Shown piece by piece: positions 1 through 64,000 of a stretch of DNA of 64,000 bases. The notes under the pieces were generated by a model that was given only the letters and a program-made list of their open reading frames with translations, ran no database searches and had not been told where the DNA came from. Both the position numbers and the translations under genes were made by a program. This stretch comes from Candidatus Helarchaeota archaeon (GTDB lineage Archaea > Asgardarchaeota > Lokiarchaeia > Helarchaeales > JABXJV01): NCBI GenBank assembly GCA_013375355.1, contig JABXJV010000421.1, positions 6,754 to 70,753 on the forward strand, in the 5' to 3' direction. Within the stretch, counting starts at the first letter, position 1; the number at the start of each line of letters is the position of its first letter.

Positions 1-347
1 TCTGGTGTAAACATTGAATATTCATAGTTATCATTCTCAAATTTTGGATGGATAACTCTCACTAAACTTATCTCCATTATATTTGTAGGTTCATCTAATT
101 CGTCCAGCCTAACAAGCTTCCCATCACTTCTTACTAATCCTCGATAATGCGTTTTTATTCCCTGTTCTTCAGCTTTTTCAAAACCATAAGCCCCCATTAA
201 ACATAAAGCAGCCCCTTTATTTAGAATATGGTCAGGCATTTCACCCCAATCAAAAACTGAATATCTATCTGAAAAGACAAATCTTCCTATACCAGCTTCT
301 TTTTCACTTGGTTTTTTTAATACTTGCAAATCTTTTACGCTGCCCAT
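1..347 (-). CDS. purC: SAICAR synthetase, PurC (partial, N-terminal part)
   Basis: PurC joins aspartate to CAIR in purine synthesis. The gene runs off the left edge, so only the first 115 residues are seen. They begin MGSVKDLQVL and include FSDRYSVFDWGEMPDH and the GAALCLMGAY stretch, which are typical of the archaeal PurC N-terminus with its ATP-binding region. The ATG start at 347 follows a GGTGA ribosome site at about 6 nt spacing. The gene lies upstream of the window edge, so the active-site C-terminal half cannot be checked. A purine gene fits with the PRPP synthetase gene at 35.7 kb, but there is no operon link. Confidence 0.85.
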   Translation of the reverse strand, partial: MGSVKDLQVLKKPSEKEAGIGRFVFSDRYSVFDWGEMPDHILNKGAALCLMGAYGFEKAEEQGIKTHYRGLVRSDGKLVRLDELDEPTNIMEISLVRVIHPKFENDNYEYSMFTP

Positions 348-433
348 TTTTTTCACCTACATACACAATCGAATTTTTTTCTTTTTTAAATAAATTATTA
401 ATCTAACATATGACTTTTTAATGGAATATGAAA

Positions 434-1618
434 TTAGATCAAGGCAAACATTCTTACTAATTCTCTAAATTCGTCATCAGTTAAGGGAGAATGGCGAATT
501 CCTGATCCAAATAAATTATGTTGGATATAATTCACTAAAGCCTTAATTCTACCGTCGTTATCGTCAATTTTTTCTATACCATTCTCATTTTTTAACAACT
601 GGTTTAGCTTGAAAAGAATAACGTTTTTTCCACTCAACGGACCAATAAGAAGTCTTCTTACGTTTCCAACGCTATCTGGAGAAAATGGTTCGTAAGTTTC
701 GGGATTTTTAATTACACCTGCAGAATGAATTCCAGATTGATGTGTAAAAACATTTTGACCAACAATAGCTTTATTTGGAGGAATCCTAATATCCATTGCT
801 TTATGCACTATCTGACATGTTTTAGTTAATAAAGAAATATTATATTTAAGTTGTTGATAGTGGAAAATAAGATTCATAATTACTTTTTCAGTTTCTGCAT
901 TTCCCGCTCTTTCGCCCATGCCTAATAATGTGGTGCTGGCCCATCTTGCACCATTTTGTAGTGAAATCATAGTATTAGTCACGGCATTTCCCAAATCGTC
1001 ATGACCATGAAATTCAAGATCAATTTTGAAGGTTCCTAATATTTTTTTGATTTTATCTGGAATACTCTTATTTATAGGAATTAACGGAGATACATGAGCT
1101 CCAATTCCAACTCCAACTGTATCACATACACGATATACTTCCACTTTTAATTCTGTTAACATTTTTATGATTGTTTTTTCATATTCCCAATCTGCTCGTG
1201 TAGAATCTTCCCCATGATAAAAAACCATTAATCCATGGTTTCTTGCGTATTGAATCGCGTCATGAATTCTATTATAAGCCTCTTCTCGAGTGATATTTAA
1301 TTTATATTTTAAGTGGATATCTGAAATAGGGTGAGATATACCTACTTCTTTTATTCCTTTTAATGTAAGGGCTTCTTCAATATCCTTTATATTTGCACGC
1401 ACCCAAATGCCCACCCTGAATTTAAACTTTGCATCTAAAATTAATTGGGCTGTTTTTCTATCAACATCGTACCATGTTCCAAATAATTCTATTCTATCTA
1501 CTCCAATATCGTCTAAATATTGAGCGATTTCTAATCTCTCTCTTGGTGACGGAGATCTAATTCCTGGCATTTGCATTCCGTCCCTCAGAGTAGAATCATC
1601 TATTTTTTTGTATTTCAT
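434..1618 (-). CDS. LeuA/homocitrate/citramalate synthase family enzyme
   Basis: DRE-TIM metallolyase family enzyme of 394 aa that condenses acetyl-CoA with a 2-oxo acid. Seen directly: the N-terminal DSTLRDGMQMPG loop, the metal-binding HGHDDLGNAV motif near residue 225, GMGERAGNAETE shortly after it, and the GIHSAGVIKNPETYEPF segment near residue 295. The protein lacks the long C-terminal regulatory domain of leucine-regulated 2-isopropylmalate synthases, so it fits the short homocitrate, citramalate or Re-citrate synthase group. The exact substrate cannot be read from sequence. It stands alone on the minus strand between purC and a polyferredoxin gene. Confidence 0.8.
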   Translation of the reverse strand: MKYKKIDDSTLRDGMQMPGIRSPSPRERLEIAQYLDDIGVDRIELFGTWYDVDRKTAQLILDAKFKFRVGIWVRANIKDIEEALTLKGIKEVGISHPISDIHLKYKLNITREEAYNRIHDAIQYARNHGLMVFYHGEDSTRADWEYEKTIIKMLTELKVEVYRVCDTVGVGIGAHVSPLIPINKSIPDKIKKILGTFKIDLEFHGHDDLGNAVTNTMISLQNGARWASTTLLGMGERAGNAETEKVIMNLIFHYQQLKYNISLLTKTCQIVHKAMDIRIPPNKAIVGQNVFTHQSGIHSAGVIKNPETYEPFSPDSVGNVRRLLIGPLSGKNVILFKLNQLLKNENGIEKIDDNDGRIKALVNYIQHNLFGSGIRHSPLTDDEFRELVRMFALI

Positions 1619-1774
1619 TTGATCAAACCTTAAAAATTATTGAAGCTTTAGATTAAATTTCAATTAATATGGAGAAAGGTAATCCTCATATTTAATTCTA
1701 GACTCATTTAGCTTATCTCTTTGTTCTTCCAATATTTTATAGGCAATAGTTTATACTTAAAAGTCTAGGGTTTA

Positions 1775-2719
1775 TCAATGTTTGATATACCAGATTAGGT
1801 CACCATTGCTGTCTACCATGGCGACTTCATCTCTTTCAAAATCCATTGCCTTGGATGGACATACGCGATGACAGGTACCGCAATAGATGCAAGCGTCTTT
1901 GTTAATCACTGTAACGTTTTCCCTTTTTTCTATCGCACCACAGGGACAGCTATCTATGCAAGTCGTGCAATCATTAGGACAGTTAGCTTTCTTAATGGAG
2001 ATGTGTCCCTTAAAGGGTTTTGTGACTTGTATGGACTGTGTTGGGCAATTGAGCTCACATAATCCACAATAAATGCACTTATCTTTATCAATATTTACAA
2101 TACCATCAACTTGTAGATTGGATTTTTTTTCGGCATGGAACGTGTTTCCTAGACATAGGAGGCAATCCAAGCAGCTCATTTTTATTAGACCTATTGGGCA
2201 AGATAGTTCACATACTCCACAACGTATGCAGGAGTCTGCATCTATTTCGACTTTTTTCTCCACAAAACTAATAGCCCTTGTTGGGCAAGAATTCTTACAA
2301 AATCCGCAGTGCGTGCATTCATTTGAGGTGACCCGAATCTTCCCAGAGACTTTAATTGCACCTCGTGGACAAACTGCCTCACATTGTTTACAACACATGC
2401 AGGTCTCCAATCGCACATTTACTTCTCTTTGAATTGCTGCTTCTGGTACATAGGTATCAACTACTTCTACTTTATCGCCATTAATTCTAAACTCCAGTGC
2501 TCCAAAAGGACAATTAATAGCACACCACCCACAAGCACCACATTGCTTATCATCATGTTTTATTTTAATTTTATCCAAAATTTGAGTAGGGTAAATTAAT
2601 CTTATCGCTCCACGAATATCATTGCATATGTCGACACAAAGTCCACAACCTAAACATTTTTCAGCATCGAAAAGAAGGGTATTTCCATCTTTACTTATTA
2701 ATTTTTTACTTTTTGACAT
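1775..2719 (-). CDS. polyferredoxin with about eight 4Fe-4S clusters (FwdF-like)
   Basis: A 314-residue electron-transfer protein built almost only of ferredoxin-type motifs. Eight complete CxxCxxCxxxC sets are seen, including CLGCGLCVDIC, CGACGWCAINC, CMCCKQCEAVC, CTHCGFCKNSC, CIRCGVCELSC, CIYCGLCELNC, CPNDCTTCIDSC and CIYCGTCHRVC. A further incomplete cysteine group (SCLDCLLCLGN) lies near residue 185. The layout resembles FwdF, the polyferredoxin of formylmethanofuran dehydrogenase, but no fwd catalytic subunit is in the window, so the partner is unknown. It is divergent from the Lrp-type regulator at 2985, with a 265-bp shared upstream region. No membrane segment or signal peptide is visible, so it is probably cytoplasmic. 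Confidence 0.85.
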   Translation of the reverse strand: MSKSKKLISKDGNTLLFDAEKCLGCGLCVDICNDIRGAIRLIYPTQILDKIKIKHDDKQCGACGWCAINCPFGALEFRINGDKVEVVDTYVPEAAIQREVNVRLETCMCCKQCEAVCPRGAIKVSGKIRVTSNECTHCGFCKNSCPTRAISFVEKKVEIDADSCIRCGVCELSCPIGLIKMSCLDCLLCLGNTFHAEKKSNLQVDGIVNIDKDKCIYCGLCELNCPTQSIQVTKPFKGHISIKKANCPNDCTTCIDSCPCGAIEKRENVTVINKDACIYCGTCHRVCPSKAMDFERDEVAMVDSNGDLIWYIKH

Positions 2720-2919
2720 GATTGTTCTCCATTTTTTTTAATATTTTTGTCGCACACGGATTTGCATTCGTCATTATTGACTATTAGTTCTCTTATTGCG
2801 ACATATTCGAATTTTAATTACTTTTATGATTGTTAACAAACTTAATTTATAAATCTTTTTACATTAGCAATGAAATATTATTAAACAATTTCTTTTTGTT
2901 AGAATTTTTCAAGATTATG

Positions 2920-2978
2920 TTGCGTTATGTAGTAGTTGCCTTTTGTTAAGAAAGTTTAAAAGTCACATTGCATTTTGT
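2920..2978 (+). promoter_or_regulatory. three direct repeats TTGCNTTNTGT upstream of the Lrp-family gene
   Basis: Three 11-bp copies are seen at 2920-2930 (TTGCGTTATGT), 2936-2946 (TTGCCTTTTGT) and 2968-2978 (TTGCATTTTGT). Their starts are 16 and 32 bp apart, so spacing is a multiple of 16. They end 6 bp before the preferred ATG at 2985. This placement suggests an autoregulatory operator for the Lrp protein, perhaps also acting on the divergent polyferredoxin gene. The function is inferred. Confidence 0.5.
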
Positions 2979-2984
2979 TACTTT

Positions 2985-3479
2985 ATGAATTCTAATATTT
3001 TAAAACTGCGAGAATTAAGAGAAATTGACAAAAGAATTTTAAAAAATCTCATCGAAGATAGCCGTCAACCGCATAGTAGAATTGCAGAGAATATTGGTAC
3101 TTCAAGACAGAATATATCACAAAGAATAAAAAAATTACAAGAGAGAAATCTTATAAAATCATATACAATTAACTTAAATAATCGCTTATTTGAGGAAATA
3201 GGAGTAAAAGCATATATATTGTTTAGAGAAGACCCAAACGTTCGTGTTAGAAAAGAACATGATAAAAAAATCGTTAATATTCCACAAATAACTGATTTTT
3301 CTCGACTATTTGGTATATATGATGGCGTAATTGAAATTTTAGTCCAAAATAATCGTGAAGTAACTAATATTATTAATACATTACATCAGCTCAAAGGTAT
3401 TAAAGAGACTGAGACTTTTATCGTTCATGATATAATCAAGGAAGAGAAATACGCTCCAATCATAGATTTATTAACTTAA
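2985..3479 (+). CDS. Lrp/AsnC-family transcription regulator
   Basis: About 164 aa. The N-terminal winged helix-turn-helix (residues about 8-55) includes LREIDKRILKNLIEDSRQPHSRIAENIGTS in two stretches, followed by SRQNISQRIKKLQ as the recognition helix. The C-terminal part is the alpha-beta effector and oligomerisation region of the family. I prefer the ATG at 2985 over an upstream in-frame TTG at 2943, because the earlier start would add a hydrophobic, non-conserved 14-residue leader and would run through the repeats at 2936-2978. The regulator is divergent from the polyferredoxin gene. The effector ligand is unknown. Confidence 0.8.
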   Translation: MNSNILKLRELREIDKRILKNLIEDSRQPHSRIAENIGTSRQNISQRIKKLQERNLIKSYTINLNNRLFEEIGVKAYILFREDPNVRVRKEHDKKIVNIPQITDFSRLFGIYDGVIEILVQNNREVTNIINTLHQLKGIKETETFIVHDIIKEEKYAPIIDLLT

Positions 3480-3898
3480 TACACCTAAAATTAAAAAGTA
3501 AGAAGATTGATGCCATATAGGAATATCATTATCGTCAATTAATATAATAGAATGATGTCACATTTATATTTTTGCTTTATTTTAATATGTAATTTGCGCA
3601 AAACTTTTTTCTGTTAATTTTTTTAAAAGAAAATGTTTAACCATCTTTACAGTTTAATTTAATTAAAATACTGTTTAATTAAATTTGTATAACTTTTATT
3701 GGTTAGTTCAGGAAAATACGAAATTAAAAAATTTTTTAATAATTTATCCAATCTTTGAAATAATTAGAATAAATTGATATAATTGAAATATTTTTTTCTT
3801 TTTTTAATTAAATTCGTATAAAAAAGCTTTTAAATTAATCCAATAAAAGAGATCTTAAATTCCAAAGGAAATTATCTCTACTCTAACCTTTATTTCCT
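3480..3898. other. AT-rich intergenic region before cdc6, with one ORB-like dyad
   Basis: No gene is seen in these 419 bp. A TTTGCGCAAA palindrome lies at 3593-3602. Imperfect repeats of CAGTTTAATT and CTGTTTAATT lie around 3650-3680. The dyad TTCCAAAGGAA at 3860-3870 resembles the core of archaeal origin recognition boxes but has no G-run after it. It may be a Cdc6 autoregulatory site. Confidence 0.4.
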
Positions 3899-5197
3899 AT
3901 GAATAAAATATATGTTAGAGATTGGCGGAGCCAAAAAAAATTGAAAAATGATAAACCTAATCCATTAGATGAAGTATTTGATAGATTTTTATCGGAAAAA
4001 AGCAAAATTTTTAAAAATCGAGACGTTCTAAGGCATTCTTTTGTTCCTGATGAACTCCCTCATAGAGAGAACCAATCTCGGCTAATTGCAGAGATTTTGG
4101 CACCTGCATTACAAGGATCTATCCCTTCAAATATATTCTGTTATGGAAAAACTGGGACAGGAAAAACAATTGTAGCAAAATATGTTTTGAATTATTTAAT
4201 TGATAAATGTAATGAAATGAATTTAACTATTCCCATAACAGATCTTATCAATTGCCGGTTAGTGGATACCCCTTATCGAGTCCTTTCAAATCTATGCAAA
4301 TCAGTTGGTGTTACTGTACCTTTCACTGGTTTACCAACGGATGAGGTATATAAAAGGTTTCAACTTGCATTAGATTCTAAAGAACAACTAATGATAATAG
4401 TATTAGATGAAGTTGATGAGTTAGTAAAAAAGGATCATAAAAAAGGAAATGATATTCTCTACGATCTAACACGTATGAATTATAATTTAGAATATGCCCG
4501 TATAAGCCTTATTGGAATTTCAAACGATTTAAAATTCAAACAATACCTTGATCCCAGAGTTTTAAGTAGTCTTAGTGAAGAAGAATGTGTATTTCCACCA
4601 TATACAGCTGATGAACTACAGGATATATTAAAACAAAGAGCTTCAATGGGATTTCATGAAAAAGTTCTTGAATCAGGAGTAATTCCTTTCGTAAGTGCAC
4701 TAGCTGCTCGAGAACATGGAGACGCAAGAAGAGCTTTAGATCTACTGCATAAAGCAGGTGATATTGCAGAAAGAAAAGGTCAAGATAGAGTTTCAGAAGC
4801 GGATGTAAAAAAAGGACAGAAAGCAATAGAAAGTGATCTAGTGTCCAATACCGTAAATAAAATGCCTTTACAAAGTAAATTAATACTATATGGTATATAT
4901 AAACTTGAAAATTTAGCTTTGGCAGATGAGATTAAAACGGGGGATGTTTATTATGCCTATTCCCAACTGTGTAAATCAATAAATATCGAATCTTTAACCC
5001 AAAGGCGAGTAAGCGATTTAATTACAGAATTGGATATGTTAGGAATTATATCGGCAAGTGTTATTTCTAAGGGTAGATATGGCAGGACTAAAAAAATTCA
5101 CTTACAAATACCAAAGAATGTAATAACTAATGTAGTAGAAAAAGATTTTATGATAGAACAGTTAAAACCAGTAGATATAACATTAAATAAAGAATAA
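3899..5197 (+). CDS. cdc6: Orc1/Cdc6 replication initiator
   Basis: 432-aa AAA+ ATPase that would bind origins and load MCM. Walker A GKTGTGKT is at residues about 83-90 and Walker B VLDEVDEL near residue 165. Sensor-type sequence SLIGISNDLKF and the AREHGDARRALDLLHKAG sensor-2 motif follow. A C-terminal winged helix (residues about 330-430) contains the SQLCKSINIESLTQRRVSDLI region in pieces. The ATG at 3899 follows a TTTATTTCCT leader. The length is normal for the family. A second, more divergent Cdc6-like ATPase is at 39.1 kb. The strongest origin-like sequence is not next to this gene but at 15.7-16.6 kb. Confidence 0.92.
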   Translation: MNKIYVRDWRSQKKLKNDKPNPLDEVFDRFLSEKSKIFKNRDVLRHSFVPDELPHRENQSRLIAEILAPALQGSIPSNIFCYGKTGTGKTIVAKYVLNYLIDKCNEMNLTIPITDLINCRLVDTPYRVLSNLCKSVGVTVPFTGLPTDEVYKRFQLALDSKEQLMIIVLDEVDELVKKDHKKGNDILYDLTRMNYNLEYARISLIGISNDLKFKQYLDPRVLSSLSEEECVFPPYTADELQDILKQRASMGFHEKVLESGVIPFVSALAAREHGDARRALDLLHKAGDIAERKGQDRVSEADVKKGQKAIESDLVSNTVNKMPLQSKLILYGIYKLENLALADEIKTGDVYYAYSQLCKSINIESLTQRRVSDLITELDMLGIISASVISKGRYGRTKKIHLQIPKNVITNVVEKDFMIEQLKPVDITLNKE

Positions 5198-5207
5198 AAA
5201 TTTGTTT

Positions 5208-5693
5208 TTATTCTTCAATCAAGGGAATTTGCTCTACTTTTTCTGTTATCAATCTGTATTCTCTTCTTTTTCTTGATCCGCGTCTATCAAGAGTTTTATC
5301 TTCAAACATGCGAGATAAATAGGTTGAAATTGTAGATATTTTGACATCCTCTCTATATTCTACTTGATAAAATTCTTGGATGTCCTTTGATGTAAACCAT
5401 CCATATTTCATTTGCCTTTTTATTATAAGCATTAATTTATCCATTATGCTTAAATTATCCAAATCTAAATTTTCATTTTTTTGTATATTTTGTAAATAAC
5501 TTTCATCAGCTGTTTTTTTTAAATTAACATCTTGCGGATTACGAATGTTATTTACAATTTCCATAATTTTAGAAGTTGAAACTTCCTCCCCAAACGTAAG
5601 TTTTTTTACTTTTCCTTTCTCATCAAAATTGATTTCTATTTTTCCCTTTTTGTTACTCATTAAAAAGCTTCCAATTTTAATTTCACTTAACAT
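5208..5693 (-). CDS. small winged-helix-like protein, function unknown
   Basis: 161 aa, or 150 aa if translation starts at the internal ATG at 5660 (MSNKKGK). The C-terminal half (MDKLMLIIKRQMKYGWFTSKDIQEFY, in two segments, then ISTISTYLSRMFEDKTLDRRG) reads as a winged helix with a basic wing, RGSRKRREYRL. The N-terminal part is a short beta-rich segment with no domain I know. The gene converges with cdc6, 10 bp away tail to tail. It may bind DNA, but no target can be named. Confidence 0.6.
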   Translation of the reverse strand: MLSEIKIGSFLMSNKKGKIEINFDEKGKVKKLTFGEEVSTSKIMEIVNNIRNPQDVNLKKTADESYLQNIQKNENLDLDNLSIMDKLMLIIKRQMKYGWFTSKDIQEFYQVEYREDVKISTISTYLSRMFEDKTLDRRGSRKRREYRLITEKVEQIPLIEE

Positions 5694-5966
5694 AGCTATA
5701 TTTCTTATAGAATATAAATATGATTAATATCGTGATTGCTATCTGAATATATCAAAAGTAATATCTAGATGATTAAAGAGAGAATACAATTTTAATATAA
5801 GTAAAATTTATTTATGATCCTTATTTTTTCTAGTTTTAACAATTGAATAAAAATTTCTATTTTATAGTTGTGAAAGAAGGAATTTTTTAAATTGATTAGA
5901 AGTATTTTTTTAAATTAATTAATCTTTTAATAATTTGATTTAAACCATTTGGAGACTTCATTTGAG

Positions 5967-8147
5967 ATGTGTGCTTTAAACGTTCTATCATTGAGAGTAG
6001 AAGAAAGCGAATTGATTGATGTAGGAAAAATAAGAGTTCGATTAGACCTTGAAGCAATGAATGCGCTAGATGTTAAAAGTGGAGATATTATACAAATTAT
6101 TGGAAAAAAGACGACTGGTGCCATAGCTTTAAGAAGTAAATTAGAAGATAAGGGAAAAAGTTTAATTAGAATGGACGGTATTATTAGAAGTAATTGCGGG
6201 GTAGGCTTAGGAGACATTGTTAAAATTAAAAAGACACGAATAAGACCTGCGATGGGTGTATCAATTGCTATGTTAGGAAGGGATCCAAATATTCCCTTAG
6301 ATTCGGAAATTAACGAATCTATAAAAAACAGTTTAATAGGTAGACCTGTCAAAAAAGACGATATTATTAAAAGTGCGATACCATTTAGTAAATCTGAACG
6401 AAAATTCGTAGTGTGCCGAACTGAACCAAATGGAATTGTAAAATTTCATGAAAAAACAGATTTGACATTATTACCAAAGGTTCCAGATAATATCCAAACT
6501 GATCGAATTCCAGAAGTTACTTATGAAGATATTGGAGGATTAGAAGGAGAAATATTACGTATTCGAGAAATGATTGAATTACCCTTGCGTTATCCAGAAT
6601 TATTTGAACGTTTGGGAATAGAATCTCCAAGTGGGGTTTTACTGCAAGGTCCTCCTGGTTGCGGAAAAACTTTATTAGCTAAAGCAGTAGCAAACGAATC
6701 CAACGTATACTTTTTATCTATCAATGGTCCAGAGATTATGTCAAAATTTTATGGGGAATCTGAAAAAAGAATTCGACAAATTTTTGATGATGCAGAAAGA
6801 AATGCTCCTGCTATCATTTTTATTGATGAAATTGATAGTATTGCGCCTAAGAGAGAAAATGTTACAGGAGAAGTAGAAAGAAGAGTTGTGGCACAATTAT
6901 TAGCTTTAATGGATGGTTTAAAATATAGGAATAATGTAATAGTCATTGGTGCAAGCAATCGCCCTAATGCAATTGATCCAGCATTAAGAAGACCAGGGCG
7001 TTTTGATAGAGAAATAGAAATTGGAGTCCCTGATAAAAATGGAAGAGAAGAAGTCTTGCTCATACATTCAAGAGGTATGCCTTTAGAAAATATCGATTTA
7101 ACAGAATTTGCTAAAAGGACTCACGGATTTGTGGGAGCAGATCTTGCCGCTTTATGTAGAGAAGCCGCAATGTTTGCATTGAGACGAATAAAACCAAAGA
7201 TAAATTTTGCAGAATCAAAAATCCCATTTGAATTAATTCAAGAATTAGGAGTTAAAAAAGAGGATTTTGAGCAAGCATTAAAAATCATCGATCCATCTGC
7301 CTTAAGGGAAATTTTTATAGACATCCCATCAGTGCCATGGGAAAGCGTTGGTGGATTGAAAGAAGTTAAACGAGAATTAATTGAATCTGTCGAACTGCCA
7401 ATTAAAAATCCTGATTTATTTAAAAAATTTGGAATCAAGCCCACGAATGGAGTTTTGCTATTTGGATGTCCAGGCACTGGAAAAACATTAATTGCAAAGG
7501 CTGTTGCAACGGAAAGTGAAACGAATTTTATTGCTGTTCGTGGTCCAGAAATTTTTTCAAAATGGGTCGGTGAATCAGAGAAGGCAATAAGAGAAATTTT
7601 TAGAAAAGCTCGTCAAACTGCCCCATCAATAATCTTCTTTGATGAAATAGATGCTCTTGCTCCAGAACGAGGTATAAATCCGGGGAATAAAGTAATAGAT
7701 ACGGTAGTAAATCAGCTACTTTCAGAAATTAGTGGATTACAAAATTTAGAACAAGTCGTCTGTATTGCGGCAACAAACAGACCAGAAATTTTAGATAGAG
7801 CATTATTGCGACCAGGAAGATTTGACAAATTAATCTATGTCCCCATGCCTGATGAAAAAGCAAGGCTTACAATTTTTAAAATACATACAAAAGATATGCC
7901 GATTTCTCCAGATGTCAATATAGAAAAATTAGCTAAATTAACAGATGGTTATTCGGGTGCAGATATTGAAAATATTTGTAGAGAAGCAGTTTTATTATTA
8001 ATTCGAGAAGATCCCGATGCCGAAATTGTAAACATGAAGCATTTTGAATCAGCTTTATCTAAAATCAAGACAAGTGTTACTGAAAGAGCTCTGAAAAATA
8101 TGAAGGTATTCGCTGAAGAATTAACTTGTCAAGAAATTCCAGAATAG
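5967..8147 (+). CDS. cdc48: Cdc48/VCP-type AAA+ ATPase
   Basis: Double-ring ATPase that unfolds and extracts proteins, in archaea often feeding the proteasome. The N-terminal double-psi barrel domain spans about residues 1-190. D1 Walker A (GPPGCGKT) starts near residue 227 with Walker [10 protein letters not shown]2 Walker A (GCPGTGKT) starts near residue 498 with Walker B IIFFDEID. Arginine-finger type sequence [11 protein letters not shown] and [10 protein letters not shown] follow the two Walker B motifs. I chose ATG 5967 rather than TTG 5949: GGAG at 5950-5953 could serve the ATG, though the spacing of 13 nt is long. The C-terminus lacks a visible HbYX proteasome-docking tail. Confidence 0.93.
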
Positions 8148-8172
8148 ACCAAAAATTCAAAATAGTATTTCT

Positions 8173-8892
8173 TTAAATTATTAAATTTTTAATTTCCAAC
8201 AAATTTTCGATAATATAATCTGGTTTTTTATTCGCAGAAAATTCAATGCTGCGATTGTGTTCTCTTTTTATTAAAATGGTATTAATTTTTGCATTTTTTC
8301 CAGCTTGAATGTCCAAATCTGTATCCCCTACAATATACATATTCTTATTAGAAAGCTGATATTTTTCCATAAATTCAATAATAGAATCTGGTTGGGGTTT
8401 TGCTTTATATTGCTGTTCAGTGCCAAGAAGATAAATTTCATGAAAAATTTTTTCATATGACAAATCAATTAAATCCAGCTCAAGATTTGCAATTGAAGCT
8501 GGAGTATTACTAATAATCCCTAATTTTACTTCATTATTATATTTTAATTCGTTAATTATGCCTCTAGCATCCTCAAATAGATATATTTCTCCATTTTCAA
8601 TCATTTTTTTTCTTTCAATTAAATCCTCTTCGTCGAAACGTCTCCAAAAATCATCTATATCAAAGATTACCCAGTTTCTAAGAAATTCATCAAATTTTCT
8701 TCCAGAACGCCAAAGTGTGTGAATTTCTTTTTTGGTAAGCTTTTTTTTAGTTAGGATGAAAACTACTTTGGTGATTATTACGTCCAGAACTTCAAAAAAA
8801 TTCTCTGGAACATGGATGATTGTACTTCTAGAAGAAGACTTCTAGAGAATTGTACCATCCAAATCAAATAGAACTCCAACTTCCTCATTCAT
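8173..8892 (-). CDS. HAD-superfamily phosphatase, interrupted by a 30-nt BHB intron
   Basis: The CDS reads complement(join(8173..8819, 8850..8892)), giving 229 aa. Exon 1 encodes MNEEVGVLFDLDGT, the HAD motif I with the nucleophile Asp. The 30-nt insertion at 8820-8849 then brings an in-frame TAG at 8842-8844. Removing it gives DLDGT-IIHVPENFFEVL, a normal motif I and cap entry. Motif II is IISNTPAS, motif III lysine lies in the YKAKPQPDS segment and motif IV is YIVGDTDLDIQAGKNA. The ATG overlaps the upstream stop as TAATG, so it is translationally coupled to the C_GCAxxG_C_C gene. Without splicing the product stops after 16 residues; an internal ATG at 8604 would lack the nucleophile. A substrate cannot be assigned. 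Confidence 0.8.
8820..8849 (-). other. BHB intron (30 nt) in the HAD phosphatase gene
   Basis: Read on the coding strand: outer helix UGGAUG with CAUCCA (6 bp), central helix GUAC with GUAC (4 bp), 3-nt bulges AAU and AAU, and an inner helix U(C)UCUAGAAG with CUUCUAGAA (9 bp, one bulged C) closed by loop UCUU. The archaeal endonuclease rule, cutting after the second base of each bulge, removes exactly 30 nt and joins codon ATC (phase 1). The intron holds the only in-frame stop. The 7-bp repeat GTACAAT at both ends is a result of the symmetric helix and bulges. Confidence 0.85.
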
Positions 8893-9344
8893 TATTCTAC
8901 ACTTTCACTAATTTCTAATAAAATTTCAACTGTTTTCATAACAAATTTAATACATTTTTCTTGCAAAATATTTAATTCAACAAGTTTCTTTCGATCCTCA
9001 GGATCCATGAGATCGCATTGGATTAGTTCATAACATATCTCACTTGCAAATTCATTTCTAAATTTTTTAATGAATTCATTGGCAAAATTATATGCTTTGC
9101 TTTTATCTTCATCAATATTTGACCTTCCATATTTTAGGTTTATTGCCAAAATTCCACCACTTACAGAACCACACACTGATCCACTTCTTCCTATTCCTCC
9201 ACCAAATGCCGTGGCAAGTTTAGGTGTTATGGGTTCCATATTCCATGCTTCTTGCATTGTCATAAGAACACCCTCTGCACAGTTAAACCCTTGTTTAAAA
9301 TAGAATGCTGCTTTCTTCGGGAAATCATTTTTCTGTTTTATCAT
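8892..9344 (-). CDS. C_GCAxxG_C_C-family putative redox protein
   Basis: About 150 aa. Family signature is visible: FKQGFNCAEGVL near residue 18, then FGGGIGRSGSVCGSVSGG near residue 53, and later cysteines in ASEICYEL and LIQCDL. These conserved cysteines are thought to bind metal or act in redox, but the family has no firm role. The ATG at 9344 is preferred; an in-frame GTG at 9353 would add three residues and overlaps a GTGA that could serve as ribosome site. The stop TAA overlaps the ATG of the HAD gene, so the two form an operon. Confidence 0.75.
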   Translation of the reverse strand: MIKQKNDFPKKAAFYFKQGFNCAEGVLMTMQEAWNMEPITPKLATAFGGGIGRSGSVCGSVSGGILAINLKYGRSNIDEDKSKAYNFANEFIKKFRNEFASEICYELIQCDLMDPEDRKKLVELNILQEKCIKFVMKTVEILLEISESVE

Positions 9345-9427
9345 TAATATCACTACTTATAGAAATTAAATAAATATTACAAAAGATATTATTTCAATTA
9401 ATTTCATTGGTCAATAAAAAATAAGGG

Positions 9428-10216
9428 TTGATTTGTATCAAAATAGTAGATACACATATTCATTCTATATTTAGAAGTAATGACGATTTTATTAATTTAG
9501 TAAAAAAACAAGTCACAAAAGCGATTACTGTATCATTTTATCCAATTGTACCTCTTTATTCAAATACTTTAATTGATTTATTTAGTTGGATTATTGAAGA
9601 TGAACCCCGTAGAACTAAATCTACAGGAATTACTATTCATCCCGCTATTGGTGTTCATCCTCGGTCGATACCTCAAGATCTTACAAAAGAAAATCTAAAG
9701 AAAATTCAATTAAAAATCGAGAATGCCATTGAACAGAATAAGATTGTGGCATTAGGTGAAATAGGTTTGGAGTCCGCAACACCAAAAGAAAAAGCAATTT
9801 TTGAATTTCATCTTCAAATTGCGAAAGAATTCGACTTTCCTGTAATCGTACACACTCCTAGAAGGAATAAAAAGGAGATCACAGAACAATCAATAGAATT
9901 ATTATTAAAATATAAAATAGAAAAGGGTGTTCTAGACCATATAGACGAGCAAAATCTTACACTAGCTAAAAATATAAGTTTAAATTTGGGTTTAACTGTC
10001 CAAATAGGAAAATTAACTCCAGAAAATTTCTATAATATAGTTAATGAAAATGAACATGAGATTCATCGCTTTGTACTAAATACAGATATTGGAAGAGATG
10101 AGGCGGATTTGTATTCGGCTTACAAAGCAATCAATATATTAAAAAATAAAGGAATTAGTGAAAATACAATAGATCTAATCGCATCTGGAAATGCAAAAAA
10201 GTTATTTAAGATATAA
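9428..10216 (+). CDS. TatD-like metal-dependent hydrolase (COG1099 type)
   Basis: 262-aa TIM-barrel amidohydrolase-like protein. Metal-site motifs seen are VDTHIHS near the N-terminus, GVHPRSIP near residue 75, ALGEIGLES near residue 110, PVIVHTPRR near residue 138 and VLDHIDE near residue 170, with a late Asp in NTDIGRDEAD. The order matches the TatD and archaeal COG1099 hydrolases. The start is a TTG at 9428 just after AAGGG; there is no in-frame ATG near it. The cellular substrate is unknown. It begins a plus-strand run with the VTT protein and GDPD genes. Confidence 0.75.
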   Translation: MICIKIVDTHIHSIFRSNDDFINLVKKQVTKAITVSFYPIVPLYSNTLIDLFSWIIEDEPRRTKSTGITIHPAIGVHPRSIPQDLTKENLKKIQLKIENAIEQNKIVALGEIGLESATPKEKAIFEFHLQIAKEFDFPVIVHTPRRNKKEITEQSIELLLKYKIEKGVLDHIDEQNLTLAKNISLNLGLTVQIGKLTPENFYNIVNENEHEIHRFVLNTDIGRDEADLYSAYKAINILKNKGISENTIDLIASGNAKKLFKI

Positions 10217-10256
10217 AGAGTATACAAAACCATTAATTCAAAATTTGTGATTTTTT

Positions 10257-11024
10257 ATGGAATTAACTAAAATAGATAAAATTTTTATTATTATTTTAGC
10301 TATTTTAGGTGTTCTATCTGTCTATTTTTATTTTAATCCTGAATTAGGGGCTTTTTTAAGTTTTTCTTCTTGGAAAATAGATCAGTTCTCTTTAGATGGT
10401 ACATTATTGATTGTTTTTATTGTTTGTCTAATAGGTAATTTATTACCGATTCCTACTCCTTACACTTTTATTATTATTCCTGCAGCGCTTTCTTTCCCAA
10501 ATTATTTCTGGTTAGTTGGATTAATGGCTTCATTTGGAGCATTATTTGGTGAGATTGTTGGTTTTTGGGTTGGTCGGGGCACAAAAGAAGTTTTAGAACA
10601 TACAGATGCAAATCTTGAAAAAATAGAAAAATGGAAACAGCTTGCAAAAGAAAGACCAAAATTCGTTATGTTTTTAATTTATCTTTTTGGTTTAACACCT
10701 TTAAATGATGATAATGTAATGATACCTTTGGGTTTAGCAGAATTTGATTTTAAAAAGACAGTCTTTTCATGCTATCTAGGAAAACTGTCAATGATGATGT
10801 TATTTGCACTTGGTACTGTAGTTGGAGTAGACTTAATTTATAGTATGATGGGGTATTCTCGATTTGAAATTTTAAATTATTTACCAGGAGCTTTAGGACA
10901 AGGTAATTGGTTAGAAGGTATGGTAGTATTCATTATCGTCATCATAATAGTTTGGGGCATGCTAAAAATAGATATTAGTAGATTTCTAAAGGAAAAATAT
11001 GGAGTAGAAAAATTAGAAGAATGA
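10257..11024 (+). CDS. VTT/DedA-like membrane protein
   Basis: 255 aa with about six hydrophobic segments: near residues 8-26, 46-66, 70-100, 134-155, 170-195 and 218-238. The GNLLPIPTPYTF and GALFGEIVGFWVGRG stretches and the re-entrant-like LIYLFGLTPLNDD segment resemble the VTT (SNARE-associated, DedA/TMEM41/VMP1) superfamily, which scrambles lipids. It sits 14 bp upstream of a glycerophosphodiesterase gene, so a lipid role is plausible. ATG 10257 is the clear start. Confidence 0.7.
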   Translation: MELTKIDKIFIIILAILGVLSVYFYFNPELGAFLSFSSWKIDQFSLDGTLLIVFIVCLIGNLLPIPTPYTFIIIPAALSFPNYFWLVGLMASFGALFGEIVGFWVGRGTKEVLEHTDANLEKIEKWKQLAKERPKFVMFLIYLFGLTPLNDDNVMIPLGLAEFDFKKTVFSCYLGKLSMMMLFALGTVVGVDLIYSMMGYSRFEILNYLPGALGQGNWLEGMVVFIIVIIIVWGMLKIDISRFLKEKYGVEKLEE

Positions 11025-11038
11025 AATAGGCGTGGGTT

Positions 11039-11743
11039 TTGAAAAATTTTACAATCATAGCTCATAGAGGAGCCAGTGGATATAAATTTGAAAATTCTAT
11101 TTCGGCTTTTAAAATGGCTATCGAATTAAAGGCAAATATGATAGAAACTGACGCTCAAATTACTAAAGATGGAGTAATTATTCTAAATCATGATAACAGT
11201 ATTAAAAAAACTACAAACCAAAAGGGACTCATATCAAAATTATCACTAGATGAACTTAAAAAAATTCCATTAAAAAATGGGGAATCAATGCCCACTTATC
11301 AAGAACTTCTAGATATAAGTAAAGGTAATATAGAAATTAATTTAGAAATAAAAGCTCGAAGAGTCGAGAAACTAGTTACAGATATTACTCTAAAGAATGA
11401 TATGCTAGAAAAAGTTGTGTTTTCATCTTTTTCACTGAAAACTCTTAAAACGATTAGGGAATATAATAATGATGCTAGACTAGCATATTTAATAATTATA
11501 CAAGGTTCTTTTATCGCTAGACTTAATTATTGGATGAAAAAAATAACTGAGCTAAATGTTGAAAGTATTAATCCCTTTCATATGTTCGTTTCTTCAAAAC
11601 TTGTAAAAGAAGCTCACAAACATAAAATTCTGATATATCCCTGGACAATTAATGATGCAATTAAAATTCGAAATTTAATAGAAGAAAAAAATATAGATGG
11701 TGTATTTACAGACTATCCTGATATTTTAAAGAAATTTATGTAG
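11039..11743 (+). CDS. glycerophosphodiester phosphodiesterase
   Basis: 234-aa GDPD TIM barrel that releases a polar head alcohol from glycerophosphodiesters. Catalytic residues lie in IIAHRGASG (first His, Arg), NSISAFKMA, IETDAQITKDG (Glu, Asp) and ILNHDNSI (second His). The C-terminal IDGVFTDYPD is the usual family end. Translation starts at TTG 11039; no in-frame ATG exists before the conserved HRG. The neighbouring VTT protein supports a membrane-lipid link. Confidence 0.85.
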   Translation: MKNFTIIAHRGASGYKFENSISAFKMAIELKANMIETDAQITKDGVIILNHDNSIKKTTNQKGLISKLSLDELKKIPLKNGESMPTYQELLDISKGNIEINLEIKARRVEKLVTDITLKNDMLEKVVFSSFSLKTLKTIREYNNDARLAYLIIIQGSFIARLNYWMKKITELNVESINPFHMFVSSKLVKEAHKHKILIYPWTINDAIKIRNLIEEKNIDGVFTDYPDILKKFM

Positions 11744-11811
11744 AAAAAATAGCTATTTCTAAATGATTCTAAACGATTAATTGTTAAAAATTAGATGTGT
11801 CTTGATAATAA

Positions 11812-13308
11812 ATGAAAAAAAATGGTTATGATGTTATTGTAATCGGATCTGGGATTGGCGGATCTGCTTGTGCAGCACTTCTTTCACATGCTGGATTTAA
11901 AACCTTAGTTTTAGAAAAAAATGATAGAATTGGTGGCTTTACTTCATGTTATGAAAAACACGGTTTTACAATAGATATTTCAATTCATGTTTTTTCAAAT
12001 GGTATAAATGGTCGATTTGGAAAAATTTTACACCGAATTGGTTTAGCTACAAAACAAAAGGGTAAAATATATAGTGATTACCTGAAATTTGTTCCAAATT
12101 TAGAAAGGAGAACTGCAATTAGAATGCCTAATCAAAAAAATTATATTTCTATGGGATCTATGCTAAATACTCAAAGACAGTTAACACTTGGAACAGATTC
12201 TGATAATATACAAAAAACTGTGTCCGATATGGGAATGAAGAAAGACAATGTAGATACTCTAATGAAAATTTTTATGACCATATTGGGTCTTACTAAAAGA
12301 AAAATCAGAAAATTAGAAGAGCAACAACTAACTTTAAGAAATTATATTGATTCCTTTACGAAAAGTCCATTTGTTCATAGTTTTCTTGCTTTTACAGTCG
12401 GTGGAATGTTCGCAATTTCTCCAAGAAGAGCTAGTGCAGCAGAATTTGTTAGAGGTATTCAAGAATGGTTTGGCTCTAATGATATGTCATATCCCATAGG
12501 GGGCAGTATTGCTGTCCCACTAGCATTCCTTGAAGGGTTTAAGAAATATGGCGGAGATATTAGAACCAAATCACCAGTTTCAGAAATTGTTATTGAGAAT
12601 AACAGAGCTAAAGGTGTGATGGTTAATGATGAATTTATCGAATCAAAGCTTGTTATTAGTAACACCGGAATAAAAAGAACTGTCCTTTCTCTAACTGGAG
12701 AAAAATTTTACGATAATAATTATGTCAACAAAATTAAATCCTTAGTGCCCTCTAATTCTTCAATAACCTTTAAATTTGCTTTAAATAAACAAATAATCCC
12801 CAAGGAGTTTGGAATGGTAAATATATTCCATAAAAATTTATTAAATTCAAGTGAAAAATCAAATGATGGTGCCACTAGGTCTACTGGTTTTATGACTATG
12901 ATTCCCTCAAATCTAGATCCAAATTTAGCTCCTCCAGGAAAGCAATTAATAATTTTTGGAACTTTAGCTCCAGCGAAAGGAGTTGCCGATTGGAAAAAAT
13001 GGACTGATATGCATTATCAAGAAATTCTACAAAATTACCCAGAAATTGAGGAAAATATCATTTTTGTGGATATTACTACACCATTAGATTTGGCTAACCT
13101 TTCAGGGAAAAAATATGGTCCTATAGAATCTACTGCCTTAATCCCATCACAATCAGGCCCTAACAGAATATCCTCAGAATTGCCAATTGAGGGGCTTTAT
13201 GTTGTCGGGGATAGTGCCGGAACTAATACTCATGGGATTGGAACACAACTCGCAGCAGATAGTGCTATAAAGTGTGCAGATTTAATTATTTCAAAATATA
13301 AGTCATAA
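11812..13308 (+). CDS. FAD-dependent oxidoreductase of the phytoene desaturase/carotenoid isomerase group
   Basis: 498 aa. The N-terminal Rossmann dinucleotide site reads IVIGSGIGGSACAALL with LEKNDRIGGF after it, and the C-terminal FAD-binding motif is EGLYVVGDSAGTNTHGIG. The middle holds the SPRRASAAEFVRGI and YPIGGSIAVPLAFLEGF segments found in COG1233 enzymes. Family members saturate, desaturate or isomerise isoprenoids; no carotenoid genes are nearby, so an archaeal-lipid or quinone substrate is equally possible. It stands 68 bp after the GDPD gene. Confidence 0.75.
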   Translation: MKKNGYDVIVIGSGIGGSACAALLSHAGFKTLVLEKNDRIGGFTSCYEKHGFTIDISIHVFSNGINGRFGKILHRIGLATKQKGKIYSDYLKFVPNLERRTAIRMPNQKNYISMGSMLNTQRQLTLGTDSDNIQKTVSDMGMKKDNVDTLMKIFMTILGLTKRKIRKLEEQQLTLRNYIDSFTKSPFVHSFLAFTVGGMFAISPRRASAAEFVRGIQEWFGSNDMSYPIGGSIAVPLAFLEGFKKYGGDIRTKSPVSEIVIENNRAKGVMVNDEFIESKLVISNTGIKRTVLSLTGEKFYDNNYVNKIKSLVPSNSSITFKFALNKQIIPKEFGMVNIFHKNLLNSSEKSNDGATRSTGFMTMIPSNLDPNLAPPGKQLIIFGTLAPAKGVADWKKWTDMHYQEILQNYPEIEENIIFVDITTPLDLANLSGKKYGPIESTALIPSQSGPNRISSELPIEGLYVVGDSAGTNTHGIGTQLAADSAIKCADLIISKYKS

Positions 13309-13396
13309 AATTTTTTTTTTAAATTTCAGATCAAAATTTGTGGGGTTTAAATACTGATCTAAGAGTAAGACAGTAATCTGAAAAAAGAGTGAGAGT

Positions 13397-13444
13397 ATGC
13401 CGAAAGTATTAGGATTTGATAAAATTGATGTTACCTTGTTTTAA
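13397..13444 (+). other. possible 15-codon leader ORF
   Basis: ATG at 13397 sits 6 nt after a GAGTGAGAG purine-rich stretch, a better ribosome site than that of the downstream gene. It encodes MPKVLGFDKIDVTLF and ends at TAA 13442-13444, overlapping the next gene in another frame. A TATA-like TTTAAATA near 13347 would start transcription just before it. This may be a leader peptide that sets translation of the zinc-ribbon gene, or the start of a frameshifted longer form. Confidence 0.3.
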
Positions 13445-13655
13445 ATGTAAAAAATGCGACACGAATTGGATTATTGATATTTATTCAGATTCCAAAGAAG
13501 GCATTATTCAAAAATTCATGAGTCAAATGTGTTGTCCAATTTGTGGAAAAAGAGATTTAAGAGTTTGCTTTATTCAAAAATTACAAGATAAAATTCCTGA
13601 TATAATTCAAGAATCAATTAATGATTATGATGAAATATCTCAGTCCCTAATTTAA
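13428..13655 (+). CDS. small zinc-ribbon protein, function unknown
   Basis: About 75 aa. Two cysteine pairs, CFKCKKC and CCPICGKR, form a likely zinc ribbon in the first 45 residues; the acidic C-terminal tail has no motif. ATG 13428 is preferred over the in-frame TTG at 13416, but its ribosome site is weak. The gene overlaps a short leader-like ORF. I do not recognise the family. Confidence 0.5.
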   Translation: MLPCFKCKKCDTNWIIDIYSDSKEGIIQKFMSQMCCPICGKRDLRVCFIQKLQDKIPDIIQESINDYDEISQSLI

Positions 13656-13683
13656 ATACTTTGAAATTTTGTTCATTTATTAA

Positions 13684-13974
13684 TTAGGTTCCACGTCTTC
13701 TATATTTACATCCTTTTATCGGGCAAAACCTATAAAGAGGGGCTGAAGACCCAGCTACTGGTCGTCGAAGGATCCATCCCGCATTCCATCCATGCTTTGG
13801 ACAATGATATTTTTCGCTTTGATCTAATTTTTTATCTAAATCTTCTTGTGTTTCTTTAAAATTACATACTTCATGGCTTTCTCTATATTTTTCATTAACT
13901 GGACATTCATTCCCTTTACGCGGGTTATCCTCAGAATTTATACAGCCAGTACAATCAACGGGGAATTTCTCCAC
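13684..13974 (-). CDS. cysteine-rich small protein, function unknown
   Basis: 96 aa with eight cysteines: CTGC at residues 8-11, single Cys in NECPV and EVCNF, CPKHGWNAGW near residue 58, and CPIKGCKYRRRG at the C-terminus. This pattern suggests one or two zinc sites. The start is GTG 13974, as no ATG exists in frame upstream. It converges with the zinc-ribbon gene 28 bp away. No family recognised. Confidence 0.5.
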   Translation of the reverse strand: MEKFPVDCTGCINSEDNPRKGNECPVNEKYRESHEVCNFKETQEDLDKKLDQSEKYHCPKHGWNAGWILRRPVAGSSAPLYRFCPIKGCKYRRRGT

Positions 13975-14141
13975 CTCATTTATATTGCTAATATTACCAA
14001 AATTGTCATTTTAATTTATAATATAATATTCGTTTAATTTTTAATAAATTAACTTCATATTATCCTTAAAAATAAAAATAATTTATTTTCACTATAAAGA
14101 ATTAAAGTCCTACGATTTTTTAATAAGAGGAGAAATTAATT

Positions 14142-15662
14142 ATGATCGCTGCTATTTGGAATCAACGTTTAATAACGGCAGTAGAACGGGCTAGATTAGC
14201 TCATAATGTATTTTGCGCATATAACGCAAATATCGATGCAAAAGAATATATTAATGCACAAAAAATTCATGTGGCATTCTTAAAAGATCCTGATCTGGTA
14301 GATAGAGTAAGAGCTGCAGTAAAAAATCCTCCCGATGAAATTCGAGCACCAGCAGATTTTTTTGCTGGATTGTATTTGTCCATGAAAGAAGGAAAATCAT
14401 TACAATGGGAAGTTCGAGAAAAAAATAAAGAAATGTTAGAATGGTTCGATATATACTTTGAAAATCCCGATGAAATGAGAATGGGTGGGCAAACAGGAAT
14501 AATAGCTAATTTACTTTCTATCTTAGGTGTAGAATCTATTGTATATTTACCTTTGTTATCAAAAAGACAGACAGAAATATTTAGAAAGGACCGGATTTTT
14601 TTTCCTATAAATAAAAACGATGTAGCAGAATTTGTACCTATTCATGATGCGTATCGACCTGATGATGATACAAAAATTAATTGGGTATTTGAATTTCGAG
14701 AAGATGGTAAATTTCCGGTTCCTATTGAAAACAATGAGATACTTTCTGCACCTCGCACAAATAGATTTATCGTAGCAAGTAGACCCCCAGGATTAATTCC
14801 TCTATGTGACTCAGAAATAGAAAAAATTCTACCTCAAATTGGAGAACGTGTTGACAGAGTTATTGTTGGAGGATACCAACATCTTCGAGAACGTTATCCC
14901 GATGGGAAAACATGTTCAGATTATTTAGATTTAATTGTGAAACAATTATTATTGCTAAAATCTAAAAATTTCGCTTTAAGGATCCATATGGAATTTGCCG
15001 GAATTCCAAATGAACATATTAGGAGAGATATATTGCTGAAAATTTCTCCCCAAATAAATAGTATTGGTTTAAATGAAGTTGAAATTTTAATGGCCCTTAA
15101 AATCCTTGAATGTGAAGATGAAATTGAAATAATTAAAACGAATGAAGATGCTTATACGTTATATTTGGGTATGCTAAAAATGGCGGAATTATTGGGTTTA
15201 GAGAGAATTCATCTTCATAATTTAGGCTATCATGTTCTATTATTAAATAAATGGTATCCTACTTCCGCTTATGCTGCTAGAAATGCACTACTTTATGCTT
15301 CTAATATTGGGGCCACTCGAGCCCTCATGGGGGATTTTTATTCCCGAAGACCTGTGAGCTATGAAATTGAAATTGGAAAAACAGTAAGTATCTCTTATAC
15401 AGGTTTAAAACAATTGGAATTATTTGCGGATAAAATGCTAAAACAAGGAGTTAAATTCGATAAAGATAAATTTATGGATGAAGGTATTTTGGAATTTGAT
15501 AAATATTATGTGATTGTTGCCCCTGCTCAAATCGCTCCTTACCCTCAAAGTACTGTTGGTATTGGAGATTCTGTTAGTGCTGCTGCATTTATTGCAGATG
15601 AGGCCAGAGATCCTCATGGTGAAAAAGAACATTGTGTAAGTCCTGAATCTGAACATATTTGA
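14142..15662 (+). CDS. ADP-dependent glucokinase/phosphofructokinase
   Basis: 506-aa ribokinase-like sugar kinase that uses ADP as phosphate donor in the archaeal modified Embden-Meyerhof pathway. The substrate site YNANIDA is near residue 28, MGGQTGIIANLL near residue 117, and the catalytic STVGIGDSVSAA motif with its Asp is near residue 470. Length fits the family. Whether the substrate is glucose or fructose 6-phosphate cannot be decided here. The ATG at 14142 has a GAGGAG ribosome site 12 nt upstream. The 944 bp after its stop hold the origin-like region. Confidence 0.87.
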   Translation: MIAAIWNQRLITAVERARLAHNVFCAYNANIDAKEYINAQKIHVAFLKDPDLVDRVRAAVKNPPDEIRAPADFFAGLYLSMKEGKSLQWEVREKNKEMLEWFDIYFENPDEMRMGGQTGIIANLLSILGVESIVYLPLLSKRQTEIFRKDRIFFPINKNDVAEFVPIHDAYRPDDDTKINWVFEFREDGKFPVPIENNEILSAPRTNRFIVASRPPGLIPLCDSEIEKILPQIGERVDRVIVGGYQHLRERYPDGKTCSDYLDLIVKQLLLLKSKNFALRIHMEFAGIPNEHIRRDILLKISPQINSIGLNEVEILMALKILECEDEIEIIKTNEDAYTLYLGMLKMAELLGLERIHLHNLGYHVLLLNKWYPTSAYAARNALLYASNIGATRALMGDFYSRRPVSYEIEIGKTVSISYTGLKQLELFADKMLKQGVKFDKDKFMDEGILEFDKYYVIVAPAQIAPYPQSTVGIGDSVSAAAFIADEARDPHGEKEHCVSPESEHI

Positions 15663-15828
15663 CATTTTTTCTTGTTTTTATTTAACTTCTCCAGTAGAAA
15701 TTAAGGAGTTTTTTGATTTTATGTCAAATCTATTTGAGCTAATTTATTCTATTTCTAATAACCATAATAATTAAGTCAAATCGTTTAGAGTTAAATAATT
15801 TCTATGGCCTGGCGTTGACTTTACATTT

Positions 15829-15873
15829 GTTTGTAAATACTTAAAATCAATCTTACTAAATCCATTTACAAAC
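15829..15873. repeat. 45-bp inverted repeat, copy A (GTTTGTAAAT arms)
   Basis: Left arm GTTTGTAAAT at 15829-15838 and right arm ATTTACAAAC at 15864-15873 are perfect complements with 25 bp between. Total span is 45 bp, the same as copy B at 16551-16595. The two copies flank the ORB-like elements. Confidence 0.7.
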
Positions 15874-15910
15874 ATTTAATTTTTTGATTAATTTAAAAAT
15901 ATCTCAATAG

Positions 15911-15937
15911 ACTCCATCATTTCCATTGGAATTTTAC
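15911..15937 (-). promoter_or_regulatory. ORB-like element 1
   Basis: On the minus strand it contains ATTCCAATGGAAATGATGG followed by AGT. The TTCCAATGGAA dyad plus G-rich tail matches the archaeal ORB pattern, though the G-run is weaker (GGAG) than in the other two. Confidence 0.55.
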
Positions 15938-16096
15938 AATAGCTATTTCATTTAAATATATAATCAACAAAATTTTATAAAATTATAAAGTTTAATTCAC
16001 ATAGACTTTATAAACCCTTTTTATCCATAACTAACGACTAATATTATTATCATATATAAAGAGATAATAATTATATAGCTCAGCATATTATTATCA

Positions 16097-16123
16097 GTTC
16101 CAATGGAAAAAAAGGGGTGTTAA
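16097..16123 (+). promoter_or_regulatory. ORB-like element 2
   Basis: Plus-strand GTTCCAATGGAAAAAAAGGG with another G and TGTT after it. It has both the dyad and the full GGGG run and is the best match of the three. Confidence 0.65.
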
Positions 16124-16310
16124 AATCAATTTTTTTCTCTATAAACCTAGCAAAAATGTTAGGCTTGAAGAAAAAATATAGAAAACTATAATAGAAATTA
16201 AGCTTAAAACAAATAAAATTTTAATTTAATATTATTGTTAACAAATAATTAAGTTTATAAAATCAAGTCTTATAACTTGAAGACTTATTAATTTTTCTTA
16301 AATTAATTTT

Positions 16311-16337
16311 ATAACCCCTTCATTTCGACTGGAACTT
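16311..16337 (-). promoter_or_regulatory. ORB-like element 3
   Basis: Minus-strand GTTCCAGTCGAAATGAAGGG followed by GTTAT. It shares TTCCA, GAAA and the GGGGT run with element 2 and points toward it. Confidence 0.62.
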
Positions 16338-16550
16338 AAATCTTAGTATCATTTAGATGATAGCTTCATGTTATTAAATGGTTATTTCAAATCAAAAGAA
16401 AAACGAAAATTTATATTATAGAATATTATAAAGAATTAATACGAAATCTTTCAGTTTTTTTAATATATTTACTATTTAAATGTCCATAAAAGCTAATTTT
16501 AAGTTTAATAACCATTGAAAAATTCTTTGTCTATCAGGAACAAAAAAAAC

Positions 16551-16595
16551 GTTTGTAAATAGAAGATCAAAAATTATAAATAACTATTTACAAAC
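16551..16595. repeat. 45-bp inverted repeat, copy B (GTTTGTAAATAG arms)
   Basis: Arms GTTTGTAAATAG (16551-16562) and CTATTTACAAAC (16584-16595) are perfect 12-bp complements. The 21-bp spacer holds an ATTATAAATA TATA-like box, and the right arm ends 11 bp before the ATG at 16607. A dimeric regulator binding here could control that gene. Confidence 0.7.
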
Positions 16596-16606
16596 ACATA
16601 ATAATT

Positions 16607-17023
16607 ATGGTTAAAGAAGAGGTATCAGGTATTATAATCAAAAATGGAAGAAAAATTATAGAAGATATTAATAGACAATTTAAATATGAGATGAAAATAT
16701 ATAATGAAATATTAAGAGAAAATCAAAATTTATTTTTACGCGACACTCATGTAAAGAGGGGTAAAAAAATCTATAAATATTGGTATAGATATGAGTGGGA
16801 TCCTATAAAAAAAAGGACCGTACATAAATATGTAGGTAATATAAAACCTAATGAAGAAGTTTCGGATCCACCAGTAAATCTTATAGAAACTCTTAATTTT
16901 AAAGAAATTAAGGGCACAAACGATATTATTTTATCATTAAAAGATTACGAGCAAAACAGACCTCTTTTCCACAAATGTAAAATTCAGTATATAATAAAAG
17001 AAAGTAAAAAGATTAAAACATAA
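16607..17023 (+). CDS. hypothetical basic protein beside the origin candidate
   Basis: 138 aa, strongly basic, with a central segment GKKIYKYWYRYEWDPIKKR followed by TVHKYVGNIKP. That segment recalls a short beta-hairpin found at the start of some transposase and DNA-binding proteins, but I do not recognise the family. An inverted repeat lies over its promoter. It is followed 25 bp later by the HAD fusion gene. A DNA-binding role tied to the 45-bp repeats is a guess from position only. Confidence 0.55.
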   Translation: MVKEEVSGIIIKNGRKIIEDINRQFKYEMKIYNEILRENQNLFLRDTHVKRGKKIYKYWYRYEWDPIKKRTVHKYVGNIKPNEEVSDPPVNLIETLNFKEIKGTNDIILSLKDYEQNRPLFHKCKIQYIIKESKKIKT

Positions 17024-17048
17024 AAATTAATTAACACACTTTTAATTT

Positions 17049-18464
17049 ATGGAAAAGAAAAATCTTTTTGACAAAAAGATATTCATTTTTGATTTAGATG
17101 GGGTAATTTACTTAGGGAATCAAATAGTTCCTGGAGCACTTGAAGTAATTAACAAATTAGAAGAATTAAGAAAAAAGATTTATTATCTTACAAACAATTC
17201 AACAAGGACCCGGGAGGATTATGTTAAGAAATTAGAAAAGATGGGGATAAAATCAAAAATTGAAAACATTATAACAAGTGCTTATGCAGCAGCTTTATAT
17301 TTAAGGAATAAAGAAATAAAAAAGAAAAAAAAAGCAAATGTTTTTGTTATTGGGGAAACAGGTATCGTATCAGAATTAGAGAAAATGGGGTTTAAAACAT
17401 ATACAGATTTCAAAGAAGAATTAAAGATTAATTATGTCGTAGTTGGTTTAGATAGTAATTTCGATTATAAAAAATTATCAGGGGGCTTATATTATATTTC
17501 AAAAGGTGCTGAATTTATAGCAACTAACGCCGATCCTACCCTTCCAACTGAAAAATATGCTTTACCAGGAGCAGGAACAATGGTATCTGCATTAGAAACA
17601 GCCACAAATAAAAAACCTTCTGTAATTATTGGAAAGCCAAATCCTTATACTATAGATTCAATTTTGAAGAGAGAAAAAGTCCGGTCCCAAGATGCAGTAA
17701 TGGTAGGAGACAGAATTTCGACTGATATATTAGCAGGAAAAAATGCAAATACAACAACTGTTTTTGTTAAAACTGGAGCTGGAAACAAAGAAGCTAGTAA
17801 AAGTCAATCAGAAAATATTTTTCCAGATTTAATATTGAACTCAGTAAAAGATCTTCTCCAATTACTAAAAGAGAAGAAAGCTGATACAACAATGAGAATA
17901 GCGAAACCATCTAAATTTTATTTCTTTCTGGAAAATTTTGCAAAATATACGGCTTTTGAACGTATGGAAATGATTAATTTATTCAAACAAATATTAAAGG
18001 AGCAAGAATTGGTATTAAAGAATTATAAACAAGAATTTTCACAAATTTGGAAAAATTGGGGAGATGAATATGGTGGAGCAGAGGTCGCGAACTTTTTTGA
18101 AAATAATTGTGTGGATTTAATGTTAAAATGGTTAGCTGTGATATTTCCATTTAGGAAAGAGGATTTTAAAATAAATATTAAGAAGGGAGGAACTAATGTA
18201 GATGTTGTTATGGACATTTCATATTTTTTTACAGAAAAAGAATTAAATTTTATCGAATTTTTAATTAAAGAATTTGCCATCGAAGAGATAACGGCACAAG
18301 TAGCATTAATTAGGACATTGGCGGAGACAATTTTAATTTTTTGTCAAATTTGGAATGAAATCAGCGGTTATGATTTTACTATGATGCCAGAAGAAGAAAA
18401 AACAAATAAAAATGGCAAAGGTATTGCTTTCAACATGCTTTTTACTTTAAGGCCATCTTTTTAA
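17049..18464 (+). CDS. HAD-IIA (NagD/phosphoglycolate-like) phosphatase fused to an unknown C-terminal domain
   Basis: 471 aa, about 200 longer than usual HAD-IIA enzymes. The HAD part is residues about 1-280: FDLDGVIYLGN (motif I), YLTNNSTRTRE (motif II), IIGKPNPYTID (motif III lysine) and VMVGDRISTDILAGKNA (motif IV). The cap region contains TNADPTLPTEKYALPGAG. The second part (about 285-471) is helical and hydrophobic in places, with LKWLAVIFPFRKEDF and the TLAETILIFCQIW segment; I do not recognise it. There is no internal stop or start that would split the two. The fusion suggests that the extra domain directs the phosphatase to a partner. Confidence 0.75.
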   Translation: MEKKNLFDKKIFIFDLDGVIYLGNQIVPGALEVINKLEELRKKIYYLTNNSTRTREDYVKKLEKMGIKSKIENIITSAYAAALYLRNKEIKKKKKANVFVIGETGIVSELEKMGFKTYTDFKEELKINYVVVGLDSNFDYKKLSGGLYYISKGAEFIATNADPTLPTEKYALPGAGTMVSALETATNKKPSVIIGKPNPYTIDSILKREKVRSQDAVMVGDRISTDILAGKNANTTTVFVKTGAGNKEASKSQSENIFPDLILNSVKDLLQLLKEKKADTTMRIAKPSKFYFFLENFAKYTAFERMEMINLFKQILKEQELVLKNYKQEFSQIWKNWGDEYGGAEVANFFENNCVDLMLKWLAVIFPFRKEDFKINIKKGGTNVDVVMDISYFFTEKELNFIEFLIKEFAIEEITAQVALIRTLAETILIFCQIWNEISGYDFTMMPEEEKTNKNGKGIAFNMLFTLRPSF

Positions 18465-18554
18465 TTCATGCTTGATCCATTTAATTTTCACTATTTTTTT
18501 CGTGTAGTTTAATTATAAAAGTCTAAAAGTGTAGGGCGGAAAGGTGTAAAATCG

Positions 18555-19154
18555 ATGATAATTGATTTTGGTTCTAAGACGATTCAAAGTAAAATTGTAT
18601 TTTATGGACCTGCAATGAGTGGTAAAACAACGGCACTTCAATACCTATTTAAAAAATTTAATGGTGAGTTAGTTTCGATAACAACTAGTCATTTAGAAAA
18701 ACCTAGAACATTATTTTATGATTATGGGTGCATAGAACTTAAATTTGGAGTTTGGAAATTAAAGCTCAATTTATGGACTGCCACCGGGCAAGATTTTTAT
18801 TGTGCTACACGAAGCACGGTATTACAAGGGGTTGATGGAATAATTTTCGTCGCTGATTCTCGAAGAGAAATATTAGATGAAAATAAAAGAAGTTGGAGTG
18901 AATTATTAGCATATTTTGGCGACAAGCTTGTAAATATAATACCAATAATTGTTTGTTTAAATAAGCAAGATCTAGAAAAGTTAACTCCTGTAGAATTATT
19001 CAAAGAGCATTTAAATTTGAATGTAAAAGTTGAAATAATTAAAATGATAGCAATTAGAGGAGAAAATGTTTACGACGCATTTACAAGTATATTCAAAAAT
19101 ATATTTTCAATCCATAGTAACATAAAAGATACTATAAGTCATCAATTAAAATGA
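18555..19154 (+). CDS. MglA-type small GTPase
   Basis: 199 aa. G1 is YGPAMSGKTTALQ near residue 15, the PRTLFYDYG region follows switch I, G3 is atypical (WTATGQDFY, without the DxxG Asp, as in bacterial MglA), VLQGVDGIIFVADS follows, and G4 is CLNKQD. These are hallmarks of the MglA/Arf-related group abundant in Asgard archaea. There is no lipid-anchor cysteine at the C-terminus. A second gene of this type lies at 58.6 kb in a Roadblock operon, which suggests regulation by Roadblock proteins. Confidence 0.85.
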   Translation: MIIDFGSKTIQSKIVFYGPAMSGKTTALQYLFKKFNGELVSITTSHLEKPRTLFYDYGCIELKFGVWKLKLNLWTATGQDFYCATRSTVLQGVDGIIFVADSRREILDENKRSWSELLAYFGDKLVNIIPIIVCLNKQDLEKLTPVELFKEHLNLNVKVEIIKMIAIRGENVYDAFTSIFKNIFSIHSNIKDTISHQLK

Positions 19155-19245
19155 AAACTAAGTAAAATATTTATGAAACGTTTTAAAAAGTGTTTCTTTT
19201 ATTTATGTAAAGTAAAAAATAAAAAAAATATTTAGAAAGAAAAAA

Positions 19246-19512
19246 TTATTGAACTATTCTATAATAGATTAGAGGGCGACCGCGTTTTTTAGTTGAAACA
19301 GGAAATTTCTCGATTTTTTTATCACGCACAAATTCAATAATGTAATCATATAATGTAGTTCGTGGTATACTTGTTAATTTACTTAATTCTCCTCTCGTAA
19401 TTGGTCCCTTATCTCTAATTAGTTGATACAAGAAATTTTCTAATTTAACATTTGAATCTAATATCCATCGTCCCCTAATTTTTTTTGGTATGGTTTCATC
19501 GAATAAACTCAT
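19246..19512 (-). CDS. small winged-helix DNA-binding protein
   Basis: 88 aa, almost one wHTH domain: VKLENFLYQLIRDKGPITRG, then ELSKLTSIPRTTLYDYIIEF as the recognition part, and a basic wing KFPVSTKKRGRPLIYYRI. The KRGRP stretch resembles an AT-hook. Its upstream region (19513-20032) contains many TTCACA repeats, so autoregulation is likely. The target genes are unknown; mutL ends just upstream on the same strand. Confidence 0.7.
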   Translation of the reverse strand: MSLFDETIPKKIRGRWILDSNVKLENFLYQLIRDKGPITRGELSKLTSIPRTTLYDYIIEFVRDKKIEKFPVSTKKRGRPLIYYRIVQ

Positions 19513-19724
19513 TTTGATGTCTCCTTTGTTTTTTATTATAAATTTAATTAGATAAAATTATCAATTTTTTTATATATAAATTTTTTGGGTTTTGAGTGAA
19601 AAATAAGGAAATTCTCATGATGATCAAATCATAAAAAATAGAATTTTTGGTTTGGATTAAATAGAGATTTGTATAAATAATTATTTGAAGAAATATTCAT
19701 GAAATCGAAAATATAATACATATT

Positions 19725-20020
19725 AACAATTTCACAAATTTACAAATTCACTTTTTTGTGAATCACAAAAAATAAAGCCGACAAAAATCTTTATTTCTAA
19801 AAATAGACGAGTTTTCTTAATTTGTTATTCATTCACATGTTCACAAAGTGTAAAACGCGATTTTATAAATTCTTAAATTTCAAGAAAAATTTCCACAAGA
19901 AATGAAGGGGTTCAATTTCACTATTGTGAAATTGTATATTTTCGAATTATAATACTAAAAATGCTTAAAATTAGCAAATAAAAAAAATTTTATTCATTGT
20001 GAATGAGTTGAATATGTGAA
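19725..20020. repeat. cluster of TTCACA/TGTGAA repeats before the small wHTH gene
   Basis: Copies in either orientation occur at 19731, 19757, 19832, 19840, 19925, 19998 and 20015. A perfect 9-bp inverted repeat CAATTTCAC/GTGAAATTG spans 19913-19934. The 520-bp interval otherwise has no gene. The repeats are probably regulator sites for the adjacent wHTH protein. Confidence 0.55.
19890..19914 (+). promoter_or_regulatory. ORB-like element near the TTCACA repeats
   Basis: TTTCCACAAGAAATGAAGGG followed by GTTCA. It shares TTCCA, GAAATGAAGGGGTT with ORB-like element 3 at 16.3 kb, differing only in the three central bases. A second Cdc6 site is possible. Confidence 0.45.
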
Positions 20021-20032
20021 TGAATGAAAATG

Positions 20033-21787
20033 TTAATTTCTTCGTTTGAACTTTTTTTCTAGAAAAGGTTTGTTGAAAGAAATTATTGTAGGTCTACCAT
20101 GAGGACAAGAAAATGGATCATCACAATTTTTTAAATTATTAATTAACTGTTCTATTCTTTTTTGTGATAAAGCTTGTCCCGCGCGTATAGAAGAATGACA
20201 AGCCATACTTTTAAAAATTAAATCTTGAATTTGACTATGGAACTCGTCTTTTCCAATATTTAAATCATCTAAGAATTCGGTTATTACTTTTTGATTTAAA
20301 ATTTTTCCAAAAACCACAGGAACGCTTCTAATTATAAAAGTATTTCCTCCAAAATGTTTAATATCAAAACCGAAACTTGTTAATGTTTCTAAATTTTTAG
20401 AGTTTTGTAAAAAGATAGCTTCTTTTTGAGGAACATCAAAAGTTATAGGTTTTAATAAGATTTGAGATTTTGTAAATTTGCCAAAATTTTTTACTATTTT
20501 TTCATATTGTACTCGTTCTGCAGCTGCATGTTGGTCTATAAGATATAAGTTTTCATCATCTTGTGTGGCGATATAAGTGTTATGAAATTGTCCTATTAAA
20601 TACATAGAAGGAAAATCAGTTTTTTTGGAGGTAATAATTGTACGAGCTTTAGTTTTTTCTAAGACTTGATCACTTTGAATCAATGAGTCTAGAGTTTTAG
20701 CCTTCGAAAAATATGATTTAGATTCTGCTAATTTTCTTTTTTTTGGCTTTGGTGTTTTTTCCACAGGAATAATTTTGGATTTCTGCAATTTTTGAGATAT
20801 TACATCATAGACCGATTGATAGATTAGGTCCTCATTCAAAAATCTAATTTCTTTTTTTGTGGGATGAATATTAACATCTATTTGTTCAGGATTAATAAGA
20901 ATTGAGAGGATTACAATTGGGTGGCGTTTTTTTGGAATTAAATTACCATATGCATCCTCAACCGCTCTACTAACTAAATTAGACCTAATAGTTCGATTGT
21001 TAACATAAATAGCTTGATAATCTCGATTTATTTTTGAAATTGTGGGTTTGCTAATAAATCCATAAATTTGAAATTCATTTTCAAATTTAATAGGAATCAT
21101 TTCTTTAGCTATTTCTTTGCCGTAAATATAGGCAATATTTTCTAGATAAGACAAATTAGTTATTTTTTCTGAGCTTTTAGGAGAAAATAAAATATTTTTA
21201 TTGTTATGAAACAGATTAAATGAAATGGAAGGAAAGATTAATGCGTATTTACTAATCACATCTATAATATGGTTTAATTCGGTTTCAGTTGATTTTAAAT
21301 ATTTTCTCCTTGCTGGTAAATTAAAAAATAAATTCTTAACAAAAATAGTCGTGCCTGTATTACATCCAATTTCATTAATTTCTTCAATATTTCCTGCTTT
21401 TATTCCAATTTTTATACCAACATCCTGGTCCTCGGTTTTTGTAATTATTTCAAGTAAAGAAACAGCCGCAATGCTTGAAAGAGCTTCTCCTCTAAAGCCA
21501 AAAGTCGTTAAAGATTTTAAATCCGAAATATCTTCAATTTTACTTGTAGCATATCTTTCAAATGATAAAACAGCATCATCTTTGGTCATTCCTTCTCCAT
21601 CATCAACAATCTCGATTAATTTTTTTCCCCCTTCAGTTATTTTAACTACGATGGATGTTGCACCTGCATCAATTGAATTTTCAATTAATTCCTTAACAAC
21701 AGATGCAGGTCTTTCAATGACTTCTCCTGCAGCAATTTTATTTCTTAAATTTTCATCCAAGATATGAATTTTTTTGCCCATAATCAA
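20033..21787 (-). CDS. mutL: DNA mismatch repair protein MutL
   Basis: 584 aa. The N-terminal GHKL ATPase shows IAAGEVIERPASVVKELIEN, SIDAGATS, DDGEGM and the FGFRGEALSSIAAV motif. The C-terminal endonuclease domain keeps the metal motif DQHAAAERVQYEK, and ACHSSIRAGQAL plus CPHGRPT near the end, so it should nick DNA. Translation may start at TTG 21787, 6 nt after GGAG, or at ATG 21781 (MGKKIHIL). It follows mutS by 19 bp on the same strand, a clear operon. MutS-MutL of this bacterial form is patchy in archaea, which points to old transfer from bacteria. Confidence 0.95.
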   Translation of the reverse strand: MIMGKKIHILDENLRNKIAAGEVIERPASVVKELIENSIDAGATSIVVKITEGGKKLIEIVDDGEGMTKDDAVLSFERYATSKIEDISDLKSLTTFGFRGEALSSIAAVSLLEIITKTEDQDVGIKIGIKAGNIEEINEIGCNTGTTIFVKNLFFNLPARRKYLKSTETELNHIIDVISKYALIFPSISFNLFHNNKNILFSPKSSEKITNLSYLENIAYIYGKEIAKEMIPIKFENEFQIYGFISKPTISKINRDYQAIYVNNRTIRSNLVSRAVEDAYGNLIPKKRHPIVILSILINPEQIDVNIHPTKKEIRFLNEDLIYQSVYDVISQKLQKSKIIPVEKTPKPKKRKLAESKSYFSKAKTLDSLIQSDQVLEKTKARTIITSKKTDFPSMYLIGQFHNTYIATQDDENLYLIDQHAAAERVQYEKIVKNFGKFTKSQILLKPITFDVPQKEAIFLQNSKNLETLTSFGFDIKHFGGNTFIIRSVPVVFGKILNQKVITEFLDDLNIGKDEFHSQIQDLIFKSMACHSSIRAGQALSQKRIEQLINNLKNCDDPFSCPHGRPTIISFNKPFLEKKFKRRN

Positions 21788-21806
21788 AACTAACTCCGAT
21801 TACAGT

Positions 21807-24314
21807 CTATTCAAATAATTTTTTTTGAATTTGTTTTTTTCTAGAAATTTTATTTTTACTAGTTATTTGAGAAACTTTAGGCATAGATTTTAAATGAACT
21901 GGATCTTCTTCTTCAAGTTTATTCAAAATTTTTTTGGCACGAATAATAACTTCATCTGGAAGCCCTGCTAACCTCGCAACTTGAATTCCAAAACTTCTAT
22001 CCGAACCTCCTCTCTTGATTTTTCTTAAAAATATTATTTCATCTCCACGTTCTTTTATTGATATATGATAATTCACTACACGAGACATATAATTCTCTAA
22101 TTCACAGAGTTGATGATAATGTGTAGCAAATAATGTTTTACATTTTAGATTATCATGAATGTATTCCACAACGGCCCAAGCAATACTTAATCCATCAAAA
22201 GTTGCAGTACCTCTTCCGAGTTCATCTAAAATTACGAGGCTTTTATCAGTGGCATTATTTAAAATATTTGCAGTTTCATTCATTTCAACCATAAAGGTAC
22301 TTCTCATTTTGGTAATTTCATCAAATGCTCCGATTCTAGAAAAAATACGATCTACTACACTAATTTTTCCAGAAGTTGCCGGAATAAAACATCCAATTTG
22401 TGCCAATATTAGGATTAAAGCTACTTGTCGAATATAAGTACTTTTTCCAGCCATATTAGGGCCAGTTAAAATAATAATACATTCTTTTTTATCCAAATAA
22501 ACATCATTGGGTATAAATTGTTCGTGTTCTAATAATTTTTCTACAACAGGATGTCGTCCATCTTTGATATCAATTATTAAATTATCATTATTGGAAATTT
22601 CAGGTTTAATATAATTATTTTTTTTACTTACTTCAGCAAAAGTGCTAATTAAATCTAAAAATGCAATTTTTTTAGATAATTCCTGAATATCGTCTGTCTT
22701 TTTCATTATTTCATATCGAATTTCTTGAAAAAGTTCATATTCAATATTCTTAATTTTCTCATCTGCGGATAAAATTTTAAGCTCTAACTCTTTCAATTCA
22801 GGAATTATGTATCTTTCAACATTTTTTAAAGTCTGTTTTCTAATGTATCTTTTAGGGACTAACTTAATGTTTGTTTTTGTAATTTCAATGTAATAGCCGA
22901 TGGTTTTGCTATATTTGATCCTTAAGTTTTTTATTCCTGTATTAATTTTTTCTTTATTCTCAAGATCTAAAATCCAATCTTTGCTACTTTTTGAAATTTT
23001 TCTTAATTCATCCAACTCTGTATTATAACCCGATTTAATAAACCCTCCTTCCTTAATAGATGTAGGGGGGTCATCTTTAATTGATTGATCTATTAATTCA
23101 ATAATTTCTGGAAAGGATTTAAGATTATTTATGATATCCTTTACAAGAGGAGCGTGTTCTAAATTTAATTCGTTTAATAGAGGGATAAGCCCTAAAGATT
23201 TTTTTAAGATAACTAAATCCCGTGCATTAGCACTACCATAGTTGATTTTAGTTAATAACCTTTCAATATCTTGAAAATTTTGTAATATTTCTCTTAAATC
23301 ATTTCTTGCAAATACAGATTTGTATAATTCATCAACATAATTTAAACGTTGTTTAATATCTTGAATTTTTAAGAGCGGTTGTTGTATCCAGCGACGTAAT
23401 AATCTTCCTCCCATGCTAGTAACAGTCTGGTCTAAAATTTCTATTAAAGTACCTGTGTGAGAACTATCAGTGAGATTCTGAAAAACTTCTAAATTTTTCA
23501 AAGTTGATGAATCAAGAATCATATAATTGGAAGAATTAAATAATGACAATTTGCGTATGTTAGAAATTTGAGCCTTTTGAGTTTCTTTTAAATATTCTAG
23601 GGCCGCTCCGGCAGCCATAATAGAGATTTTTAATTTTTCAATGCCAAAACTTTCCAATGAAAGTATTTTAAAATGCTTAGTTAATCCTTCGTAAGCATTT
23701 TGATAATAAAAATGATAGTTTTCAAAAGGACTAATATACAAATCACGAAATTCTGCTTCAATTTTTTGTAAAAATTCTTTATTTTCATATAGAGATACAG
23801 GAAGTATGCATTCAGAGGGATTAAACTGCGAAATTAAATTTAAAAGAGAAGCTTCGGCTTCTTTTTCTACAATTACACTAACATTAAATTCACCTGTAGA
23901 TATGTCAACGAACGCAATACCAATTTTTTGACCTTCTTTTACAAGGCTCATCAAAAAATTATTATTTTTATGGTGTAATAAATAATCATCAGTAATAGTT
24001 CCGGGGGTAACTATTTTTATAACATCTCTTTTTACCAATTTTCCTGGAACTGGATCTTCCAATTGTTCACAAATTGCTACTTTATGTCCCTTTTTAACTA
24101 ATACTGGTAAATATTTATTCAATGTATGATAGGGGATTCCTGCTAATGGATTACCTCCCCTACGAGTTAAAACAATTCCCAATTCTTTTGAAAGAATTTC
24201 TGCATCTTGATCAAAGCTTTCATAAAAATCCCCTAGTCTATATAGTAAAATACAGTTTTTATATCTCTTTTTTATTTTATAATACTGTTCCATCATGGGC
24301 GTTAATTTAACCAT
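21807..24314 (-). CDS. mutS: DNA mismatch repair protein MutS
   Basis: 835 aa. The mismatch-reading Phe-x-Glu is in YRLGDFYESF near residue 32. The GIPYHTLNKYLPVLVKKGHK and CEQLEDP stretches of domain I follow. Walker A is LTGPNMAGKSTYIRQ near residue 605, then the MRSTFMVEMNET signature, Walker B LVILDELGRGTATFDG, and ATHYHQLCEL. The whole bacterial MutS1 domain order is present. It heads the mutS-mutL operon and is preceded by tRNA-Leu on the same strand. Confidence 0.95.
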   Translation of the reverse strand: MVKLTPMMEQYYKIKKRYKNCILLYRLGDFYESFDQDAEILSKELGIVLTRRGGNPLAGIPYHTLNKYLPVLVKKGHKVAICEQLEDPVPGKLVKRDVIKIVTPGTITDDYLLHHKNNNFLMSLVKEGQKIGIAFVDISTGEFNVSVIVEKEAEASLLNLISQFNPSECILPVSLYENKEFLQKIEAEFRDLYISPFENYHFYYQNAYEGLTKHFKILSLESFGIEKLKISIMAAGAALEYLKETQKAQISNIRKLSLFNSSNYMILDSSTLKNLEVFQNLTDSSHTGTLIEILDQTVTSMGGRLLRRWIQQPLLKIQDIKQRLNYVDELYKSVFARNDLREILQNFQDIERLLTKINYGSANARDLVILKKSLGLIPLLNELNLEHAPLVKDIINNLKSFPEIIELIDQSIKDDPPTSIKEGGFIKSGYNTELDELRKISKSSKDWILDLENKEKINTGIKNLRIKYSKTIGYYIEITKTNIKLVPKRYIRKQTLKNVERYIIPELKELELKILSADEKIKNIEYELFQEIRYEIMKKTDDIQELSKKIAFLDLISTFAEVSKKNNYIKPEISNNDNLIIDIKDGRHPVVEKLLEHEQFIPNDVYLDKKECIIILTGPNMAGKSTYIRQVALILILAQIGCFIPATSGKISVVDRIFSRIGAFDEITKMRSTFMVEMNETANILNNATDKSLVILDELGRGTATFDGLSIAWAVVEYIHDNLKCKTLFATHYHQLCELENYMSRVVNYHISIKERGDEIIFLRKIKRGGSDRSFGIQVARLAGLPDEVIIRAKKILNKLEEEDPVHLKSMPKVSQITSKNKISRKKQIQKKLFE

Positions 24315-24401
24315 TTGATAGTATCCTTCTCTCCAATTTAGCCATTATCACATATAATTTCTCATAAACTCTTTTAAAGTTATATTGTAAAAATTTTTTT
24401 A

Positions 24402-24513
24402 TGGTGCGGGAGCTGGGAATTTCAGGAATATTAAAATATCCCATTTGAACCCAGGAAGGCCTTCGCACATAGGGACCTGAACCCTACTCCTTTGACCACT
24501 TGGATACTCCCGC
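24402..24513 (-). tRNA. tRNA-Leu (anticodon CAG) with a 25-nt T-loop intron
   Basis: On the minus strand the acceptor arms GCGGGAG and CTCCCGC pair, followed by discriminator A and encoded CCA. The anticodon stem TAGGG/CCCTA holds loop TTCAGGT, giving CAG. It is a class II tRNA with a long variable arm. The T-arm (CTGGG/CCCAG) is interrupted by an intron at 24419-24443; splicing gives the standard loop TTCAAAT. Confidence 0.9.
24419..24443 (-). other. tRNA-Leu(CAG) BHB intron at position 59/60
   Basis: Central helix UUCA/UGAA, bulges AAU and AUU, and inner helix about GGGAUAU with AUAUUCC (one G-U). The T-stem itself serves as the outer helix. Removal is 25 nt. Confidence 0.88.
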
Positions 24514-24519
24514 TGATTT

Positions 24520-25989
24520 TTAATTATTTTCAACAGTCTTTTTCAATTCATACAGTTTTTCAAATGCAATATCTTTTAATTTTTTACTTAAATAATTTTC
24601 TTCGAATACCCTGTCTAGTTTTTCTTCATCTAAAATTTGGATTTCACCATCTACTCGTTTTACCAAATCTATTTCTAAATCTACGTATTGTAATCTAAAA
24701 GGGTTTATATATAATTCAATTGGTGTATTAATATTCCAATAATTTCCTTTACTTTGATGGTTTTTTGAGAAATATTCAGTTTTTATGAACCAATCACCAA
24801 AATGACAGTCAAGAATTGCATAATCTCCAGCTTCTTTAATTGCTCCAATGCCATTATAATATGATTTGCCCCTTCCTCCCAATTCGCGTCTTAATTTAAT
24901 TATGCCATTATTTTTATCGAAAGAAATTACATGACCTGGAGATAGAAAGAAAATTCTCCCGTCTATCTTAACATGGTAAATTTTTACTAGATCATTTTCA
25001 TTTGGAAAAAATTGTTTGAAATAATTTTGAGTTTCTTGAATTATTTTATCTTTATTTTGAGGAATTTTATGAATTAATTCTTCAGCAAAATTGATAAGAA
25101 ATGAAAAATTTTCTCCAAAAATCTTGTAATAATGATGATATGGAATTGTTGAGATATTTTCTATCTCACTTCTAATGTTATCCAATTGAGATTTCGTTAT
25201 TGAGGGAAATTCGGCATTAAAAGTAGGAGTCCCCTCATAAACCACACCAGGTGATTCTAACTCTCTGAATTTTTTTAAAATAAGATTTGAAGTTTCTGTT
25301 AATCTGTCTATTTCTTCTATTAATATATTTTCATTTTCTTGAATTATATCAGCTGCATTTGTACGCCATAAAATACCCCAATATCGAGGTTTTAAAGAAT
25401 ATGCTAGTTCCATTAAATCGTGTCTTATATTTTGGTCAAAAATTTTTTTACTAATTTTATTTGGACTATTTTGAATTAATATCGCAGTAATCCCTGGAAT
25501 GGTAATATTAGTAGATAAGATTGCCTTCCTTCTTCCTATATTTGGGTGTTGAACTTTGGTCATTAGAAATTTTCCAATGGGAAATATTTTATTTTCTATA
25601 ATACCTTTGAAATTTCCAAAATCTACCATTGTTGATTGATTAAATTTATTTACACCTATAACTTTTCCCTTTAGTATTGTGTCCTTACCTGAAATTGACT
25701 TTCGTATTATAACATCCAGAAAATTCTCCTTTAAAATATTAATAAATTCATCAATAGCTTCTTGTTTACCCCAACATAAAATACCTTGTCTATTCCAAGT
25801 ATTTTGAATGCTTAAATCGGGATCCTCAGGAAATACATTTAAAGATAACCTTTCTCTTACCAAATCCGAACTTTGGGTCACTTTAAAATTATTATCTAAT
25901 AGAAATTTAGTTAATGCAGTTGAGTAAATCCCTCTACATCGAATTGAAAATTTAGGCTCAGAATCAGCCTCTGGTTCAGAATTAGACAA
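24520..25989 (-). CDS. probable ribonuclease FAU-1 (RNase E/G-like, DUF402 C-terminus)
   Basis: 489 aa. An N-terminal RNA-binding region resembling the S1-like and RNase E/G fold spans about residues 90-330, with GLVIGV-like KGKVIGVNKF and PGITAILIQ segments. The C-terminal part (about 350-485) has the DUF402 features GRIFFLSPGHVISFDKNNG, GGRGKSYYNGI, DCHFGDWF and YVDLEIDLVKRVDGE. FAU-1 proteins are archaeal AU-rich RNA-binding endoribonucleases acting in rRNA processing. It lies between a Rab-like GTPase gene and tRNA-Leu, all on the minus strand. Confidence 0.8.
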   Translation of the reverse strand: MSNSEPEADSEPKFSIRCRGIYSTALTKFLLDNNFKVTQSSDLVRERLSLNVFPEDPDLSIQNTWNRQGILCWGKQEAIDEFINILKENFLDVIIRKSISGKDTILKGKVIGVNKFNQSTMVDFGNFKGIIENKIFPIGKFLMTKVQHPNIGRRKAILSTNITIPGITAILIQNSPNKISKKIFDQNIRHDLMELAYSLKPRYWGILWRTNAADIIQENENILIEEIDRLTETSNLILKKFRELESPGVVYEGTPTFNAEFPSITKSQLDNIRSEIENISTIPYHHYYKIFGENFSFLINFAEELIHKIPQNKDKIIQETQNYFKQFFPNENDLVKIYHVKIDGRIFFLSPGHVISFDKNNGIIKLRRELGGRGKSYYNGIGAIKEAGDYAILDCHFGDWFIKTEYFSKNHQSKGNYWNINTPIELYINPFRLQYVDLEIDLVKRVDGEIQILDEEKLDRVFEENYLSKKLKDIAFEKLYELKKTVENN

Positions 25990-26041
25990 TTTGATACCTC
26001 ATTATTATACTATAAGAATGAAAGAATAAAATTAAATTTTT

Positions 26042-26881
26042 TTATAATTCAAAGGCTTTTTTTGCAAGTTCTGTAAAGGCAATATTTACATTTTCTCCCG
26101 TCTTTGCAGATGTCTTATAAAATAAGGCATGTACTTTAGCAAACAATTTTTTAATATCATTTTTGGAAACTTCATCCTTTCCGAGATCTATTTTATTACC
26201 AAAAATCGCTAAAGGGATTTTTCCAGTCCATTTTATAATATCTTCCTTCCATTTTTTAATAGATTTAAATGTAACTTTTCTAGTAAAATCAAATACAATT
26301 ATAGCACAATTTGCACCTTGATAATAAAAATTTCTGATATCATGGAATTGTTCATGACCTCCAATGTCCCAAACTGTCATAGCGACTTGCATTCCTGGAA
26401 GTTTTACAATCTTAAGGTTGAAATCAGCCCCCAATGTAGGAGAATATGACTCATCAAATTTATTTTCTGCGAATCGTCTAATTAAAGAGCTTTTACCGAC
26501 TGCAGGATCACCAACAACAACCACTTTTAAGGAATATTTTCCATCAGTAATTTCTTCTTTTTCTTCGGTTTGTTGTTCACGGTCAGATATAGAGAGATGA
26601 CGCATTTTTTTTGGAATACCTAATTCGTTATATAATTTATTAGCAACATCATAATGTTTACTTGCTTCTTCTTGCTGTCCAATAGGCCAATATGTATTTC
26701 CAATTTCAATTTCAATATTGGCTCTTTCTTTAGTCATTCCGAGTTTGGTATAAATTTCAACTACACTTTCCCAATATTTAACTGCCTCAGAAAAAAAACC
26801 ATCATCTCTTGCTTTTAATCCTTTATGAATTAATTTTTCCGCTTTTTCTTTATCTGATGAATTATTTGTCACTTTAAACAC
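26042..26881 (-). CDS. Rab/Ras-like small GTPase with N-terminal TPR-like region
   Basis: 279 aa. Residues about 1-95 form helical TPR-like repeats (EKLIHKGLKARDDGFFSEAV, IEIGNTYWPIGQQEEASKHY). The GTPase spans about 118-279: G1 VVVGDPAVGKSSLIRRF, effector Thr in YSPTLGADF, G3 WDIGGHEQF, G4 FGNKIDL and G5 TSAKTGENV. The catalytic Gln of G3 is His (GGHE), so intrinsic hydrolysis may differ. No prenylation cysteine is present. Asgard genomes have many such eukaryote-like GTPases. Fusion to TPR suggests a scaffolded signalling role. Confidence 0.88.
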   Translation of the reverse strand: MFKVTNNSSDKEKAEKLIHKGLKARDDGFFSEAVKYWESVVEIYTKLGMTKERANIEIEIGNTYWPIGQQEEASKHYDVANKLYNELGIPKKMRHLSISDREQQTEEKEEITDGKYSLKVVVVGDPAVGKSSLIRRFAENKFDESYSPTLGADFNLKIVKLPGMQVAMTVWDIGGHEQFHDIRNFYYQGANCAIIVFDFTRKVTFKSIKKWKEDIIKWTGKIPLAIFGNKIDLGKDEVSKNDIKKLFAKVHALFYKTSAKTGENVNIAFTELAKKAFEL

Positions 26882-27056
26882 TCTTTAAGATAATAATATA
26901 TTAATTGATTGTAACTTAATTCTTTATTATAAAATAATTAAGTTTTTCACTTAAAATTTAGGAAAAATCAAAAATTAACTTAAAGGCGAGAGTTACAATT
27001 AATTAAAATTATTTAATAAATGTATGTAGTTTTTATTTTATTTTGGAGTTATTGAT

Positions 27057-27392
27057 ATGCTGAAAAAAAATAATAAAAAGAATTACATCTTAGAAACTGA
27101 CTTATATGAATTAAATTTACCTGGGCAATTTATATTAAAGGAAGTAGTAGATAAAGATTCAAAACGCATAGGTGTTGTAAGAAATATTCGTTTAAAATTT
27201 CCTCAAAAAGTTGAGTTAATTGTTAAAGGTCTTGATATTGAGCTACCAGTGGATTTTAAAAATATTCAAAAAGTCGGTACAATTATACAATTAAAAACGA
27301 AGATTAAAGTAGCCGAAGAATGTGATGTTTCTGAAGTAGTTAGATTAAGAAAAGAGATTGAACAAGAAATAAGTGAAATTTATACTGGATAA
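27057..27392 (+). CDS. hypothetical small beta-rich protein
   Basis: 111 aa. The middle part, KEVVDKDSKRIGVVRNIRLK and VELIVKGLDIELPVDFKNI, alternates like a small beta barrel, perhaps PRC-barrel-like, and the C-terminus is a short helix (VVRLRKEIEQEISEI). No cysteine or catalytic motif is present. The ATG at 27057 follows TTGGAG at good spacing. Divergent from the GTPase gene. No function assigned. Confidence 0.5.
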   Translation: MLKKNNKKNYILETDLYELNLPGQFILKEVVDKDSKRIGVVRNIRLKFPQKVELIVKGLDIELPVDFKNIQKVGTIIQLKTKIKVAEECDVSEVVRLRKEIEQEISEIYTG

Positions 27393-27427
27393 TAATAATA
27401 AAAAACTAATAAAATATTTTTAATTTT

Positions 27428-27802
27428 CTAATCCTTATCAACTCCAGATCTGGAGATTCTTTTAATTCGTTCAATAGACTCTAAATAAGCTATTAATAAC
27501 CGAAGATAAGAATTTAAATTATCAATATCTTTTTCTTTCTCAATTACTTGAGTTAAATCTTCAATCTTATTATTAATAACTTCATTTAATTTCGATAATA
27601 TAGATTCTTGAATTATAGATATAGCTTCTCTTTCATCTGAAATTTTAATTACTTGTTTATTACAAGATGGGCAGAATAATAAATCATTTTTTAAAAATAA
27701 TGGTGAATTACATGATGGACAAATGTCCGAGGTCATAGTATAACCTTGTTTCAACATTTCTGCCATTTTTTTAATTTTGTCATCTTCTTTTTTATCGTCC
27801 AA
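27428..27802 (-). CDS. UPF0148 / SSSCA1-type zinc-ribbon protein
   Basis: 124 aa. It starts with the family helix KMAEMLKQGYTMTSDICPSC, followed by the second pair FCPSCNKQV, making one zinc ribbon, and a helical C-terminal half that may form a coiled coil. Eukaryotic SSSCA1 (p27, ZNRD2) has this same N-terminal unit. Its archaeal role is unknown. Convergent with the gene at 27057. Confidence 0.75.
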   Translation of the reverse strand: MDDKKEDDKIKKMAEMLKQGYTMTSDICPSCNSPLFLKNDLLFCPSCNKQVIKISDEREAISIIQESILSKLNEVINNKIEDLTQVIEKEKDIDNLNSYLRLLIAYLESIERIKRISRSGVDKD

Positions 27803-27931
27803 AACAAATTCTCCAATTTATTTATGTAAAATTAATTCATTTCTAATATTTAATAAATAAATAATTCACTATCAATTAATATGTAAGTTTTAGAATTTTA
27901 TTATTAACTGATTAGAAAGTTAGTGAAAATC

Positions 27932-29212
27932 ATGTCCGACGATTGGGGATTCTTAAAAGATGCAATATATGGGTATCTTATCATATCCAAAAACCAAAAA
28001 GAAATAATTGATACATATCCTATGCAAAGATTAAGAAGAATTAGACAATTAGCTGGTTCTGAATATGTCTATATGGGAGCAACGCATTGCCGTTTTTCTC
28101 ACTCATTAGGAGTTTCCCATTTGGCCGAACAATTAATAACAAATCTTTCTAGAGAAGTTGAGATTTCACAAACTCAAATTGAAAAGGTCAAAATTGCCGC
28201 TATGCTTCATGATGTAGGTCATGGGCCTTTTTCTCATATATCTGAATCATTATTGATTAATTACTTAGGAAAAACTCATGAAGATATGACTAGCTGGATA
28301 ATTCAAAAATCAGAATTAAAGGAGAAATTAGAAAAAATAGGATATAATTCTGATGAAATTTCAAAATTAGCAGTTGGTAAATTGAGAAAGAATGGGGAAT
28401 ATTTCATGGATCAAATTATTTCTAGTTCAGTAGACGTTGATGCCCTCGATTATATCGTTCGAGATAGTCGTTTTTCTGGCGCAGAATATGGATTTGTAGA
28501 TATTTTTAGATTAATTTATTCAATGGATATTGTATCCCCAAATGGAGATTTAGCGATTGACTTAACAGCTTTATCTGCCCTTGAAGCTTTTCTTTTGGCC
28601 CGTTTTGAATCATTTAAAAGTATTTATTTTCATAAAACCTCTCGTGCAGTACAAATTATGATATCTGATGCACTAGATAAGGCAAAAGATGAATTAAATT
28701 TTCTTAATATTAAAAATCCAGAAGATTACTTGAAATGGGACGATTATACAACATGGACTATGTTAAAGAATTCGAAGGGATCAGGTGATATTATAAATGA
28801 ATTATGTCACAGGAGATTATTAAAAGTTGCATATGAGCAAACATCACACGTAAAGGAAGAAATATTTCCTACAATTGTTACAAAAGAGAAAGTCCGTTTA
28901 CAAATTGAAAAAGAAATAGCAGAAATAGCGGATATTTCCCCTGATAATGTATGGATTGATGTCCCGAATTTACCTTCAGTTCCTTATCGACATTCAATTC
29001 ATTTTGAGCCTATGGAAATTCCAGTATTTCAAAAAACAAGGGATGGAAGGAAGATCACTAAACGAATTACAGAAATTTCTAATGTGATAAGGGTATTAAA
29101 AGGATTTTTAAATATAGTAAGAGTTTACACATTTGATGATAAAAGAGATATAGTTGCAAAAGCAGCTGAAAAAGTTTTTGGAATTCCTTCTAGTGCAAAA
29201 ATTTCTATGTAA
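27932..29212 (+). CDS. HD-domain phosphohydrolase (SAMHD1/COG1078-like)
   Basis: About 426 aa. HD metal ligands are in THCRFSHSLGVSHLAE, the AAMLHDVGHGPFSHISE motif near residue 93 and DVDALDYIVRDS near residue 175. This arrangement fits dNTP triphosphohydrolase or other nucleotide phosphohydrolases of COG1078. I prefer ATG 27932 over GTG 27923, as GTGA at 27923 can act as its ribosome site. The 3' end overlaps the tail of the next minus-strand gene by 8 bp. Confidence 0.82.
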   Translation: MSDDWGFLKDAIYGYLIISKNQKEIIDTYPMQRLRRIRQLAGSEYVYMGATHCRFSHSLGVSHLAEQLITNLSREVEISQTQIEKVKIAAMLHDVGHGPFSHISESLLINYLGKTHEDMTSWIIQKSELKEKLEKIGYNSDEISKLAVGKLRKNGEYFMDQIISSSVDVDALDYIVRDSRFSGAEYGFVDIFRLIYSMDIVSPNGDLAIDLTALSALEAFLLARFESFKSIYFHKTSRAVQIMISDALDKAKDELNFLNIKNPEDYLKWDDYTTWTMLKNSKGSGDIINELCHRRLLKVAYEQTSHVKEEIFPTIVTKEKVRLQIEKEIAEIADISPDNVWIDVPNLPSVPYRHSIHFEPMEIPVFQKTRDGRKITKRITEISNVIRVLKGFLNIVRVYTFDDKRDIVAKAAEKVFGIPSSAKISM

Positions 29213-29687
29213 TTAATAAATCTTTTTCAAGAGTGATTTTGTTATAGATTTCTTTCATAATCAAATTAGTTTTAGCATGAAGAATATCGTCAAATGAATA
29301 ATTCTTAATAAAAATGTTTATACACATATTAGAATAAATTTCAAGTAATTTAGCTAGTTCTAAACTTTTATGGTAACTCTGGATTAACAAAAATTTGTCA
29401 TTTTCACGAATTTTCATACTAGAAGAGGATTTTATTTTTTTAATAATTTGTTGTTTATTAATTCCTTTTTTTAAAAGCATTTTATTATGAAATGTTGAAA
29501 AATTTGTATTATTAAAATATTTTTCATTTAATTGATTAATTTCTATTTGAAAAAAATTAGTAATTTCATTCATCTTATTATGTAATAATCCAGAAAAATT
29601 CTCCATATTTTCTAAAAATATTTTAATAATTTGAATAATGTTATATGGAGTATTTAGATTATCTGCCTCTTTTTTCAATTCAATCAT
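29205..29687 (-). CDS. hypothetical helical protein
   Basis: 160 aa, mainly amphipathic helices rich in Asn, Lys and Ile (for example IIQIIKIFLENMENFSGLLH and SYHKSLELAKLLEIYSNM). No domain is recognised. Its end overlaps the HD-phosphohydrolase gene tail to tail by 8 bp. Upstream, at 29710 and 29791, are TTTGCGCA motifs also seen elsewhere in the window. Confidence 0.5.
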   Translation of the reverse strand: MIELKKEADNLNTPYNIIQIIKIFLENMENFSGLLHNKMNEITNFFQIEINQLNEKYFNNTNFSTFHNKMLLKKGINKQQIIKKIKSSSSMKIRENDKFLLIQSYHKSLELAKLLEIYSNMCINIFIKNYSFDDILHAKTNLIMKEIYNKITLEKDLLIT

Positions 29688-29880
29688 TTTATAATTTTAA
29701 TATTGTTAATTTGCGCATTCAATATATTAAAATCTCTAGCTAAAACTAATTAGACTGTTATATTTTAATATTTAAACCACATCTCTTATTTTTGCGCAAC
29801 TGACATGATCAAAAAATTGATTTATACTATTTTTAAGGAGGAAATTTATTATTAATTAAAGAAATATTTTTGGATGAATA

Positions 29881-30489
29881 ATGATTAAATTTAAATGTTT
29901 AAGGTGTGGTAATTGTTGCAAACAAAGATATGTTTGCATTTATTATTCAGAATTAAATAAATTGGAAAAAATAAAGAATAAAACTAACAGGGAAATTAAT
30001 TTAGTTCCCTTTCGGTATTACATTGATAAAACCAATAAGATTATAATCAATGTAATCTATAGAATCGATTCAAAACCTTGTCCTCTTTTGAAAAATAATT
30101 TATGTGGAATCCAGACTGAAAAATTTATATCATGTAAGAAATTTCCTATAGCAACTTGGATAGATCTGGGCTTTTTTTCCAAATTTGGTTTTAATAGATT
30201 ATATTTTGATTTAGATAATCATTGTACTTTTCTTAATAAGAATAAAGCTTACTTAAATTCAATTAAAAAATTCAAATTAGAAGATATCTTTAAAGAAGAA
30301 GTATATGCAAACCTTAAAGATCATAAACTTTGGACCTTAATTAACTCAAAAATAAAGAAAATTGTAAAAGAAGAGAGGCTAGACATAATTATCGATTACA
30401 AATTAAGAAAAAAAGATCCAAATTATGTTAATAAAATTTTGAGTAAATGGTCTCATAAGCCTGTAAATGTTTATTTTGAGGAATTGTAA
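29881..30489 (+). CDS. YkgJ-type cysteine cluster protein
   Basis: 202 aa. The N-terminal CLRCGNCCKQRYVC matches the CxxCxxCC cluster, with further Cys in KPCPLL, LCGIQ and SCKKFPIATW, together the YkgJ/UPF0153 metal-binding family (Fe-S or zinc). The second half is lysine-rich and not conserved. A related but more divergent protein is encoded at 30791-31663 on the opposite strand. Function is not known. Confidence 0.72.
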   Translation: MIKFKCLRCGNCCKQRYVCIYYSELNKLEKIKNKTNREINLVPFRYYIDKTNKIIINVIYRIDSKPCPLLKNNLCGIQTEKFISCKKFPIATWIDLGFFSKFGFNRLYFDLDNHCTFLNKNKAYLNSIKKFKLEDIFKEEVYANLKDHKLWTLINSKIKKIVKEERLDIIIDYKLRKKDPNYVNKILSKWSHKPVNVYFEEL

Positions 30490-30513
30490 TTTCCATTTTT
30501 ACTGATTAAATTA

Positions 30514-30702
30514 TTATCCAAAGCCTAATTGTCCAAAAAGTGCAAAAATTGAACTTGATAACCACTGAAAAATACCAAAAATTAAGCCGATTATGATAAT
30601 AATCATTGCAATTGATAGTCCTAATAATAGAGCTTCTTCAGTAATTGGTCCAACTATTTTAATCAAAGAAATTAGCATTGAATTCTTAAATTTCCAATTC
30701 AT
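30514..30702 (-). CDS. small membrane protein (62 aa)
   Basis: One or two membrane spans: EEALLLGLSIAMIIIIIGLI, then IFGIFQWLSSSIFALFGQLGFG. The N-terminal MNWKFKNS is basic. It resembles the 42-aa protein at 34233-34361 in the order TxE, LL, hydrophobic span and a C-terminal GxG, so both may belong to one family. Convergent with the YkgJ gene. Role unknown. Confidence 0.55.
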   Translation of the reverse strand: MNWKFKNSMLISLIKIVGPITEEALLLGLSIAMIIIIIGLIFGIFQWLSSSIFALFGQLGFG

Positions 30703-30790
30703 TTTAATTCTAAAATAATCGTTATCAAACTATTTAAACTCAAATTTTTATAACAGAGATTAAAAAATATTGAAAAAATAACAAATTGAG

Positions 30791-31663
30791 TCAAATTTTC
30801 AATAGGCTGAATACAGAGATTATATCATTTTTTGAAAAATCCTCAGAAAGCAAATTAAAAATTGATTGTCGATTGTAAATTTTATTACTATTTATGGTTA
30901 GAACCTTCTTTCCAATATTAATTCTATTAACATTTAATTTTGATTTATATCTTGATAGAAATTCTTGTTCTCTATCCCATAATAAAATAGTTTTAATCCA
31001 TAAGTTACTTAAAACTTGTAAAATAATTGAAGAGACATATGTGGTCCAATTTCTTCCATGAGCACAATTACCAATCCATAGTTTTTGTTCTTTATTCCAA
31101 GTAAAGACATTTGTGATTAATGGATATTTTGAGCAAGTCGGTGGTTTATATTTATGAATTAAACAACATTTTGTGTCGAAATCGAATGCAATACAAAATT
31201 GTTCATTATTTATTTCTTTTAATTTTAATCTATATTTACCTTTTTTATTGTAAAAATTTTCAAAAGGAAAAATTCTTTCAGAAATTATTCTATTATAATC
31301 AATTAATTCAACAGAATAGTTACCATGACAACAACCATGAAAATCTCGGCAATCTGTTAAACAATCAGGAGATTTTTTAGCAATTCTATTTAAAAATGCT
31401 TCTCGAATTAAATCATGAAGCGTCATCGAATCTTGAATAAAAGATTTAACTAAAATATTTTTAAATAAATTTTGAAATTTTAAAATTCTTTTTAAATTTA
31501 ATTCCTTTTCTGTATAATCATTAAATTTTTCTAGATTTGCTTTTTGGAACTCAAACTCTAAATCTGGTAGAGCTAAATAATCTAAAATTAGTTCAAAAAT
31601 TTCAAATATTTTAATACCGTGATGAATTTTTATGAAGTATTTAAGATTTATGACTTTTTGCAT
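30791..31663 (-). CDS. divergent YkgJ-type cysteine cluster protein
   Basis: 290 aa. The cysteine group CLTDCRDFHGCCHGNY near residue 115 is followed by KCCLIHKYKPPTCSKYPLIT, which keeps the CxxY/CxKYPL end of YkgJ proteins. About 100 N-terminal residues and a C-terminal tail are extra and helical. Likely metal-binding; the function is not known. Confidence 0.6.
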   Translation of the reverse strand: MQKVINLKYFIKIHHGIKIFEIFELILDYLALPDLEFEFQKANLEKFNDYTEKELNLKRILKFQNLFKNILVKSFIQDSMTLHDLIREAFLNRIAKKSPDCLTDCRDFHGCCHGNYSVELIDYNRIISERIFPFENFYNKKGKYRLKLKEINNEQFCIAFDFDTKCCLIHKYKPPTCSKYPLITNVFTWNKEQKLWIGNCAHGRNWTTYVSSIILQVLSNLWIKTILLWDREQEFLSRYKSKLNVNRINIGKKVLTINSNKIYNRQSIFNLLSEDFSKNDIISVFSLLKI

Positions 31664-31730
31664 TATTTGATTCCTTAAGGATTTATAAAATTATTAGTTA
31701 TTGAATGAGAATTAAAAAAATTCAATAGAA

Positions 31731-32111
31731 TTAATGACTCATTCTATTTAATAACTTATTAATTACGTCAAACAATGAATTATAATGATTTTTTATATCT
31801 GAGGCAAAATTTGTAATGGCAATTGACAATTTATTCGTAGTTTTCGCAATTTTTTCTGCTATAGCTCTCGTTATTAATTCATTTCTTACTCCAAACATAA
31901 GTGGTATTGTAGACGAATTAATTTGATTTAAATTATCCAATTTCATTGGAACAGCAATTGCTATTGTGCCAATTCTATAATTTTTATCTGTTAAAAAAAT
32001 CATAACTCCATTATTAAATTCGGTTAAAAATGCAATAATTTTTGTATTATCTGAAATAAATTTTTCTTCTTTTAGCCAATTTAAATCATTTCTTTCGTTA
32101 TTTACATTCAT
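31731..32111 (-). CDS. proteasome assembly chaperone 4 (PAC4/PSMG4)-like protein
   Basis: 126 aa. The segments IAIAVPMKLDN, STIPLMFGVRNE and ITRAIAEKIAKTTNKLSIAI follow the eukaryotic PSMG4 pattern (LAVAM, STSLLGD, LAQRLARKTNKQVFVSYN). I chose ATG 32111, with GGGG seven nt upstream, over ATG 32153. It lies 127 bp downstream of the proteasome beta gene on the same strand. Neighbourhood and pattern together suggest a proteasome assembly factor. Remote homology only; a profile search is needed for proof. Confidence 0.65.
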   Translation of the reverse strand: MNVNNERNDLNWLKEEKFISDNTKIIAFLTEFNNGVMIFLTDKNYRIGTIAIAVPMKLDNLNQINSSTIPLMFGVRNELITRAIAEKIAKTTNKLSIAITNFASDIKNHYNSLFDVINKLLNRMSH

Positions 32112-32238
32112 TTTATTTCCCCAAAGAGAAACATTTAGAAATAAATTTTCCAAAAAACTTACAAAAAAATAATTAGTTTTAAAATTAAAAAGATATTTTT
32201 TAAATAAAAATTAGAATTTTTTTAATCTAATTTTTCAA

Positions 32239-32844
32239 TTATAAATTAATTTCCGAAAATTCGGCCCCTTTTTGACTTATTAATAGAACATCTATTCCAT
32301 TTCCAGATAACGGATCTCTTTCAGAAGCAGATTTTATTGCTTTTATTAAAAGTTGTTTACCTTCTTCAAGCGACATATTTTCTTTATATTCTTCTTCCAA
32401 TACTCCTATTGCCACTTGAGCTCCTGTTCCAATCGCAGCATAGACATCATCTATGAGTGAACCAATCAAATCAAGTGCAAATAATTGACCGCCCTTAGCG
32501 TCAATTCCGCCTACTAAAGTATCTGTAAAATACGGAAACCAGCGCCTGGAATATAATACACCAGACATAAATTTTGCAGTACTTTTAACTGAAATTTTTC
32601 TTCCCCTTTCAAAACTGAATAATGAAGTATAAGCTCTAATAGTACTAGTAAGTATTTGAAAATCTGAGATAAGACCAGCGCAAGCTATCCCTATCCAATC
32701 AGTAACTTTAAAAACTTTCTTGCCAGTTTTGCTTATTACCCTACCAGCAAAATGAACTCTTTTTTCAGAAGCTAAAACTACTCCATCTTTACACACGAGG
32801 CCACAAGTCGTGGCTCCCGGTGCCCATGATATTCCATAAGACAT
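32239..32844 (-). CDS. psmB: proteasome beta subunit with Ala at the Thr1 position
   Basis: 201 aa, normal beta fold length. Aligned by eye with Thermoplasma beta, the region APGATTCGLVCKDGVVLASE keeps residues 9-17, Lys33 (SKTGKKVF) and Asp166 (ERDPLSG), with no gaps. The nucleophile Thr1 that follows the propeptide Gly is Ala here (GA-TTCGL; codon GCC), and Ser129 is Thr (GTGAQ). So this copy is probably inactive or cut one residue later. Short 10-residue propeptide-like N-terminus. The gene pairs with the PAC4-like gene. Confidence 0.85.
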   Translation of the reverse strand: MSYGISWAPGATTCGLVCKDGVVLASEKRVHFAGRVISKTGKKVFKVTDWIGIACAGLISDFQILTSTIRAYTSLFSFERGRKISVKSTAKFMSGVLYSRRWFPYFTDTLVGGIDAKGGQLFALDLIGSLIDDVYAAIGTGAQVAIGVLEEEYKENMSLEEGKQLLIKAIKSASERDPLSGNGIDVLLISQKGAEFSEINL

Positions 32845-32944
32845 TTAATTCACCAATTATTCATTTTTATATACAATTAAATATTGTAAAATTACTCTAA
32901 AATATTTTCTTTATCTACTTTTATTATTATCTTAGGGTTAAAAA

Positions 32945-33199
32945 TTGCCTAGTGAAATAAGATCATTATTGAATAAAATTAAATGGGATCCTCAATTAAA
33001 AAGGAAAGATTTTCTTGTGACATTTATTCATAGAGGAATTCCGAGAAACAGAAAAACTATTGAATCCAAACAATTAAGAGATATTACTCAGAATTTTTTT
33101 TCATATAAAGATAATGGAAATATAACGCATATCCCATTTCATAGGATAATTGAGATTAAGAATAAAGAAACAAATGAAATAATATATTTAAAAAAATGA
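32945..33199 (+). CDS. MJ1316-type RNA cyclic group end recognition domain protein (UPF0248)
   Basis: 84 aa. IRSLLNKIKWDP, the central VTFIHRGIPRNRKTIE and IPFHRIIEIKN match the UPF0248/DUF504 family, thought to recognise RNA ends with 2',3'-cyclic phosphate. Such ends are made by the archaeal tRNA splicing endonuclease, which is of interest given the many introns here. Start is TTG 32945. It is 9 bp before the Nog1 gene, so the two form an operon. Confidence 0.78.
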   Translation: MPSEIRSLLNKIKWDPQLKRKDFLVTFIHRGIPRNRKTIESKQLRDITQNFFSYKDNGNITHIPFHRIIEIKNKETNEIIYLKK

Positions 33200-33208
33200 G
33201 ATAGTATA

Positions 33209-34219
33209 ATGAATCCTTTTAAAATAACGTATATCCCACATTCACAAGAATTATTAGATATTTCATTTCACAAAACTTCTAAACTAGATTTAAAAGTTAA
33301 TCCAAAATTTTCATCCAAAAAAAAGGCAAGACTAAAGGAAATAAAAAGAATTAATCATGTAGCACAATTTATTAAGAATAAGATTATAAAAATTGTTAAA
33401 TCTTTTCCTACCTTTGATAAACTTCACCCTTTTTACTATGAATTAACAAATATTTTGGTAAATGTTAAAAATGTTAAAAAATTACTTGGCTCACTAACTG
33501 GAAATTATAATGTTATAGGGAAAATTTTAAATAAAGCAGTAAGGAGAATTCGATCATTTGAAAATCCGAAAGATATAGCACAAGAAAGAGTAAGATTTTA
33601 TGGTAGAATTTCGTCAATAATTTATAGAATGGACAAAAAATTAGAAGAATTAAGAAATATTAGAAGCATTTTAATTAAGTTGCCTTCGGTCTCATTTGAT
33701 ATTCCAACAATAGTTGTTGCAGGATATCCAAATGTTGGAAAAAGTTCCCTCGTAAAAAATATTTCTTCAGCAACTCCAAAAATAGATTATTATCCATTTA
33801 CAACAAAATCTATCAATATCGGTTATACTACATTTAATAATTTACGATTTCAAATATTGGATACTCCCGGATTATTAGATAGAGAATTATTAAAACGTAA
33901 TAAAATAGAATTACAAGCAATTATCGCCTTGAAATATCTGGCAAAAAAAATTGCTTTTATAATAGATCCTTCTGAAACTTGTGGCTATCCGATAAATAAT
34001 CAAATAAATTTATATAGAGAGATTTGTGATTTCTTCCCAAAAATTCCTATATTATTAATATTTAATAAAATCGACCTAATTTCAAAGGAAAGACTTGAAA
34101 TTATTTTAGAAAACGAAATATTTAAACAGAGTATATTTTTTATAATAGCTACTCAAGGAAAGGGAATTCCAAAATTATTAGAAGAATTATTTAACAATAT
34201 TAAAGGAAAAAATAATTGA
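33209..34219 (+). CDS. Nog1-family GTPase
   Basis: 336 aa. An N-terminal helical domain (about 1-160) is followed by a GTPase domain: G1 VAGYPNVGKSSLVKNI near residue 172, TTKSINIGY (G2), LDTPGLLDREL (G3) and FNKIDLI (G4). NOG1 acts in large ribosomal subunit assembly. Archaeal Nog1 is shorter than the eukaryotic one, as here. Operon with the MJ1316-domain gene. Confidence 0.87.
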   Translation: MNPFKITYIPHSQELLDISFHKTSKLDLKVNPKFSSKKKARLKEIKRINHVAQFIKNKIIKIVKSFPTFDKLHPFYYELTNILVNVKNVKKLLGSLTGNYNVIGKILNKAVRRIRSFENPKDIAQERVRFYGRISSIIYRMDKKLEELRNIRSILIKLPSVSFDIPTIVVAGYPNVGKSSLVKNISSATPKIDYYPFTTKSINIGYTTFNNLRFQILDTPGLLDRELLKRNKIELQAIIALKYLAKKIAFIIDPSETCGYPINNQINLYREICDFFPKIPILLIFNKIDLISKERLEIILENEIFKQSIFFIIATQGKGIPKLLEELFNNIKGKNN

Positions 34220-34232
34220 ATAGATTTTACTT

Positions 34233-34361
34233 TTAACCTACCCCATTTATTGCTACTTTGATCATTTCAAGAATATTGATAATTAATGGAAATCCTATCA
34301 ATAAAGCAAATACTAATCCAATACTAATTAACAAGACCTTTTCCACTGTTAATTCTACCAC
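34233..34361 (-). CDS. small single-span membrane protein (42 aa)
   Basis: Start GTG 34361 with GGGGT about 6 nt upstream; stop TAA at 34233-34235. It encodes VELTVEKVLLISIGLVF, then ALLIGFPLIINILEMIK and VAINGVG. One clear membrane span. The sequence ends in GVG and, like the 62-aa protein at 30514, has TxE before a Leu-rich span. Too short for usual gene finders. Confidence 0.5.
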   Translation of the reverse strand: MVELTVEKVLLISIGLVFALLIGFPLIINILEMIKVAINGVG

Positions 34362-34501
34362 AATTGTACCCCATCTTTTTTCAATATATTTTAAAAAAAG
34401 GTTATTAAAACGCCACTATTTTTTTGAGAGTCAATTTTAAGATTCATTATATGATTTAAAATAAAGGAAATCAAAAATTAAGGTTAAAAAATGCCATTAA
34501 T

Positions 34502-35566
34502 TTAAAAAAAAGAAAGTTTTCTCCTTCCCGTTTTAACATTACCTTTTATTTTTATTTTAGTATCACAATTTGAGCAAGTATTTTTTTGGGTTAAATTTTT
34601 GAGAGTTATTGAATAGCCCACACGTTTAATAATGGTATTTCTACACTTTGGGCAATATGTATTTTCATATTCATCAATAGAAACGTTACCCGCATAGACA
34701 TAATGCAATCCAACTTCTTCATAAGCTATTTTGCATGCGTTTATAATCGTTTCATATGGCGTACGTGGTGCATTCAATTTATACATTGGTCTATAAGCTG
34801 AAAAATGAAGAGGCACATCAATAGCCAAAGAATTTTTAACCCATTTAGCTAAATTTGTAATTTCACTCAGATCATCATTATAACCTGGTATAATTAAATT
34901 AGTACATTCCACAAATACACCTTTTTTATGCATATATTCGGTTGCTTCTATTACTCGATTAAATCCGCCTTTTGGAGTTAAACAAACTTTTTGATAAAAT
35001 TCATCAGTAAAAGCTTTGATATCGACATTTGCGGCATCTACCCCAGCCTTTATTAGTTCTTCGAGTGGATCAAGATTAATATAACCATTAGTAACGAGTA
35101 TATTTTTGATTTCCGCTTTTTTTGCAAGTTTTATAGTATCTAGGATAAATTCAAACCAGATAAGTGGTTCATTATAAGTATAAGCAATGCTAGTACAATT
35201 ATTTGAAGCAGCCATCTCAACTACATCGTCTGAAGTTTTTTCTTTAAGAAATCTTTTGGTGCTTTCTACATTTGTTTGTGAAATTGAATAGTTTTGACAA
35301 TGTTTACAATGAAGTGAACATCCAACTGATGATATAGAAAAGGCACTTGAACCTGGGAAAAAATTGTAAAGAGGTTTTTTTTCTATTGGGTCAATTGCAA
35401 TTGAAGATAATGAACCATAAATTAAAGTATATAATCTTCCTCCCTCATTTTTTCTAGTTCCACAAATTCCAATTTTATTTGGATATATTTTACACATTCT
35501 TGGACATATTTTACATTGAACTACATCATTCTCTAATTTCTTATAATATAAAGCTGGTTTTTTCAA
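34502..35566 (-). CDS. amrS: AmmeMemoRadiSam system radical SAM enzyme (AmrS)
   Basis: 354 aa. N-terminal cysteines CKICPRMCKIYPNKIGICGT precede the radical SAM motif GCSLHCKHCQN, and a C-terminal zinc-ribbon-like pair CPKCRNT and CSNCDTK closes the protein. The IDPIEKKPLYNFFPG and AYTYNEPLIWFE stretches are typical of the pyruvate formate-lyase activase-like AmrS group. The partner Memo and AMMECR1 proteins are not in the window. The exact reaction is unknown. Confidence 0.85.
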   Translation of the reverse strand: MKKPALYYKKLENDVVQCKICPRMCKIYPNKIGICGTRKNEGGRLYTLIYGSLSSIAIDPIEKKPLYNFFPGSSAFSISSVGCSLHCKHCQNYSISQTNVESTKRFLKEKTSDDVVEMAASNNCTSIAYTYNEPLIWFEFILDTIKLAKKAEIKNILVTNGYINLDPLEELIKAGVDAANVDIKAFTDEFYQKVCLTPKGGFNRVIEATEYMHKKGVFVECTNLIIPGYNDDLSEITNLAKWVKNSLAIDVPLHFSAYRPMYKLNAPRTPYETIINACKIAYEEVGLHYVYAGNVSIDEYENTYCPKCRNTIIKRVGYSITLKNLTQKNTCSNCDTKIKIKGNVKTGRRKLSFF

Positions 35567-35730
35567 AAAAATCGCCTAAAAAAAATATTGGTTAGGAAAT
35601 AAATTTAAAATTTAATTAAAAATCATATAATAAATTAGATTAGATTTTAAAATATTTTTTAATTAGAAAACAATTATTAAAGAATCGACTACAAATTAGA
35701 ATTATTTATATTATTTAGGAGAATTTCAAA

Positions 35731-36624
35731 ATGATTATTATCCCTGGACCAGCTTCCCAAATCCTTGGAATTAAAGTTGCAAAATTAATTAATGCAGAAA
35801 TAGTACAAGTAAAATTTAAAAATTTTCCAGATGGTGAACATTATATTAAAATAGAGAATGGTAAGACAATAAAAAATCAAGAAGTTATACTAATTCAATC
35901 TACTTATTCACCTCAAGATAATAATTTAATGGAATTATTAATGATTCTTGACGGATTAAAAAGTTTACTGCCAAGATCTATAATTTTAATAGTTCCATAT
36001 CTATGTTATAGTCGTCAAGATAAACGTTTTTTAAAGGGAGAACCTTTAACTGCTGAAATTGTCTGTAAAATTATAGAAAAAATTGGAGAGCCCTTATTAA
36101 AAAAATTTTTGACTGTAGATATACATTCAGAAAAAGTTTTAGATTATTTTAGTAAGAAGATTGAGGTAAAAAATCTGTCAGCTATGCCACTATTTGGTAA
36201 ATATTTTAAAATTCTTAACTTAAAAGACCCATGTGTGATTGCACCTGATGAAGGAGCCTTAAATAGATCAAAGATAGTAGCAGATTTCATAAATGCGGAT
36301 TGCAATTGTCTAACCAAAAAACGTGATTTAAATACAGGGGAAATTTCAATTCAAATGAAAGATTTATCTATTAAGACCCGTGATGTCATATTTATTGATG
36401 ATATTATTTCCACAGGTGGTACTATGGCAAGAGCAATAAAAATGGCTAAGAACCAAGGTGCAAATAATATATATGCGGTATGTACACATCCATTACTAAT
36501 TCAGAATGCAAAATATAGAATTCTTCAGGCAGGAGCAAAAGAAATTATTGCGACTGATTGTATTCCTTCAGAATGTAGTAAAATTAGTGTTGCTCCTTTA
36601 TTAGCCGATTTCTTAACAAAATAA
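35731..36624 (+). CDS. prs: ribose-phosphate pyrophosphokinase
   Basis: 297 aa. Makes PRPP from ribose 5-phosphate and ATP. Motifs seen are FPDGEHYIKI, the ATP loop CYSRQDKRFLKGEPLTAE, divalent-metal DIHSEK, APDEGALNRSK and the PRPP loop IFIDDIISTGGTMARA. The length and lack of an extra allosteric segment fit archaeal class III-like enzymes. The start ATG has AGGAG 11 nt upstream. It is 10 bp ahead of the tRNA methyltransferase gene, so probably cotranscribed. Confidence 0.93.
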   Translation: MIIIPGPASQILGIKVAKLINAEIVQVKFKNFPDGEHYIKIENGKTIKNQEVILIQSTYSPQDNNLMELLMILDGLKSLLPRSIILIVPYLCYSRQDKRFLKGEPLTAEIVCKIIEKIGEPLLKKFLTVDIHSEKVLDYFSKKIEVKNLSAMPLFGKYFKILNLKDPCVIAPDEGALNRSKIVADFINADCNCLTKKRDLNTGEISIQMKDLSIKTRDVIFIDDIISTGGTMARAIKMAKNQGANNIYAVCTHPLLIQNAKYRILQAGAKEIIATDCIPSECSKISVAPLLADFLTK

Positions 36625-36634
36625 TTGTTTAAAA

Positions 36635-37681
36635 ATGGTATCTAAAAAAACATTTTTTTTAACGCTCAGTGGTGAAAATATAAATTTATCTAAATTTGAA
36701 ATAATTTCCCTTTTTAAATCAAAAAATACTAAATTTTTTAATGTAAAACTAATAGATCGTCTTTTAATTATCTCATCTGAAAAAAATATTTCAAATTATA
36801 TTGCTTCAAGAGCAGCCCTTACACATGATATTTCTGAATTATTAATGGTAAGTTCTATTGAAGAGCATGACATTATTGAATCCTTAAAAAGGATAGATTT
36901 AAATAAAAAAATTGAAAATAAAAAATCTTTTGCAGTAAGAATTCAAAAAATTGGACTTAAAGATATTAATTCTGAATATTTTGAAAGAATAATTGGAAGA
37001 ATTATTTTTAATAAAATTAAAAAAAAGATAAGGGTTGATTTATTAAATCCTGATATTCTATTTTATGGAGTTTTTGTTAAAAACAAATTTGTTTTTGGTA
37101 TTAATAACGCACAAAAAATAAGAAGCAATTTTAAGCCAAATTCACTTAAATCTAGACCCTTTTTTCATCCAAGTGCATTAAATCCACTATTGGCTAGGGT
37201 TATGGTTAATTTATCTCAAATCAAAGAAACTGATATTTTTCTTGATCCTTTTTGTGGAACTGGAAGTATTTTAATTGAAGCTTTTTTAGTTGGATGTAAT
37301 AAATTAATAGGAATAGATATTAATCATAAAATGATAAGCGGTGCGAAAAGAAATCTTATAAAAATTGGAGTAAAAAATATGGAACTATTATTAAGTGATT
37401 CTAATCATATTCCGTTAAGATCAGTATCTGGTATAGCAACCGATCCACCGTATGGCAGGAGTAGTTCCACATATAAAAAACCACTAATTCTCTTAATAGA
37501 AAATTTCTTTTTAGAAATGAGTGATTTAATTTTAAAAAATCAGTTAATTACATTGGCGTTGCCATCCCATATCAAGTTAGTCGAGTTGATAGATAATTTA
37601 TATTTTGAAATTATAAATGAGTTTAATCAATATATACATTCTTCGTTAACTAGAAGAATATATGTAATTCAAAAAAAATGA
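36635..37681 (+). CDS. tRNA guanosine-10 N2-methyltransferase (Trm-G10)
   Basis: 348 aa. The N-terminal THUMP-like half is followed by a Rossmann methyltransferase with [15 protein letters not shown] (SAM motif), [15 protein letters not shown] and the catalytic [22 protein letters not shown] is typical of the archaeal Trm-G10/Trm11 group. It forms a tRNA-processing pair with the intron-containing RNase Z gene that begins 15 bp after its stop. Confidence 0.87.
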
Positions 37682-37695
37682 GAAATGAAATAAAT

Positions 37696-38624
37696 ATGGA
37701 AATAATTTTTTTAGGAACATCTGGGACAGTTCCAACTGTTACACGCAGTTTGCCTGCAATAATGATAAAAAGAGAAGATGATTTTTTGCTTTTTGATTGC
37801 GGTGAAAAAAACTAATTAATTGTAGTTTTCACTAAGGCACACAACTTCAATTTAGAAAAGCAAAAATCAGTTTTTTTAAGATTAATAAGATTTTTCTTTC
37901 GCATTTACATGGCGATCATATTACTGGTTTACCTGGTTTAGTGATGTCATTAGCTTTAGGTAAAAGAGAAAAAAATCTTTCAATTTATGGACCCAAGGGG
38001 ATTAAAGAATTTATAAATAACGTTATTGATACAATGCATTTTGATTTAACATATCCTTTAGAAATAGTTGAAATAAACGGAGAGGAAAATTTTGAATTTT
38101 TAAATTACAAAATTACGTGTTTTCCTTTAGAACATAGGATATTTACATTAGGATTTATTATTATTGAAAAACCAACTGCAAAATTCGATGTTGAAAAGGC
38201 CAAATCGTTAAACATTCCAAAAGGCCCTTTATGGGGAAAATTAAAATCAGGAGAAAGTATTTATTTAAATAATGGAAGAGTTATCCAACCTTCTCAAGTT
38301 TTAGGTAATATAAAACCCGGAAAAAAAATATTATATTGTACAGATACTCGTCCTACAATTAAGACAGAAGATTTAAGTAAGAACGCAGATTTACTAATTC
38401 ATGATGGCATGTTTGAAGAAAATTTAAAGGACTTTGCTACAATTGGGGGACATTCAACAGTAGTTGAAGCAGCAAAACTAGCTAAAAATGCGAATGTAAA
38501 AAAATTAATCCTTTTCCATATAAGTTCAAGATATGAAAATAATAGTTCTATTTTAGAACTTCAAGCAAGAAATATTTTTCCTCATTCATTCATAGCTGAA
38601 GATCTTATGAGAATTTTAGTTTAA
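37696..38624 (+). CDS. rnz: ribonuclease Z, interrupted by a 29-nt BHB intron
   Basis: CDS reads join(37696..37806, 37836..38624), 299 aa, normal length for archaeal RNase Z. Exon 1 encodes [14 protein letters not shown] through FDCGE. The unspliced frame meets TAA two codons later. Removing the intron restores [16 protein letters not shown], the invariant CGEGTQ, then [12 protein letters not shown] metal motif, [17 protein letters not shown] and [15 protein letters not shown]. The enzyme trims tRNA 3' ends. It follows Trm-G10 by 14 bp. No other start could produce an active enzyme, as ATG 37941 lies beyond the metal motif. Confidence 0.87.
37807..37835 (+). other. BHB intron (29 nt) in the RNase Z gene
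   Basis: Outer helix UGC/GCA, central helix GGUG with CACU (4 bp, one G-U), bulges AAA and AAG, inner helix AAAACUA with UAGUUUU (7 bp) and loop AUUAAUUG. Cutting after the second base of each bulge removes 29 nt and joins GGT GAA with GGC ACA (phase 0). Confidence 0.85.
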
Positions 38625-38669
38625 AACAGCAATTTAACTTAAATTGGTTTGAATTCCAAAAATTTAATC

Positions 38670-38963
38670 TTAATTTCCTCCATGTATTGATGGAAGAAAA
38701 GTAATAATATCGTTATTTTTTAAGATAGTATTCAAGTTATTTAATAAATCTACAGAGATCTCATTGATTAGAATAATAATATAAGGCCTGATTTTATTTT
38801 TATTTTCAGTTAAAACGTATTTTTTGAATTCAGATCCATATTTATTGGAAAGTTGGATTATTAATTCTTTTAAGAGTAATTGATCTTTTTCTATTATTAA
38901 ATTTAATTCGTTTATCTTTGTAATAGAACTTAAAGAACCGTAGAATTTTAATTGAAGATTTAA
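38670..38963 (-). CDS. MoaD/ThiS-like sulfur-carrier protein, start unresolved
   Basis: The open frame encodes LKFYGSLSSITKINELNL, a long middle helix (KELIIQLSNKY), VDLLNNLNTILKNND and ends ITFLPSIHGGN. The order and near-terminal Gly-Gly match the ubiquitin-like MoaD group. However, no ATG, GTG or TTG lies in frame between the upstream stop at 38964-38966 and the FYGS motif. A rare start codon, an unseen intron or gene decay are possible. The terminal Asn after GG would need trimming for activation. Confidence 0.5.
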   Translation of the reverse strand, partial: LNLQLKFYGSLSSITKINELNLIIEKDQLLLKELIIQLSNKYGSEFKKYVLTENKNKIRPYIIILINEISVDLLNNLNTILKNNDIITFLPSIHGGN

Positions 38964-39044
38964 TTAAATGACCTTCTAATAGATTATTGATATTATAAAA
39001 TAAATCAATTTGATTTTATAAACTTATCAATTAACTTGCATATT

Positions 39045-39119
39045 CACTTTTCTGAAAGCCTCTCTTTCAATTTTTAAATGTGCATTAAAAATTTAATATT
39101 ATTTACTTTCAAAAAAGTG
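39045..39119. promoter_or_regulatory. inverted repeat upstream of the second cdc6-like gene
   Basis: Left arm CACTTTTCTGAAAG (39045-39058) and right arm CTTTCAAAAAAGTG (39106-39119) match at 13 of 14 positions as inverted copies. The right arm ends 19 bp before ATG 39139. This looks like an operator for the operon, which includes an ArsR-type regulator. Confidence 0.5.
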
Positions 39120-39138
39120 ACTGAGAGCTATTTATAAA

Positions 39139-40341
39139 ATGATGAACAATAATTATAATATTTTAGAAGAAGAACTTAAAAAACATTCAATTTTTAAAGA
39201 TGAATCAAAGCTTTCTTTTGATTATGTTCCTCTTTATTTGCCTCATAGAAACGAAAAATTAAGACAATTAGCACAATTTTTTAAAGTAATTATTGAAAAA
39301 CCGGGTGGAATGAGCCAAAAAGTAATTATTCATGGCTCAAATGGCACAGGAAAAACTGCAGTTATAAAAAGATTTGGTGCTATGATTGAAAATACTGCTG
39401 AGAAAAGGGATATAAAATTTAAGTTCTTACATTTGAATTGTAGAATCAATAAAACTGAATATATGATATTAAAGAATGTTATTAGAGCCTTTAATAAAGC
39501 TATACCAAAACGAGGATTTTCTTCGGAAGAATTACTCCGAATTTTAATAGAGATCCTTGAAATAGATGATTATTTTTTGATTTTAGCACTTGATGATTTA
39601 AGTATTAAGGAAAATCAACTGTTATATGATTTAACTCGTTTGATGGATGATGAATTAAATCCAGTTCAAAGACTTTCATTAATAATTATTGCTAAAGACT
39701 TAAATTTTATAAAAACTTTGGAAAAAGGGACTATTAGCACATTACAAAAAAATCATATATTCTTTGAAAAATATTCTTCTTCTCAATTATATGACGTTCT
39801 AAAAATGCGATGTAATGAAGCTTTTTATGATAATACAGTTTTAGATGAATCATTACACTTAATTTCAGATATTGCATCAGAATTTGGTGATGCTCGTTAT
39901 GCATTAGAACTACTATGGCGTGCTGGAAAATATGTAGATTTAAGTCAAAGTCCACAAGTTTCCCCTGAATATGTTAGACAAGCAAAATCGCATATTAGTC
40001 CCGTAATTAGATCCGATTTAATTCATAGTTTAACTTTAGATCAAAAATTATTACTATTGACAATAGCCAGGCAATTTAAACACAAAGAAAAAGCTTATCT
40101 TACAATGAAAGAAGTAGAAAATGGTTATATTTTAATTTGTGAAGAATATCAAACAAAAGCAAAAAAACATACAAAAATTTGGGAGAATATTCAAGAATTA
40201 AGTAATTTAGGAATAATTAATTCTAAATTGTCAGGACCAGGAATTCGAGGGAAAACAACATTAATTGGACTTTCAGATGTACCTTCAGAAACTATTGAAT
40301 ATAACCTTATTTCTCAACTAGAAAAAGAGATAGAAGTCTAA
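39139..40341 (+). CDS. divergent Orc1/Cdc6-like AAA+ ATPase
   Basis: 400 aa. It has the Cdc6 layout: LPHRNEKLRQLAQFF, Walker A GSNGTGKTAVIKRF near residue 70, Walker B LALDDLSI (Asp-Asp rather than Asp-Glu), SEFGDARYALELLWRAG sensor-2 motif and a C-terminal winged helix. The weakened Walker B suggests altered ATP hydrolysis. Its stop overlaps the start of an ArsR-like regulator gene (TAATG). It may be a second initiator or a regulator. Confidence 0.8.
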   Translation: MMNNNYNILEEELKKHSIFKDESKLSFDYVPLYLPHRNEKLRQLAQFFKVIIEKPGGMSQKVIIHGSNGTGKTAVIKRFGAMIENTAEKRDIKFKFLHLNCRINKTEYMILKNVIRAFNKAIPKRGFSSEELLRILIEILEIDDYFLILALDDLSIKENQLLYDLTRLMDDELNPVQRLSLIIIAKDLNFIKTLEKGTISTLQKNHIFFEKYSSSQLYDVLKMRCNEAFYDNTVLDESLHLISDIASEFGDARYALELLWRAGKYVDLSQSPQVSPEYVRQAKSHISPVIRSDLIHSLTLDQKLLLLTIARQFKHKEKAYLTMKEVENGYILICEEYQTKAKKHTKIWENIQELSNLGIINSKLSGPGIRGKTTLIGLSDVPSETIEYNLISQLEKEIEV

Positions 40342-40646
40342 TGGAATTTAATGATGTTCTTTTAAATGATAATCTTCCACCTATAGAGGATATTTTTTCT
40401 TCTAGGGGAAGAATTAAAGTGCTAATGATTTTAGCAAAAGAGGGTGAATTAAATATTTCAGAAATTGCAAAGCGAGCAAATTTGAATCATGGTTCTTGTT
40501 CAAATCATTTAAAATTCTTAGCTAATGAAAATATACTACAAGAAAAAGTTTTTGGAAGAATTAGAATATATAGATTTAGAATTGAAAATGTTAAAATCAG
40601 AGCTCTAAAAAATTTGTTTGATCTTTGGGAATCATCAAGATTTTAA
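40341..40646 (+). CDS. ArsR-like winged-helix regulator
   Basis: 101 aa. IFSSRGRIKVLMILAKEG, then LNISEIAKRANLNHGSCSNH and LKFLANENILQEKVFGRIR form a full winged helix; there are no metal-sensing cysteines of ArsR type. Start ATG 40341 overlaps the upstream stop, so it is translated together with the Cdc6-like ATPase. Possible control of that operon through the inverted repeat at 39.05-39.12 kb. Confidence 0.75.
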   Translation: MEFNDVLLNDNLPPIEDIFSSRGRIKVLMILAKEGELNISEIAKRANLNHGSCSNHLKFLANENILQEKVFGRIRIYRFRIENVKIRALKNLFDLWESSRF

Positions 40647-40705
40647 ATGTCATAAATAAATTTTATTATTGAAAAATTATTCTGAAATACACTGAATTCC
40701 TCTAA

Positions 40706-41071
40706 TTACTTTAGAGTTTTTTCAACTTTATAAGCTAACTTTCCCAAATTAAATATTACAATTCCTAAATTTTTTATATTAGGAATTAATGAAAAAATGA
40801 TCGCCTCTTCTCCAGCAGGTATTAAAATAATAGATCCTTCTTCAGAATCAATAATTAATCTTCTAACAGTTGTATTTAATAATTCTTTCATTGTTCGTTC
40901 ACTAAGTATTGTAATATCAGCAGCTAATCCAGCTATTGAATCTTCATTAAGTTGATAATCGTTAATGGATGCAATTATTAACCCATCTCTTGAAACAATT
41001 GCACTAATTTTGACAGGGGTATTCGATTCAAATTCTCTTAATAGCTCGTTTAACAGAAATGACTTGTTCAT
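40706..41071 (-). CDS. Roadblock/LC7-domain protein
   Basis: 121 aa from ATG 41071, with GGAG 12 nt upstream. The longer frame to 41212 would add a hydrophobic, tyrosine-rich leader unlikely to be real. The Roadblock fold is visible: VKISAIVSRDGLIIASI, EDSIAGLAADITILSERTM, VRRLIIDSEEGSIILIPAG and a last helix. Roadblock proteins act as partners and regulators of MglA- and Rag-type GTPases. It stands alone here. Confidence 0.75.
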   Translation of the reverse strand: MNKSFLLNELLREFESNTPVKISAIVSRDGLIIASINDYQLNEDSIAGLAADITILSERTMKELLNTTVRRLIIDSEEGSIILIPAGEEAIIFSLIPNIKNLGIVIFNLGKLAYKVEKTLK

Positions 41072-41421
41072 TACATCAGATCTCCAAAAAATGCGACTTA
41101 TATTAATTACTAATAAATAAATATAAAAAGCCAAATAATTTCTTACTAACGAAAAAAATGTGTATTGAGTTAAATAGAAATATAATGGAAGATATTTTGA
41201 TAAATTTAGCAAATTTAATTAAAGTTTAAATTTAAATTTTTGATTTCTCTTTCCTTAAAAAGTTATATAATGATTTTATTGGGTTATAGTAAAATTCTTT
41301 TTAAGATCTTTTATGTAAGTCTTTCTTTTGCTACATTTTTCTAACCATAAAATACTTTATTATTTTTAAATAAAATTGATAAAACAAAAATTCTCTATCC
41401 ATTTAATTAGCCCTTTTTTAG
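41072..41421. other. AT-rich intergenic region
   Basis: 350 bp between the Roadblock gene and the macrodomain gene. Only AT-rich promoter-like sequence is seen; no gene, repeat or RNA is recognised. Confidence 0.4.
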
Positions 41422-42018
41422 GTGATTAAAACGTCAAAACTATTTGAAACAAATTACAATGAGACAAAGATAACAGTAGTTCATGGTAGCATAATAGAAC
41501 TAAAAGTTGACGCAATTGTGAATGCTGCAAATAGCCTTATGAAAATGGGTGGTGGAGTAGCTAAAGTAATAAAAAATGCAGCGGGACAAGAAGTTGAAGA
41601 TGAAGCAATTAATGCAGTAAAAAAAATGGGTGGGTTATGCCCAATAGGAAAAGCAATCTTAACATCTGCGGGAAAATTAGAATCAAAAATTAAATATATT
41701 ATCCATGCACCAACAATGAATAAACCGGTTGAGCCTTCAAGTCTGAATCGAATTAAGAGTGCTGTAAGAGGGGTTATGCAAAGAGTTTATGAATCTAATT
41801 TAAAGGATCCGGGTATAATTAAAAGTGTAGCCTTTCCTGCTATGGGAACAGGTGCTGGAAAAATTCCTAAGAACAAAGCAGCACAAGCAATCGTAGATGG
41901 ACTAATTAATTATTTTAACACAACTGTTAACGTTACTGTAGATTCAATAATACTCTGTGATATTAATGGAGAACAAGCTTCAGCATTTAAGGACGCTTTA
42001 ATTAATAGTATTAATTAA
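41422..42018 (+). CDS. macrodomain protein (ADP-ribose-binding)
   Basis: 198 aa. GSIIELKVDAIVNAANS, MGGGVAKVIKNAAG and FPAMGTGAGKIPKNKAA are the ADP-ribose-binding loops of macrodomains. ARTD substrates are unknown here; the family removes ADP-ribose or deacetylates O-acetyl-ADP-ribose. Start is GTG 41422, as no ATG precedes the conserved core. Confidence 0.85.
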   Translation: MIKTSKLFETNYNETKITVVHGSIIELKVDAIVNAANSLMKMGGGVAKVIKNAAGQEVEDEAINAVKKMGGLCPIGKAILTSAGKLESKIKYIIHAPTMNKPVEPSSLNRIKSAVRGVMQRVYESNLKDPGIIKSVAFPAMGTGAGKIPKNKAAQAIVDGLINYFNTTVNVTVDSIILCDINGEQASAFKDALINSIN

Positions 42019-42375
42019 GAAATTAAAATTTTGTTTTTTTCTATTTTTTTTAATAGTGCATTTTTGAAATTACTTATTAAATTTTGAAAATTTTCAAAAA
42101 ATCAAGTCAAGGTTTATTCAATTTTTTAAAAAATATCTATTAAAGAAGACATTTTAAAAATGGTTATTTTGAAATTATCTGATATTATGCGCGCGAAAAA
42201 CCTATTTCACCGATTGATCACCTTAATTTTTATGCAAATTTGGCATTGGTGCTTTACCAAATTTTTCAATGACCGAACTAGTGCGACAAAAAAAAAAAAA
42301 AAACTTAAATATTTTAATTGATGTCTTATAGTCTAATGGTTTAAAAAATTTAAAAGTCAATATGAGGTAAGAAAT
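42019..42375. other. intergenic region upstream of the histone gene
   Basis: 357 bp with no gene. Seen are a TTGAAAATTTTCAA palindrome near 42085, an A15 tract near 42287-42301 and a TTAAATAT box at about 42305, roughly 65 nt before the histone ATG. The last two could be promoter parts. A GCGCGCG run near 42190 is unusual for this AT-rich DNA. Confidence 0.4.
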
Positions 42376-42591
42376 ATGGCAAAAAAAAGATATTTCGCTT
42401 GGAGTCCTTTAAGAAGTCTAATGGCGGATGCTGGCGCAAAAATCGTATCTAGAGATGCAGTAGATCATTTGATTGGATGGTTGCAAGATAAATCAGTTGG
42501 ATTAACTAAAAGAGCTGCTGTACTTGCCAAACATTCCAAAAGAAAGAAAATTACTAAGGGCGATATCGATTTAGCAGTCAAAGGATATTAA
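42376..42591 (+). CDS. archaeal histone
   Basis: 71 aa, one complete histone fold. WSPLRSLMADAG, the VSRDAVDHLIGWLQDKSV helix, LTKRAAVLAKHSKRKKIT and KGDIDLAVKGY cover the three helices in order. The surface is Lys/Arg-rich. It has no N-terminal tail beyond MAKKRYFAW. The ribosome site AGGTAAGAAAT lies just upstream. It should wrap DNA as dimers and multimers. Confidence 0.93.
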   Translation: MAKKRYFAWSPLRSLMADAGAKIVSRDAVDHLIGWLQDKSVGLTKRAAVLAKHSKRKKITKGDIDLAVKGY

Positions 42592-42731
42592 AATAGTTCA
42601 AAATTTTACCTTTAATCTTATTTTTTTTTATTTTAATCTCTTTTAGAGAAATACATTTAATATAATACGGTTATAGACTATTAAACTTTAAAATTTTATT
42701 CAATTTTTTCATTGAATACAATATCAAGATT

Positions 42732-43352
42732 CTAAAAGCTAATAATTCCCTCTTTTTGGTATGCTCTTAATATACTTAAAATTTTTGAAGGATGTGAGTT
42801 CATTTGCATTGCTAAATCATAAATCGAATTTTCTCCATTAATTAATCTGAATAATTTCCGTCGATTATTTCGGATATTATCGTCATTATTAATATGCCTC
42901 TTTGGAATTATTTCTCTGAAATATCTTTCATTATGATGACTTTTTTTGATGGGTTGCAATAATAATTCATCTTTCTTTTGTAAATCATTTAAGAATTGAT
43001 TTATAGCTGAATTAATATCATTGAAGTTTAATGGTGTTATTTGTTCTTTAATCTGATTTAAAACCAAGGATGAGATTTTTATGAAGAGTTCATCAATGCA
43101 TGAATTTGCGAATTCCGGCTTACTGCATATAATAAATAAGAGATCAGATTGTTCGAAGAATGAGAATTTTATAGAGTCTGTAATATAAAATGTGGGAACC
43201 CCTAAACCTGTTTCTTTTGTAAAATTAATTATAGCACTTAAGAATCCAGCGAATAATGTATCATCAACTGGTTTTCTAAGTCTTATATTAGGCTGTTTAT
43301 AGTGAAATATTGGTAATCCGTCTTTCATTATAAAAATGTCTTGTATTTTCAT
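42732..43352 (-). CDS. longin-like domain protein with C-terminal wHTH-like part
   Basis: 206 aa. The first 115 residues (IFIMKDGLPIFHYKQ, LFAGFLSAIINFTKE, SIKFSFFEQSDLLFIICS) follow the strand-helix pattern of longin or Roadblock folds that bind small GTPases. The last 50 residues (LFRLINGENSIYDLAMQMNS, KILSILRAYQKEGII) look like a winged helix. A long linker is polar. This combination is inferred; a structure prediction would test it. Confidence 0.55.
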   Translation of the reverse strand: MKIQDIFIMKDGLPIFHYKQPNIRLRKPVDDTLFAGFLSAIINFTKETGLGVPTFYITDSIKFSFFEQSDLLFIICSKPEFANSCIDELFIKISSLVLNQIKEQITPLNFNDINSAINQFLNDLQKKDELLLQPIKKSHHNERYFREIIPKRHINNDDNIRNNRRKLFRLINGENSIYDLAMQMNSHPSKILSILRAYQKEGIISF

Positions 43353-43597
43353 CTTTAACCACTAGTCTAAAAGATGTTATTAAGATAAAATCAGTGCTAC
43401 AAACATTTTAGATTTAATAATATCAGTAGAATATTCCCATAATATCTTAAAAAAAGAGATAATTAACCAAATTAAAACTATTATGAAAAGTTCTCTTTTA
43501 ATAACATTATATTTATTATTTTTCAATCTATATTATATATGCTTAATATATGATTAGTTTTAACATGACATAAATTAAGATCTATTATTAATTAGTA

Positions 43598-45775
43598 ATG
43601 GCTGCTAATTTTAGCCTTTTAAATAAAAATTTTAAGATGAGTGATAATTTGACAGAAAAATTTGCAATAGAGTCTAGTGAAAATATTATTAAAGCCAGGA
43701 GATTAGTGGTTAGGACTACAAACGGAGATGTTGAACCATTTGATTCTAAAAAAATCATACATAGCTTAATTTCTGAGACAACCATTAATGAAAATGTAGC
43801 CCATAAGGTCACTGATATGGTACTTAAACGGATTATTAACGCAAACATACAATGGCTTTCAGGTCCGGCAATTAGAGAAATGTGTTGCTCTGTTTTAGCT
43901 GAAATTGGACTATTAGAAGCACGTAAAAGATATACTCGAATTGGAATGCCCTTAATGGACTATGAAAATTTCATTGAAATAGGAATTAAAGAAAATGCAA
44001 ATCAATATCAAAACCCTATGTCGATTCATAGTTGGTGCGCTGATAGAATTTCTTCAGAATATTCATTACTTAGATTATTAACTGAAAAACAATCAAAAGC
44101 GCATTTAAAAGGTGATATTCATATTCATATGTTGCCTTATTTTGATCTTCGCCCTTTTTGTCAAGAATTTGATCTTAGGATTATTTTAAAAAATGGATTA
44201 CCCCCAGTTAATTGGCCATATTCGGCAGTATCAAAACCTGCAAAACATCCAATCGTGGCTTTTCTCCATGCTGCAAAATGGCTTGGTTTAATTACAGGCG
44301 AATTTTCAGGTGGATTAGGTTATGATAATTTTACAGTTTTTCTAGCTCCATATTTAAAAGGTTTATCCGAAAAAGAAATTGAACAAATGGCACAAAGTTT
44401 CGTTTTTGAATCTAATCAAATATATGCCTCACGAGGAGGACAAATACCTTTTACTTCTATTTCTTGTGTCCCTACAATTCCTGATAATTTAAGAGATGTT
44501 CAAGCAGTGAGTTTTGAAGGAAAATATGATGGTGTATATGGAGATTATTTAGATGAATGCAATGCACTTTTTAAAGCTTTAAGCAAGGTTTACTTTAAAG
44601 GAGATGGAATAGGACGTCTTTTTAATTTTCCTAAACATGAAATTAAATTAAAAAAAGAATGGATACGTGAATTTGAAGAAGATTATTTATTAATTAGTGA
44701 AGAAACAGCAAAATTCGGAAATCCTTATTATTTAAATTTGGTTGCGGATTGGATGCCAGACGAAGTGCATTCACAATGTTGTAGACTAATTTTAACTCCA
44801 GAAGGGATTCGAAAAATTTGTGATGATCCTGAACTTTTTGATTGGTCTAAATCTTATATTAATTTAGGGAGTTTACAAAGTGTAAGCCTAAATCTTCCTC
44901 GTTATGCTTATATATCTAAAGGCAAAGAAGATAAATTCTTTGAAATTCTAGATGATTATATGCTATTAATAAGGGATATTTTGTTAATTAAGCGAAAATT
45001 AATTGGGAAAAGATTAGAATCTGGGTTATTACCATTATCTTCTCGTCAAGTAGATGATGGTACTCGTCTCCTCGATTTGCGAAAACAGTCGGTGAATATA
45101 GGATTTGTTGGTTTAAATGAATGTGTTCTTTCTATAACTAATCATGAACTACATGAAAATAAAGAAGCTTTTATATTAGGAAAAAAGATTTTAAAGCATA
45201 TGGCAAAGAAATGTGATGAATTCACAACAGAAAATTCTTTTAAATTTTCTCTTTGGGAACAACCTGCAGAATCTACATCTGGGCGTTTTGCTTACCTAGA
45301 TTTAAAACATTATCCAAATAAAGCTATTGTCCAAGGTAATCCAGAGCTAAACGCTGTCTATTATACTAATTCAGATCACCTTCGTTATTCCGCTGATATA
45401 CCTCTTTTTGAACGTATTCAAAAACAAAGTGAATTTCATCCGATTGTTCAAGGTGGAGTAATCACTCATGTTTGGTTAGGTGAATCTTATCCGGATCCCG
45501 AAGGACTTTGGAAACTTACTAAAAAAATCGCTTTTAATACTCCCACTGCATATTGGGCATACACAAAGGATTTCACTCAATGTCTTGAATGTCAAAAATT
45601 TCTAAATGGTATTTATACAGCGTGTCCACAATGTGGTGCATCATCAGAAAAATTAGAATGGTGGAGTAGAATTACTGGATATTATAGTAGATTAACTGGC
45701 TGGAATGCTAGTAAAATAGAAGAATGGAAATCAAGAAAACGTTATAATTTCAATAAAATGCAAAAACCTGAATAA
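43598..45775 (+). CDS. nrdD: anaerobic ribonucleoside-triphosphate reductase
   Basis: 725-aa class III reductase that makes dNTPs by a glycyl radical, without oxygen. The N-terminal ATP cone is RRLVVRTTNGDVEPFDSKKI. Catalytic-domain pieces include ASRGGQIPFTSISC and the ETAKFGNPYY region. The C-terminal zinc site has CLECQKF and CPQCG, followed by SRITGYYSRLTGW, where the Gly of ITGYY is the likely radical site. The activase NrdG is not in the window. An anaerobic lifestyle is implied. Confidence 0.93.
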   Translation: MAANFSLLNKNFKMSDNLTEKFAIESSENIIKARRLVVRTTNGDVEPFDSKKIIHSLISETTINENVAHKVTDMVLKRIINANIQWLSGPAIREMCCSVLAEIGLLEARKRYTRIGMPLMDYENFIEIGIKENANQYQNPMSIHSWCADRISSEYSLLRLLTEKQSKAHLKGDIHIHMLPYFDLRPFCQEFDLRIILKNGLPPVNWPYSAVSKPAKHPIVAFLHAAKWLGLITGEFSGGLGYDNFTVFLAPYLKGLSEKEIEQMAQSFVFESNQIYASRGGQIPFTSISCVPTIPDNLRDVQAVSFEGKYDGVYGDYLDECNALFKALSKVYFKGDGIGRLFNFPKHEIKLKKEWIREFEEDYLLISEETAKFGNPYYLNLVADWMPDEVHSQCCRLILTPEGIRKICDDPELFDWSKSYINLGSLQSVSLNLPRYAYISKGKEDKFFEILDDYMLLIRDILLIKRKLIGKRLESGLLPLSSRQVDDGTRLLDLRKQSVNIGFVGLNECVLSITNHELHENKEAFILGKKILKHMAKKCDEFTTENSFKFSLWEQPAESTSGRFAYLDLKHYPNKAIVQGNPELNAVYYTNSDHLRYSADIPLFERIQKQSEFHPIVQGGVITHVWLGESYPDPEGLWKLTKKIAFNTPTAYWAYTKDFTQCLECQKFLNGIYTACPQCGASSEKLEWWSRITGYYSRLTGWNASKIEEWKSRKRYNFNKMQKPE

Positions 45776-45932
45776 AAAAATCAATAACGACGAAATTTTC
45801 TATAAATTATTCGTTTATTTTTAAATGTATGTTACTTTTAATGATTTAAATACAAAAAAAAATTATTGATTTAATAAATTTTAAATATAATAGCTGATGT
45901 GAAAGAATAAGAAAAGGCTGAAAAAAATTAGT

Positions 45933-46039
45933 GGGCCGGTAGATCAGCCTGGTATGATCGCCACGCTTGCAACGTGGAGATTGAAAAAATTATTAAAATC
46001 AACCATATGTCCCGGGATCGAAGCCCGGCCGGTCCACCA
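45933..46039 (+). tRNA. tRNA-Ala (anticodon TGC) with a 29-nt variable-loop intron
   Basis: Acceptor GGGCCGG pairs with CCGGTCC (one G-U), then A and encoded CCA. The anticodon stem CCACG/CGTGG holds loop CTTGCAA, giving TGC. The T-arm is CCGGG/CCCGG with loop ATCGAAG. The intron at 45980-46008 separates the anticodon stem from the T-arm; splicing gives the normal variable loop AGGTC. First of three tRNAs in a row. Confidence 0.9.
45980..46008 (+). other. tRNA-Ala BHB intron in the variable loop
   Basis: Central helix GUGG with CCAU (one G-U), bulges AGA and AUG, inner helix UUGA/UCAA. Cutting after the second base of each bulge removes 29 nt and leaves AGGTC. Confidence 0.82.
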
Positions 46040-46053
46040 TCAAAAAAATCAAT

Positions 46054-46125
46054 GGCCGGAATAGTATAGTGGTAGTATGAGGGATTGTGGCTCCCTTAAC
46101 TCGGGTTCAAATCCCGATTCCGGCC
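46054..46125 (+). tRNA. tRNA-His (anticodon GTG)
   Basis: G-1 at 46054 pairs with discriminator C at 46125, as expected for tRNA-His. The acceptor GCCGGAA pairs with TTCCGGC; anticodon stem AGGGA/TCCCT has loop TTGTGGC; T-arm is TCGGG/CCCGA with loop TTCAAAT. It has no intron and no encoded CCA. The only uninterrupted tRNA gene in the window. Confidence 0.93.
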
Positions 46126-46141
46126 CTTTTTATATTATCAG

Positions 46142-46248
46142 GCGGGAGTGTCCGAGTTGGTCAAAGGAGCTGGGCTTAGGACCCAGTGGCGTAGGCCTGC
46201 ATGGGTTCGAATGGATAAGAAATCCCGGAAAACCCATCTCCCGCACCA
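46142..46248 (+). tRNA. tRNA-Leu (anticodon TAG) with a 20-nt T-loop intron
   Basis: Acceptor GCGGGAG/CTCCCGC, discriminator A, encoded CCA. The anticodon stem CTGGG/CCCAG has loop CTTAGGA, giving TAG. Class II with long variable arm. The T-stem ATGGG/CCCAT is separated by an intron at 46212-46231; the spliced loop is TTCGAAA. Confidence 0.92.
46212..46231 (+). other. tRNA-Leu(TAG) BHB intron at position 59/60
   Basis: Only 20 nt. The T-stem is the outer helix; central helix UUCG/CGGA, bulges AAU and AAA, inner helix GGAU/AUCC, loop AAGAA. Same position as in tRNA-Leu(CAG) and tRNA-Gly. Confidence 0.88.
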
Positions 46249-46431
46249 AATTTAACATCAGAATATAATTTACAATTCAGTGATTATTTTCTTAATAGTA
46301 TTAAGTCGAATTATTTTTTCTTAACAACTATTTACGGTTTTTAATAAAATTGAGCAATTTTTTTGATTTTAAGAGTGTAGTTTAAATAACTTTCTTAAAG
46401 ATATGAATAACAATTACTCAAATTTTCAAAG

Positions 46432-47676
46432 GTGATAAAGCTGGTTAGTCATAAATCTATAAATAAGAAAGAAAATGTTTGTAATAATTGTTTCAATATA
46501 AATTATTTTGATCCTTCAACAAATAGAACAATAAAAATTGAGGAAAATGGACTATGTTCTTTATGCAACCAGGATCTATATGATAAAGGAAATTTTTTTG
46601 CTCTTAAAGGAAAAGTAATAAATGAATTACCGAAAATATTTGAAAAAGTGAAAAAAGAAAAACATGAATATGATGCTATATTGTGGCTGAGTGGTGGAAA
46701 GGACAGTTCTGCTGCATTAATTTTAGCAAAAGAAAAGTATGATTTAAACTTATTAGCATTTACTTTAGATAGGGGAAACCATTTCAAGCAAACTACAGAA
46801 AATATAAGAAATTTAACGGATGATTTAGGAGTAGACCATATAAATATTAAAATCCCCAAAAAAATCTTTGGAAATATATTTAAATTTGGAATGCAAACCA
46901 TGAATATTACTGCAATTTGTTGTAAAGTTTGTGGAAGTCTTATGTTTATTCCAATATCATCAAAAATCCTCTTAAAATATGATATTCCAATTGTTATAAA
47001 CGGAATAGATTTATGGGAAATTTATGGAGCTTATTTAGACCAAAAATGGAGAGAAAATCAGAATGAAATAAATAAAAATTTTAATCAGTTTTATCAATAT
47101 ATTCCCCAATTTGGTCAATTATTAAATGATTATAAGCATATTATCAAAAAGATAATTACACTTTTGAATAGTTATTCAAAAAATAATGAACATTTTGAGG
47201 AGCTAAAGGGAGAATTTTTACGAACTATTGAACCACTCAAATGTTATTGGTTAACTGAAGAAGAAAAACGAAAATTTAATGAAATAAACAAAAAAATAAA
47301 ATATATACCGCTCACTGCAATTGAAATTTCTAAAAAAACAGAACTCATGGATTTATTAAAAAAATATAATTGGAAAACGCCAAAATTACCTTCAGGTGAA
47401 ATTGTAGGAACTGATTGTCAAGCAGGTGGTATAGTTAATGCCATTATGAGCTTTGATGCGAAAAGAAAGCTTTGGTCATATAGGATACTGAGTGGACTTG
47501 TAACTAAACAACAAGCTTTAGATGAAATTAATAAGCCAATTAATTTTGAGCCTCTAAAGGAAACAATGAAACATTTTGGATTGAAAAAATTAGAAAATCG
47601 GTTAAAATATGGCTGGAAGAATCCGAAATATAGAAGAATCTATAATCTAGGTGTAATAGATAAATTAAATCAATGA
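46432..47676 (+). CDS. PP-loop ATP pyrophosphatase (N-acetyl sugar amidotransferase-like)
   Basis: 414 aa. An N-terminal zinc-like Cys set (CNNCFNINYFDP and CSLCNQD) precedes the PP-loop LWLSGGKDSSAALILA near residue 85. AICCKVCGS near residue 160 adds more cysteines. The layout fits the WbpG/PseA-like sugar amidotransferase group, but tRNA-thiolation enzymes share the same motifs. Start GTG 46432. No glycan gene cluster is seen nearby. Confidence 0.7.
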   Translation: MIKLVSHKSINKKENVCNNCFNINYFDPSTNRTIKIEENGLCSLCNQDLYDKGNFFALKGKVINELPKIFEKVKKEKHEYDAILWLSGGKDSSAALILAKEKYDLNLLAFTLDRGNHFKQTTENIRNLTDDLGVDHINIKIPKKIFGNIFKFGMQTMNITAICCKVCGSLMFIPISSKILLKYDIPIVINGIDLWEIYGAYLDQKWRENQNEINKNFNQFYQYIPQFGQLLNDYKHIIKKIITLLNSYSKNNEHFEELKGEFLRTIEPLKCYWLTEEEKRKFNEINKKIKYIPLTAIEISKKTELMDLLKKYNWKTPKLPSGEIVGTDCQAGGIVNAIMSFDAKRKLWSYRILSGLVTKQQALDEINKPINFEPLKETMKHFGLKKLENRLKYGWKNPKYRRIYNLGVIDKLNQ

Positions 47677-47859
47677 ATTTATCATTTTTATTTAAATTTT
47701 TTAAAGATATTTTTGAGTTATTTTCTAATTTTCTTATGAACTAAGTATTTTTCCTTTAATCAATAAATTAAAAATATTGAAAATCTTTAAAATGAATAAT
47801 TAATTAAAATAATTGATTAATAAATAAATAGAATTGCATATAAAAGCAAGGAAAATCCA

Positions 47860-48819
47860 ATGAGCAAAAATTCTAAAGTATTAATTTTAGGATCTTTAGT
47901 ATTTGATAATTTAATGCATTATCCTGATTTTTTTGAAAAAAATATTGTCATTGGGGAACGAAACAATATAGATGGTTCTTTTGTTGTTGATAAATTTGAG
48001 ATTTGCAGGGGTGGTACTGCAGGAAATATCTCCTATAATCTGGGAAAATTGAATATAAAAAATATTTTAATTTCAGTAGCTGGTAAAGATTTTTTAGAAT
48101 ATGGGAAGCTATTAGAAAAAATGGGAACAGATTTAAGAGTAGATATTTATGAAAAAGAAAATACTGCAGCTTGTTTTATAATATACGATAAAGATCATGA
48201 TAAAATTAACATTTTTTGTGCGGGAGCACTTCAAAATGCTTATAAAATTAAAATATCAGAAAAAATATATCCAAATGAGGATATTAAAATTGCAATAAAT
48301 GCACCTAATCCAATAAATTCAATGAAAAATTTTGCTGTTCAACTAGAAGATTTAAAAATCCTAATGATTTTTGATCCGGGGCAGCAAATTAACGAATTTT
48401 CAAAAGGAGATTTATTGAAAATCCTAAAAAAATCAAAATATCTAATATTGAATGAATCTGAGTTAGAAATTTTAAAAAAGAAGACCAAACTTGCAGAAGA
48501 CCAAATTAATCAATTGGTTAATAACATTATAATTACACTTGGAGCGAAAGGGTCAAAAATCTGTCGGATTGATGATAAAATTCATATATCTGCAGCAAAA
48601 CCCAAAATAGTGCTTGATACAACTGGTGCCGGAGATGCTTACAGAGCGGGATTACTTACCGGTATTTATTATAATATCAGTTTAGAAGATTCATGTAAAT
48701 TGGGTTCAATAGTTAGTTCTTTTTCTGTAGAGTCATCTGTGCCACAAAATCAAGAGTTTGATTTTGATGATATAAAAATTAGATATGAAGAAAATTTTGG
48801 CAAGTTTCCTATTAGTTAG
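47860..48819 (+). CDS. PfkB-family carbohydrate or nucleoside kinase
   Basis: 319 aa. N-terminal ILGSLVFDNLM and the RGGTAGNISYNLGKL motif are PfkB signature 1, and LDTTGAGDAYRAGLLTG near residue 250 is signature 2 with catalytic Asp. The substrate may be ribose, adenosine, fructose or other; none can be chosen from motifs. Start ATG 47860 follows AAGGAAAA. Converges with the metallo-beta-lactamase gene 3 bp away. Confidence 0.85.
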   Translation: MSKNSKVLILGSLVFDNLMHYPDFFEKNIVIGERNNIDGSFVVDKFEICRGGTAGNISYNLGKLNIKNILISVAGKDFLEYGKLLEKMGTDLRVDIYEKENTAACFIIYDKDHDKINIFCAGALQNAYKIKISEKIYPNEDIKIAINAPNPINSMKNFAVQLEDLKILMIFDPGQQINEFSKGDLLKILKKSKYLILNESELEILKKKTKLAEDQINQLVNNIIITLGAKGSKICRIDDKIHISAAKPKIVLDTTGAGDAYRAGLLTGIYYNISLEDSCKLGSIVSSFSVESSVPQNQEFDFDDIKIRYEENFGKFPIS

Positions 48820-48822
48820 GAT

Positions 48823-49830
48823 TTAAAAGAAAAATGTTTTTTGCGCTCGAGAATATTTTTGATAATCTAAAATTTGGTCATAACCTGCATGTGAGGAAAG
48901 TGGAAAAGATTTTACTCTGAAATTTTGTGTTTTAGCCCAACCCGTAGCAATCATTATAGAGTTTCTATTATATTTTTCCTCTAATTCTCTAATTTTTCTA
49001 ACATAATAGTAAGGTAATAAAATAACAGATTTGGAATTATATTTTTTATTATTTCCATTCCGATTTTTTGAATTAAAATACGAAGTTAAAGTTTTATTCT
49101 GTCGTTTCTTTTCTAAAGGATGTCTTTTATATTGAAATTTTCCTAAAGGCAAATAAGAAGAATGAATTTCATTTGCTTTGTATATCGAAGGATGAGTGAA
49201 TAAACTGCAATTTAATGTAGAATAGTTTAAAAGTGCTGTAATTTCTTGTTGAACTCCTAATCGCTGGGCAATGATAATTATTTCTTCATTTTTTTCTAAG
49301 GTTTCCTTAAACCAGCTAAGAATTTTAGGATATAAGGTTTTTCGAGTTGGAAAAACATATTCTTGAGAAAAATATGTATCGTCTGTAATAAAAATCCCGT
49401 TATTACATTTCAATAATGGAGCTTTATTCATTCCAAAACGGCTTTCAAGACAAAAATCGCCAGTATACAAAATTATCTTATTATTCAGTTTAATTCTAAA
49501 TTGAAAACTTCCTAAGCAATGTCCTGCATGAAATGCACTTATTTTACATCCTTGAATATTTATTTCATCTTTAGGACTATTATATGGCTCTATAATCTTA
49601 AAATTTGTAATTTTACAATTTTTTTTCAGATTAGATGACAATAAATCGAATGTAGGTCTGCTTAAAATTTTCAGTGGATTAATTTTTTCCACATTTTTAA
49701 TATGATCTATGTGAGCATGGCTGATAAGAACTAGATCGGCATCATTTGCTGAGGAAATTGTTGTAGGATCTATTATAATATGAATTTTTTTCGAAATTAA
49801 GTGCATGCCTCTATTTTTAAGAATTTTCAA
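48823..49830 (-). CDS. metallo-beta-lactamase-fold nuclease-like protein (COG1236 type)
   Basis: 335 aa. HAHIDH near residue 39 is the metal motif; AFHAGHCLGSFQF gives the next His and LYTGDFCLESRFG the Asp. These fit RNA/DNA-processing beta-CASP-related enzymes such as COG1236 or SNM1-like nucleases. The C-terminal half is basic and less conserved, and a full beta-CASP domain is not clear. Substrate unknown. Confidence 0.7.
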   Translation of the reverse strand: MKILKNRGMHLISKKIHIIIDPTTISSANDADLVLISHAHIDHIKNVEKINPLKILSRPTFDLLSSNLKKNCKITNFKIIEPYNSPKDEINIQGCKISAFHAGHCLGSFQFRIKLNNKIILYTGDFCLESRFGMNKAPLLKCNNGIFITDDTYFSQEYVFPTRKTLYPKILSWFKETLEKNEEIIIIAQRLGVQQEITALLNYSTLNCSLFTHPSIYKANEIHSSYLPLGKFQYKRHPLEKKRQNKTLTSYFNSKNRNGNNKKYNSKSVILLPYYYVRKIRELEEKYNRNSIMIATGWAKTQNFRVKSFPLSSHAGYDQILDYQKYSRAQKTFFF

Positions 49831-49905
49831 TAAAAATCAACTACTTTTTTTATAGATATTAATAAATTAAAAATAACGGTTTTTTGTCGAAGGAGAAATT
49901 GATTA

Positions 49906-50760
49906 ATGTTAGAATTTGCTGTAAAAATAAGAGATGAAATATATAATGAAAATGATGTTGAATTTAAATTTAAAATTCAAAAATTAATAGACAAATTGAT
50001 GAAAATATTTTATAAGATCTATAATATTACCGAAAAGATACCAATTTATATAAATTTGCATAGTTTTGTTAATGAACTGTTCCCATTAGCGATGATAGAG
50101 CCCAAATTCGAATTTAATAACATTTTTATAAAAAGTCTATGGTTTTATTTTTGCCCTTCAAGGTGGTATTTTACAACAAATGAAATTCTAAAAACTACAT
50201 TATTACATGAAGGATTACACTATAAACACCAATTTAATGAAAAATTTAAAAAGATTTTTCTTGATTTTGAGGGCGATATATTAGAATCTGTTTGCGACAT
50301 ACATTTAATACCATATTTAAAAGAAAATAAATTGGTAAAAAATGAAACAGACCGTATGTTAATAGGTCGCATTTTAAACTTAATGAAAAAAGAAAATCGC
50401 GTTTTATTAGTCAAAAATTTCTGCGAAAATAAAAAAATTAATGAAATTAAAATACAATTTCAATTAAATAAACCCTCAATTTATCTTTTATCTATTTTAT
50501 TTTATTCAAATCGGTATTTAGAATTAATTGGTAAAAGTTCTAAAATTTTTGATATAATAAAAAGACAAATAAAAAATCAAGATACAGAATTCAAAGCGAA
50601 AGAAGAAAAATTTAATTTAATCTTTGAAGAAGCACTATACATTAAAAATGGAGAAGAAATGGAAAAGATACTTCTCAAATTAAATTCATTCAAAAATAAT
50701 CTCTTAAATAATAATTTGTATTATAAAATAAATTTTGATTTAAAAATTAAAAAATATTAA
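49906..50760 (+). CDS. putative zinc metalloprotease-like protein
   Basis: 284 aa. TTLLHEGLHYKHQ near residue 103 is an HExxH zincin motif, and FEGDILESVCDIH downstream may supply a third ligand. No signal peptide or membrane span is visible, so it would be cytosolic. The rest is helical and lysine-rich. No named family is recognised. Its end overlaps the tail of the next, convergent gene by 4 bp. Confidence 0.5.
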   Translation: MLEFAVKIRDEIYNENDVEFKFKIQKLIDKLMKIFYKIYNITEKIPIYINLHSFVNELFPLAMIEPKFEFNNIFIKSLWFYFCPSRWYFTTNEILKTTLLHEGLHYKHQFNEKFKKIFLDFEGDILESVCDIHLIPYLKENKLVKNETDRMLIGRILNLMKKENRVLLVKNFCENKKINEIKIQFQLNKPSIYLLSILFYSNRYLELIGKSSKIFDIIKRQIKNQDTEFKAKEEKFNLIFEEALYIKNGEEMEKILLKLNSFKNNLLNNNLYYKINFDLKIKKY

Positions 50761-51875
50761 AGAGCCTGAAATACTAATTCTCCTAAATCGTATAATTTCA
50801 GTTTTGAGTTAGTATAACGAATTACTCGCTCAAATGTGGATTCACAAGTCGGACACATTGTTACTAATGCTTCTGCACCTGTTGCTTCTGCTGTATTTAA
50901 CCGTTTTGTTGCTATATCAATACTTAAATCTGCATTAGCTGAAAGCATACCTCCTCCAGCCCCACAACATTTAGCTTCATATTTATTATTATCCATTTCA
51001 AGGAGTTCAATTCCAGGAATACTTGTTAATATAATTCTAGGATATTCTAGAATTCGCATATGTCGTCCTAAATCACAAGGATCATGCCAAGTTACCTTCA
51101 TTTTAATTTTATTTTGAAAATTTATTCTACCAATTTTTAATAAATCGGCAAGAGCTTCGGTATAATGTAAAATTTCAGGATTAAAATTTGTTTCCAGTTT
51201 AACATATTTATTCTTTAAGATTTTATAACAACCAGGACAAGGAGTAATAATTTTTTCAATTTCTTTTTTATTAAATATTTCAATATTTTTGAGGGATAAT
51301 GCATGAAACTTTTCTAAATATCCTGTAGTAGATAATACAGCTCCGCAACACCTTTCATTTTCACCAAAATAATTAAGCTTAAATCCTAATTTAATTAAAG
51401 AACAATATATTTTTTTCAATCGTTCAGGTTGCAAGTATGGATAAACACATCCTGCAAAAAACAATTTATTTGAACTTTTAGAAATTGGTAGTCCATCTGA
51501 CCAATTCGAACGCTTTTCATTCGATTCTTTGAAGGGATTGTTATAATCAAGAATATTTTTAACACTTATTCTATGATATTTATTCTCATGACCCATATTT
51601 ATTAAATCTGCTCTTAAAGATTCAATCAGATCAACATTATTTAATGCACAACGATATAAACAATATCCGCACGTTGTACATAAACTAATACAATCGATTA
51701 ACTCTTTATTAGGTTTTATCGAACCCTCAATTAACCCTCGGGCAATAAGCATTTTACCTCGACAGCTATAAGCTTCATATCTAAGTTCGGAATAAACAGG
51801 GCAATTTTCGCGACAAAAGCCACATCTTGTTCTATTACAAGTGTATATATTTTCCTTTAAATCATCGATATACAT
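50757..51875 (-). CDS. CCG-domain Fe-S protein (HdrD/GlpC-like)
   Basis: 372 aa. Two N-terminal 4Fe-4S sites are CNRTRCGFCRENCPVY and CISLCTTCGYCLYRC. Two cysteine-rich CCG domains follow, with NERCCGAVLS near residue 180 and AKCCGAGGGMLS near residue 305. Such proteins pass electrons in heterodisulfide reductase, lactate or glycolate dehydrogenase complexes. No flavoprotein partner is next to it. Start ATG 51875 is clear. Confidence 0.85.
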   Translation of the reverse strand: MYIDDLKENIYTCNRTRCGFCRENCPVYSELRYEAYSCRGKMLIARGLIEGSIKPNKELIDCISLCTTCGYCLYRCALNNVDLIESLRADLINMGHENKYHRISVKNILDYNNPFKESNEKRSNWSDGLPISKSSNKLFFAGCVYPYLQPERLKKIYCSLIKLGFKLNYFGENERCCGAVLSTTGYLEKFHALSLKNIEIFNKKEIEKIITPCPGCYKILKNKYVKLETNFNPEILHYTEALADLLKIGRINFQNKIKMKVTWHDPCDLGRHMRILEYPRIILTSIPGIELLEMDNNKYEAKCCGAGGGMLSANADLSIDIATKRLNTAEATGAEALVTMCPTCESTFERVIRYTNSKLKLYDLGELVFQAL

Positions 51876-52030
51876 TTTTAATCATTATAATGTTTAATTA
51901 ATTTATTTTTTTACTGCCAAACGATATTTTTAATTTATAATTTTTTTCTAATATTCTAAAAGCAAAATTTTTTAAAAATTATTGATTCTTTTTTAATAAC
52001 AATAAAAAATAATTATCCGTTCTATAATGA

Positions 52031-52489
52031 ATGAGGTGTTATGTAACGACAGGTTTAAAATCACCAAAAGGCGAATTTGCAGGAAGATTATTAATTAAGA
52101 AGAGAAAAAAATTCCGTTGGAAGGATATTAGATATAAAAGAAGAAAATTGAAGTTGAATATAAAATCAGATCCATTAGAGGGTGCTCCTCAAGCACGAGG
52201 TATCGTTCTAGAAAAAATTGGAATAGAAACAAAACAACCAAATTCAGGAATTCGTAAATGTGTTCGTATTCAACTTATTAAAAACGGAAAGCAAATAACT
52301 GCATTTCTCCCTGGTGATGGAGCATTAAATTTTATTGATGAGCATGATGAAGTTCTAGTTGAAGGTATTGGGGGGGCGAAAGGTCGTGCTGTAGGTGATC
52401 TACCAGGCGTTAGATGGAAGGTTATTAAAGTAAATAATGTGGGGCTCGAATCTCTTTTAACAGGTAAAAAAGAAAAACCTATAAGGTAA
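52031..52489 (+). CDS. rps12: ribosomal protein uS12
   Basis: 152 aa. The conserved core is [54 protein letters not shown] and [12 protein letters not shown], all hallmarks of archaeal S12 in the decoding centre. The N-terminal [15 protein letters not shown] is atypical. Elsewhere it is usually next to rps7 and EF genes, but here it stands alone. Ribosome site GGTG is weak. Confidence 0.95.
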
Positions 52490-52504
52490 ATTATTTAGAT
52501 ATTC

Positions 52505-53563
52505 TTAAATAGGAGAACCTGGCAAGTTAGTTTTTAATTGCATATTTGATATTTTTAATATAGTGGGGGCAACATCTAGAGTTGAATAAGTTCGTGATGA
52601 ATAATCCGGAGGATATTTAAGTTTATAATTTTTGCTTATAATAATAAGGGGAACGTATACTTCTTCTTTTAAATATCCACCGTGACTCCCGTTTAAATTT
52701 TCCTTTTCAAATTCAATCCCCTTATTTGCAGAAATCACAATATCTCCAGTCCTTTTATGATGTAATTTAATATCCTTCGTTTGTGATTTCAGAAAAATTT
52801 TGTCAATTTCTTTTAATTGGTTGAGTTCTTCTATTATTTCTTTATTGTTCTCATTTGAGTAAATATGACATGCTCGATGAGATTCTAAGAATTGGCTTGA
52901 TATTCCTTCTTTTTGAAAATAACTTTTTAAATCAAATCTTCTAGATACCTTAGTCATACCATGGTCTGCGGTAATTATCATTATTAATTTATCGTCAATA
53001 ATTTCATAGATTTTTGATAAAAAATGATCGCATTTAGATATTTCATCCAGATATTTTTTATTATCAGGACCAAATGTTTCACCATAACCATCAACTCCTG
53101 CAAAATTAATTACCCCAAATTTGATATTATAATCTCTTAATAATTTCAAAGATTTATCAAAAATTAGTTCATCCCTTTCTTCTAAGGGAATTTTATTTAA
53201 TTCTTTCATAGAAAATGTATAATCTGCTCCTTTTGTTATAGGTTCTGCTACAGCCATAGTTCTTAGTGATTTAAGCATTTCAAAAAGAGTCTGGGTTTGA
53301 ATATATTCAGAAGGGTCATAATAGTCAAAATGTTTTACTTTTTTATCATTGCTATCAAAAAATTGATTACCAATCATTCCATGTTGTTCAGGAAAAGTGC
53401 CAGTTACGATTGTAGAGTGCCCGGTATAAGTTGCTGTTGGAAATACTGTCTTACAATTAAAGCTTATGAATCCTTTTTCACTTAAAGAATCTATGAATGG
53501 GGTTTGAGCTTTAATATATGAATTTATTGCACAACCGTCTAAAATAAATAATAAAATAATCAA
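52505..53563 (-). CDS. type I phosphodiesterase/nucleotide pyrophosphatase (alkaline phosphatase fold)
   Basis: 352 aa. Metal/nucleophile motifs are FILDGCAINSYI at the N-terminus, FPTATYTGHSTIVTGTFPEQHG with the catalytic Thr, ADHGMTKVSRR in the middle and the NGSHGGYLKEE region late. No leader peptide is clear, although the first residues MIILLFIL are hydrophobic. Substrate may be nucleotides or phosphodiesters. Convergent with rps12 15 bp away. Confidence 0.8.
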   Translation of the reverse strand: MIILLFILDGCAINSYIKAQTPFIDSLSEKGFISFNCKTVFPTATYTGHSTIVTGTFPEQHGMIGNQFFDSNDKKVKHFDYYDPSEYIQTQTLFEMLKSLRTMAVAEPITKGADYTFSMKELNKIPLEERDELIFDKSLKLLRDYNIKFGVINFAGVDGYGETFGPDNKKYLDEISKCDHFLSKIYEIIDDKLIMIITADHGMTKVSRRFDLKSYFQKEGISSQFLESHRACHIYSNENNKEIIEELNQLKEIDKIFLKSQTKDIKLHHKRTGDIVISANKGIEFEKENLNGSHGGYLKEEVYVPLIIISKNYKLKYPPDYSSRTYSTLDVAPTILKISNMQLKTNLPGSPI

Positions 53564-53871
53564 AGAAATCCCATTTTAATATTATATTCAATTGCTGTTT
53601 TTCAAAATTTAAATAGAATTTTAGATTTTTAAATAGATTTTTTAATAGAAAAATAATTTGTAAAAGGAAAAAAAGAGAAATTTATGAAAATAATAAAAGT
53701 TCCAAAATAATTTATTGAATAAAAGAAATTATTATGAATGAAAATATTGTTTGAGAGGATAATTTTATAATAAATTCAGCAAGAACGTTAATCTTTCAAA
53801 ATTTGTGGGTATTAAATATCAAAAATTCTAATCATTTATAAAATACAATTAAGTGAACAAGTGGATTATCG
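53564..53871. other. AT-rich intergenic region
   Basis: 308 bp between the phosphodiesterase gene and a Roadblock gene. Nothing beyond AT-rich promoter-like sequence is seen. Confidence 0.4.
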
Positions 53872-54249
53872 ATGTCAGTTTTAATAAAAAACTACAATAT
53901 TGATAAATTAAAAGAATGTTTAGAGGATCTTAATTCAAAAAATGGAAATAAAGGATGTATTTTATGCTCAGAAGAAGGTTTAGTTGTTATTTCAACAAAA
54001 AATGGAAACAATCAAATAGATTTTGACTCATTGGCTGCTATGGGCGCAACATTATTGAGTATTATGAATGATCAAATTTTTTTAGATATAATAATAACAT
54101 ATGAAAACAAAAAAGTCTTTATCCGTAAAATAAACGGAGATATTTGTAATTTTATATTCATTAATATTTTTGAATATAATAAAAGATATTTTAGGCGAGA
54201 TGTAAACAAAACAATTAAAAAAATTAGTAAACTTCTAACTTCATATTAA
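53872..54249 (+). CDS. Roadblock/LC7-like protein
   Basis: 125 aa. GCILCSEEGLVVISTK, DFDSLAAMGATLLSIMNDQ and a final basic helix follow the Roadblock strand-helix order. The middle is less conserved than in the 40.7-kb copy. No partner GTPase is next to it; the next genes are tRNA-Gly and the EF-2 paralogue on the other strand. Confidence 0.65.
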   Translation: MSVLIKNYNIDKLKECLEDLNSKNGNKGCILCSEEGLVVISTKNGNNQIDFDSLAAMGATLLSIMNDQIFLDIIITYENKKVFIRKINGDICNFIFINIFEYNKRYFRRDVNKTIKKISKLLTSY

Positions 54250-54276
54250 AAAATGATTTTGGTGCAGCTGCCGAGA

Positions 54277-54307
54277 TTTTTGGAATAAATCTAAAATATT
54301 TAATTCT
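54277..54307 (-). other. tRNA-Gly intron 2 at position 59/60
   Basis: T-stem as outer helix; central pairing UUCG with CAAA (one C-A mismatch), bulges AAA and AAU, inner helix GAAU(U)AAAU with AUUUAUUC. 31 nt removed. Confidence 0.8.
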
Positions 54308-54336
54308 TTCGAACCCGGGTCAGAGGCTTGGGAGGC

Positions 54337-54367
54337 TTCCGTAAATTGATCCATAATGATCAATTTG
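54337..54367 (-). other. tRNA-Gly intron 1 in the anticodon stem (near 29/30)
   Basis: Inner helix AAAUUGAUC/GAUCAAUUU (9 bp) with loop AUUAUG; the 4-base sides ACGG and ACGG pair only by a CG/CG core; bulges GGC and AAG; outer AGG/CCU. Geometry and spliced product fit, but the central helix is weak, so the exact boundary may shift. Confidence 0.6.
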
Positions 54368-54421
54368 CCCCGTCCTAACCGACTAGACTACAGCTGCATT
54401 ATATTTATTTTTAAAATAATA

Positions 54422-56586
54422 CTAATTATTATTAAAAAAATCTGCTTTAGGTATTTCAGCTTTTCTACCTTTTTTAACACGAATGTCTGAAATGATTTTT
54501 TGAGCGCTATCGTAGGGAATAAATTCCCAATGAGAAAATATTGTTTGCCAAAATGCTTGGCCAGCAGTCTTTGAACGAATATCAGAAGCTAAATTAAATG
54601 ATTCTTTAACTGGAATTAGACCAGTGATAAAAGAATAAGAGCTTTTTTGTTCAACATCTAAAATCTTTCCTTTCCGTTGTAATAATAAAGCTGTAATTAT
54701 TCCTATTAAATCCATAGGAACTTGAATTTGAATCTTATAAATTGGTTCGAAAATGGTAGGTTCTGCTTTTAAAAAAGCGTTGTAAATTGCTCTTTTACCC
54801 ATTAACATTATTTGAAGCGGATCGACTTCTAAAGTTTTTTTATCAATTTTTAACGAATTAATATTTATTTGTAATCCTTTTATTGGCTCTTCGCATAAAG
54901 GACCTGCATTTAGAGCCATTTTAATACCTTTTATAATAATTTGTTTGATTTTATCATCCAAATAATCTTGTTTTAAATTATTAATGATTAGATTATTATT
55001 GTAATCTATTGCTAAAATTTTCCTATGCTTCAGGATTTCTTTAATTTGGTCTTCATTTATTGGTTCTAGTGATATTTGAATTAAGTTCAAATTGTTTTGA
55101 CTTTTAATTGAAATTAAGGGACTTCTTTGTTTAATTCCTTCTCTGTATACTATAATTGGGTCGGACATTAGAATATCAATTCCTAAATTTTTCATTTCAT
55201 TTGCAATAATTTCTAGATGCAATTGTCCAATTCCAGAAATCAGATATTCCCCTGTATCTTCATTAATATTGATTTTTATATCAGGATCATTCACTTCAAT
55301 TTTATTTAAGATATCCAACATTTTAGGTAATTCTTTTGGATGTTTGGGTTCAATAGAAACCGTTATAACAGGTTCCGATACATATTTTATATTTTCAAAT
55401 GGGTCAATTTCATCTTTAAATTCAATTTGAGTTAAGGTTTCTCCTACTGTTGCTTTCGAGAGACCTATAAAAGCTCCAATATTACCTGCTGTAAGAGAAT
55501 TAACATTTTCTCTTTTATGTCCCATTGAAATGAAAATTTGTTGAATTCGATTATTTTCCTTTGCATTTAATAAATAAACTTCATCACCTGAATTAATAGT
55601 TCCTGAAAATATACGGCCTATTGAAATTCTTCCTACATGTTTGTCAAATAATATCTTATGAATACAAATAATAAAAGGTCCATTTTCATTACATGCTTGC
55701 ATATTACGTGCTACATATGAGTTTAGATTTCCTTTCCAAATTTTTTTAATTCTATACCTTTGGGCAATTTTTGGACTTGGTAAATGATTAATTATCATAT
55801 CTAATATGCATTTATCTAAAGGTAAAATTCCACTTAAAGTCCTAATTTTTTCCATTCCATTTTTATAATAATTTAAAATATTTTCAAATTTTAGTCTCTT
55901 ATTTAACATAGTATTTACGGTAAACCCCCAACTAGGATTTAGTGCACACCCAAATCCTACATTATTTTTTTCTGGAATTATTTTCCATTTGTCTTTAAAT
56001 TCATCTTCTGCATAAATTTCAATATAATCGTTAAATTTATCAATTATATTTTCAAAATGTTTTTCAATTTCATGGGAATTTAATTTTAATTCTTTAATAA
56101 GACGATCAACTTTGTTTATATACAAAATTGGTTTTATACATTCTTGCAAAGCTTGTTTTGTTACAATTTCTGTCTGAATTTGACAACCTTCAACTGCATC
56201 TACAACTACAATAGCACCATCAATCGCTCTCAAAGCTCTAGATACTCTAGCTGTTAAATCCACATGGTCTATAAAAATACTATCTATTTTTATATATGAC
56301 CTGGAGTATCAATTAAATTAATAATGTAATTTTTATTAGCTATTTGATATAATAATGAAATATTTGCTGTCTTAACTGTAATTCCTCTTTTTTGTTCTAT
56401 TTCTAAATAATCTAGAGCTCGAAGTGAGCCTGCCAAATTTGAAGATATTATCTTACCCAATGCTAATAGACTATCAGTTAATGTAGTCTTTCCATGATCA
56501 ATATGCGCTATAATACCAATATTACGTATGCTATCTTTTTTTTTCATTGTTTTTAAAATTTCATTAATTTTTTTAGATTTAACCAT
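54422..56586 (-). CDS. EF-2 paralogue (aEF2p-like), interrupted by a 32-nt BHB intron
   Basis: CDS reads complement(join(54422..56263, 56296..56586)), 710 aa. Exon 1 holds G1 AHIDHGKTTLTD, the KRGITVKTA switch I and NLIDTPGH (G3). The intron brings TAA just after GHI. Splicing gives DTPGH-VDLTARVSRALRA, the normal EF-2 sequence, followed by NKVDRLI (G4) and the later domains. The diphthamide loop is changed: where EF-2 has HRG-type sequence, this has TLEVDPLQIMLMGKRAI, with no His. Asgard archaea are known to carry such an EF-2 paralogue besides true EF-2, so this is probably the paralogue. Its exact job is unknown. Confidence 0.85.
56264..56295 (-). other. BHB intron (32 nt) in the EF-2 paralogue gene
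   Basis: A near-ideal motif: outer helix UCCA/UGGA (4 bp), central helix GGUC/GACC (4 bp), bulges AUA and AUG, inner helix UAUAAAAAUA/UAUUUUUAUA (10 bp, perfect), loop GAUAG. Cutting after the second base of each bulge joins GGT CAT with GTG GAT (phase 0). Confidence 0.92.
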
Positions 56587-56716
56587 CCTTTTTTTTCCTT
56601 TTAGTGTGTTTAAATAAAATAAATATTCAGTAATAAATAGTTCTAAATTGTACCTTTAAAAAATTATACGATTGTGTTGATGTTAGGTTTAAATTGTTTT
56701 TTAAATAAAGAATTAC

Positions 56717-58558
56717 ATGAATAAAAGAAATAATTTATTGGTTTTATTATTTCTAATAATTTTTCTTCTCTATTTTCAATCTAATGGAATCATTTGTAAA
56801 AATTATAAAAGTTTTCATTCTAATTTTCAAGTTTTTGGAGATTTTATTAATAACAATTTTCAAAGTGAAAAAGAACTAATTTTAATAAATTCTGGATTAT
56901 ATGAAATGGAAATATATAATATATCTTTATTAAGAGAAGGAAATGTTGAAATTGGTGAGATTATTCAAATTATGGGAATGTATACTTTAAATTATTCTCC
57001 TTTCAAATATGTAGCATTAGAAAATTGGATGGATATTGGTGATTATCCTGAAGATTTTCATACAATTCCTACGTTTGTAAACAATTTTACGTATTCTAGA
57101 AATATTACTTTAGATCCTAGTCGATTTGATGTAAATAAGACCTACTATGGAAAAGTTATGCTAAAACTATTAGACATAGAGACAAGTTTTGTTTATTCAA
57201 AACAAAATACATCAAATCAAGAGATATTTATCACAGAATCTAAAGTAAATTATACAATAACTCAGCAGTGGCCAGAAATCATTTTATCCCCTAAAAAGAC
57301 AAATATATCGTTTAATTTTTTCAATATAAATAATAATAATTTCAAATTCAGCGATTCTAATGTCAACTTTCTACTTTATGCTCCGAATAATAGTATTATA
57401 CAAAATGAAACTCTATTAACAACATCAAATGGGGATGTTAATATTTTATTAAAAACAAATTCATGCAAATCTGGAGGAAATTATACACTTAAAATAAATA
57501 CTCAAGGGACAGAGTTTTATAAACCCACAAACTATACAATTAAATTTTCTGTGTATAATGATTCGACAATATTTAATGTATCAATATCTGAAAATGAAAA
57601 ATATGTATCCATTTCTTATGATCTTGTAAGCTTAGAATTATCAGCATATCTAAAATTTGATTCAGATATATTTTGGAATTCTTCTTTTTCATCTGGAGTA
57701 TTTGTGAGGAAAGATAATTTTACTTATAAAAGCAATTTAACAGTCCCCTACTTTAAGAATTCTTATGTTATTGATATTTGGGCAAATCTTTTTGGTACTA
57801 ATTCTACACTTAATAGAAAAATTAATCTAACTGTAGTTACTCGTCCAATTAATTTTTCTATATCCATAAAAAAGATATTGTTTTCAAATAAAATTAAAAT
57901 TACAGCCAAAATTTTTGATAATTTAACAAATCATCCGATAATTAATGACGAAATTTTCAATTTTTATGTTTTCTCAAATTCAAATTGGATCTTTATTGGA
58001 AATTCTAAAGGTATTAATGGAGAAGTTAGTTTAACACGGAATTTACCTAATAAAAATTCAGAGGGTAGACTACTTTTTAAAATAGAGATCTTTAATTCAT
58101 CAATTTATAGTAATTTGAGTTCATATAAGGAAATAATTTTAACTGAATTGAGTGTCCTATCTATTCCTGAAATAAAGATATTTGATTTTTTCCCAATATT
58201 ATTTAAATTACAGACGTCTAATGGAACAGACTTATCAAATGAAAATATACAGATTTTTATTAACGGTTTTAGAATTTTAAATTTTAAAACTAAACCTAAT
58301 GTTGTTAATTTACTTATTTTTTTAGCGCCAGCTTATGAAACAGTATTGAATTTCTTAATTATATATGAAGGCAGTGATATGAATCTTAATAGTTATTTCG
58401 TTTTTCAGTTAAATGTTAAAAGTGATGTTATAATAAAGACTCTTGGTAACTTTGGATTTTTTATCTCTATAATTATATCTTCAATTTTTACATTTCTATA
58501 TTTAAAAAATAGAAAATCCAAAAATTTGAGTAAATTAAAAGTTCAGGGTAATAATTAG
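56717..58558 (+). CDS. large extracytoplasmic membrane-anchored protein, function unknown
   Basis: 613 aa. An N-terminal signal peptide or anchor (LLVLLFLIIFLLYFQSNG) is followed by about 520 residues of beta-rich sequence with many N-x-S/T sequons and a C-terminal membrane span (FGFFISIIISSIFTFLYL) before a basic tail. Repeated segments such as FNVSISENEKYVSISYDLVS look Ig-like. It is probably an exposed cell-surface protein. Divergent from the EF-2 paralogue gene, 130 bp away. No family recognised. Confidence 0.6.
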   Translation: MNKRNNLLVLLFLIIFLLYFQSNGIICKNYKSFHSNFQVFGDFINNNFQSEKELILINSGLYEMEIYNISLLREGNVEIGEIIQIMGMYTLNYSPFKYVALENWMDIGDYPEDFHTIPTFVNNFTYSRNITLDPSRFDVNKTYYGKVMLKLLDIETSFVYSKQNTSNQEIFITESKVNYTITQQWPEIILSPKKTNISFNFFNINNNNFKFSDSNVNFLLYAPNNSIIQNETLLTTSNGDVNILLKTNSCKSGGNYTLKINTQGTEFYKPTNYTIKFSVYNDSTIFNVSISENEKYVSISYDLVSLELSAYLKFDSDIFWNSSFSSGVFVRKDNFTYKSNLTVPYFKNSYVIDIWANLFGTNSTLNRKINLTVVTRPINFSISIKKILFSNKIKITAKIFDNLTNHPIINDEIFNFYVFSNSNWIFIGNSKGINGEVSLTRNLPNKNSEGRLLFKIEIFNSSIYSNLSSYKEIILTELSVLSIPEIKIFDFFPILFKLQTSNGTDLSNENIQIFINGFRILNFKTKPNVVNLLIFLAPAYETVLNFLIIYEGSDMNLNSYFVFQLNVKSDVIIKTLGNFGFFISIIISSIFTFLYLKNRKSKNLSKLKVQGNN

Positions 58559-58627
58559 TATAAAATCAATTTATTTTTACAGGAAAATTTTGATTTTAGG
58601 GTCATTTGACAAAATAATTTTAATTTT

Positions 58628-59176
58628 TTAACTATTTCTATGAAAAATTTCTTTAATTATTGTTTGTAATGCTTCTAATACATTATATCCATTTGGAGCG
58701 ATGGTTTCAAGAATCTTTTTATCTTGAATTCCCAACTTATCTATAAATTCATTTATCGAAATTTTGGGATTTAAATCTCTTTTATTAAGACAAAAAACAA
58801 TTGGAATTTTTTCTAAATTTTCCATTAATGAGCAAAGTTCTTTCCAACTTTTAATATTATCATTTAAAAAGTTAGGTTGGGAATCTGCTACGAAAATAAC
58901 ACCATCCACTCCTTGTAAAACAGTAGGTCTGGTTTCACAATAAAAATCTTGACCAGTAGATGTGAAAATATGAAGATGAAATCTCCATTGTCCTTTTTGT
59001 ATCAATAATTCCCCAAAATCAAAAAACAAAGTCCTACCTGTACTTGTTTCAATCGATTTTAAATTATTTCCAAATATTTTAAAAATGTACTTTACAGATG
59101 TAGTTTTTCCTGACATAGCTCCCCCCCAATAAACGATTTTTATAATTATTTCCCTATTTCCATAATTTATTATCAT
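58628..59176 (-). CDS. MglA-type small GTPase in a Roadblock operon
   Basis: 182 aa. G1 YWGGAMSGKTTSVKYI near residue 15, STGRTLFFDFGE, FTSTGQDFYCETRPTVLQG as the atypical G3 region, GVIFVADSQ and G4 CLNKRDL. Very similar in layout to the GTPase at 18.6 kb. It is the last gene of a three-gene minus-strand operon with a tandem Roadblock protein and an unknown protein, which points to a GTPase-regulator complex. Confidence 0.85.
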   Translation of the reverse strand: MIINYGNREIIIKIVYWGGAMSGKTTSVKYIFKIFGNNLKSIETSTGRTLFFDFGELLIQKGQWRFHLHIFTSTGQDFYCETRPTVLQGVDGVIFVADSQPNFLNDNIKSWKELCSLMENLEKIPIVFCLNKRDLNPKISINEFIDKLGIQDKKILETIAPNGYNVLEALQTIIKEIFHRNS

Positions 59177-59195
59177 TTAATTACCTCTAAATAAA

Positions 59196-60104
59196 TTAAC
59201 CCCATAAACTATCAACATAATCCCCAACTCGAGATTTCCAACCATCTTGTAAATATCTTGAAAAATCTACTCTATATTCCGAATTTAAATATTCTATAAT
59301 TCTTTCAAAATTAACAATTTCAAAATCAATAGTTCGAAGAAAGGTTTTATCTGAAATTTTTATATCGATTCCTAATTCATATAGAAGATCAATTCTCGAT
59401 AATATTGCTAAAGCTCTGACTCCAGCATGAGCAAAAGCTTGAATTTCTTCATTAAAAATATTCATCTGAATTTTATCTTCCTCCACGTCGAAATTTATTA
59501 CTGTTTTTATTATTTCAGAAGATGAAGGTATTTTTACTTTTTTTTCTAAAACTCTTTTCATCTTTTCAAGTGAAATTTTGCTTTTTTCTATTGCTCTTTT
59601 CAATAGTTTTTTTTCAAAACTTAAATCTAAAGATTTTAAATTATTTCCATACTTTTCAATTGTAATTTGTTCTTCATCGTCCAAAATAATTGCTAAAAAA
59701 TAACGTTCTTCCAGTCCAATTTTTGAAATTATTTGATCTTTTGTAACAGTATCATTAGTTTTAATAGCAATTATCCATCCAGTAAGTTTAAAATTATTCT
59801 TTAAAGCAAATTGAGAAGCTTCTGTATGAGAACAAACAATTATTCTAGGAATCGTAAAATCATCTAATTCTTCCTGAATAATATTATTATATTCCTCTAA
59901 TTCAACAAAATCATTATAGAAAACTAATTGAGTTCTGTGAGGGGCTAATGATATTATGGCATTAGCTAAATCATCTAGACTTTCTCTATTTCTTCCAACA
60001 ATAATGATAGGATGTCTATCTAAAACAAATCTCAGTAATAGCGAAAATGAATTATAACCAAGTAATTCAATTAATTTTTTTAATGAAAATATCATTATAT
60101 CCAC
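59196..60104 (-). CDS. unknown protein of the Roadblock/GTPase operon
   Basis: 302 aa. The N-terminal part (FVLDRHPIIIVGRNRESLDD, PRIIVCSHTEASQFALKN) looks like a Rossmann-type alpha-beta fold; a Lys-rich coiled segment (KRAIEKSKISLEKMKRVLEK) lies at residues about 180-205, and the C-terminal 90 residues are helical. No nucleotide-binding motif is clear. The gene sits 12 bp after the Roadblock gene and 19 bp before the GTPase gene, so it probably works with them, for example as adaptor or GAP/GEF. That is inference from position. Confidence 0.6.
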   Translation of the reverse strand: MDIMIFSLKKLIELLGYNSFSLLLRFVLDRHPIIIVGRNRESLDDLANAIISLAPHRTQLVFYNDFVELEEYNNIIQEELDDFTIPRIIVCSHTEASQFALKNNFKLTGWIIAIKTNDTVTKDQIISKIGLEERYFLAIILDDEEQITIEKYGNNLKSLDLSFEKKLLKRAIEKSKISLEKMKRVLEKKVKIPSSSEIIKTVINFDVEEDKIQMNIFNEEIQAFAHAGVRALAILSRIDLLYELGIDIKISDKTFLRTIDFEIVNFERIIEYLNSEYRVDFSRYLQDGWKSRVGDYVDSLWG

Positions 60105-60116
60105 TTTAAAAAAGGA

Positions 60117-61067
60117 TTATATATTTAATTCATTTAAAATTTGAGTTATATTAAATGTTTTAACAGATTTTTTATCAGTTTCTTTTAAATAAGTTTTTAA
60201 ATTTTGGACATATTGAGGAATTAGTAATCTAAATAACCCTAATCGTTTATCTTCTCCTCTTTCAATATAACAACTGAAGATTGAACCTTTCTCTAGACTA
60301 TAAATAAAATGAATGTATTGTTTTGTATCACATAACACATTTTTAACATTTGTTTTTTTTAACATCCATATAATTCTTCGAGAAGTATCAAATAAACTGA
60401 ATGACATTGCTCCTTCCGCTTCTATTAATGGATCAAAAACAAATTTACAAATAGAATATCCCCCATTTAAAGTAACAGATGCTGATTTTACCCCAGGAAC
60501 ATTTTTTGAAAAATCAAGTATACAGGACTTTATACTTTCAGAAGTTTGTTGAGACATTTGTAACATAAAAGTATCAATAAAATTTTCATTATTTTCAATT
60601 GAATCCTTTACCTTAAAGGAATCTAATATTTCTTTAATCTCCACTTCAGAAAATGATCTCAATGGGGGTTTATAATCTTTATCTGAACTAGATAACAATT
60701 GTTCAATGGAATTTAATGCTTTCTTCATCTTAATGAAAATACTTCCTAAATTAACAACGTTTTTTGTCGTTATAATTAAATAAAATTCTGAATGTGTATT
60801 ATGATTTAAATGCAAAGGTGTGACAACTATTTTGGATCTCTCTCCGTCAATAAGAATGTGATTCAAACGATTTTTGTGTATTTCTTCTGCCACGTTAAAA
60901 ATTGCTGAAGTTGATGAACAAACTCCAAAAATTTCATTTTTTGAAAGCCAAATTCCTGCAGACTCAATGGGTTGGCCGTCTCGTTGAGTTAGAATAACAT
61001 TTTCCACTCCAGATATTGATTTAATTATTTTTAATTGTTGCTTTATTATTTGAAGAACCTCAGACAT
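60117..61067 (-). CDS. tandem Roadblock/LC7-like protein
   Basis: About 316 aa from ATG 61067 (MSEVLQII), which has GGAGC 9 nt upstream; the longer frame to 61106 adds a non-conserved leader. The first Roadblock-like unit is residues about 5-125 (GVENVILTQRDGQPIESAG, VAEEIHKN, SKIVVTPLH). A second similar unit (VPGVKSASVTLNGGYSICKF, MSFSLFDTSRRIIWML) covers about 175-290. A tandem could mimic a Roadblock dimer and bind the MglA-type GTPase of the same operon. Confidence 0.72.
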   Translation of the reverse strand: MSEVLQIIKQQLKIIKSISGVENVILTQRDGQPIESAGIWLSKNEIFGVCSSTSAIFNVAEEIHKNRLNHILIDGERSKIVVTPLHLNHNTHSEFYLIITTKNVVNLGSIFIKMKKALNSIEQLLSSSDKDYKPPLRSFSEVEIKEILDSFKVKDSIENNENFIDTFMLQMSQQTSESIKSCILDFSKNVPGVKSASVTLNGGYSICKFVFDPLIEAEGAMSFSLFDTSRRIIWMLKKTNVKNVLCDTKQYIHFIYSLEKGSIFSCYIERGEDKRLGLFRLLIPQYVQNLKTYLKETDKKSVKTFNITQILNELNI

Positions 61068-61134
61068 AAAAAATAGCTCCAAAGAAATTGAACATTTTCC
61101 TCCCATTTTTTATAGAAATTTATATTTAAACCCC

Positions 61135-61245
61135 TTTGATAATTTAAAAGAAAAATTAGAAGAATTGAATTGTGTAATACATTCTATTAATCAAATTGTT
61201 GTAAGAAAATCTATCATAGAAGAAGTCCGTACACATCAAGAATAA
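61135..61245 (+). pseudogene. truncated DUF211 gene (3' fragment)
   Basis: The frame reads LKEKLEELNCVIHSINQIVV, then RKSIIEEVRTHQE and stop, closely matching the C-terminal 36 residues of the complete DUF211 protein at 63217-63507 (EKLEEWNCAIHS, IEEVHTHQE). The first 60 codons are missing. It lies directly before the TnpB-like element, with the intact gene on the other side. Confidence 0.8.
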
Positions 61246-61304
61246 TTTAAACATATAATTCCCTTTTTTTAATTCTAAAAAAGGGGTTTAAACCTTCTAA
61301 TTAT

Positions 61305-62858
61305 TTATAAAAATTGGAAATTATTAACACAATTCCAAAATTTATGATAATCCTTAATCTTACCATTTCTGGTAAGACCAGCCCTAAGGTTATCAGGCCG
61401 TGTGCCCTTTATAGAGTTTAAGACATCCTTCATTAATAATACTTTTTTCATTATTTCAGAAGTCTTAAAGGAAGTTATCCCACTGTGCTTAAAGAGATCG
61501 TAAATTTTTGACCATTCATAGTAGGGACTGCCTTTTTTCAAACGGGGCTTTATCTTATCCCCGACTTGTGAAAGCAACCACTTGTAAATGGGTGGAATTT
61601 CTTCCTTAAATCCAAGTCCTCTTCGAGCAATTACATAACTCGCCAATATATGAGTGGATAAGTTATGTAACCGTGAGTAGTTATATTTTCCAATTAAAGA
61701 GGTATAAGCTGGATGGACATTTCTAACATCCACACCCTTTTTAATACATTTTCGTTTCAATAATTCTAAAGCAGTATTTCTAAAATTACTTAGTTTTCTA
61801 TTCAATTTTTTATCATAAGAGAACTGTTGATTAAAAGAAAGATTTTCAATTACTACTCCTTTTTCCTTATTAACGCAATAATTAATTATCTTATCTAATT
61901 TAAAACTGATATAATCATTTCGTTTATTTTTTCGATAAGAATGTAAATTTCGAAAATCAATTTGATTATAACTTAATAATTTTCCTTTATTATCGATATT
62001 TGCTAATGTGACAAAATTATAATTGAAATCCAATCCTATAGCACCATTTTTAAACGAATATTTTGTTTTAGAACCTTGAATATCATAAGAAAAATGGACA
62101 TAATACCGTAATTCGTTTTTTATAAGTTTTCTTTTTACTATAGCTGTGTATTTTTCAGCCATTAGAATTTCCTGAAAATACCTTTCTTGCTTTTCATTTA
62201 CAGAAAATGGAATTACTAACCATTTTCCTCCTTTTTTCTTACTAAAAGTCTTTATTCTCAACTCTTTAGTTGGTAAAATTTTTAAATTTTTGTTTATTCC
62301 TTGCTTTTTCCCCACACAGCCAAAAGAAGCGTCTCGCCTAATTTTAAAGTCTTGCTTATTGATTTTATGTAAAATTCGTTCCCTAAATAATTTTTTACAG
62401 CCAAATACTATTGGTTTCAGCCTTACATTTAGTAAATCATTCTGTAAAGAAATTTTTAAATTTATTAATTTATTTTGTAAAGAAGAAAGCCGCGAATATA
62501 AGCCCTTTGGACGTCTATCATTTTTGGTCTTTATTTTAGCTATTTTATCTTTTATAATTTTAATTTTATACTTTAAATAGTCTCTTGTTTTATGTAACCA
62601 CGTATCTTGCTGTCTTAATTTGGTCTTATTTTCTATTAAAATAGTATTAACATAGGGATTATTATGACAAAAATTCATTAATTCTTGCTGCGTTACTTTT
62701 TCCCCCTCAAATACTATTGTTTTTCCCTTTTTTCTAGCATTTTTAAGTAATAAATTATATCCCTTTCTTTTAGCTTTATTGTAAATTGTAAAAATTTCAT
62801 GTAATTGCTTTTCTTGAGTTTCAGAAGGAAATAACCGAAAAATAGTGGTCTGTATCAT
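61305..62858 (-). mobile_element. IS605-type TnpB-related protein gene
   Basis: About 517 aa from ATG 62858 (MIQTTIFRLFPSETQEKQL), with AGGGT 4 nt upstream. RuvC-like motifs are visible: GAIGLDFNYNFVTLAN (first Asp) and GVVIENLSFNQQF (Glu). The C-terminal zinc finger (two CxxC) of usual TnpB is absent, and where the last Asp of RuvC is expected the sequence is LSTHILASYVIARRG. The DVRNVHPAYTSLIGKYN segment is typical of TnpB-related proteins without a zinc finger. No TnpA gene is present, so it is a non-autonomous or solitary element. Ends are not mapped. Confidence 0.75.
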
Positions 62859-63216
62859 TTTTACCCTAAGTAAATAATTTTTAATGCGCATATTTAAGCT
62901 TTTATTTATAAGTGGAGAATATTTGCGCAAAATTTTGCCCGAATACTAAATTATTAAGACTGAATTTTTACATTTGCGCAAATTTGGCTAATTCGGACCT
63001 TTAAATTCCCTTCTTTAAATTTACAATTTTAAATACAAATTTATAAAAAAATTATATGAGGGATATGAGAAAATCTGTCTAATATTAGTACAACTTTGGA
63101 AGGAGGAAAAAAAAGTCGTTGTATTAAAATAAGACACAAAATAAATTTATATAAAAAAATTTTATAGAATTATATAATCTTAATAAAATGAATAAACACA
63201 ATTCGGGATTTAAGCT
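62859..63216. other. intergenic region between tnpB-like gene and DUF211 gene
   Basis: 358 bp with two perfect TTTGCGCAAA palindromes (62922-62931 and 62973-62982) and a half copy AATGCGCA at 62883. A GGAGGAAAA near 63101 lies before no gene. This may hold the right or left end of the TnpB element. Confidence 0.45.
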
Positions 63217-63507
63217 ATGTCAATTGGGATTAAAAGATTAGTTCTTGATGTATTGAAACCTCATAATCCCTCTTTACCCTATTTAGCCAATCAAATTTCC
63301 AAAATACCAAAGATCAACGGGGTTAATATTTCTTTAATTGAAATGGATAAAGAAACCCAGTCTATTAAAATCACTATTGAAGGCGACGAACTCATTTTTG
63401 AAGTTATAAAAGAAAAATTAGAGGAATGGAACTGCGCTATACATTCTGTTGATCAAGTTGTAGCAGGTAAAACAGTTATTGAAGAAGTTCACACTCATCA
63501 AGAATAA
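63217..63507 (+). CDS. DUF211-family protein
   Basis: 96 aa, full length. GIKRLVLDVLKPHNPSLPYL, the ISKIPKINGVNISLIEMDKE strand-helix and EEWNCAIHSVDQVVAGKTVI, then IEEVHTHQE match the ferredoxin-like DUF211 fold, typical of archaea and often found as homo-oligomers. Its biochemical role is unknown. A 3' fragment of a second copy lies at 61135-61245, beyond the TnpB element. Confidence 0.85.
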   Translation: MSIGIKRLVLDVLKPHNPSLPYLANQISKIPKINGVNISLIEMDKETQSIKITIEGDELIFEVIKEKLEEWNCAIHSVDQVVAGKTVIEEVHTHQE

Positions 63508-63645
63508 CTTAATATATCTTTATTTTTTATTTTTTGGAACGATAAAGGACCAAATCAAATTAGTATATTCCCTTTTTAAAATTCTTAATGCAATAGTTTT
63601 TAATATTAATCATTTACAATTTAATGCATTAATCTGTTGATAATC

Positions 63646-64000
63646 ATGAAAGATATTTTAACACATTATATCGATGAAGGATTAAAGGATGTTGATTTTA
63701 TTGATATGAGAGTACAAAAAACTCAAAGTTTTATAATAAGAATTGTAAATGGAATATCACGAGAAATTGCTGAAGCTAATGAAAAAGGGTTAGGAATAAG
63801 AGCGTTTAAATCAGGATCTTGGGGATTTTCGTGTTCTAATCAATTTAATAAGGAATCCGTATCTAATACAATGAAAAATGCCATTAAATTGGCAAAAGTA
63901 AATGAAAATAAAGTAAAAAATAAATTTAAAATGAAAGAATTTAAATCAATCCAAAAATCAAATAAATTATCAACTAAAATAAATATTCAGGATGTAGATA
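63646..64000 (+). CDS. TldD/PmbA-family metalloprotease (partial, N-terminal part)
   Basis: The frame runs off the right edge; 118 residues are seen. VDFIDMRVQKTQSFIIRIVN, EIAEANEKGLGIRAFKSGSW and GFSCSNQFNKESV are typical of the N-terminal domain of TldD/TldE. Archaeal genomes usually have a TldD and a TldE gene. The metal-binding HExxxH part, if present, lies outside the window. Start ATG 63646 is the first in frame. Confidence 0.78.
   Translation, partial: MKDILTHYIDEGLKDVDFIDMRVQKTQSFIIRIVNGISREIAEANEKGLGIRAFKSGSWGFSCSNQFNKESVSNTMKNAIKLAKVNENKVKNKFKMKEFKSIQKSNKLSTKINIQDVD

What the first reader, a model, noticed from the sequence alone, without database searches (positions are those of the whole stretch)
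8173..56586. Genome-wide habit of tiny BHB introns shared by mRNAs and tRNAs
Three of about seventy protein genes and four of five tRNA genes in 64 kb carry introns of 20-32 nt with the same architecture (4-bp central helix, 3-nt bulges, small hairpin). This density in protein genes is far above what is known for archaea. It would be missed by standard annotation, which would call the genes pseudogenes or frameshifts. It suggests an active intron-gaining process or a relaxed splicing endonuclease, and that many broken genes in this lineage are in fact intact. The MJ1316-domain protein at 32945, of a family linked to cyclic-phosphate RNA ends, may belong to the machinery.
Basis: partly seen in the sequence, partly recalled or inferred. 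Interest (0 to 1): 0.95.

Follow-up and report, generated by a model that had tools for sequence, protein, structure and literature searches.

The report
Archaeal messenger RNAs with tRNA-style introns
In what is likely an uncultured Asgard archaeon, three protein genes, one of them for an elongation-factor-2 protein, are interrupted by 29-32-base inserts that fit the folding pattern of archaeal tRNA introns and are predicted to be cut out of the messenger RNA; the elongation factor's reading frame breaks at the same codon in many relatives, so archaeal genes called broken may often be intact.

Summary
The observation largely holds. [quoted passage not shown] Removing each insert at the predicted cuts gives one open protein, gap-free at the junction against intact RNase Z and HAD relatives.

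New evidence comes from relatives. Of 120 listed EF-2 exon-2 matches, 12 start exactly at the codon after the insert; of 120 listed exon-1 matches, 18 stop 0-2 residues after DTPGH.

EF-2 and HAD inserts sit in nearly the most conserved stretch of their proteins.

No RNA data exist here: splicing by the archaeal endonuclease and ligase is inferred, and neither gene is in the window. No relative's DNA could be read, so BHB geometry is shown only in this contig. The MJ1316 link is untested.

The parts
56296..56586 (-). EF-2-family gene, exon 1 (97 codons, ends ...DTPGH)
   Evidence: held as a separate 98-aa ORF P0131
56264..56295 (-). predicted 32-nt BHB intron in EF-2 mRNA (core GGTC/GACC, bulges ATA/ATG, outer TCCA/TGGA, 10-bp hairpin)
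54422..56263 (-). EF-2-family gene, exon 2 (starts VDLTARV...; lacks the HRGPAQ diphthamide loop)
37696..37806 (+). RNase Z gene, exon 1 (ends ...FDCGE)
37807..37835 (+). predicted 29-nt BHB intron in RNase Z mRNA (core GGTG/CACT, bulges AAA/AAG, outer TGC/GCA, 7-bp hairpin)
37836..38624 (+). RNase Z gene, exon 2 (starts GTQLQF...)
8850..8892 (-). HAD-family hydrolase gene, exon 1 (ends ...DLDGT plus one base)
8820..8849 (-). predicted 30-nt BHB intron in HAD mRNA (core GTAC/GTAC, bulges AAT/AAT, 6-bp outer helix, hairpin with one bulged C)
   Evidence: junction fixed by intact relatives P0002-P0006, P0009
8173..8819 (-). HAD-family hydrolase gene, exon 2
45933..46039 (+). tRNA-Ala(TGC) gene
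45980..46008 (+). 29-nt intron in the variable loop of tRNA-Ala (core GTGG/CCAT, bulges AGA/ATG, no outer helix)
46055..46126 (+). tRNA-His(GTG), no intron
46142..46248 (+). tRNA-Leu(TAG) gene
46212..46231 (+). 20-nt BHB intron in the T-loop of tRNA-Leu(TAG) (core TTCG/CGGA, bulges AAT/AAA)
24402..24513 (-). tRNA-Leu(CAG) gene
24419..24443 (-). 25-nt BHB intron at the same T-loop site of tRNA-Leu(CAG) (core TTCA/TGAA, bulges AAT/ATT)
32945..33199 (+).
   Evidence: PF04457

Best explanation
The 29-32-base inserts in three protein genes are predicted to be BHB introns that the archaeal tRNA splicing endonuclease would cut out of the pre-mRNA, with the exons likely joined by the tRNA ligase RtcB. 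Shown: BHB geometry in the three mRNAs and three tRNA genes; one open protein or tRNA after removal; the EF-2 frame breaking at the same codon in many relatives. Inferred steps: (1) in the pre-mRNA each insert supplies the reverse complement of four exon bases, and in all but tRNA-Ala the exons also supply the outer helix, so a 4-bp core with two 3-nt bulges forms; (2) the endonuclease cuts after the second base of each bulge; (3) RtcB ligates the cyclic-phosphate and 5'-OH ends; (4) the inserts arose one by one at sites whose flanking bases already form half a BHB, favouring codons of conserved motifs, and some are still being gained or lost.
For: Geometry: 3 of 3 mRNA inserts and 3 of 3 tRNA inserts fit the 4-bp core and 3-nt bulges, with cuts that restore the product.

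Homology: spliced RNase Z aligns to E. coli 2cbn and B. subtilis 1y44 without a gap at the junction and rises from 298 to 359 bits on TIGR02651. Spliced HAD aligns 229/229 without gaps to intact P0003. Spliced EF-2 rises from 557 to 689 bits on TIGR00490.

Chance: at most 7.1e-4 per mRNA insert under a lax null.

Relatives: 12 of 120 listed exon-2 matches start at the codon after the insert. 18 of 120 listed exon-1 matches stop 0-2 residues after DTPGH. Four longest-contig lengths (70753, 313714, 15191, 9545) occur in both lists.

The two tRNA-Leu introns share a site and keep the core through one two-sided change (G-C to A-T) and one one-sided change (T.G to T-A).
Against: No RNA reads, no endonuclease or ligase gene in the window, and no relative's DNA was readable, so the BHB in relatives is inferred from where their reading frames end. 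The spliced EF-2 score (689 bits) stays under the curated cut-off of 738, as expected for a divergent EF-2 without the diphthamide loop, but it could also be a decaying paralogue. In the free RNA fold (30-nt flanks) the core helix is dominant only for EF-2 (0.89) and RNase Z (0.90-0.98). It is minor for HAD (0.07-0.08) and the tRNAs (0.00-0.40), and in all six cases the MFE structure is more stable than the drawn BHB. BHB-like motifs by themselves are not enriched in the window.
Confidence: 0.88

Rival explanations
1. Translational bypassing: the ribosome hops over each insert, as over the byp elements of yeast mitochondria or phage T4 gene 60 (recalled, from no call), guided by a hairpin and matching take-off and landing triplets.
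For: The mRNA inserts are short and form hairpins. The triplet before the insert equals its last triplet in EF-2 (CAT/CAT), and in HAD the exon end and insert end share six bases.
Against: RNase Z does not match (GAA against TAA). The same architecture is in three tRNA genes, which no ribosome reads. The exon-intron core helix and 3-nt bulges are not required by bypassing.
Confidence: 0.05
2. Gene fission or decay: the halves are separate proteins or the genes are dead.
For: The halves are listed apart in the database. The EF-2 lacks the diphthamide loop and may be a dispensable second copy.
Against: The split falls inside DTPGH|VD of the G domain, DCGE|GTQ and DGT|I. The frames on both sides of each insert stay open. 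The break is shared at one codon by relatives of 46-84% identity in exon 2. An uninterrupted protein with the same residues exists for one split pair.
Confidence: 0.04
3. Assembly or sequencing errors.
For: The contig is likely from a metagenome, so errors are possible.
Against: BHB fit at each of the six inserts. The same EF-2 break is found in contigs from several sources.
Confidence: 0.01

Closest known systems
BHB intron of crenarchaeal cbf5 pre-mRNA (PMC2738675, passages read)
   Same: Small BHB intron (described there as short, from 16 nt) in a protein gene; cuts between second and third bulge base; sits in the codon of the catalytic Asp, as these sit in conserved motifs; lineage-specific loss.
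   Different: One confirmed gene, in Desulfurococcales and Sulfolobales (the paper says that introns in other protein genes had been predicted but not confirmed). Here three other genes in 64 kb of a likely Asgard genome, and an EF-2 break seen with and without in otherwise identical proteins.
tRNA introns of Atabeyarchaeia and Freyarchaeia (PMC11291895, passages read)
   Same: Asgard lineages with introns in 92-95% of tRNA genes, often at non-canonical positions.
   Different: The passages that I read speak of tRNA genes only; no protein-gene intron is mentioned in them.
Haloferax volcanii splicing endonuclease substrates (PMC7714728, passages read)
   Same: Splicing endonuclease cuts tRNA and rRNA precursors and one mRNA.
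   Different: One newly identified mRNA substrate; no set of interrupted protein genes is reported in the passages that I saw.
Putative 12-bp introns in archaeal virus genes (cited within PMC2738675)
   Same: Very small inserts in protein genes, gained recently.
   Different: Shorter, viral, and splicing not demonstrated.
EF-2 paralogue lacking diphthamide residues in archaea (PMC10307638, passages read)
   Same: The window's EF-2 lacks the HRGPAQ loop.
   Different: No intron is mentioned in the held text (0 occurrences).

Membership tests
Archaeal BHB introns | 4-bp core helix flanked by two 3-nt bulges on opposite strands | tested here: met
   6 of 6 inserts
Archaeal BHB introns | outer helix from the exons and inner hairpin from the intron (full hBHBh') | tested here: met
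   Outer helix of 3-6 bp in 5 of 6; not met in tRNA-Ala, which has none; HAD inner helix has a bulged C
Archaeal BHB introns | cut after the second bulge base on both sides gives an intact product | tested here: met
   Three open proteins; ARAGORN calls the three tRNAs only after removal, though Rfam finds Ala with the insert in place
Archaeal BHB introns | structure dominates the free RNA fold | tested here: inconclusive
   Core probability 0.89-0.98 for EF-2 and RNase Z, 0.00-0.40 for the others
Archaeal BHB introns | excision by EndA-type endonuclease and ligation by RtcB | not testable with these tools
   No RNA data; no such gene among the 64 window genes scanned with Pfam or NCBIfam; no genome held
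Group I or group II self-splicing introns | catalytic RNA core, hundreds of nt | tested here: not met
   Inserts of 20-32 nt; Rfam finds only two tRNAs at gathering scores
Translational bypass elements | matching take-off and landing triplets | tested here: not met
   EF-2 and HAD match, RNase Z does not
Spliceosomal introns | GT-AG ends | tested here: not met
   None of the three mRNA inserts begins with GT and ends with AG

The most novel reading that the evidence does not exclude
Asgard archaea of the Helarchaeota and Jordarchaeia type run an mRNA-wide BHB splicing habit: dozens to hundreds of protein genes per genome carry 20-35-nt introns that keep being gained and lost at a recurrent kind of site, the codons of conserved catalytic motifs whose flanks already form half a BHB. 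The EF-2 GH|VD site is the hotspot, and the introns may be inserted by a process that leaves short direct repeats.
Probability: 0.4. Interest if true: 0.93.

Novelty: new variant of a known kind. Interest (0 to 1): 0.86.

Why it matters
If spliced, these would be BHB mRNA introns in a translation-factor gene of Asgard archaea, the archaea held to be closest to eukaryotes, at a density that would make intron gain in an archaeal genome directly measurable. In practice, EF-2 and other genes in Asgard MAGs would be wrongly scored as broken or missing, which bears on phylogenies, on gene-loss claims such as those for EF-2 and diphthamide, and on estimates of genome completeness. An EF-2 found with and without the break, otherwise identical, is a natural starting point for studying how such introns arise.

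Tried and rejected
Motif counting alone: rejected as evidence, because BHB-like motifs in the window match the shuffled expectation (148 against 134 +- 14; strong ones 54 against 48 +- 6.6).

First placement of the HAD intron from the hairpin only: ambiguous until intact relatives fixed the junction. The strict scanner missed it because of the bulged C.

Fifth tRNA gene: sought by T-arm search, BHB-splice scan and deletion scan; not found. Rfam at E up to 10 gave three tRNA matches (two full, one partial) and five others that look like chance.

Relatives' DNA: the single scan of genome contigs with EF-2 exon 2 returned one unrelated bacterial locus (L001), so the BHB could not be read in relatives.

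Relaxed endonuclease: considered and not needed.

The EF-2 tree (quick method, 38 rows, of which 12 split) needs 5 changes of state, but row P0024 sits on a long branch and seven split rows have odd composition. I use it only to say that split and whole forms mix within the Jordarchaeia-type group.

Rows left out: P0017 and P0031 were 'unclear' among the 120 exon-2 matches and not counted as split or whole. P0155 is among the 18 exon-1 matches but has an odd N-terminus and may be a contig end. The tree used 38 of the 120 rows.

Literature: ten searches of the held library. In their listings and in the passages that I opened I saw no report of introns in Asgard protein genes. Preprints and most subscription papers are not held, and the EF-2/diphthamide paper PMC6143161 is not held, so this is weak evidence of novelty.
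Full report
What the window is. GC is 27.7%. Among the nearest relatives of two genes are proteins named as Helarchaeota and Hodarchaeota, and the window encodes roadblock proteins, Ras- and Arf-like GTPases and an Urm1-like protein. I take it to be a Helarchaeota-type Asgard archaeon; this is inferred. No whole genome is held for it.

Protein genes. I list 64 genes. Three are interrupted. (a) EF-2 family, minus strand: the frame runs ...LIDTPGH and stops one codon on; a second frame starts VDLTARV after a 32-nt insert. (b) RNase Z, plus strand...FDCGE, then 29 nt, then GTQLQF. (c) HAD hydrolase, minus strand...FDLDGT, then 30 nt, then IIHVPEN (the insert falls after the first base of an Ile codon). 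Removing the inserts gives 710, 299 and 229 residues without a stop. RNase Z then aligns from residue 1 to E. coli and B. subtilis RNase Z with no gap at the junction. HAD aligns 229 of 229 to P0003 with no gap, and six relatives read DGT[IL]IHVPE without an insert (P0002-P0006, P0009). EF-2 gains the N-terminal part of TIGR00490, though its score (689) stays under the cut-off (738).

Architecture. All six inserts, in mRNAs and tRNAs, have a 4-bp core made of four exon bases and four bases near the intron's 3' end, with 3-nt bulges at both cut sites. The outer helix is 4 bp in EF-2, 3 bp in RNase Z, 6 bp in HAD, 5 bp in both tRNA-Leu genes, and absent in tRNA-Ala. The two tRNA-Leu introns sit at the same T-loop site, and their cores (TTCG/CGGA and TTCA/TGAA) differ by one two-sided and one one-sided change that keep the pairs. 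ARAGORN calls these three tRNAs only after removal; Rfam sees Ala with the intron in place and Leu-TAG only as a partial match below the gathering score. In the free RNA fold the core helix dominates for EF-2 and RNase Z but not for the other four, and the MFE is below the drawn BHB in all six.

Chance. For intervals of 20, 25, 29, 30 and 32 nt in 22 genes of the same window, the strict motif fits at most 3.5e-5 of about 28,000 positions, and the lax motif with +-2 nt slack at most 7.1e-4. The motif by itself is common and not enriched.

Relatives. Among the 120 listed of 3965 exon-2 matches, 12 begin exactly at the codon after the insert, 106 contain the site uninterrupted, and 2 are unclear. 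Among the 120 listed of 1388 exon-1 matches, 18 end 0-2 residues after DTPGH, with no Val next; one of these (P0155) is doubtful. They include a protein named as Lokiarchaeota (P0138) and one named as Jordarchaeaceae (P0148). Four longest-contig lengths occur in both lists (70753, 313714, 15191 and 9545), which I take to be contigs that hold both halves; contigs themselves were not readable. For 15191 bp, the halves P0148 and P0021 match the uninterrupted P0022 (contig 11891 bp) at 97/97 and 635/635 residues. So one EF-2 protein exists with and without the break. Whether P0022 is an intronless allele or an assembly of spliced RNA I cannot tell. In the tree split and whole forms mix within this group. 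P0001 (204 aa) also starts downstream of the site, which is compatible with a break but does not show one.

Where the introns sit. A 10-residue window over the junction ranks 5th of 701 for conservation in EF-2 (105 sequences) and 2nd of 220 in HAD (7 sequences). RNase Z's junction lies in DCGEGTQ, present in the E. coli chain; its rank was not computed. The other archaeal mRNA intron site that I read about, in cbf5, lies in the codon of the catalytic Asp (PMC2738675). That makes four of four in conserved stretches of the protein. One caution is that an interruption is easier to notice in a conserved stretch, so ascertainment may contribute.

A clue to origin. In four of six introns the two bases before the 5' cut equal the last two intron bases (0.095 at random places of the window; P = 0.001 for four or more of six). 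This would fit insertion with a short duplication or microhomology. With six cases it is only a lead.

EF-2 type. The window's EF-2 and the Helarchaeota-type rows that reach that region (P0012-P0017, P0024) lack the HRGPAQ diphthamide loop, while the Jordarchaeia-type EF-2s with the same break (P0019, P0021, P0023, P0026) keep it (25 rows aligned). PMC10307638 (passages) says that many archaea without dph genes carry a second EF-2 lacking these residues. The window gene may be that paralogue, so its essentiality is open.

Machinery. No splicing endonuclease or RtcB was found among the 64 window genes scanned with Pfam or NCBIfam. The MJ1316-domain gene lies beside a NOG1 GTPase gene; a role in splicing is neither supported nor excluded.

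Compared with what is known. In the held papers that I opened, archaeal mRNA splicing is described for cbf5 (PMC2738675), with unconfirmed predictions for other genes, and one Haloferax mRNA is cut by the endonuclease (PMC7714728). Asgard genomes rich in tRNA introns are described in PMC11291895. I saw no report of introns in Asgard protein genes in ten searches. The introns are ordinary in build. The gene set, the density and the with/without EF-2 pair are what appears new.

Noticed in passing
61305-62930 (-), with 61054-61242 (+) and 63217-63507 (+): A 541-aa ORF weakly like a phage transposase family (phrog_12300; no Pfam hit; no solved relative) lies between a full DUF211 gene (PF02680) and a short frame whose end resembles the DUF211 C-terminus: a possible mobile element beside a duplicated target fragment.
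   Followed up: partly
54422-56263 (-): EF-2-family protein without the HRGPAQ diphthamide loop (EVDPLQ instead); P0012-P0017 and P0024, its relatives that reach that region, lack it too.
   Followed up: partly
24402-24513 (-) and 46142-46248 (+): Two tRNA-Leu isoacceptors carry introns at the same T-loop site with core helices that differ but stay paired.
   Followed up: yes
ends of the six inserts: Short direct repeats: the last two or more bases of exon 1 equal the last bases of the intron in four of six.
   Followed up: partly
15663-16606: A 944-nt gap with no gene on my list; TTTACAAAC and its complement occur near 15820-15880 and again near 16550-16600. Not examined further.
   Followed up: no
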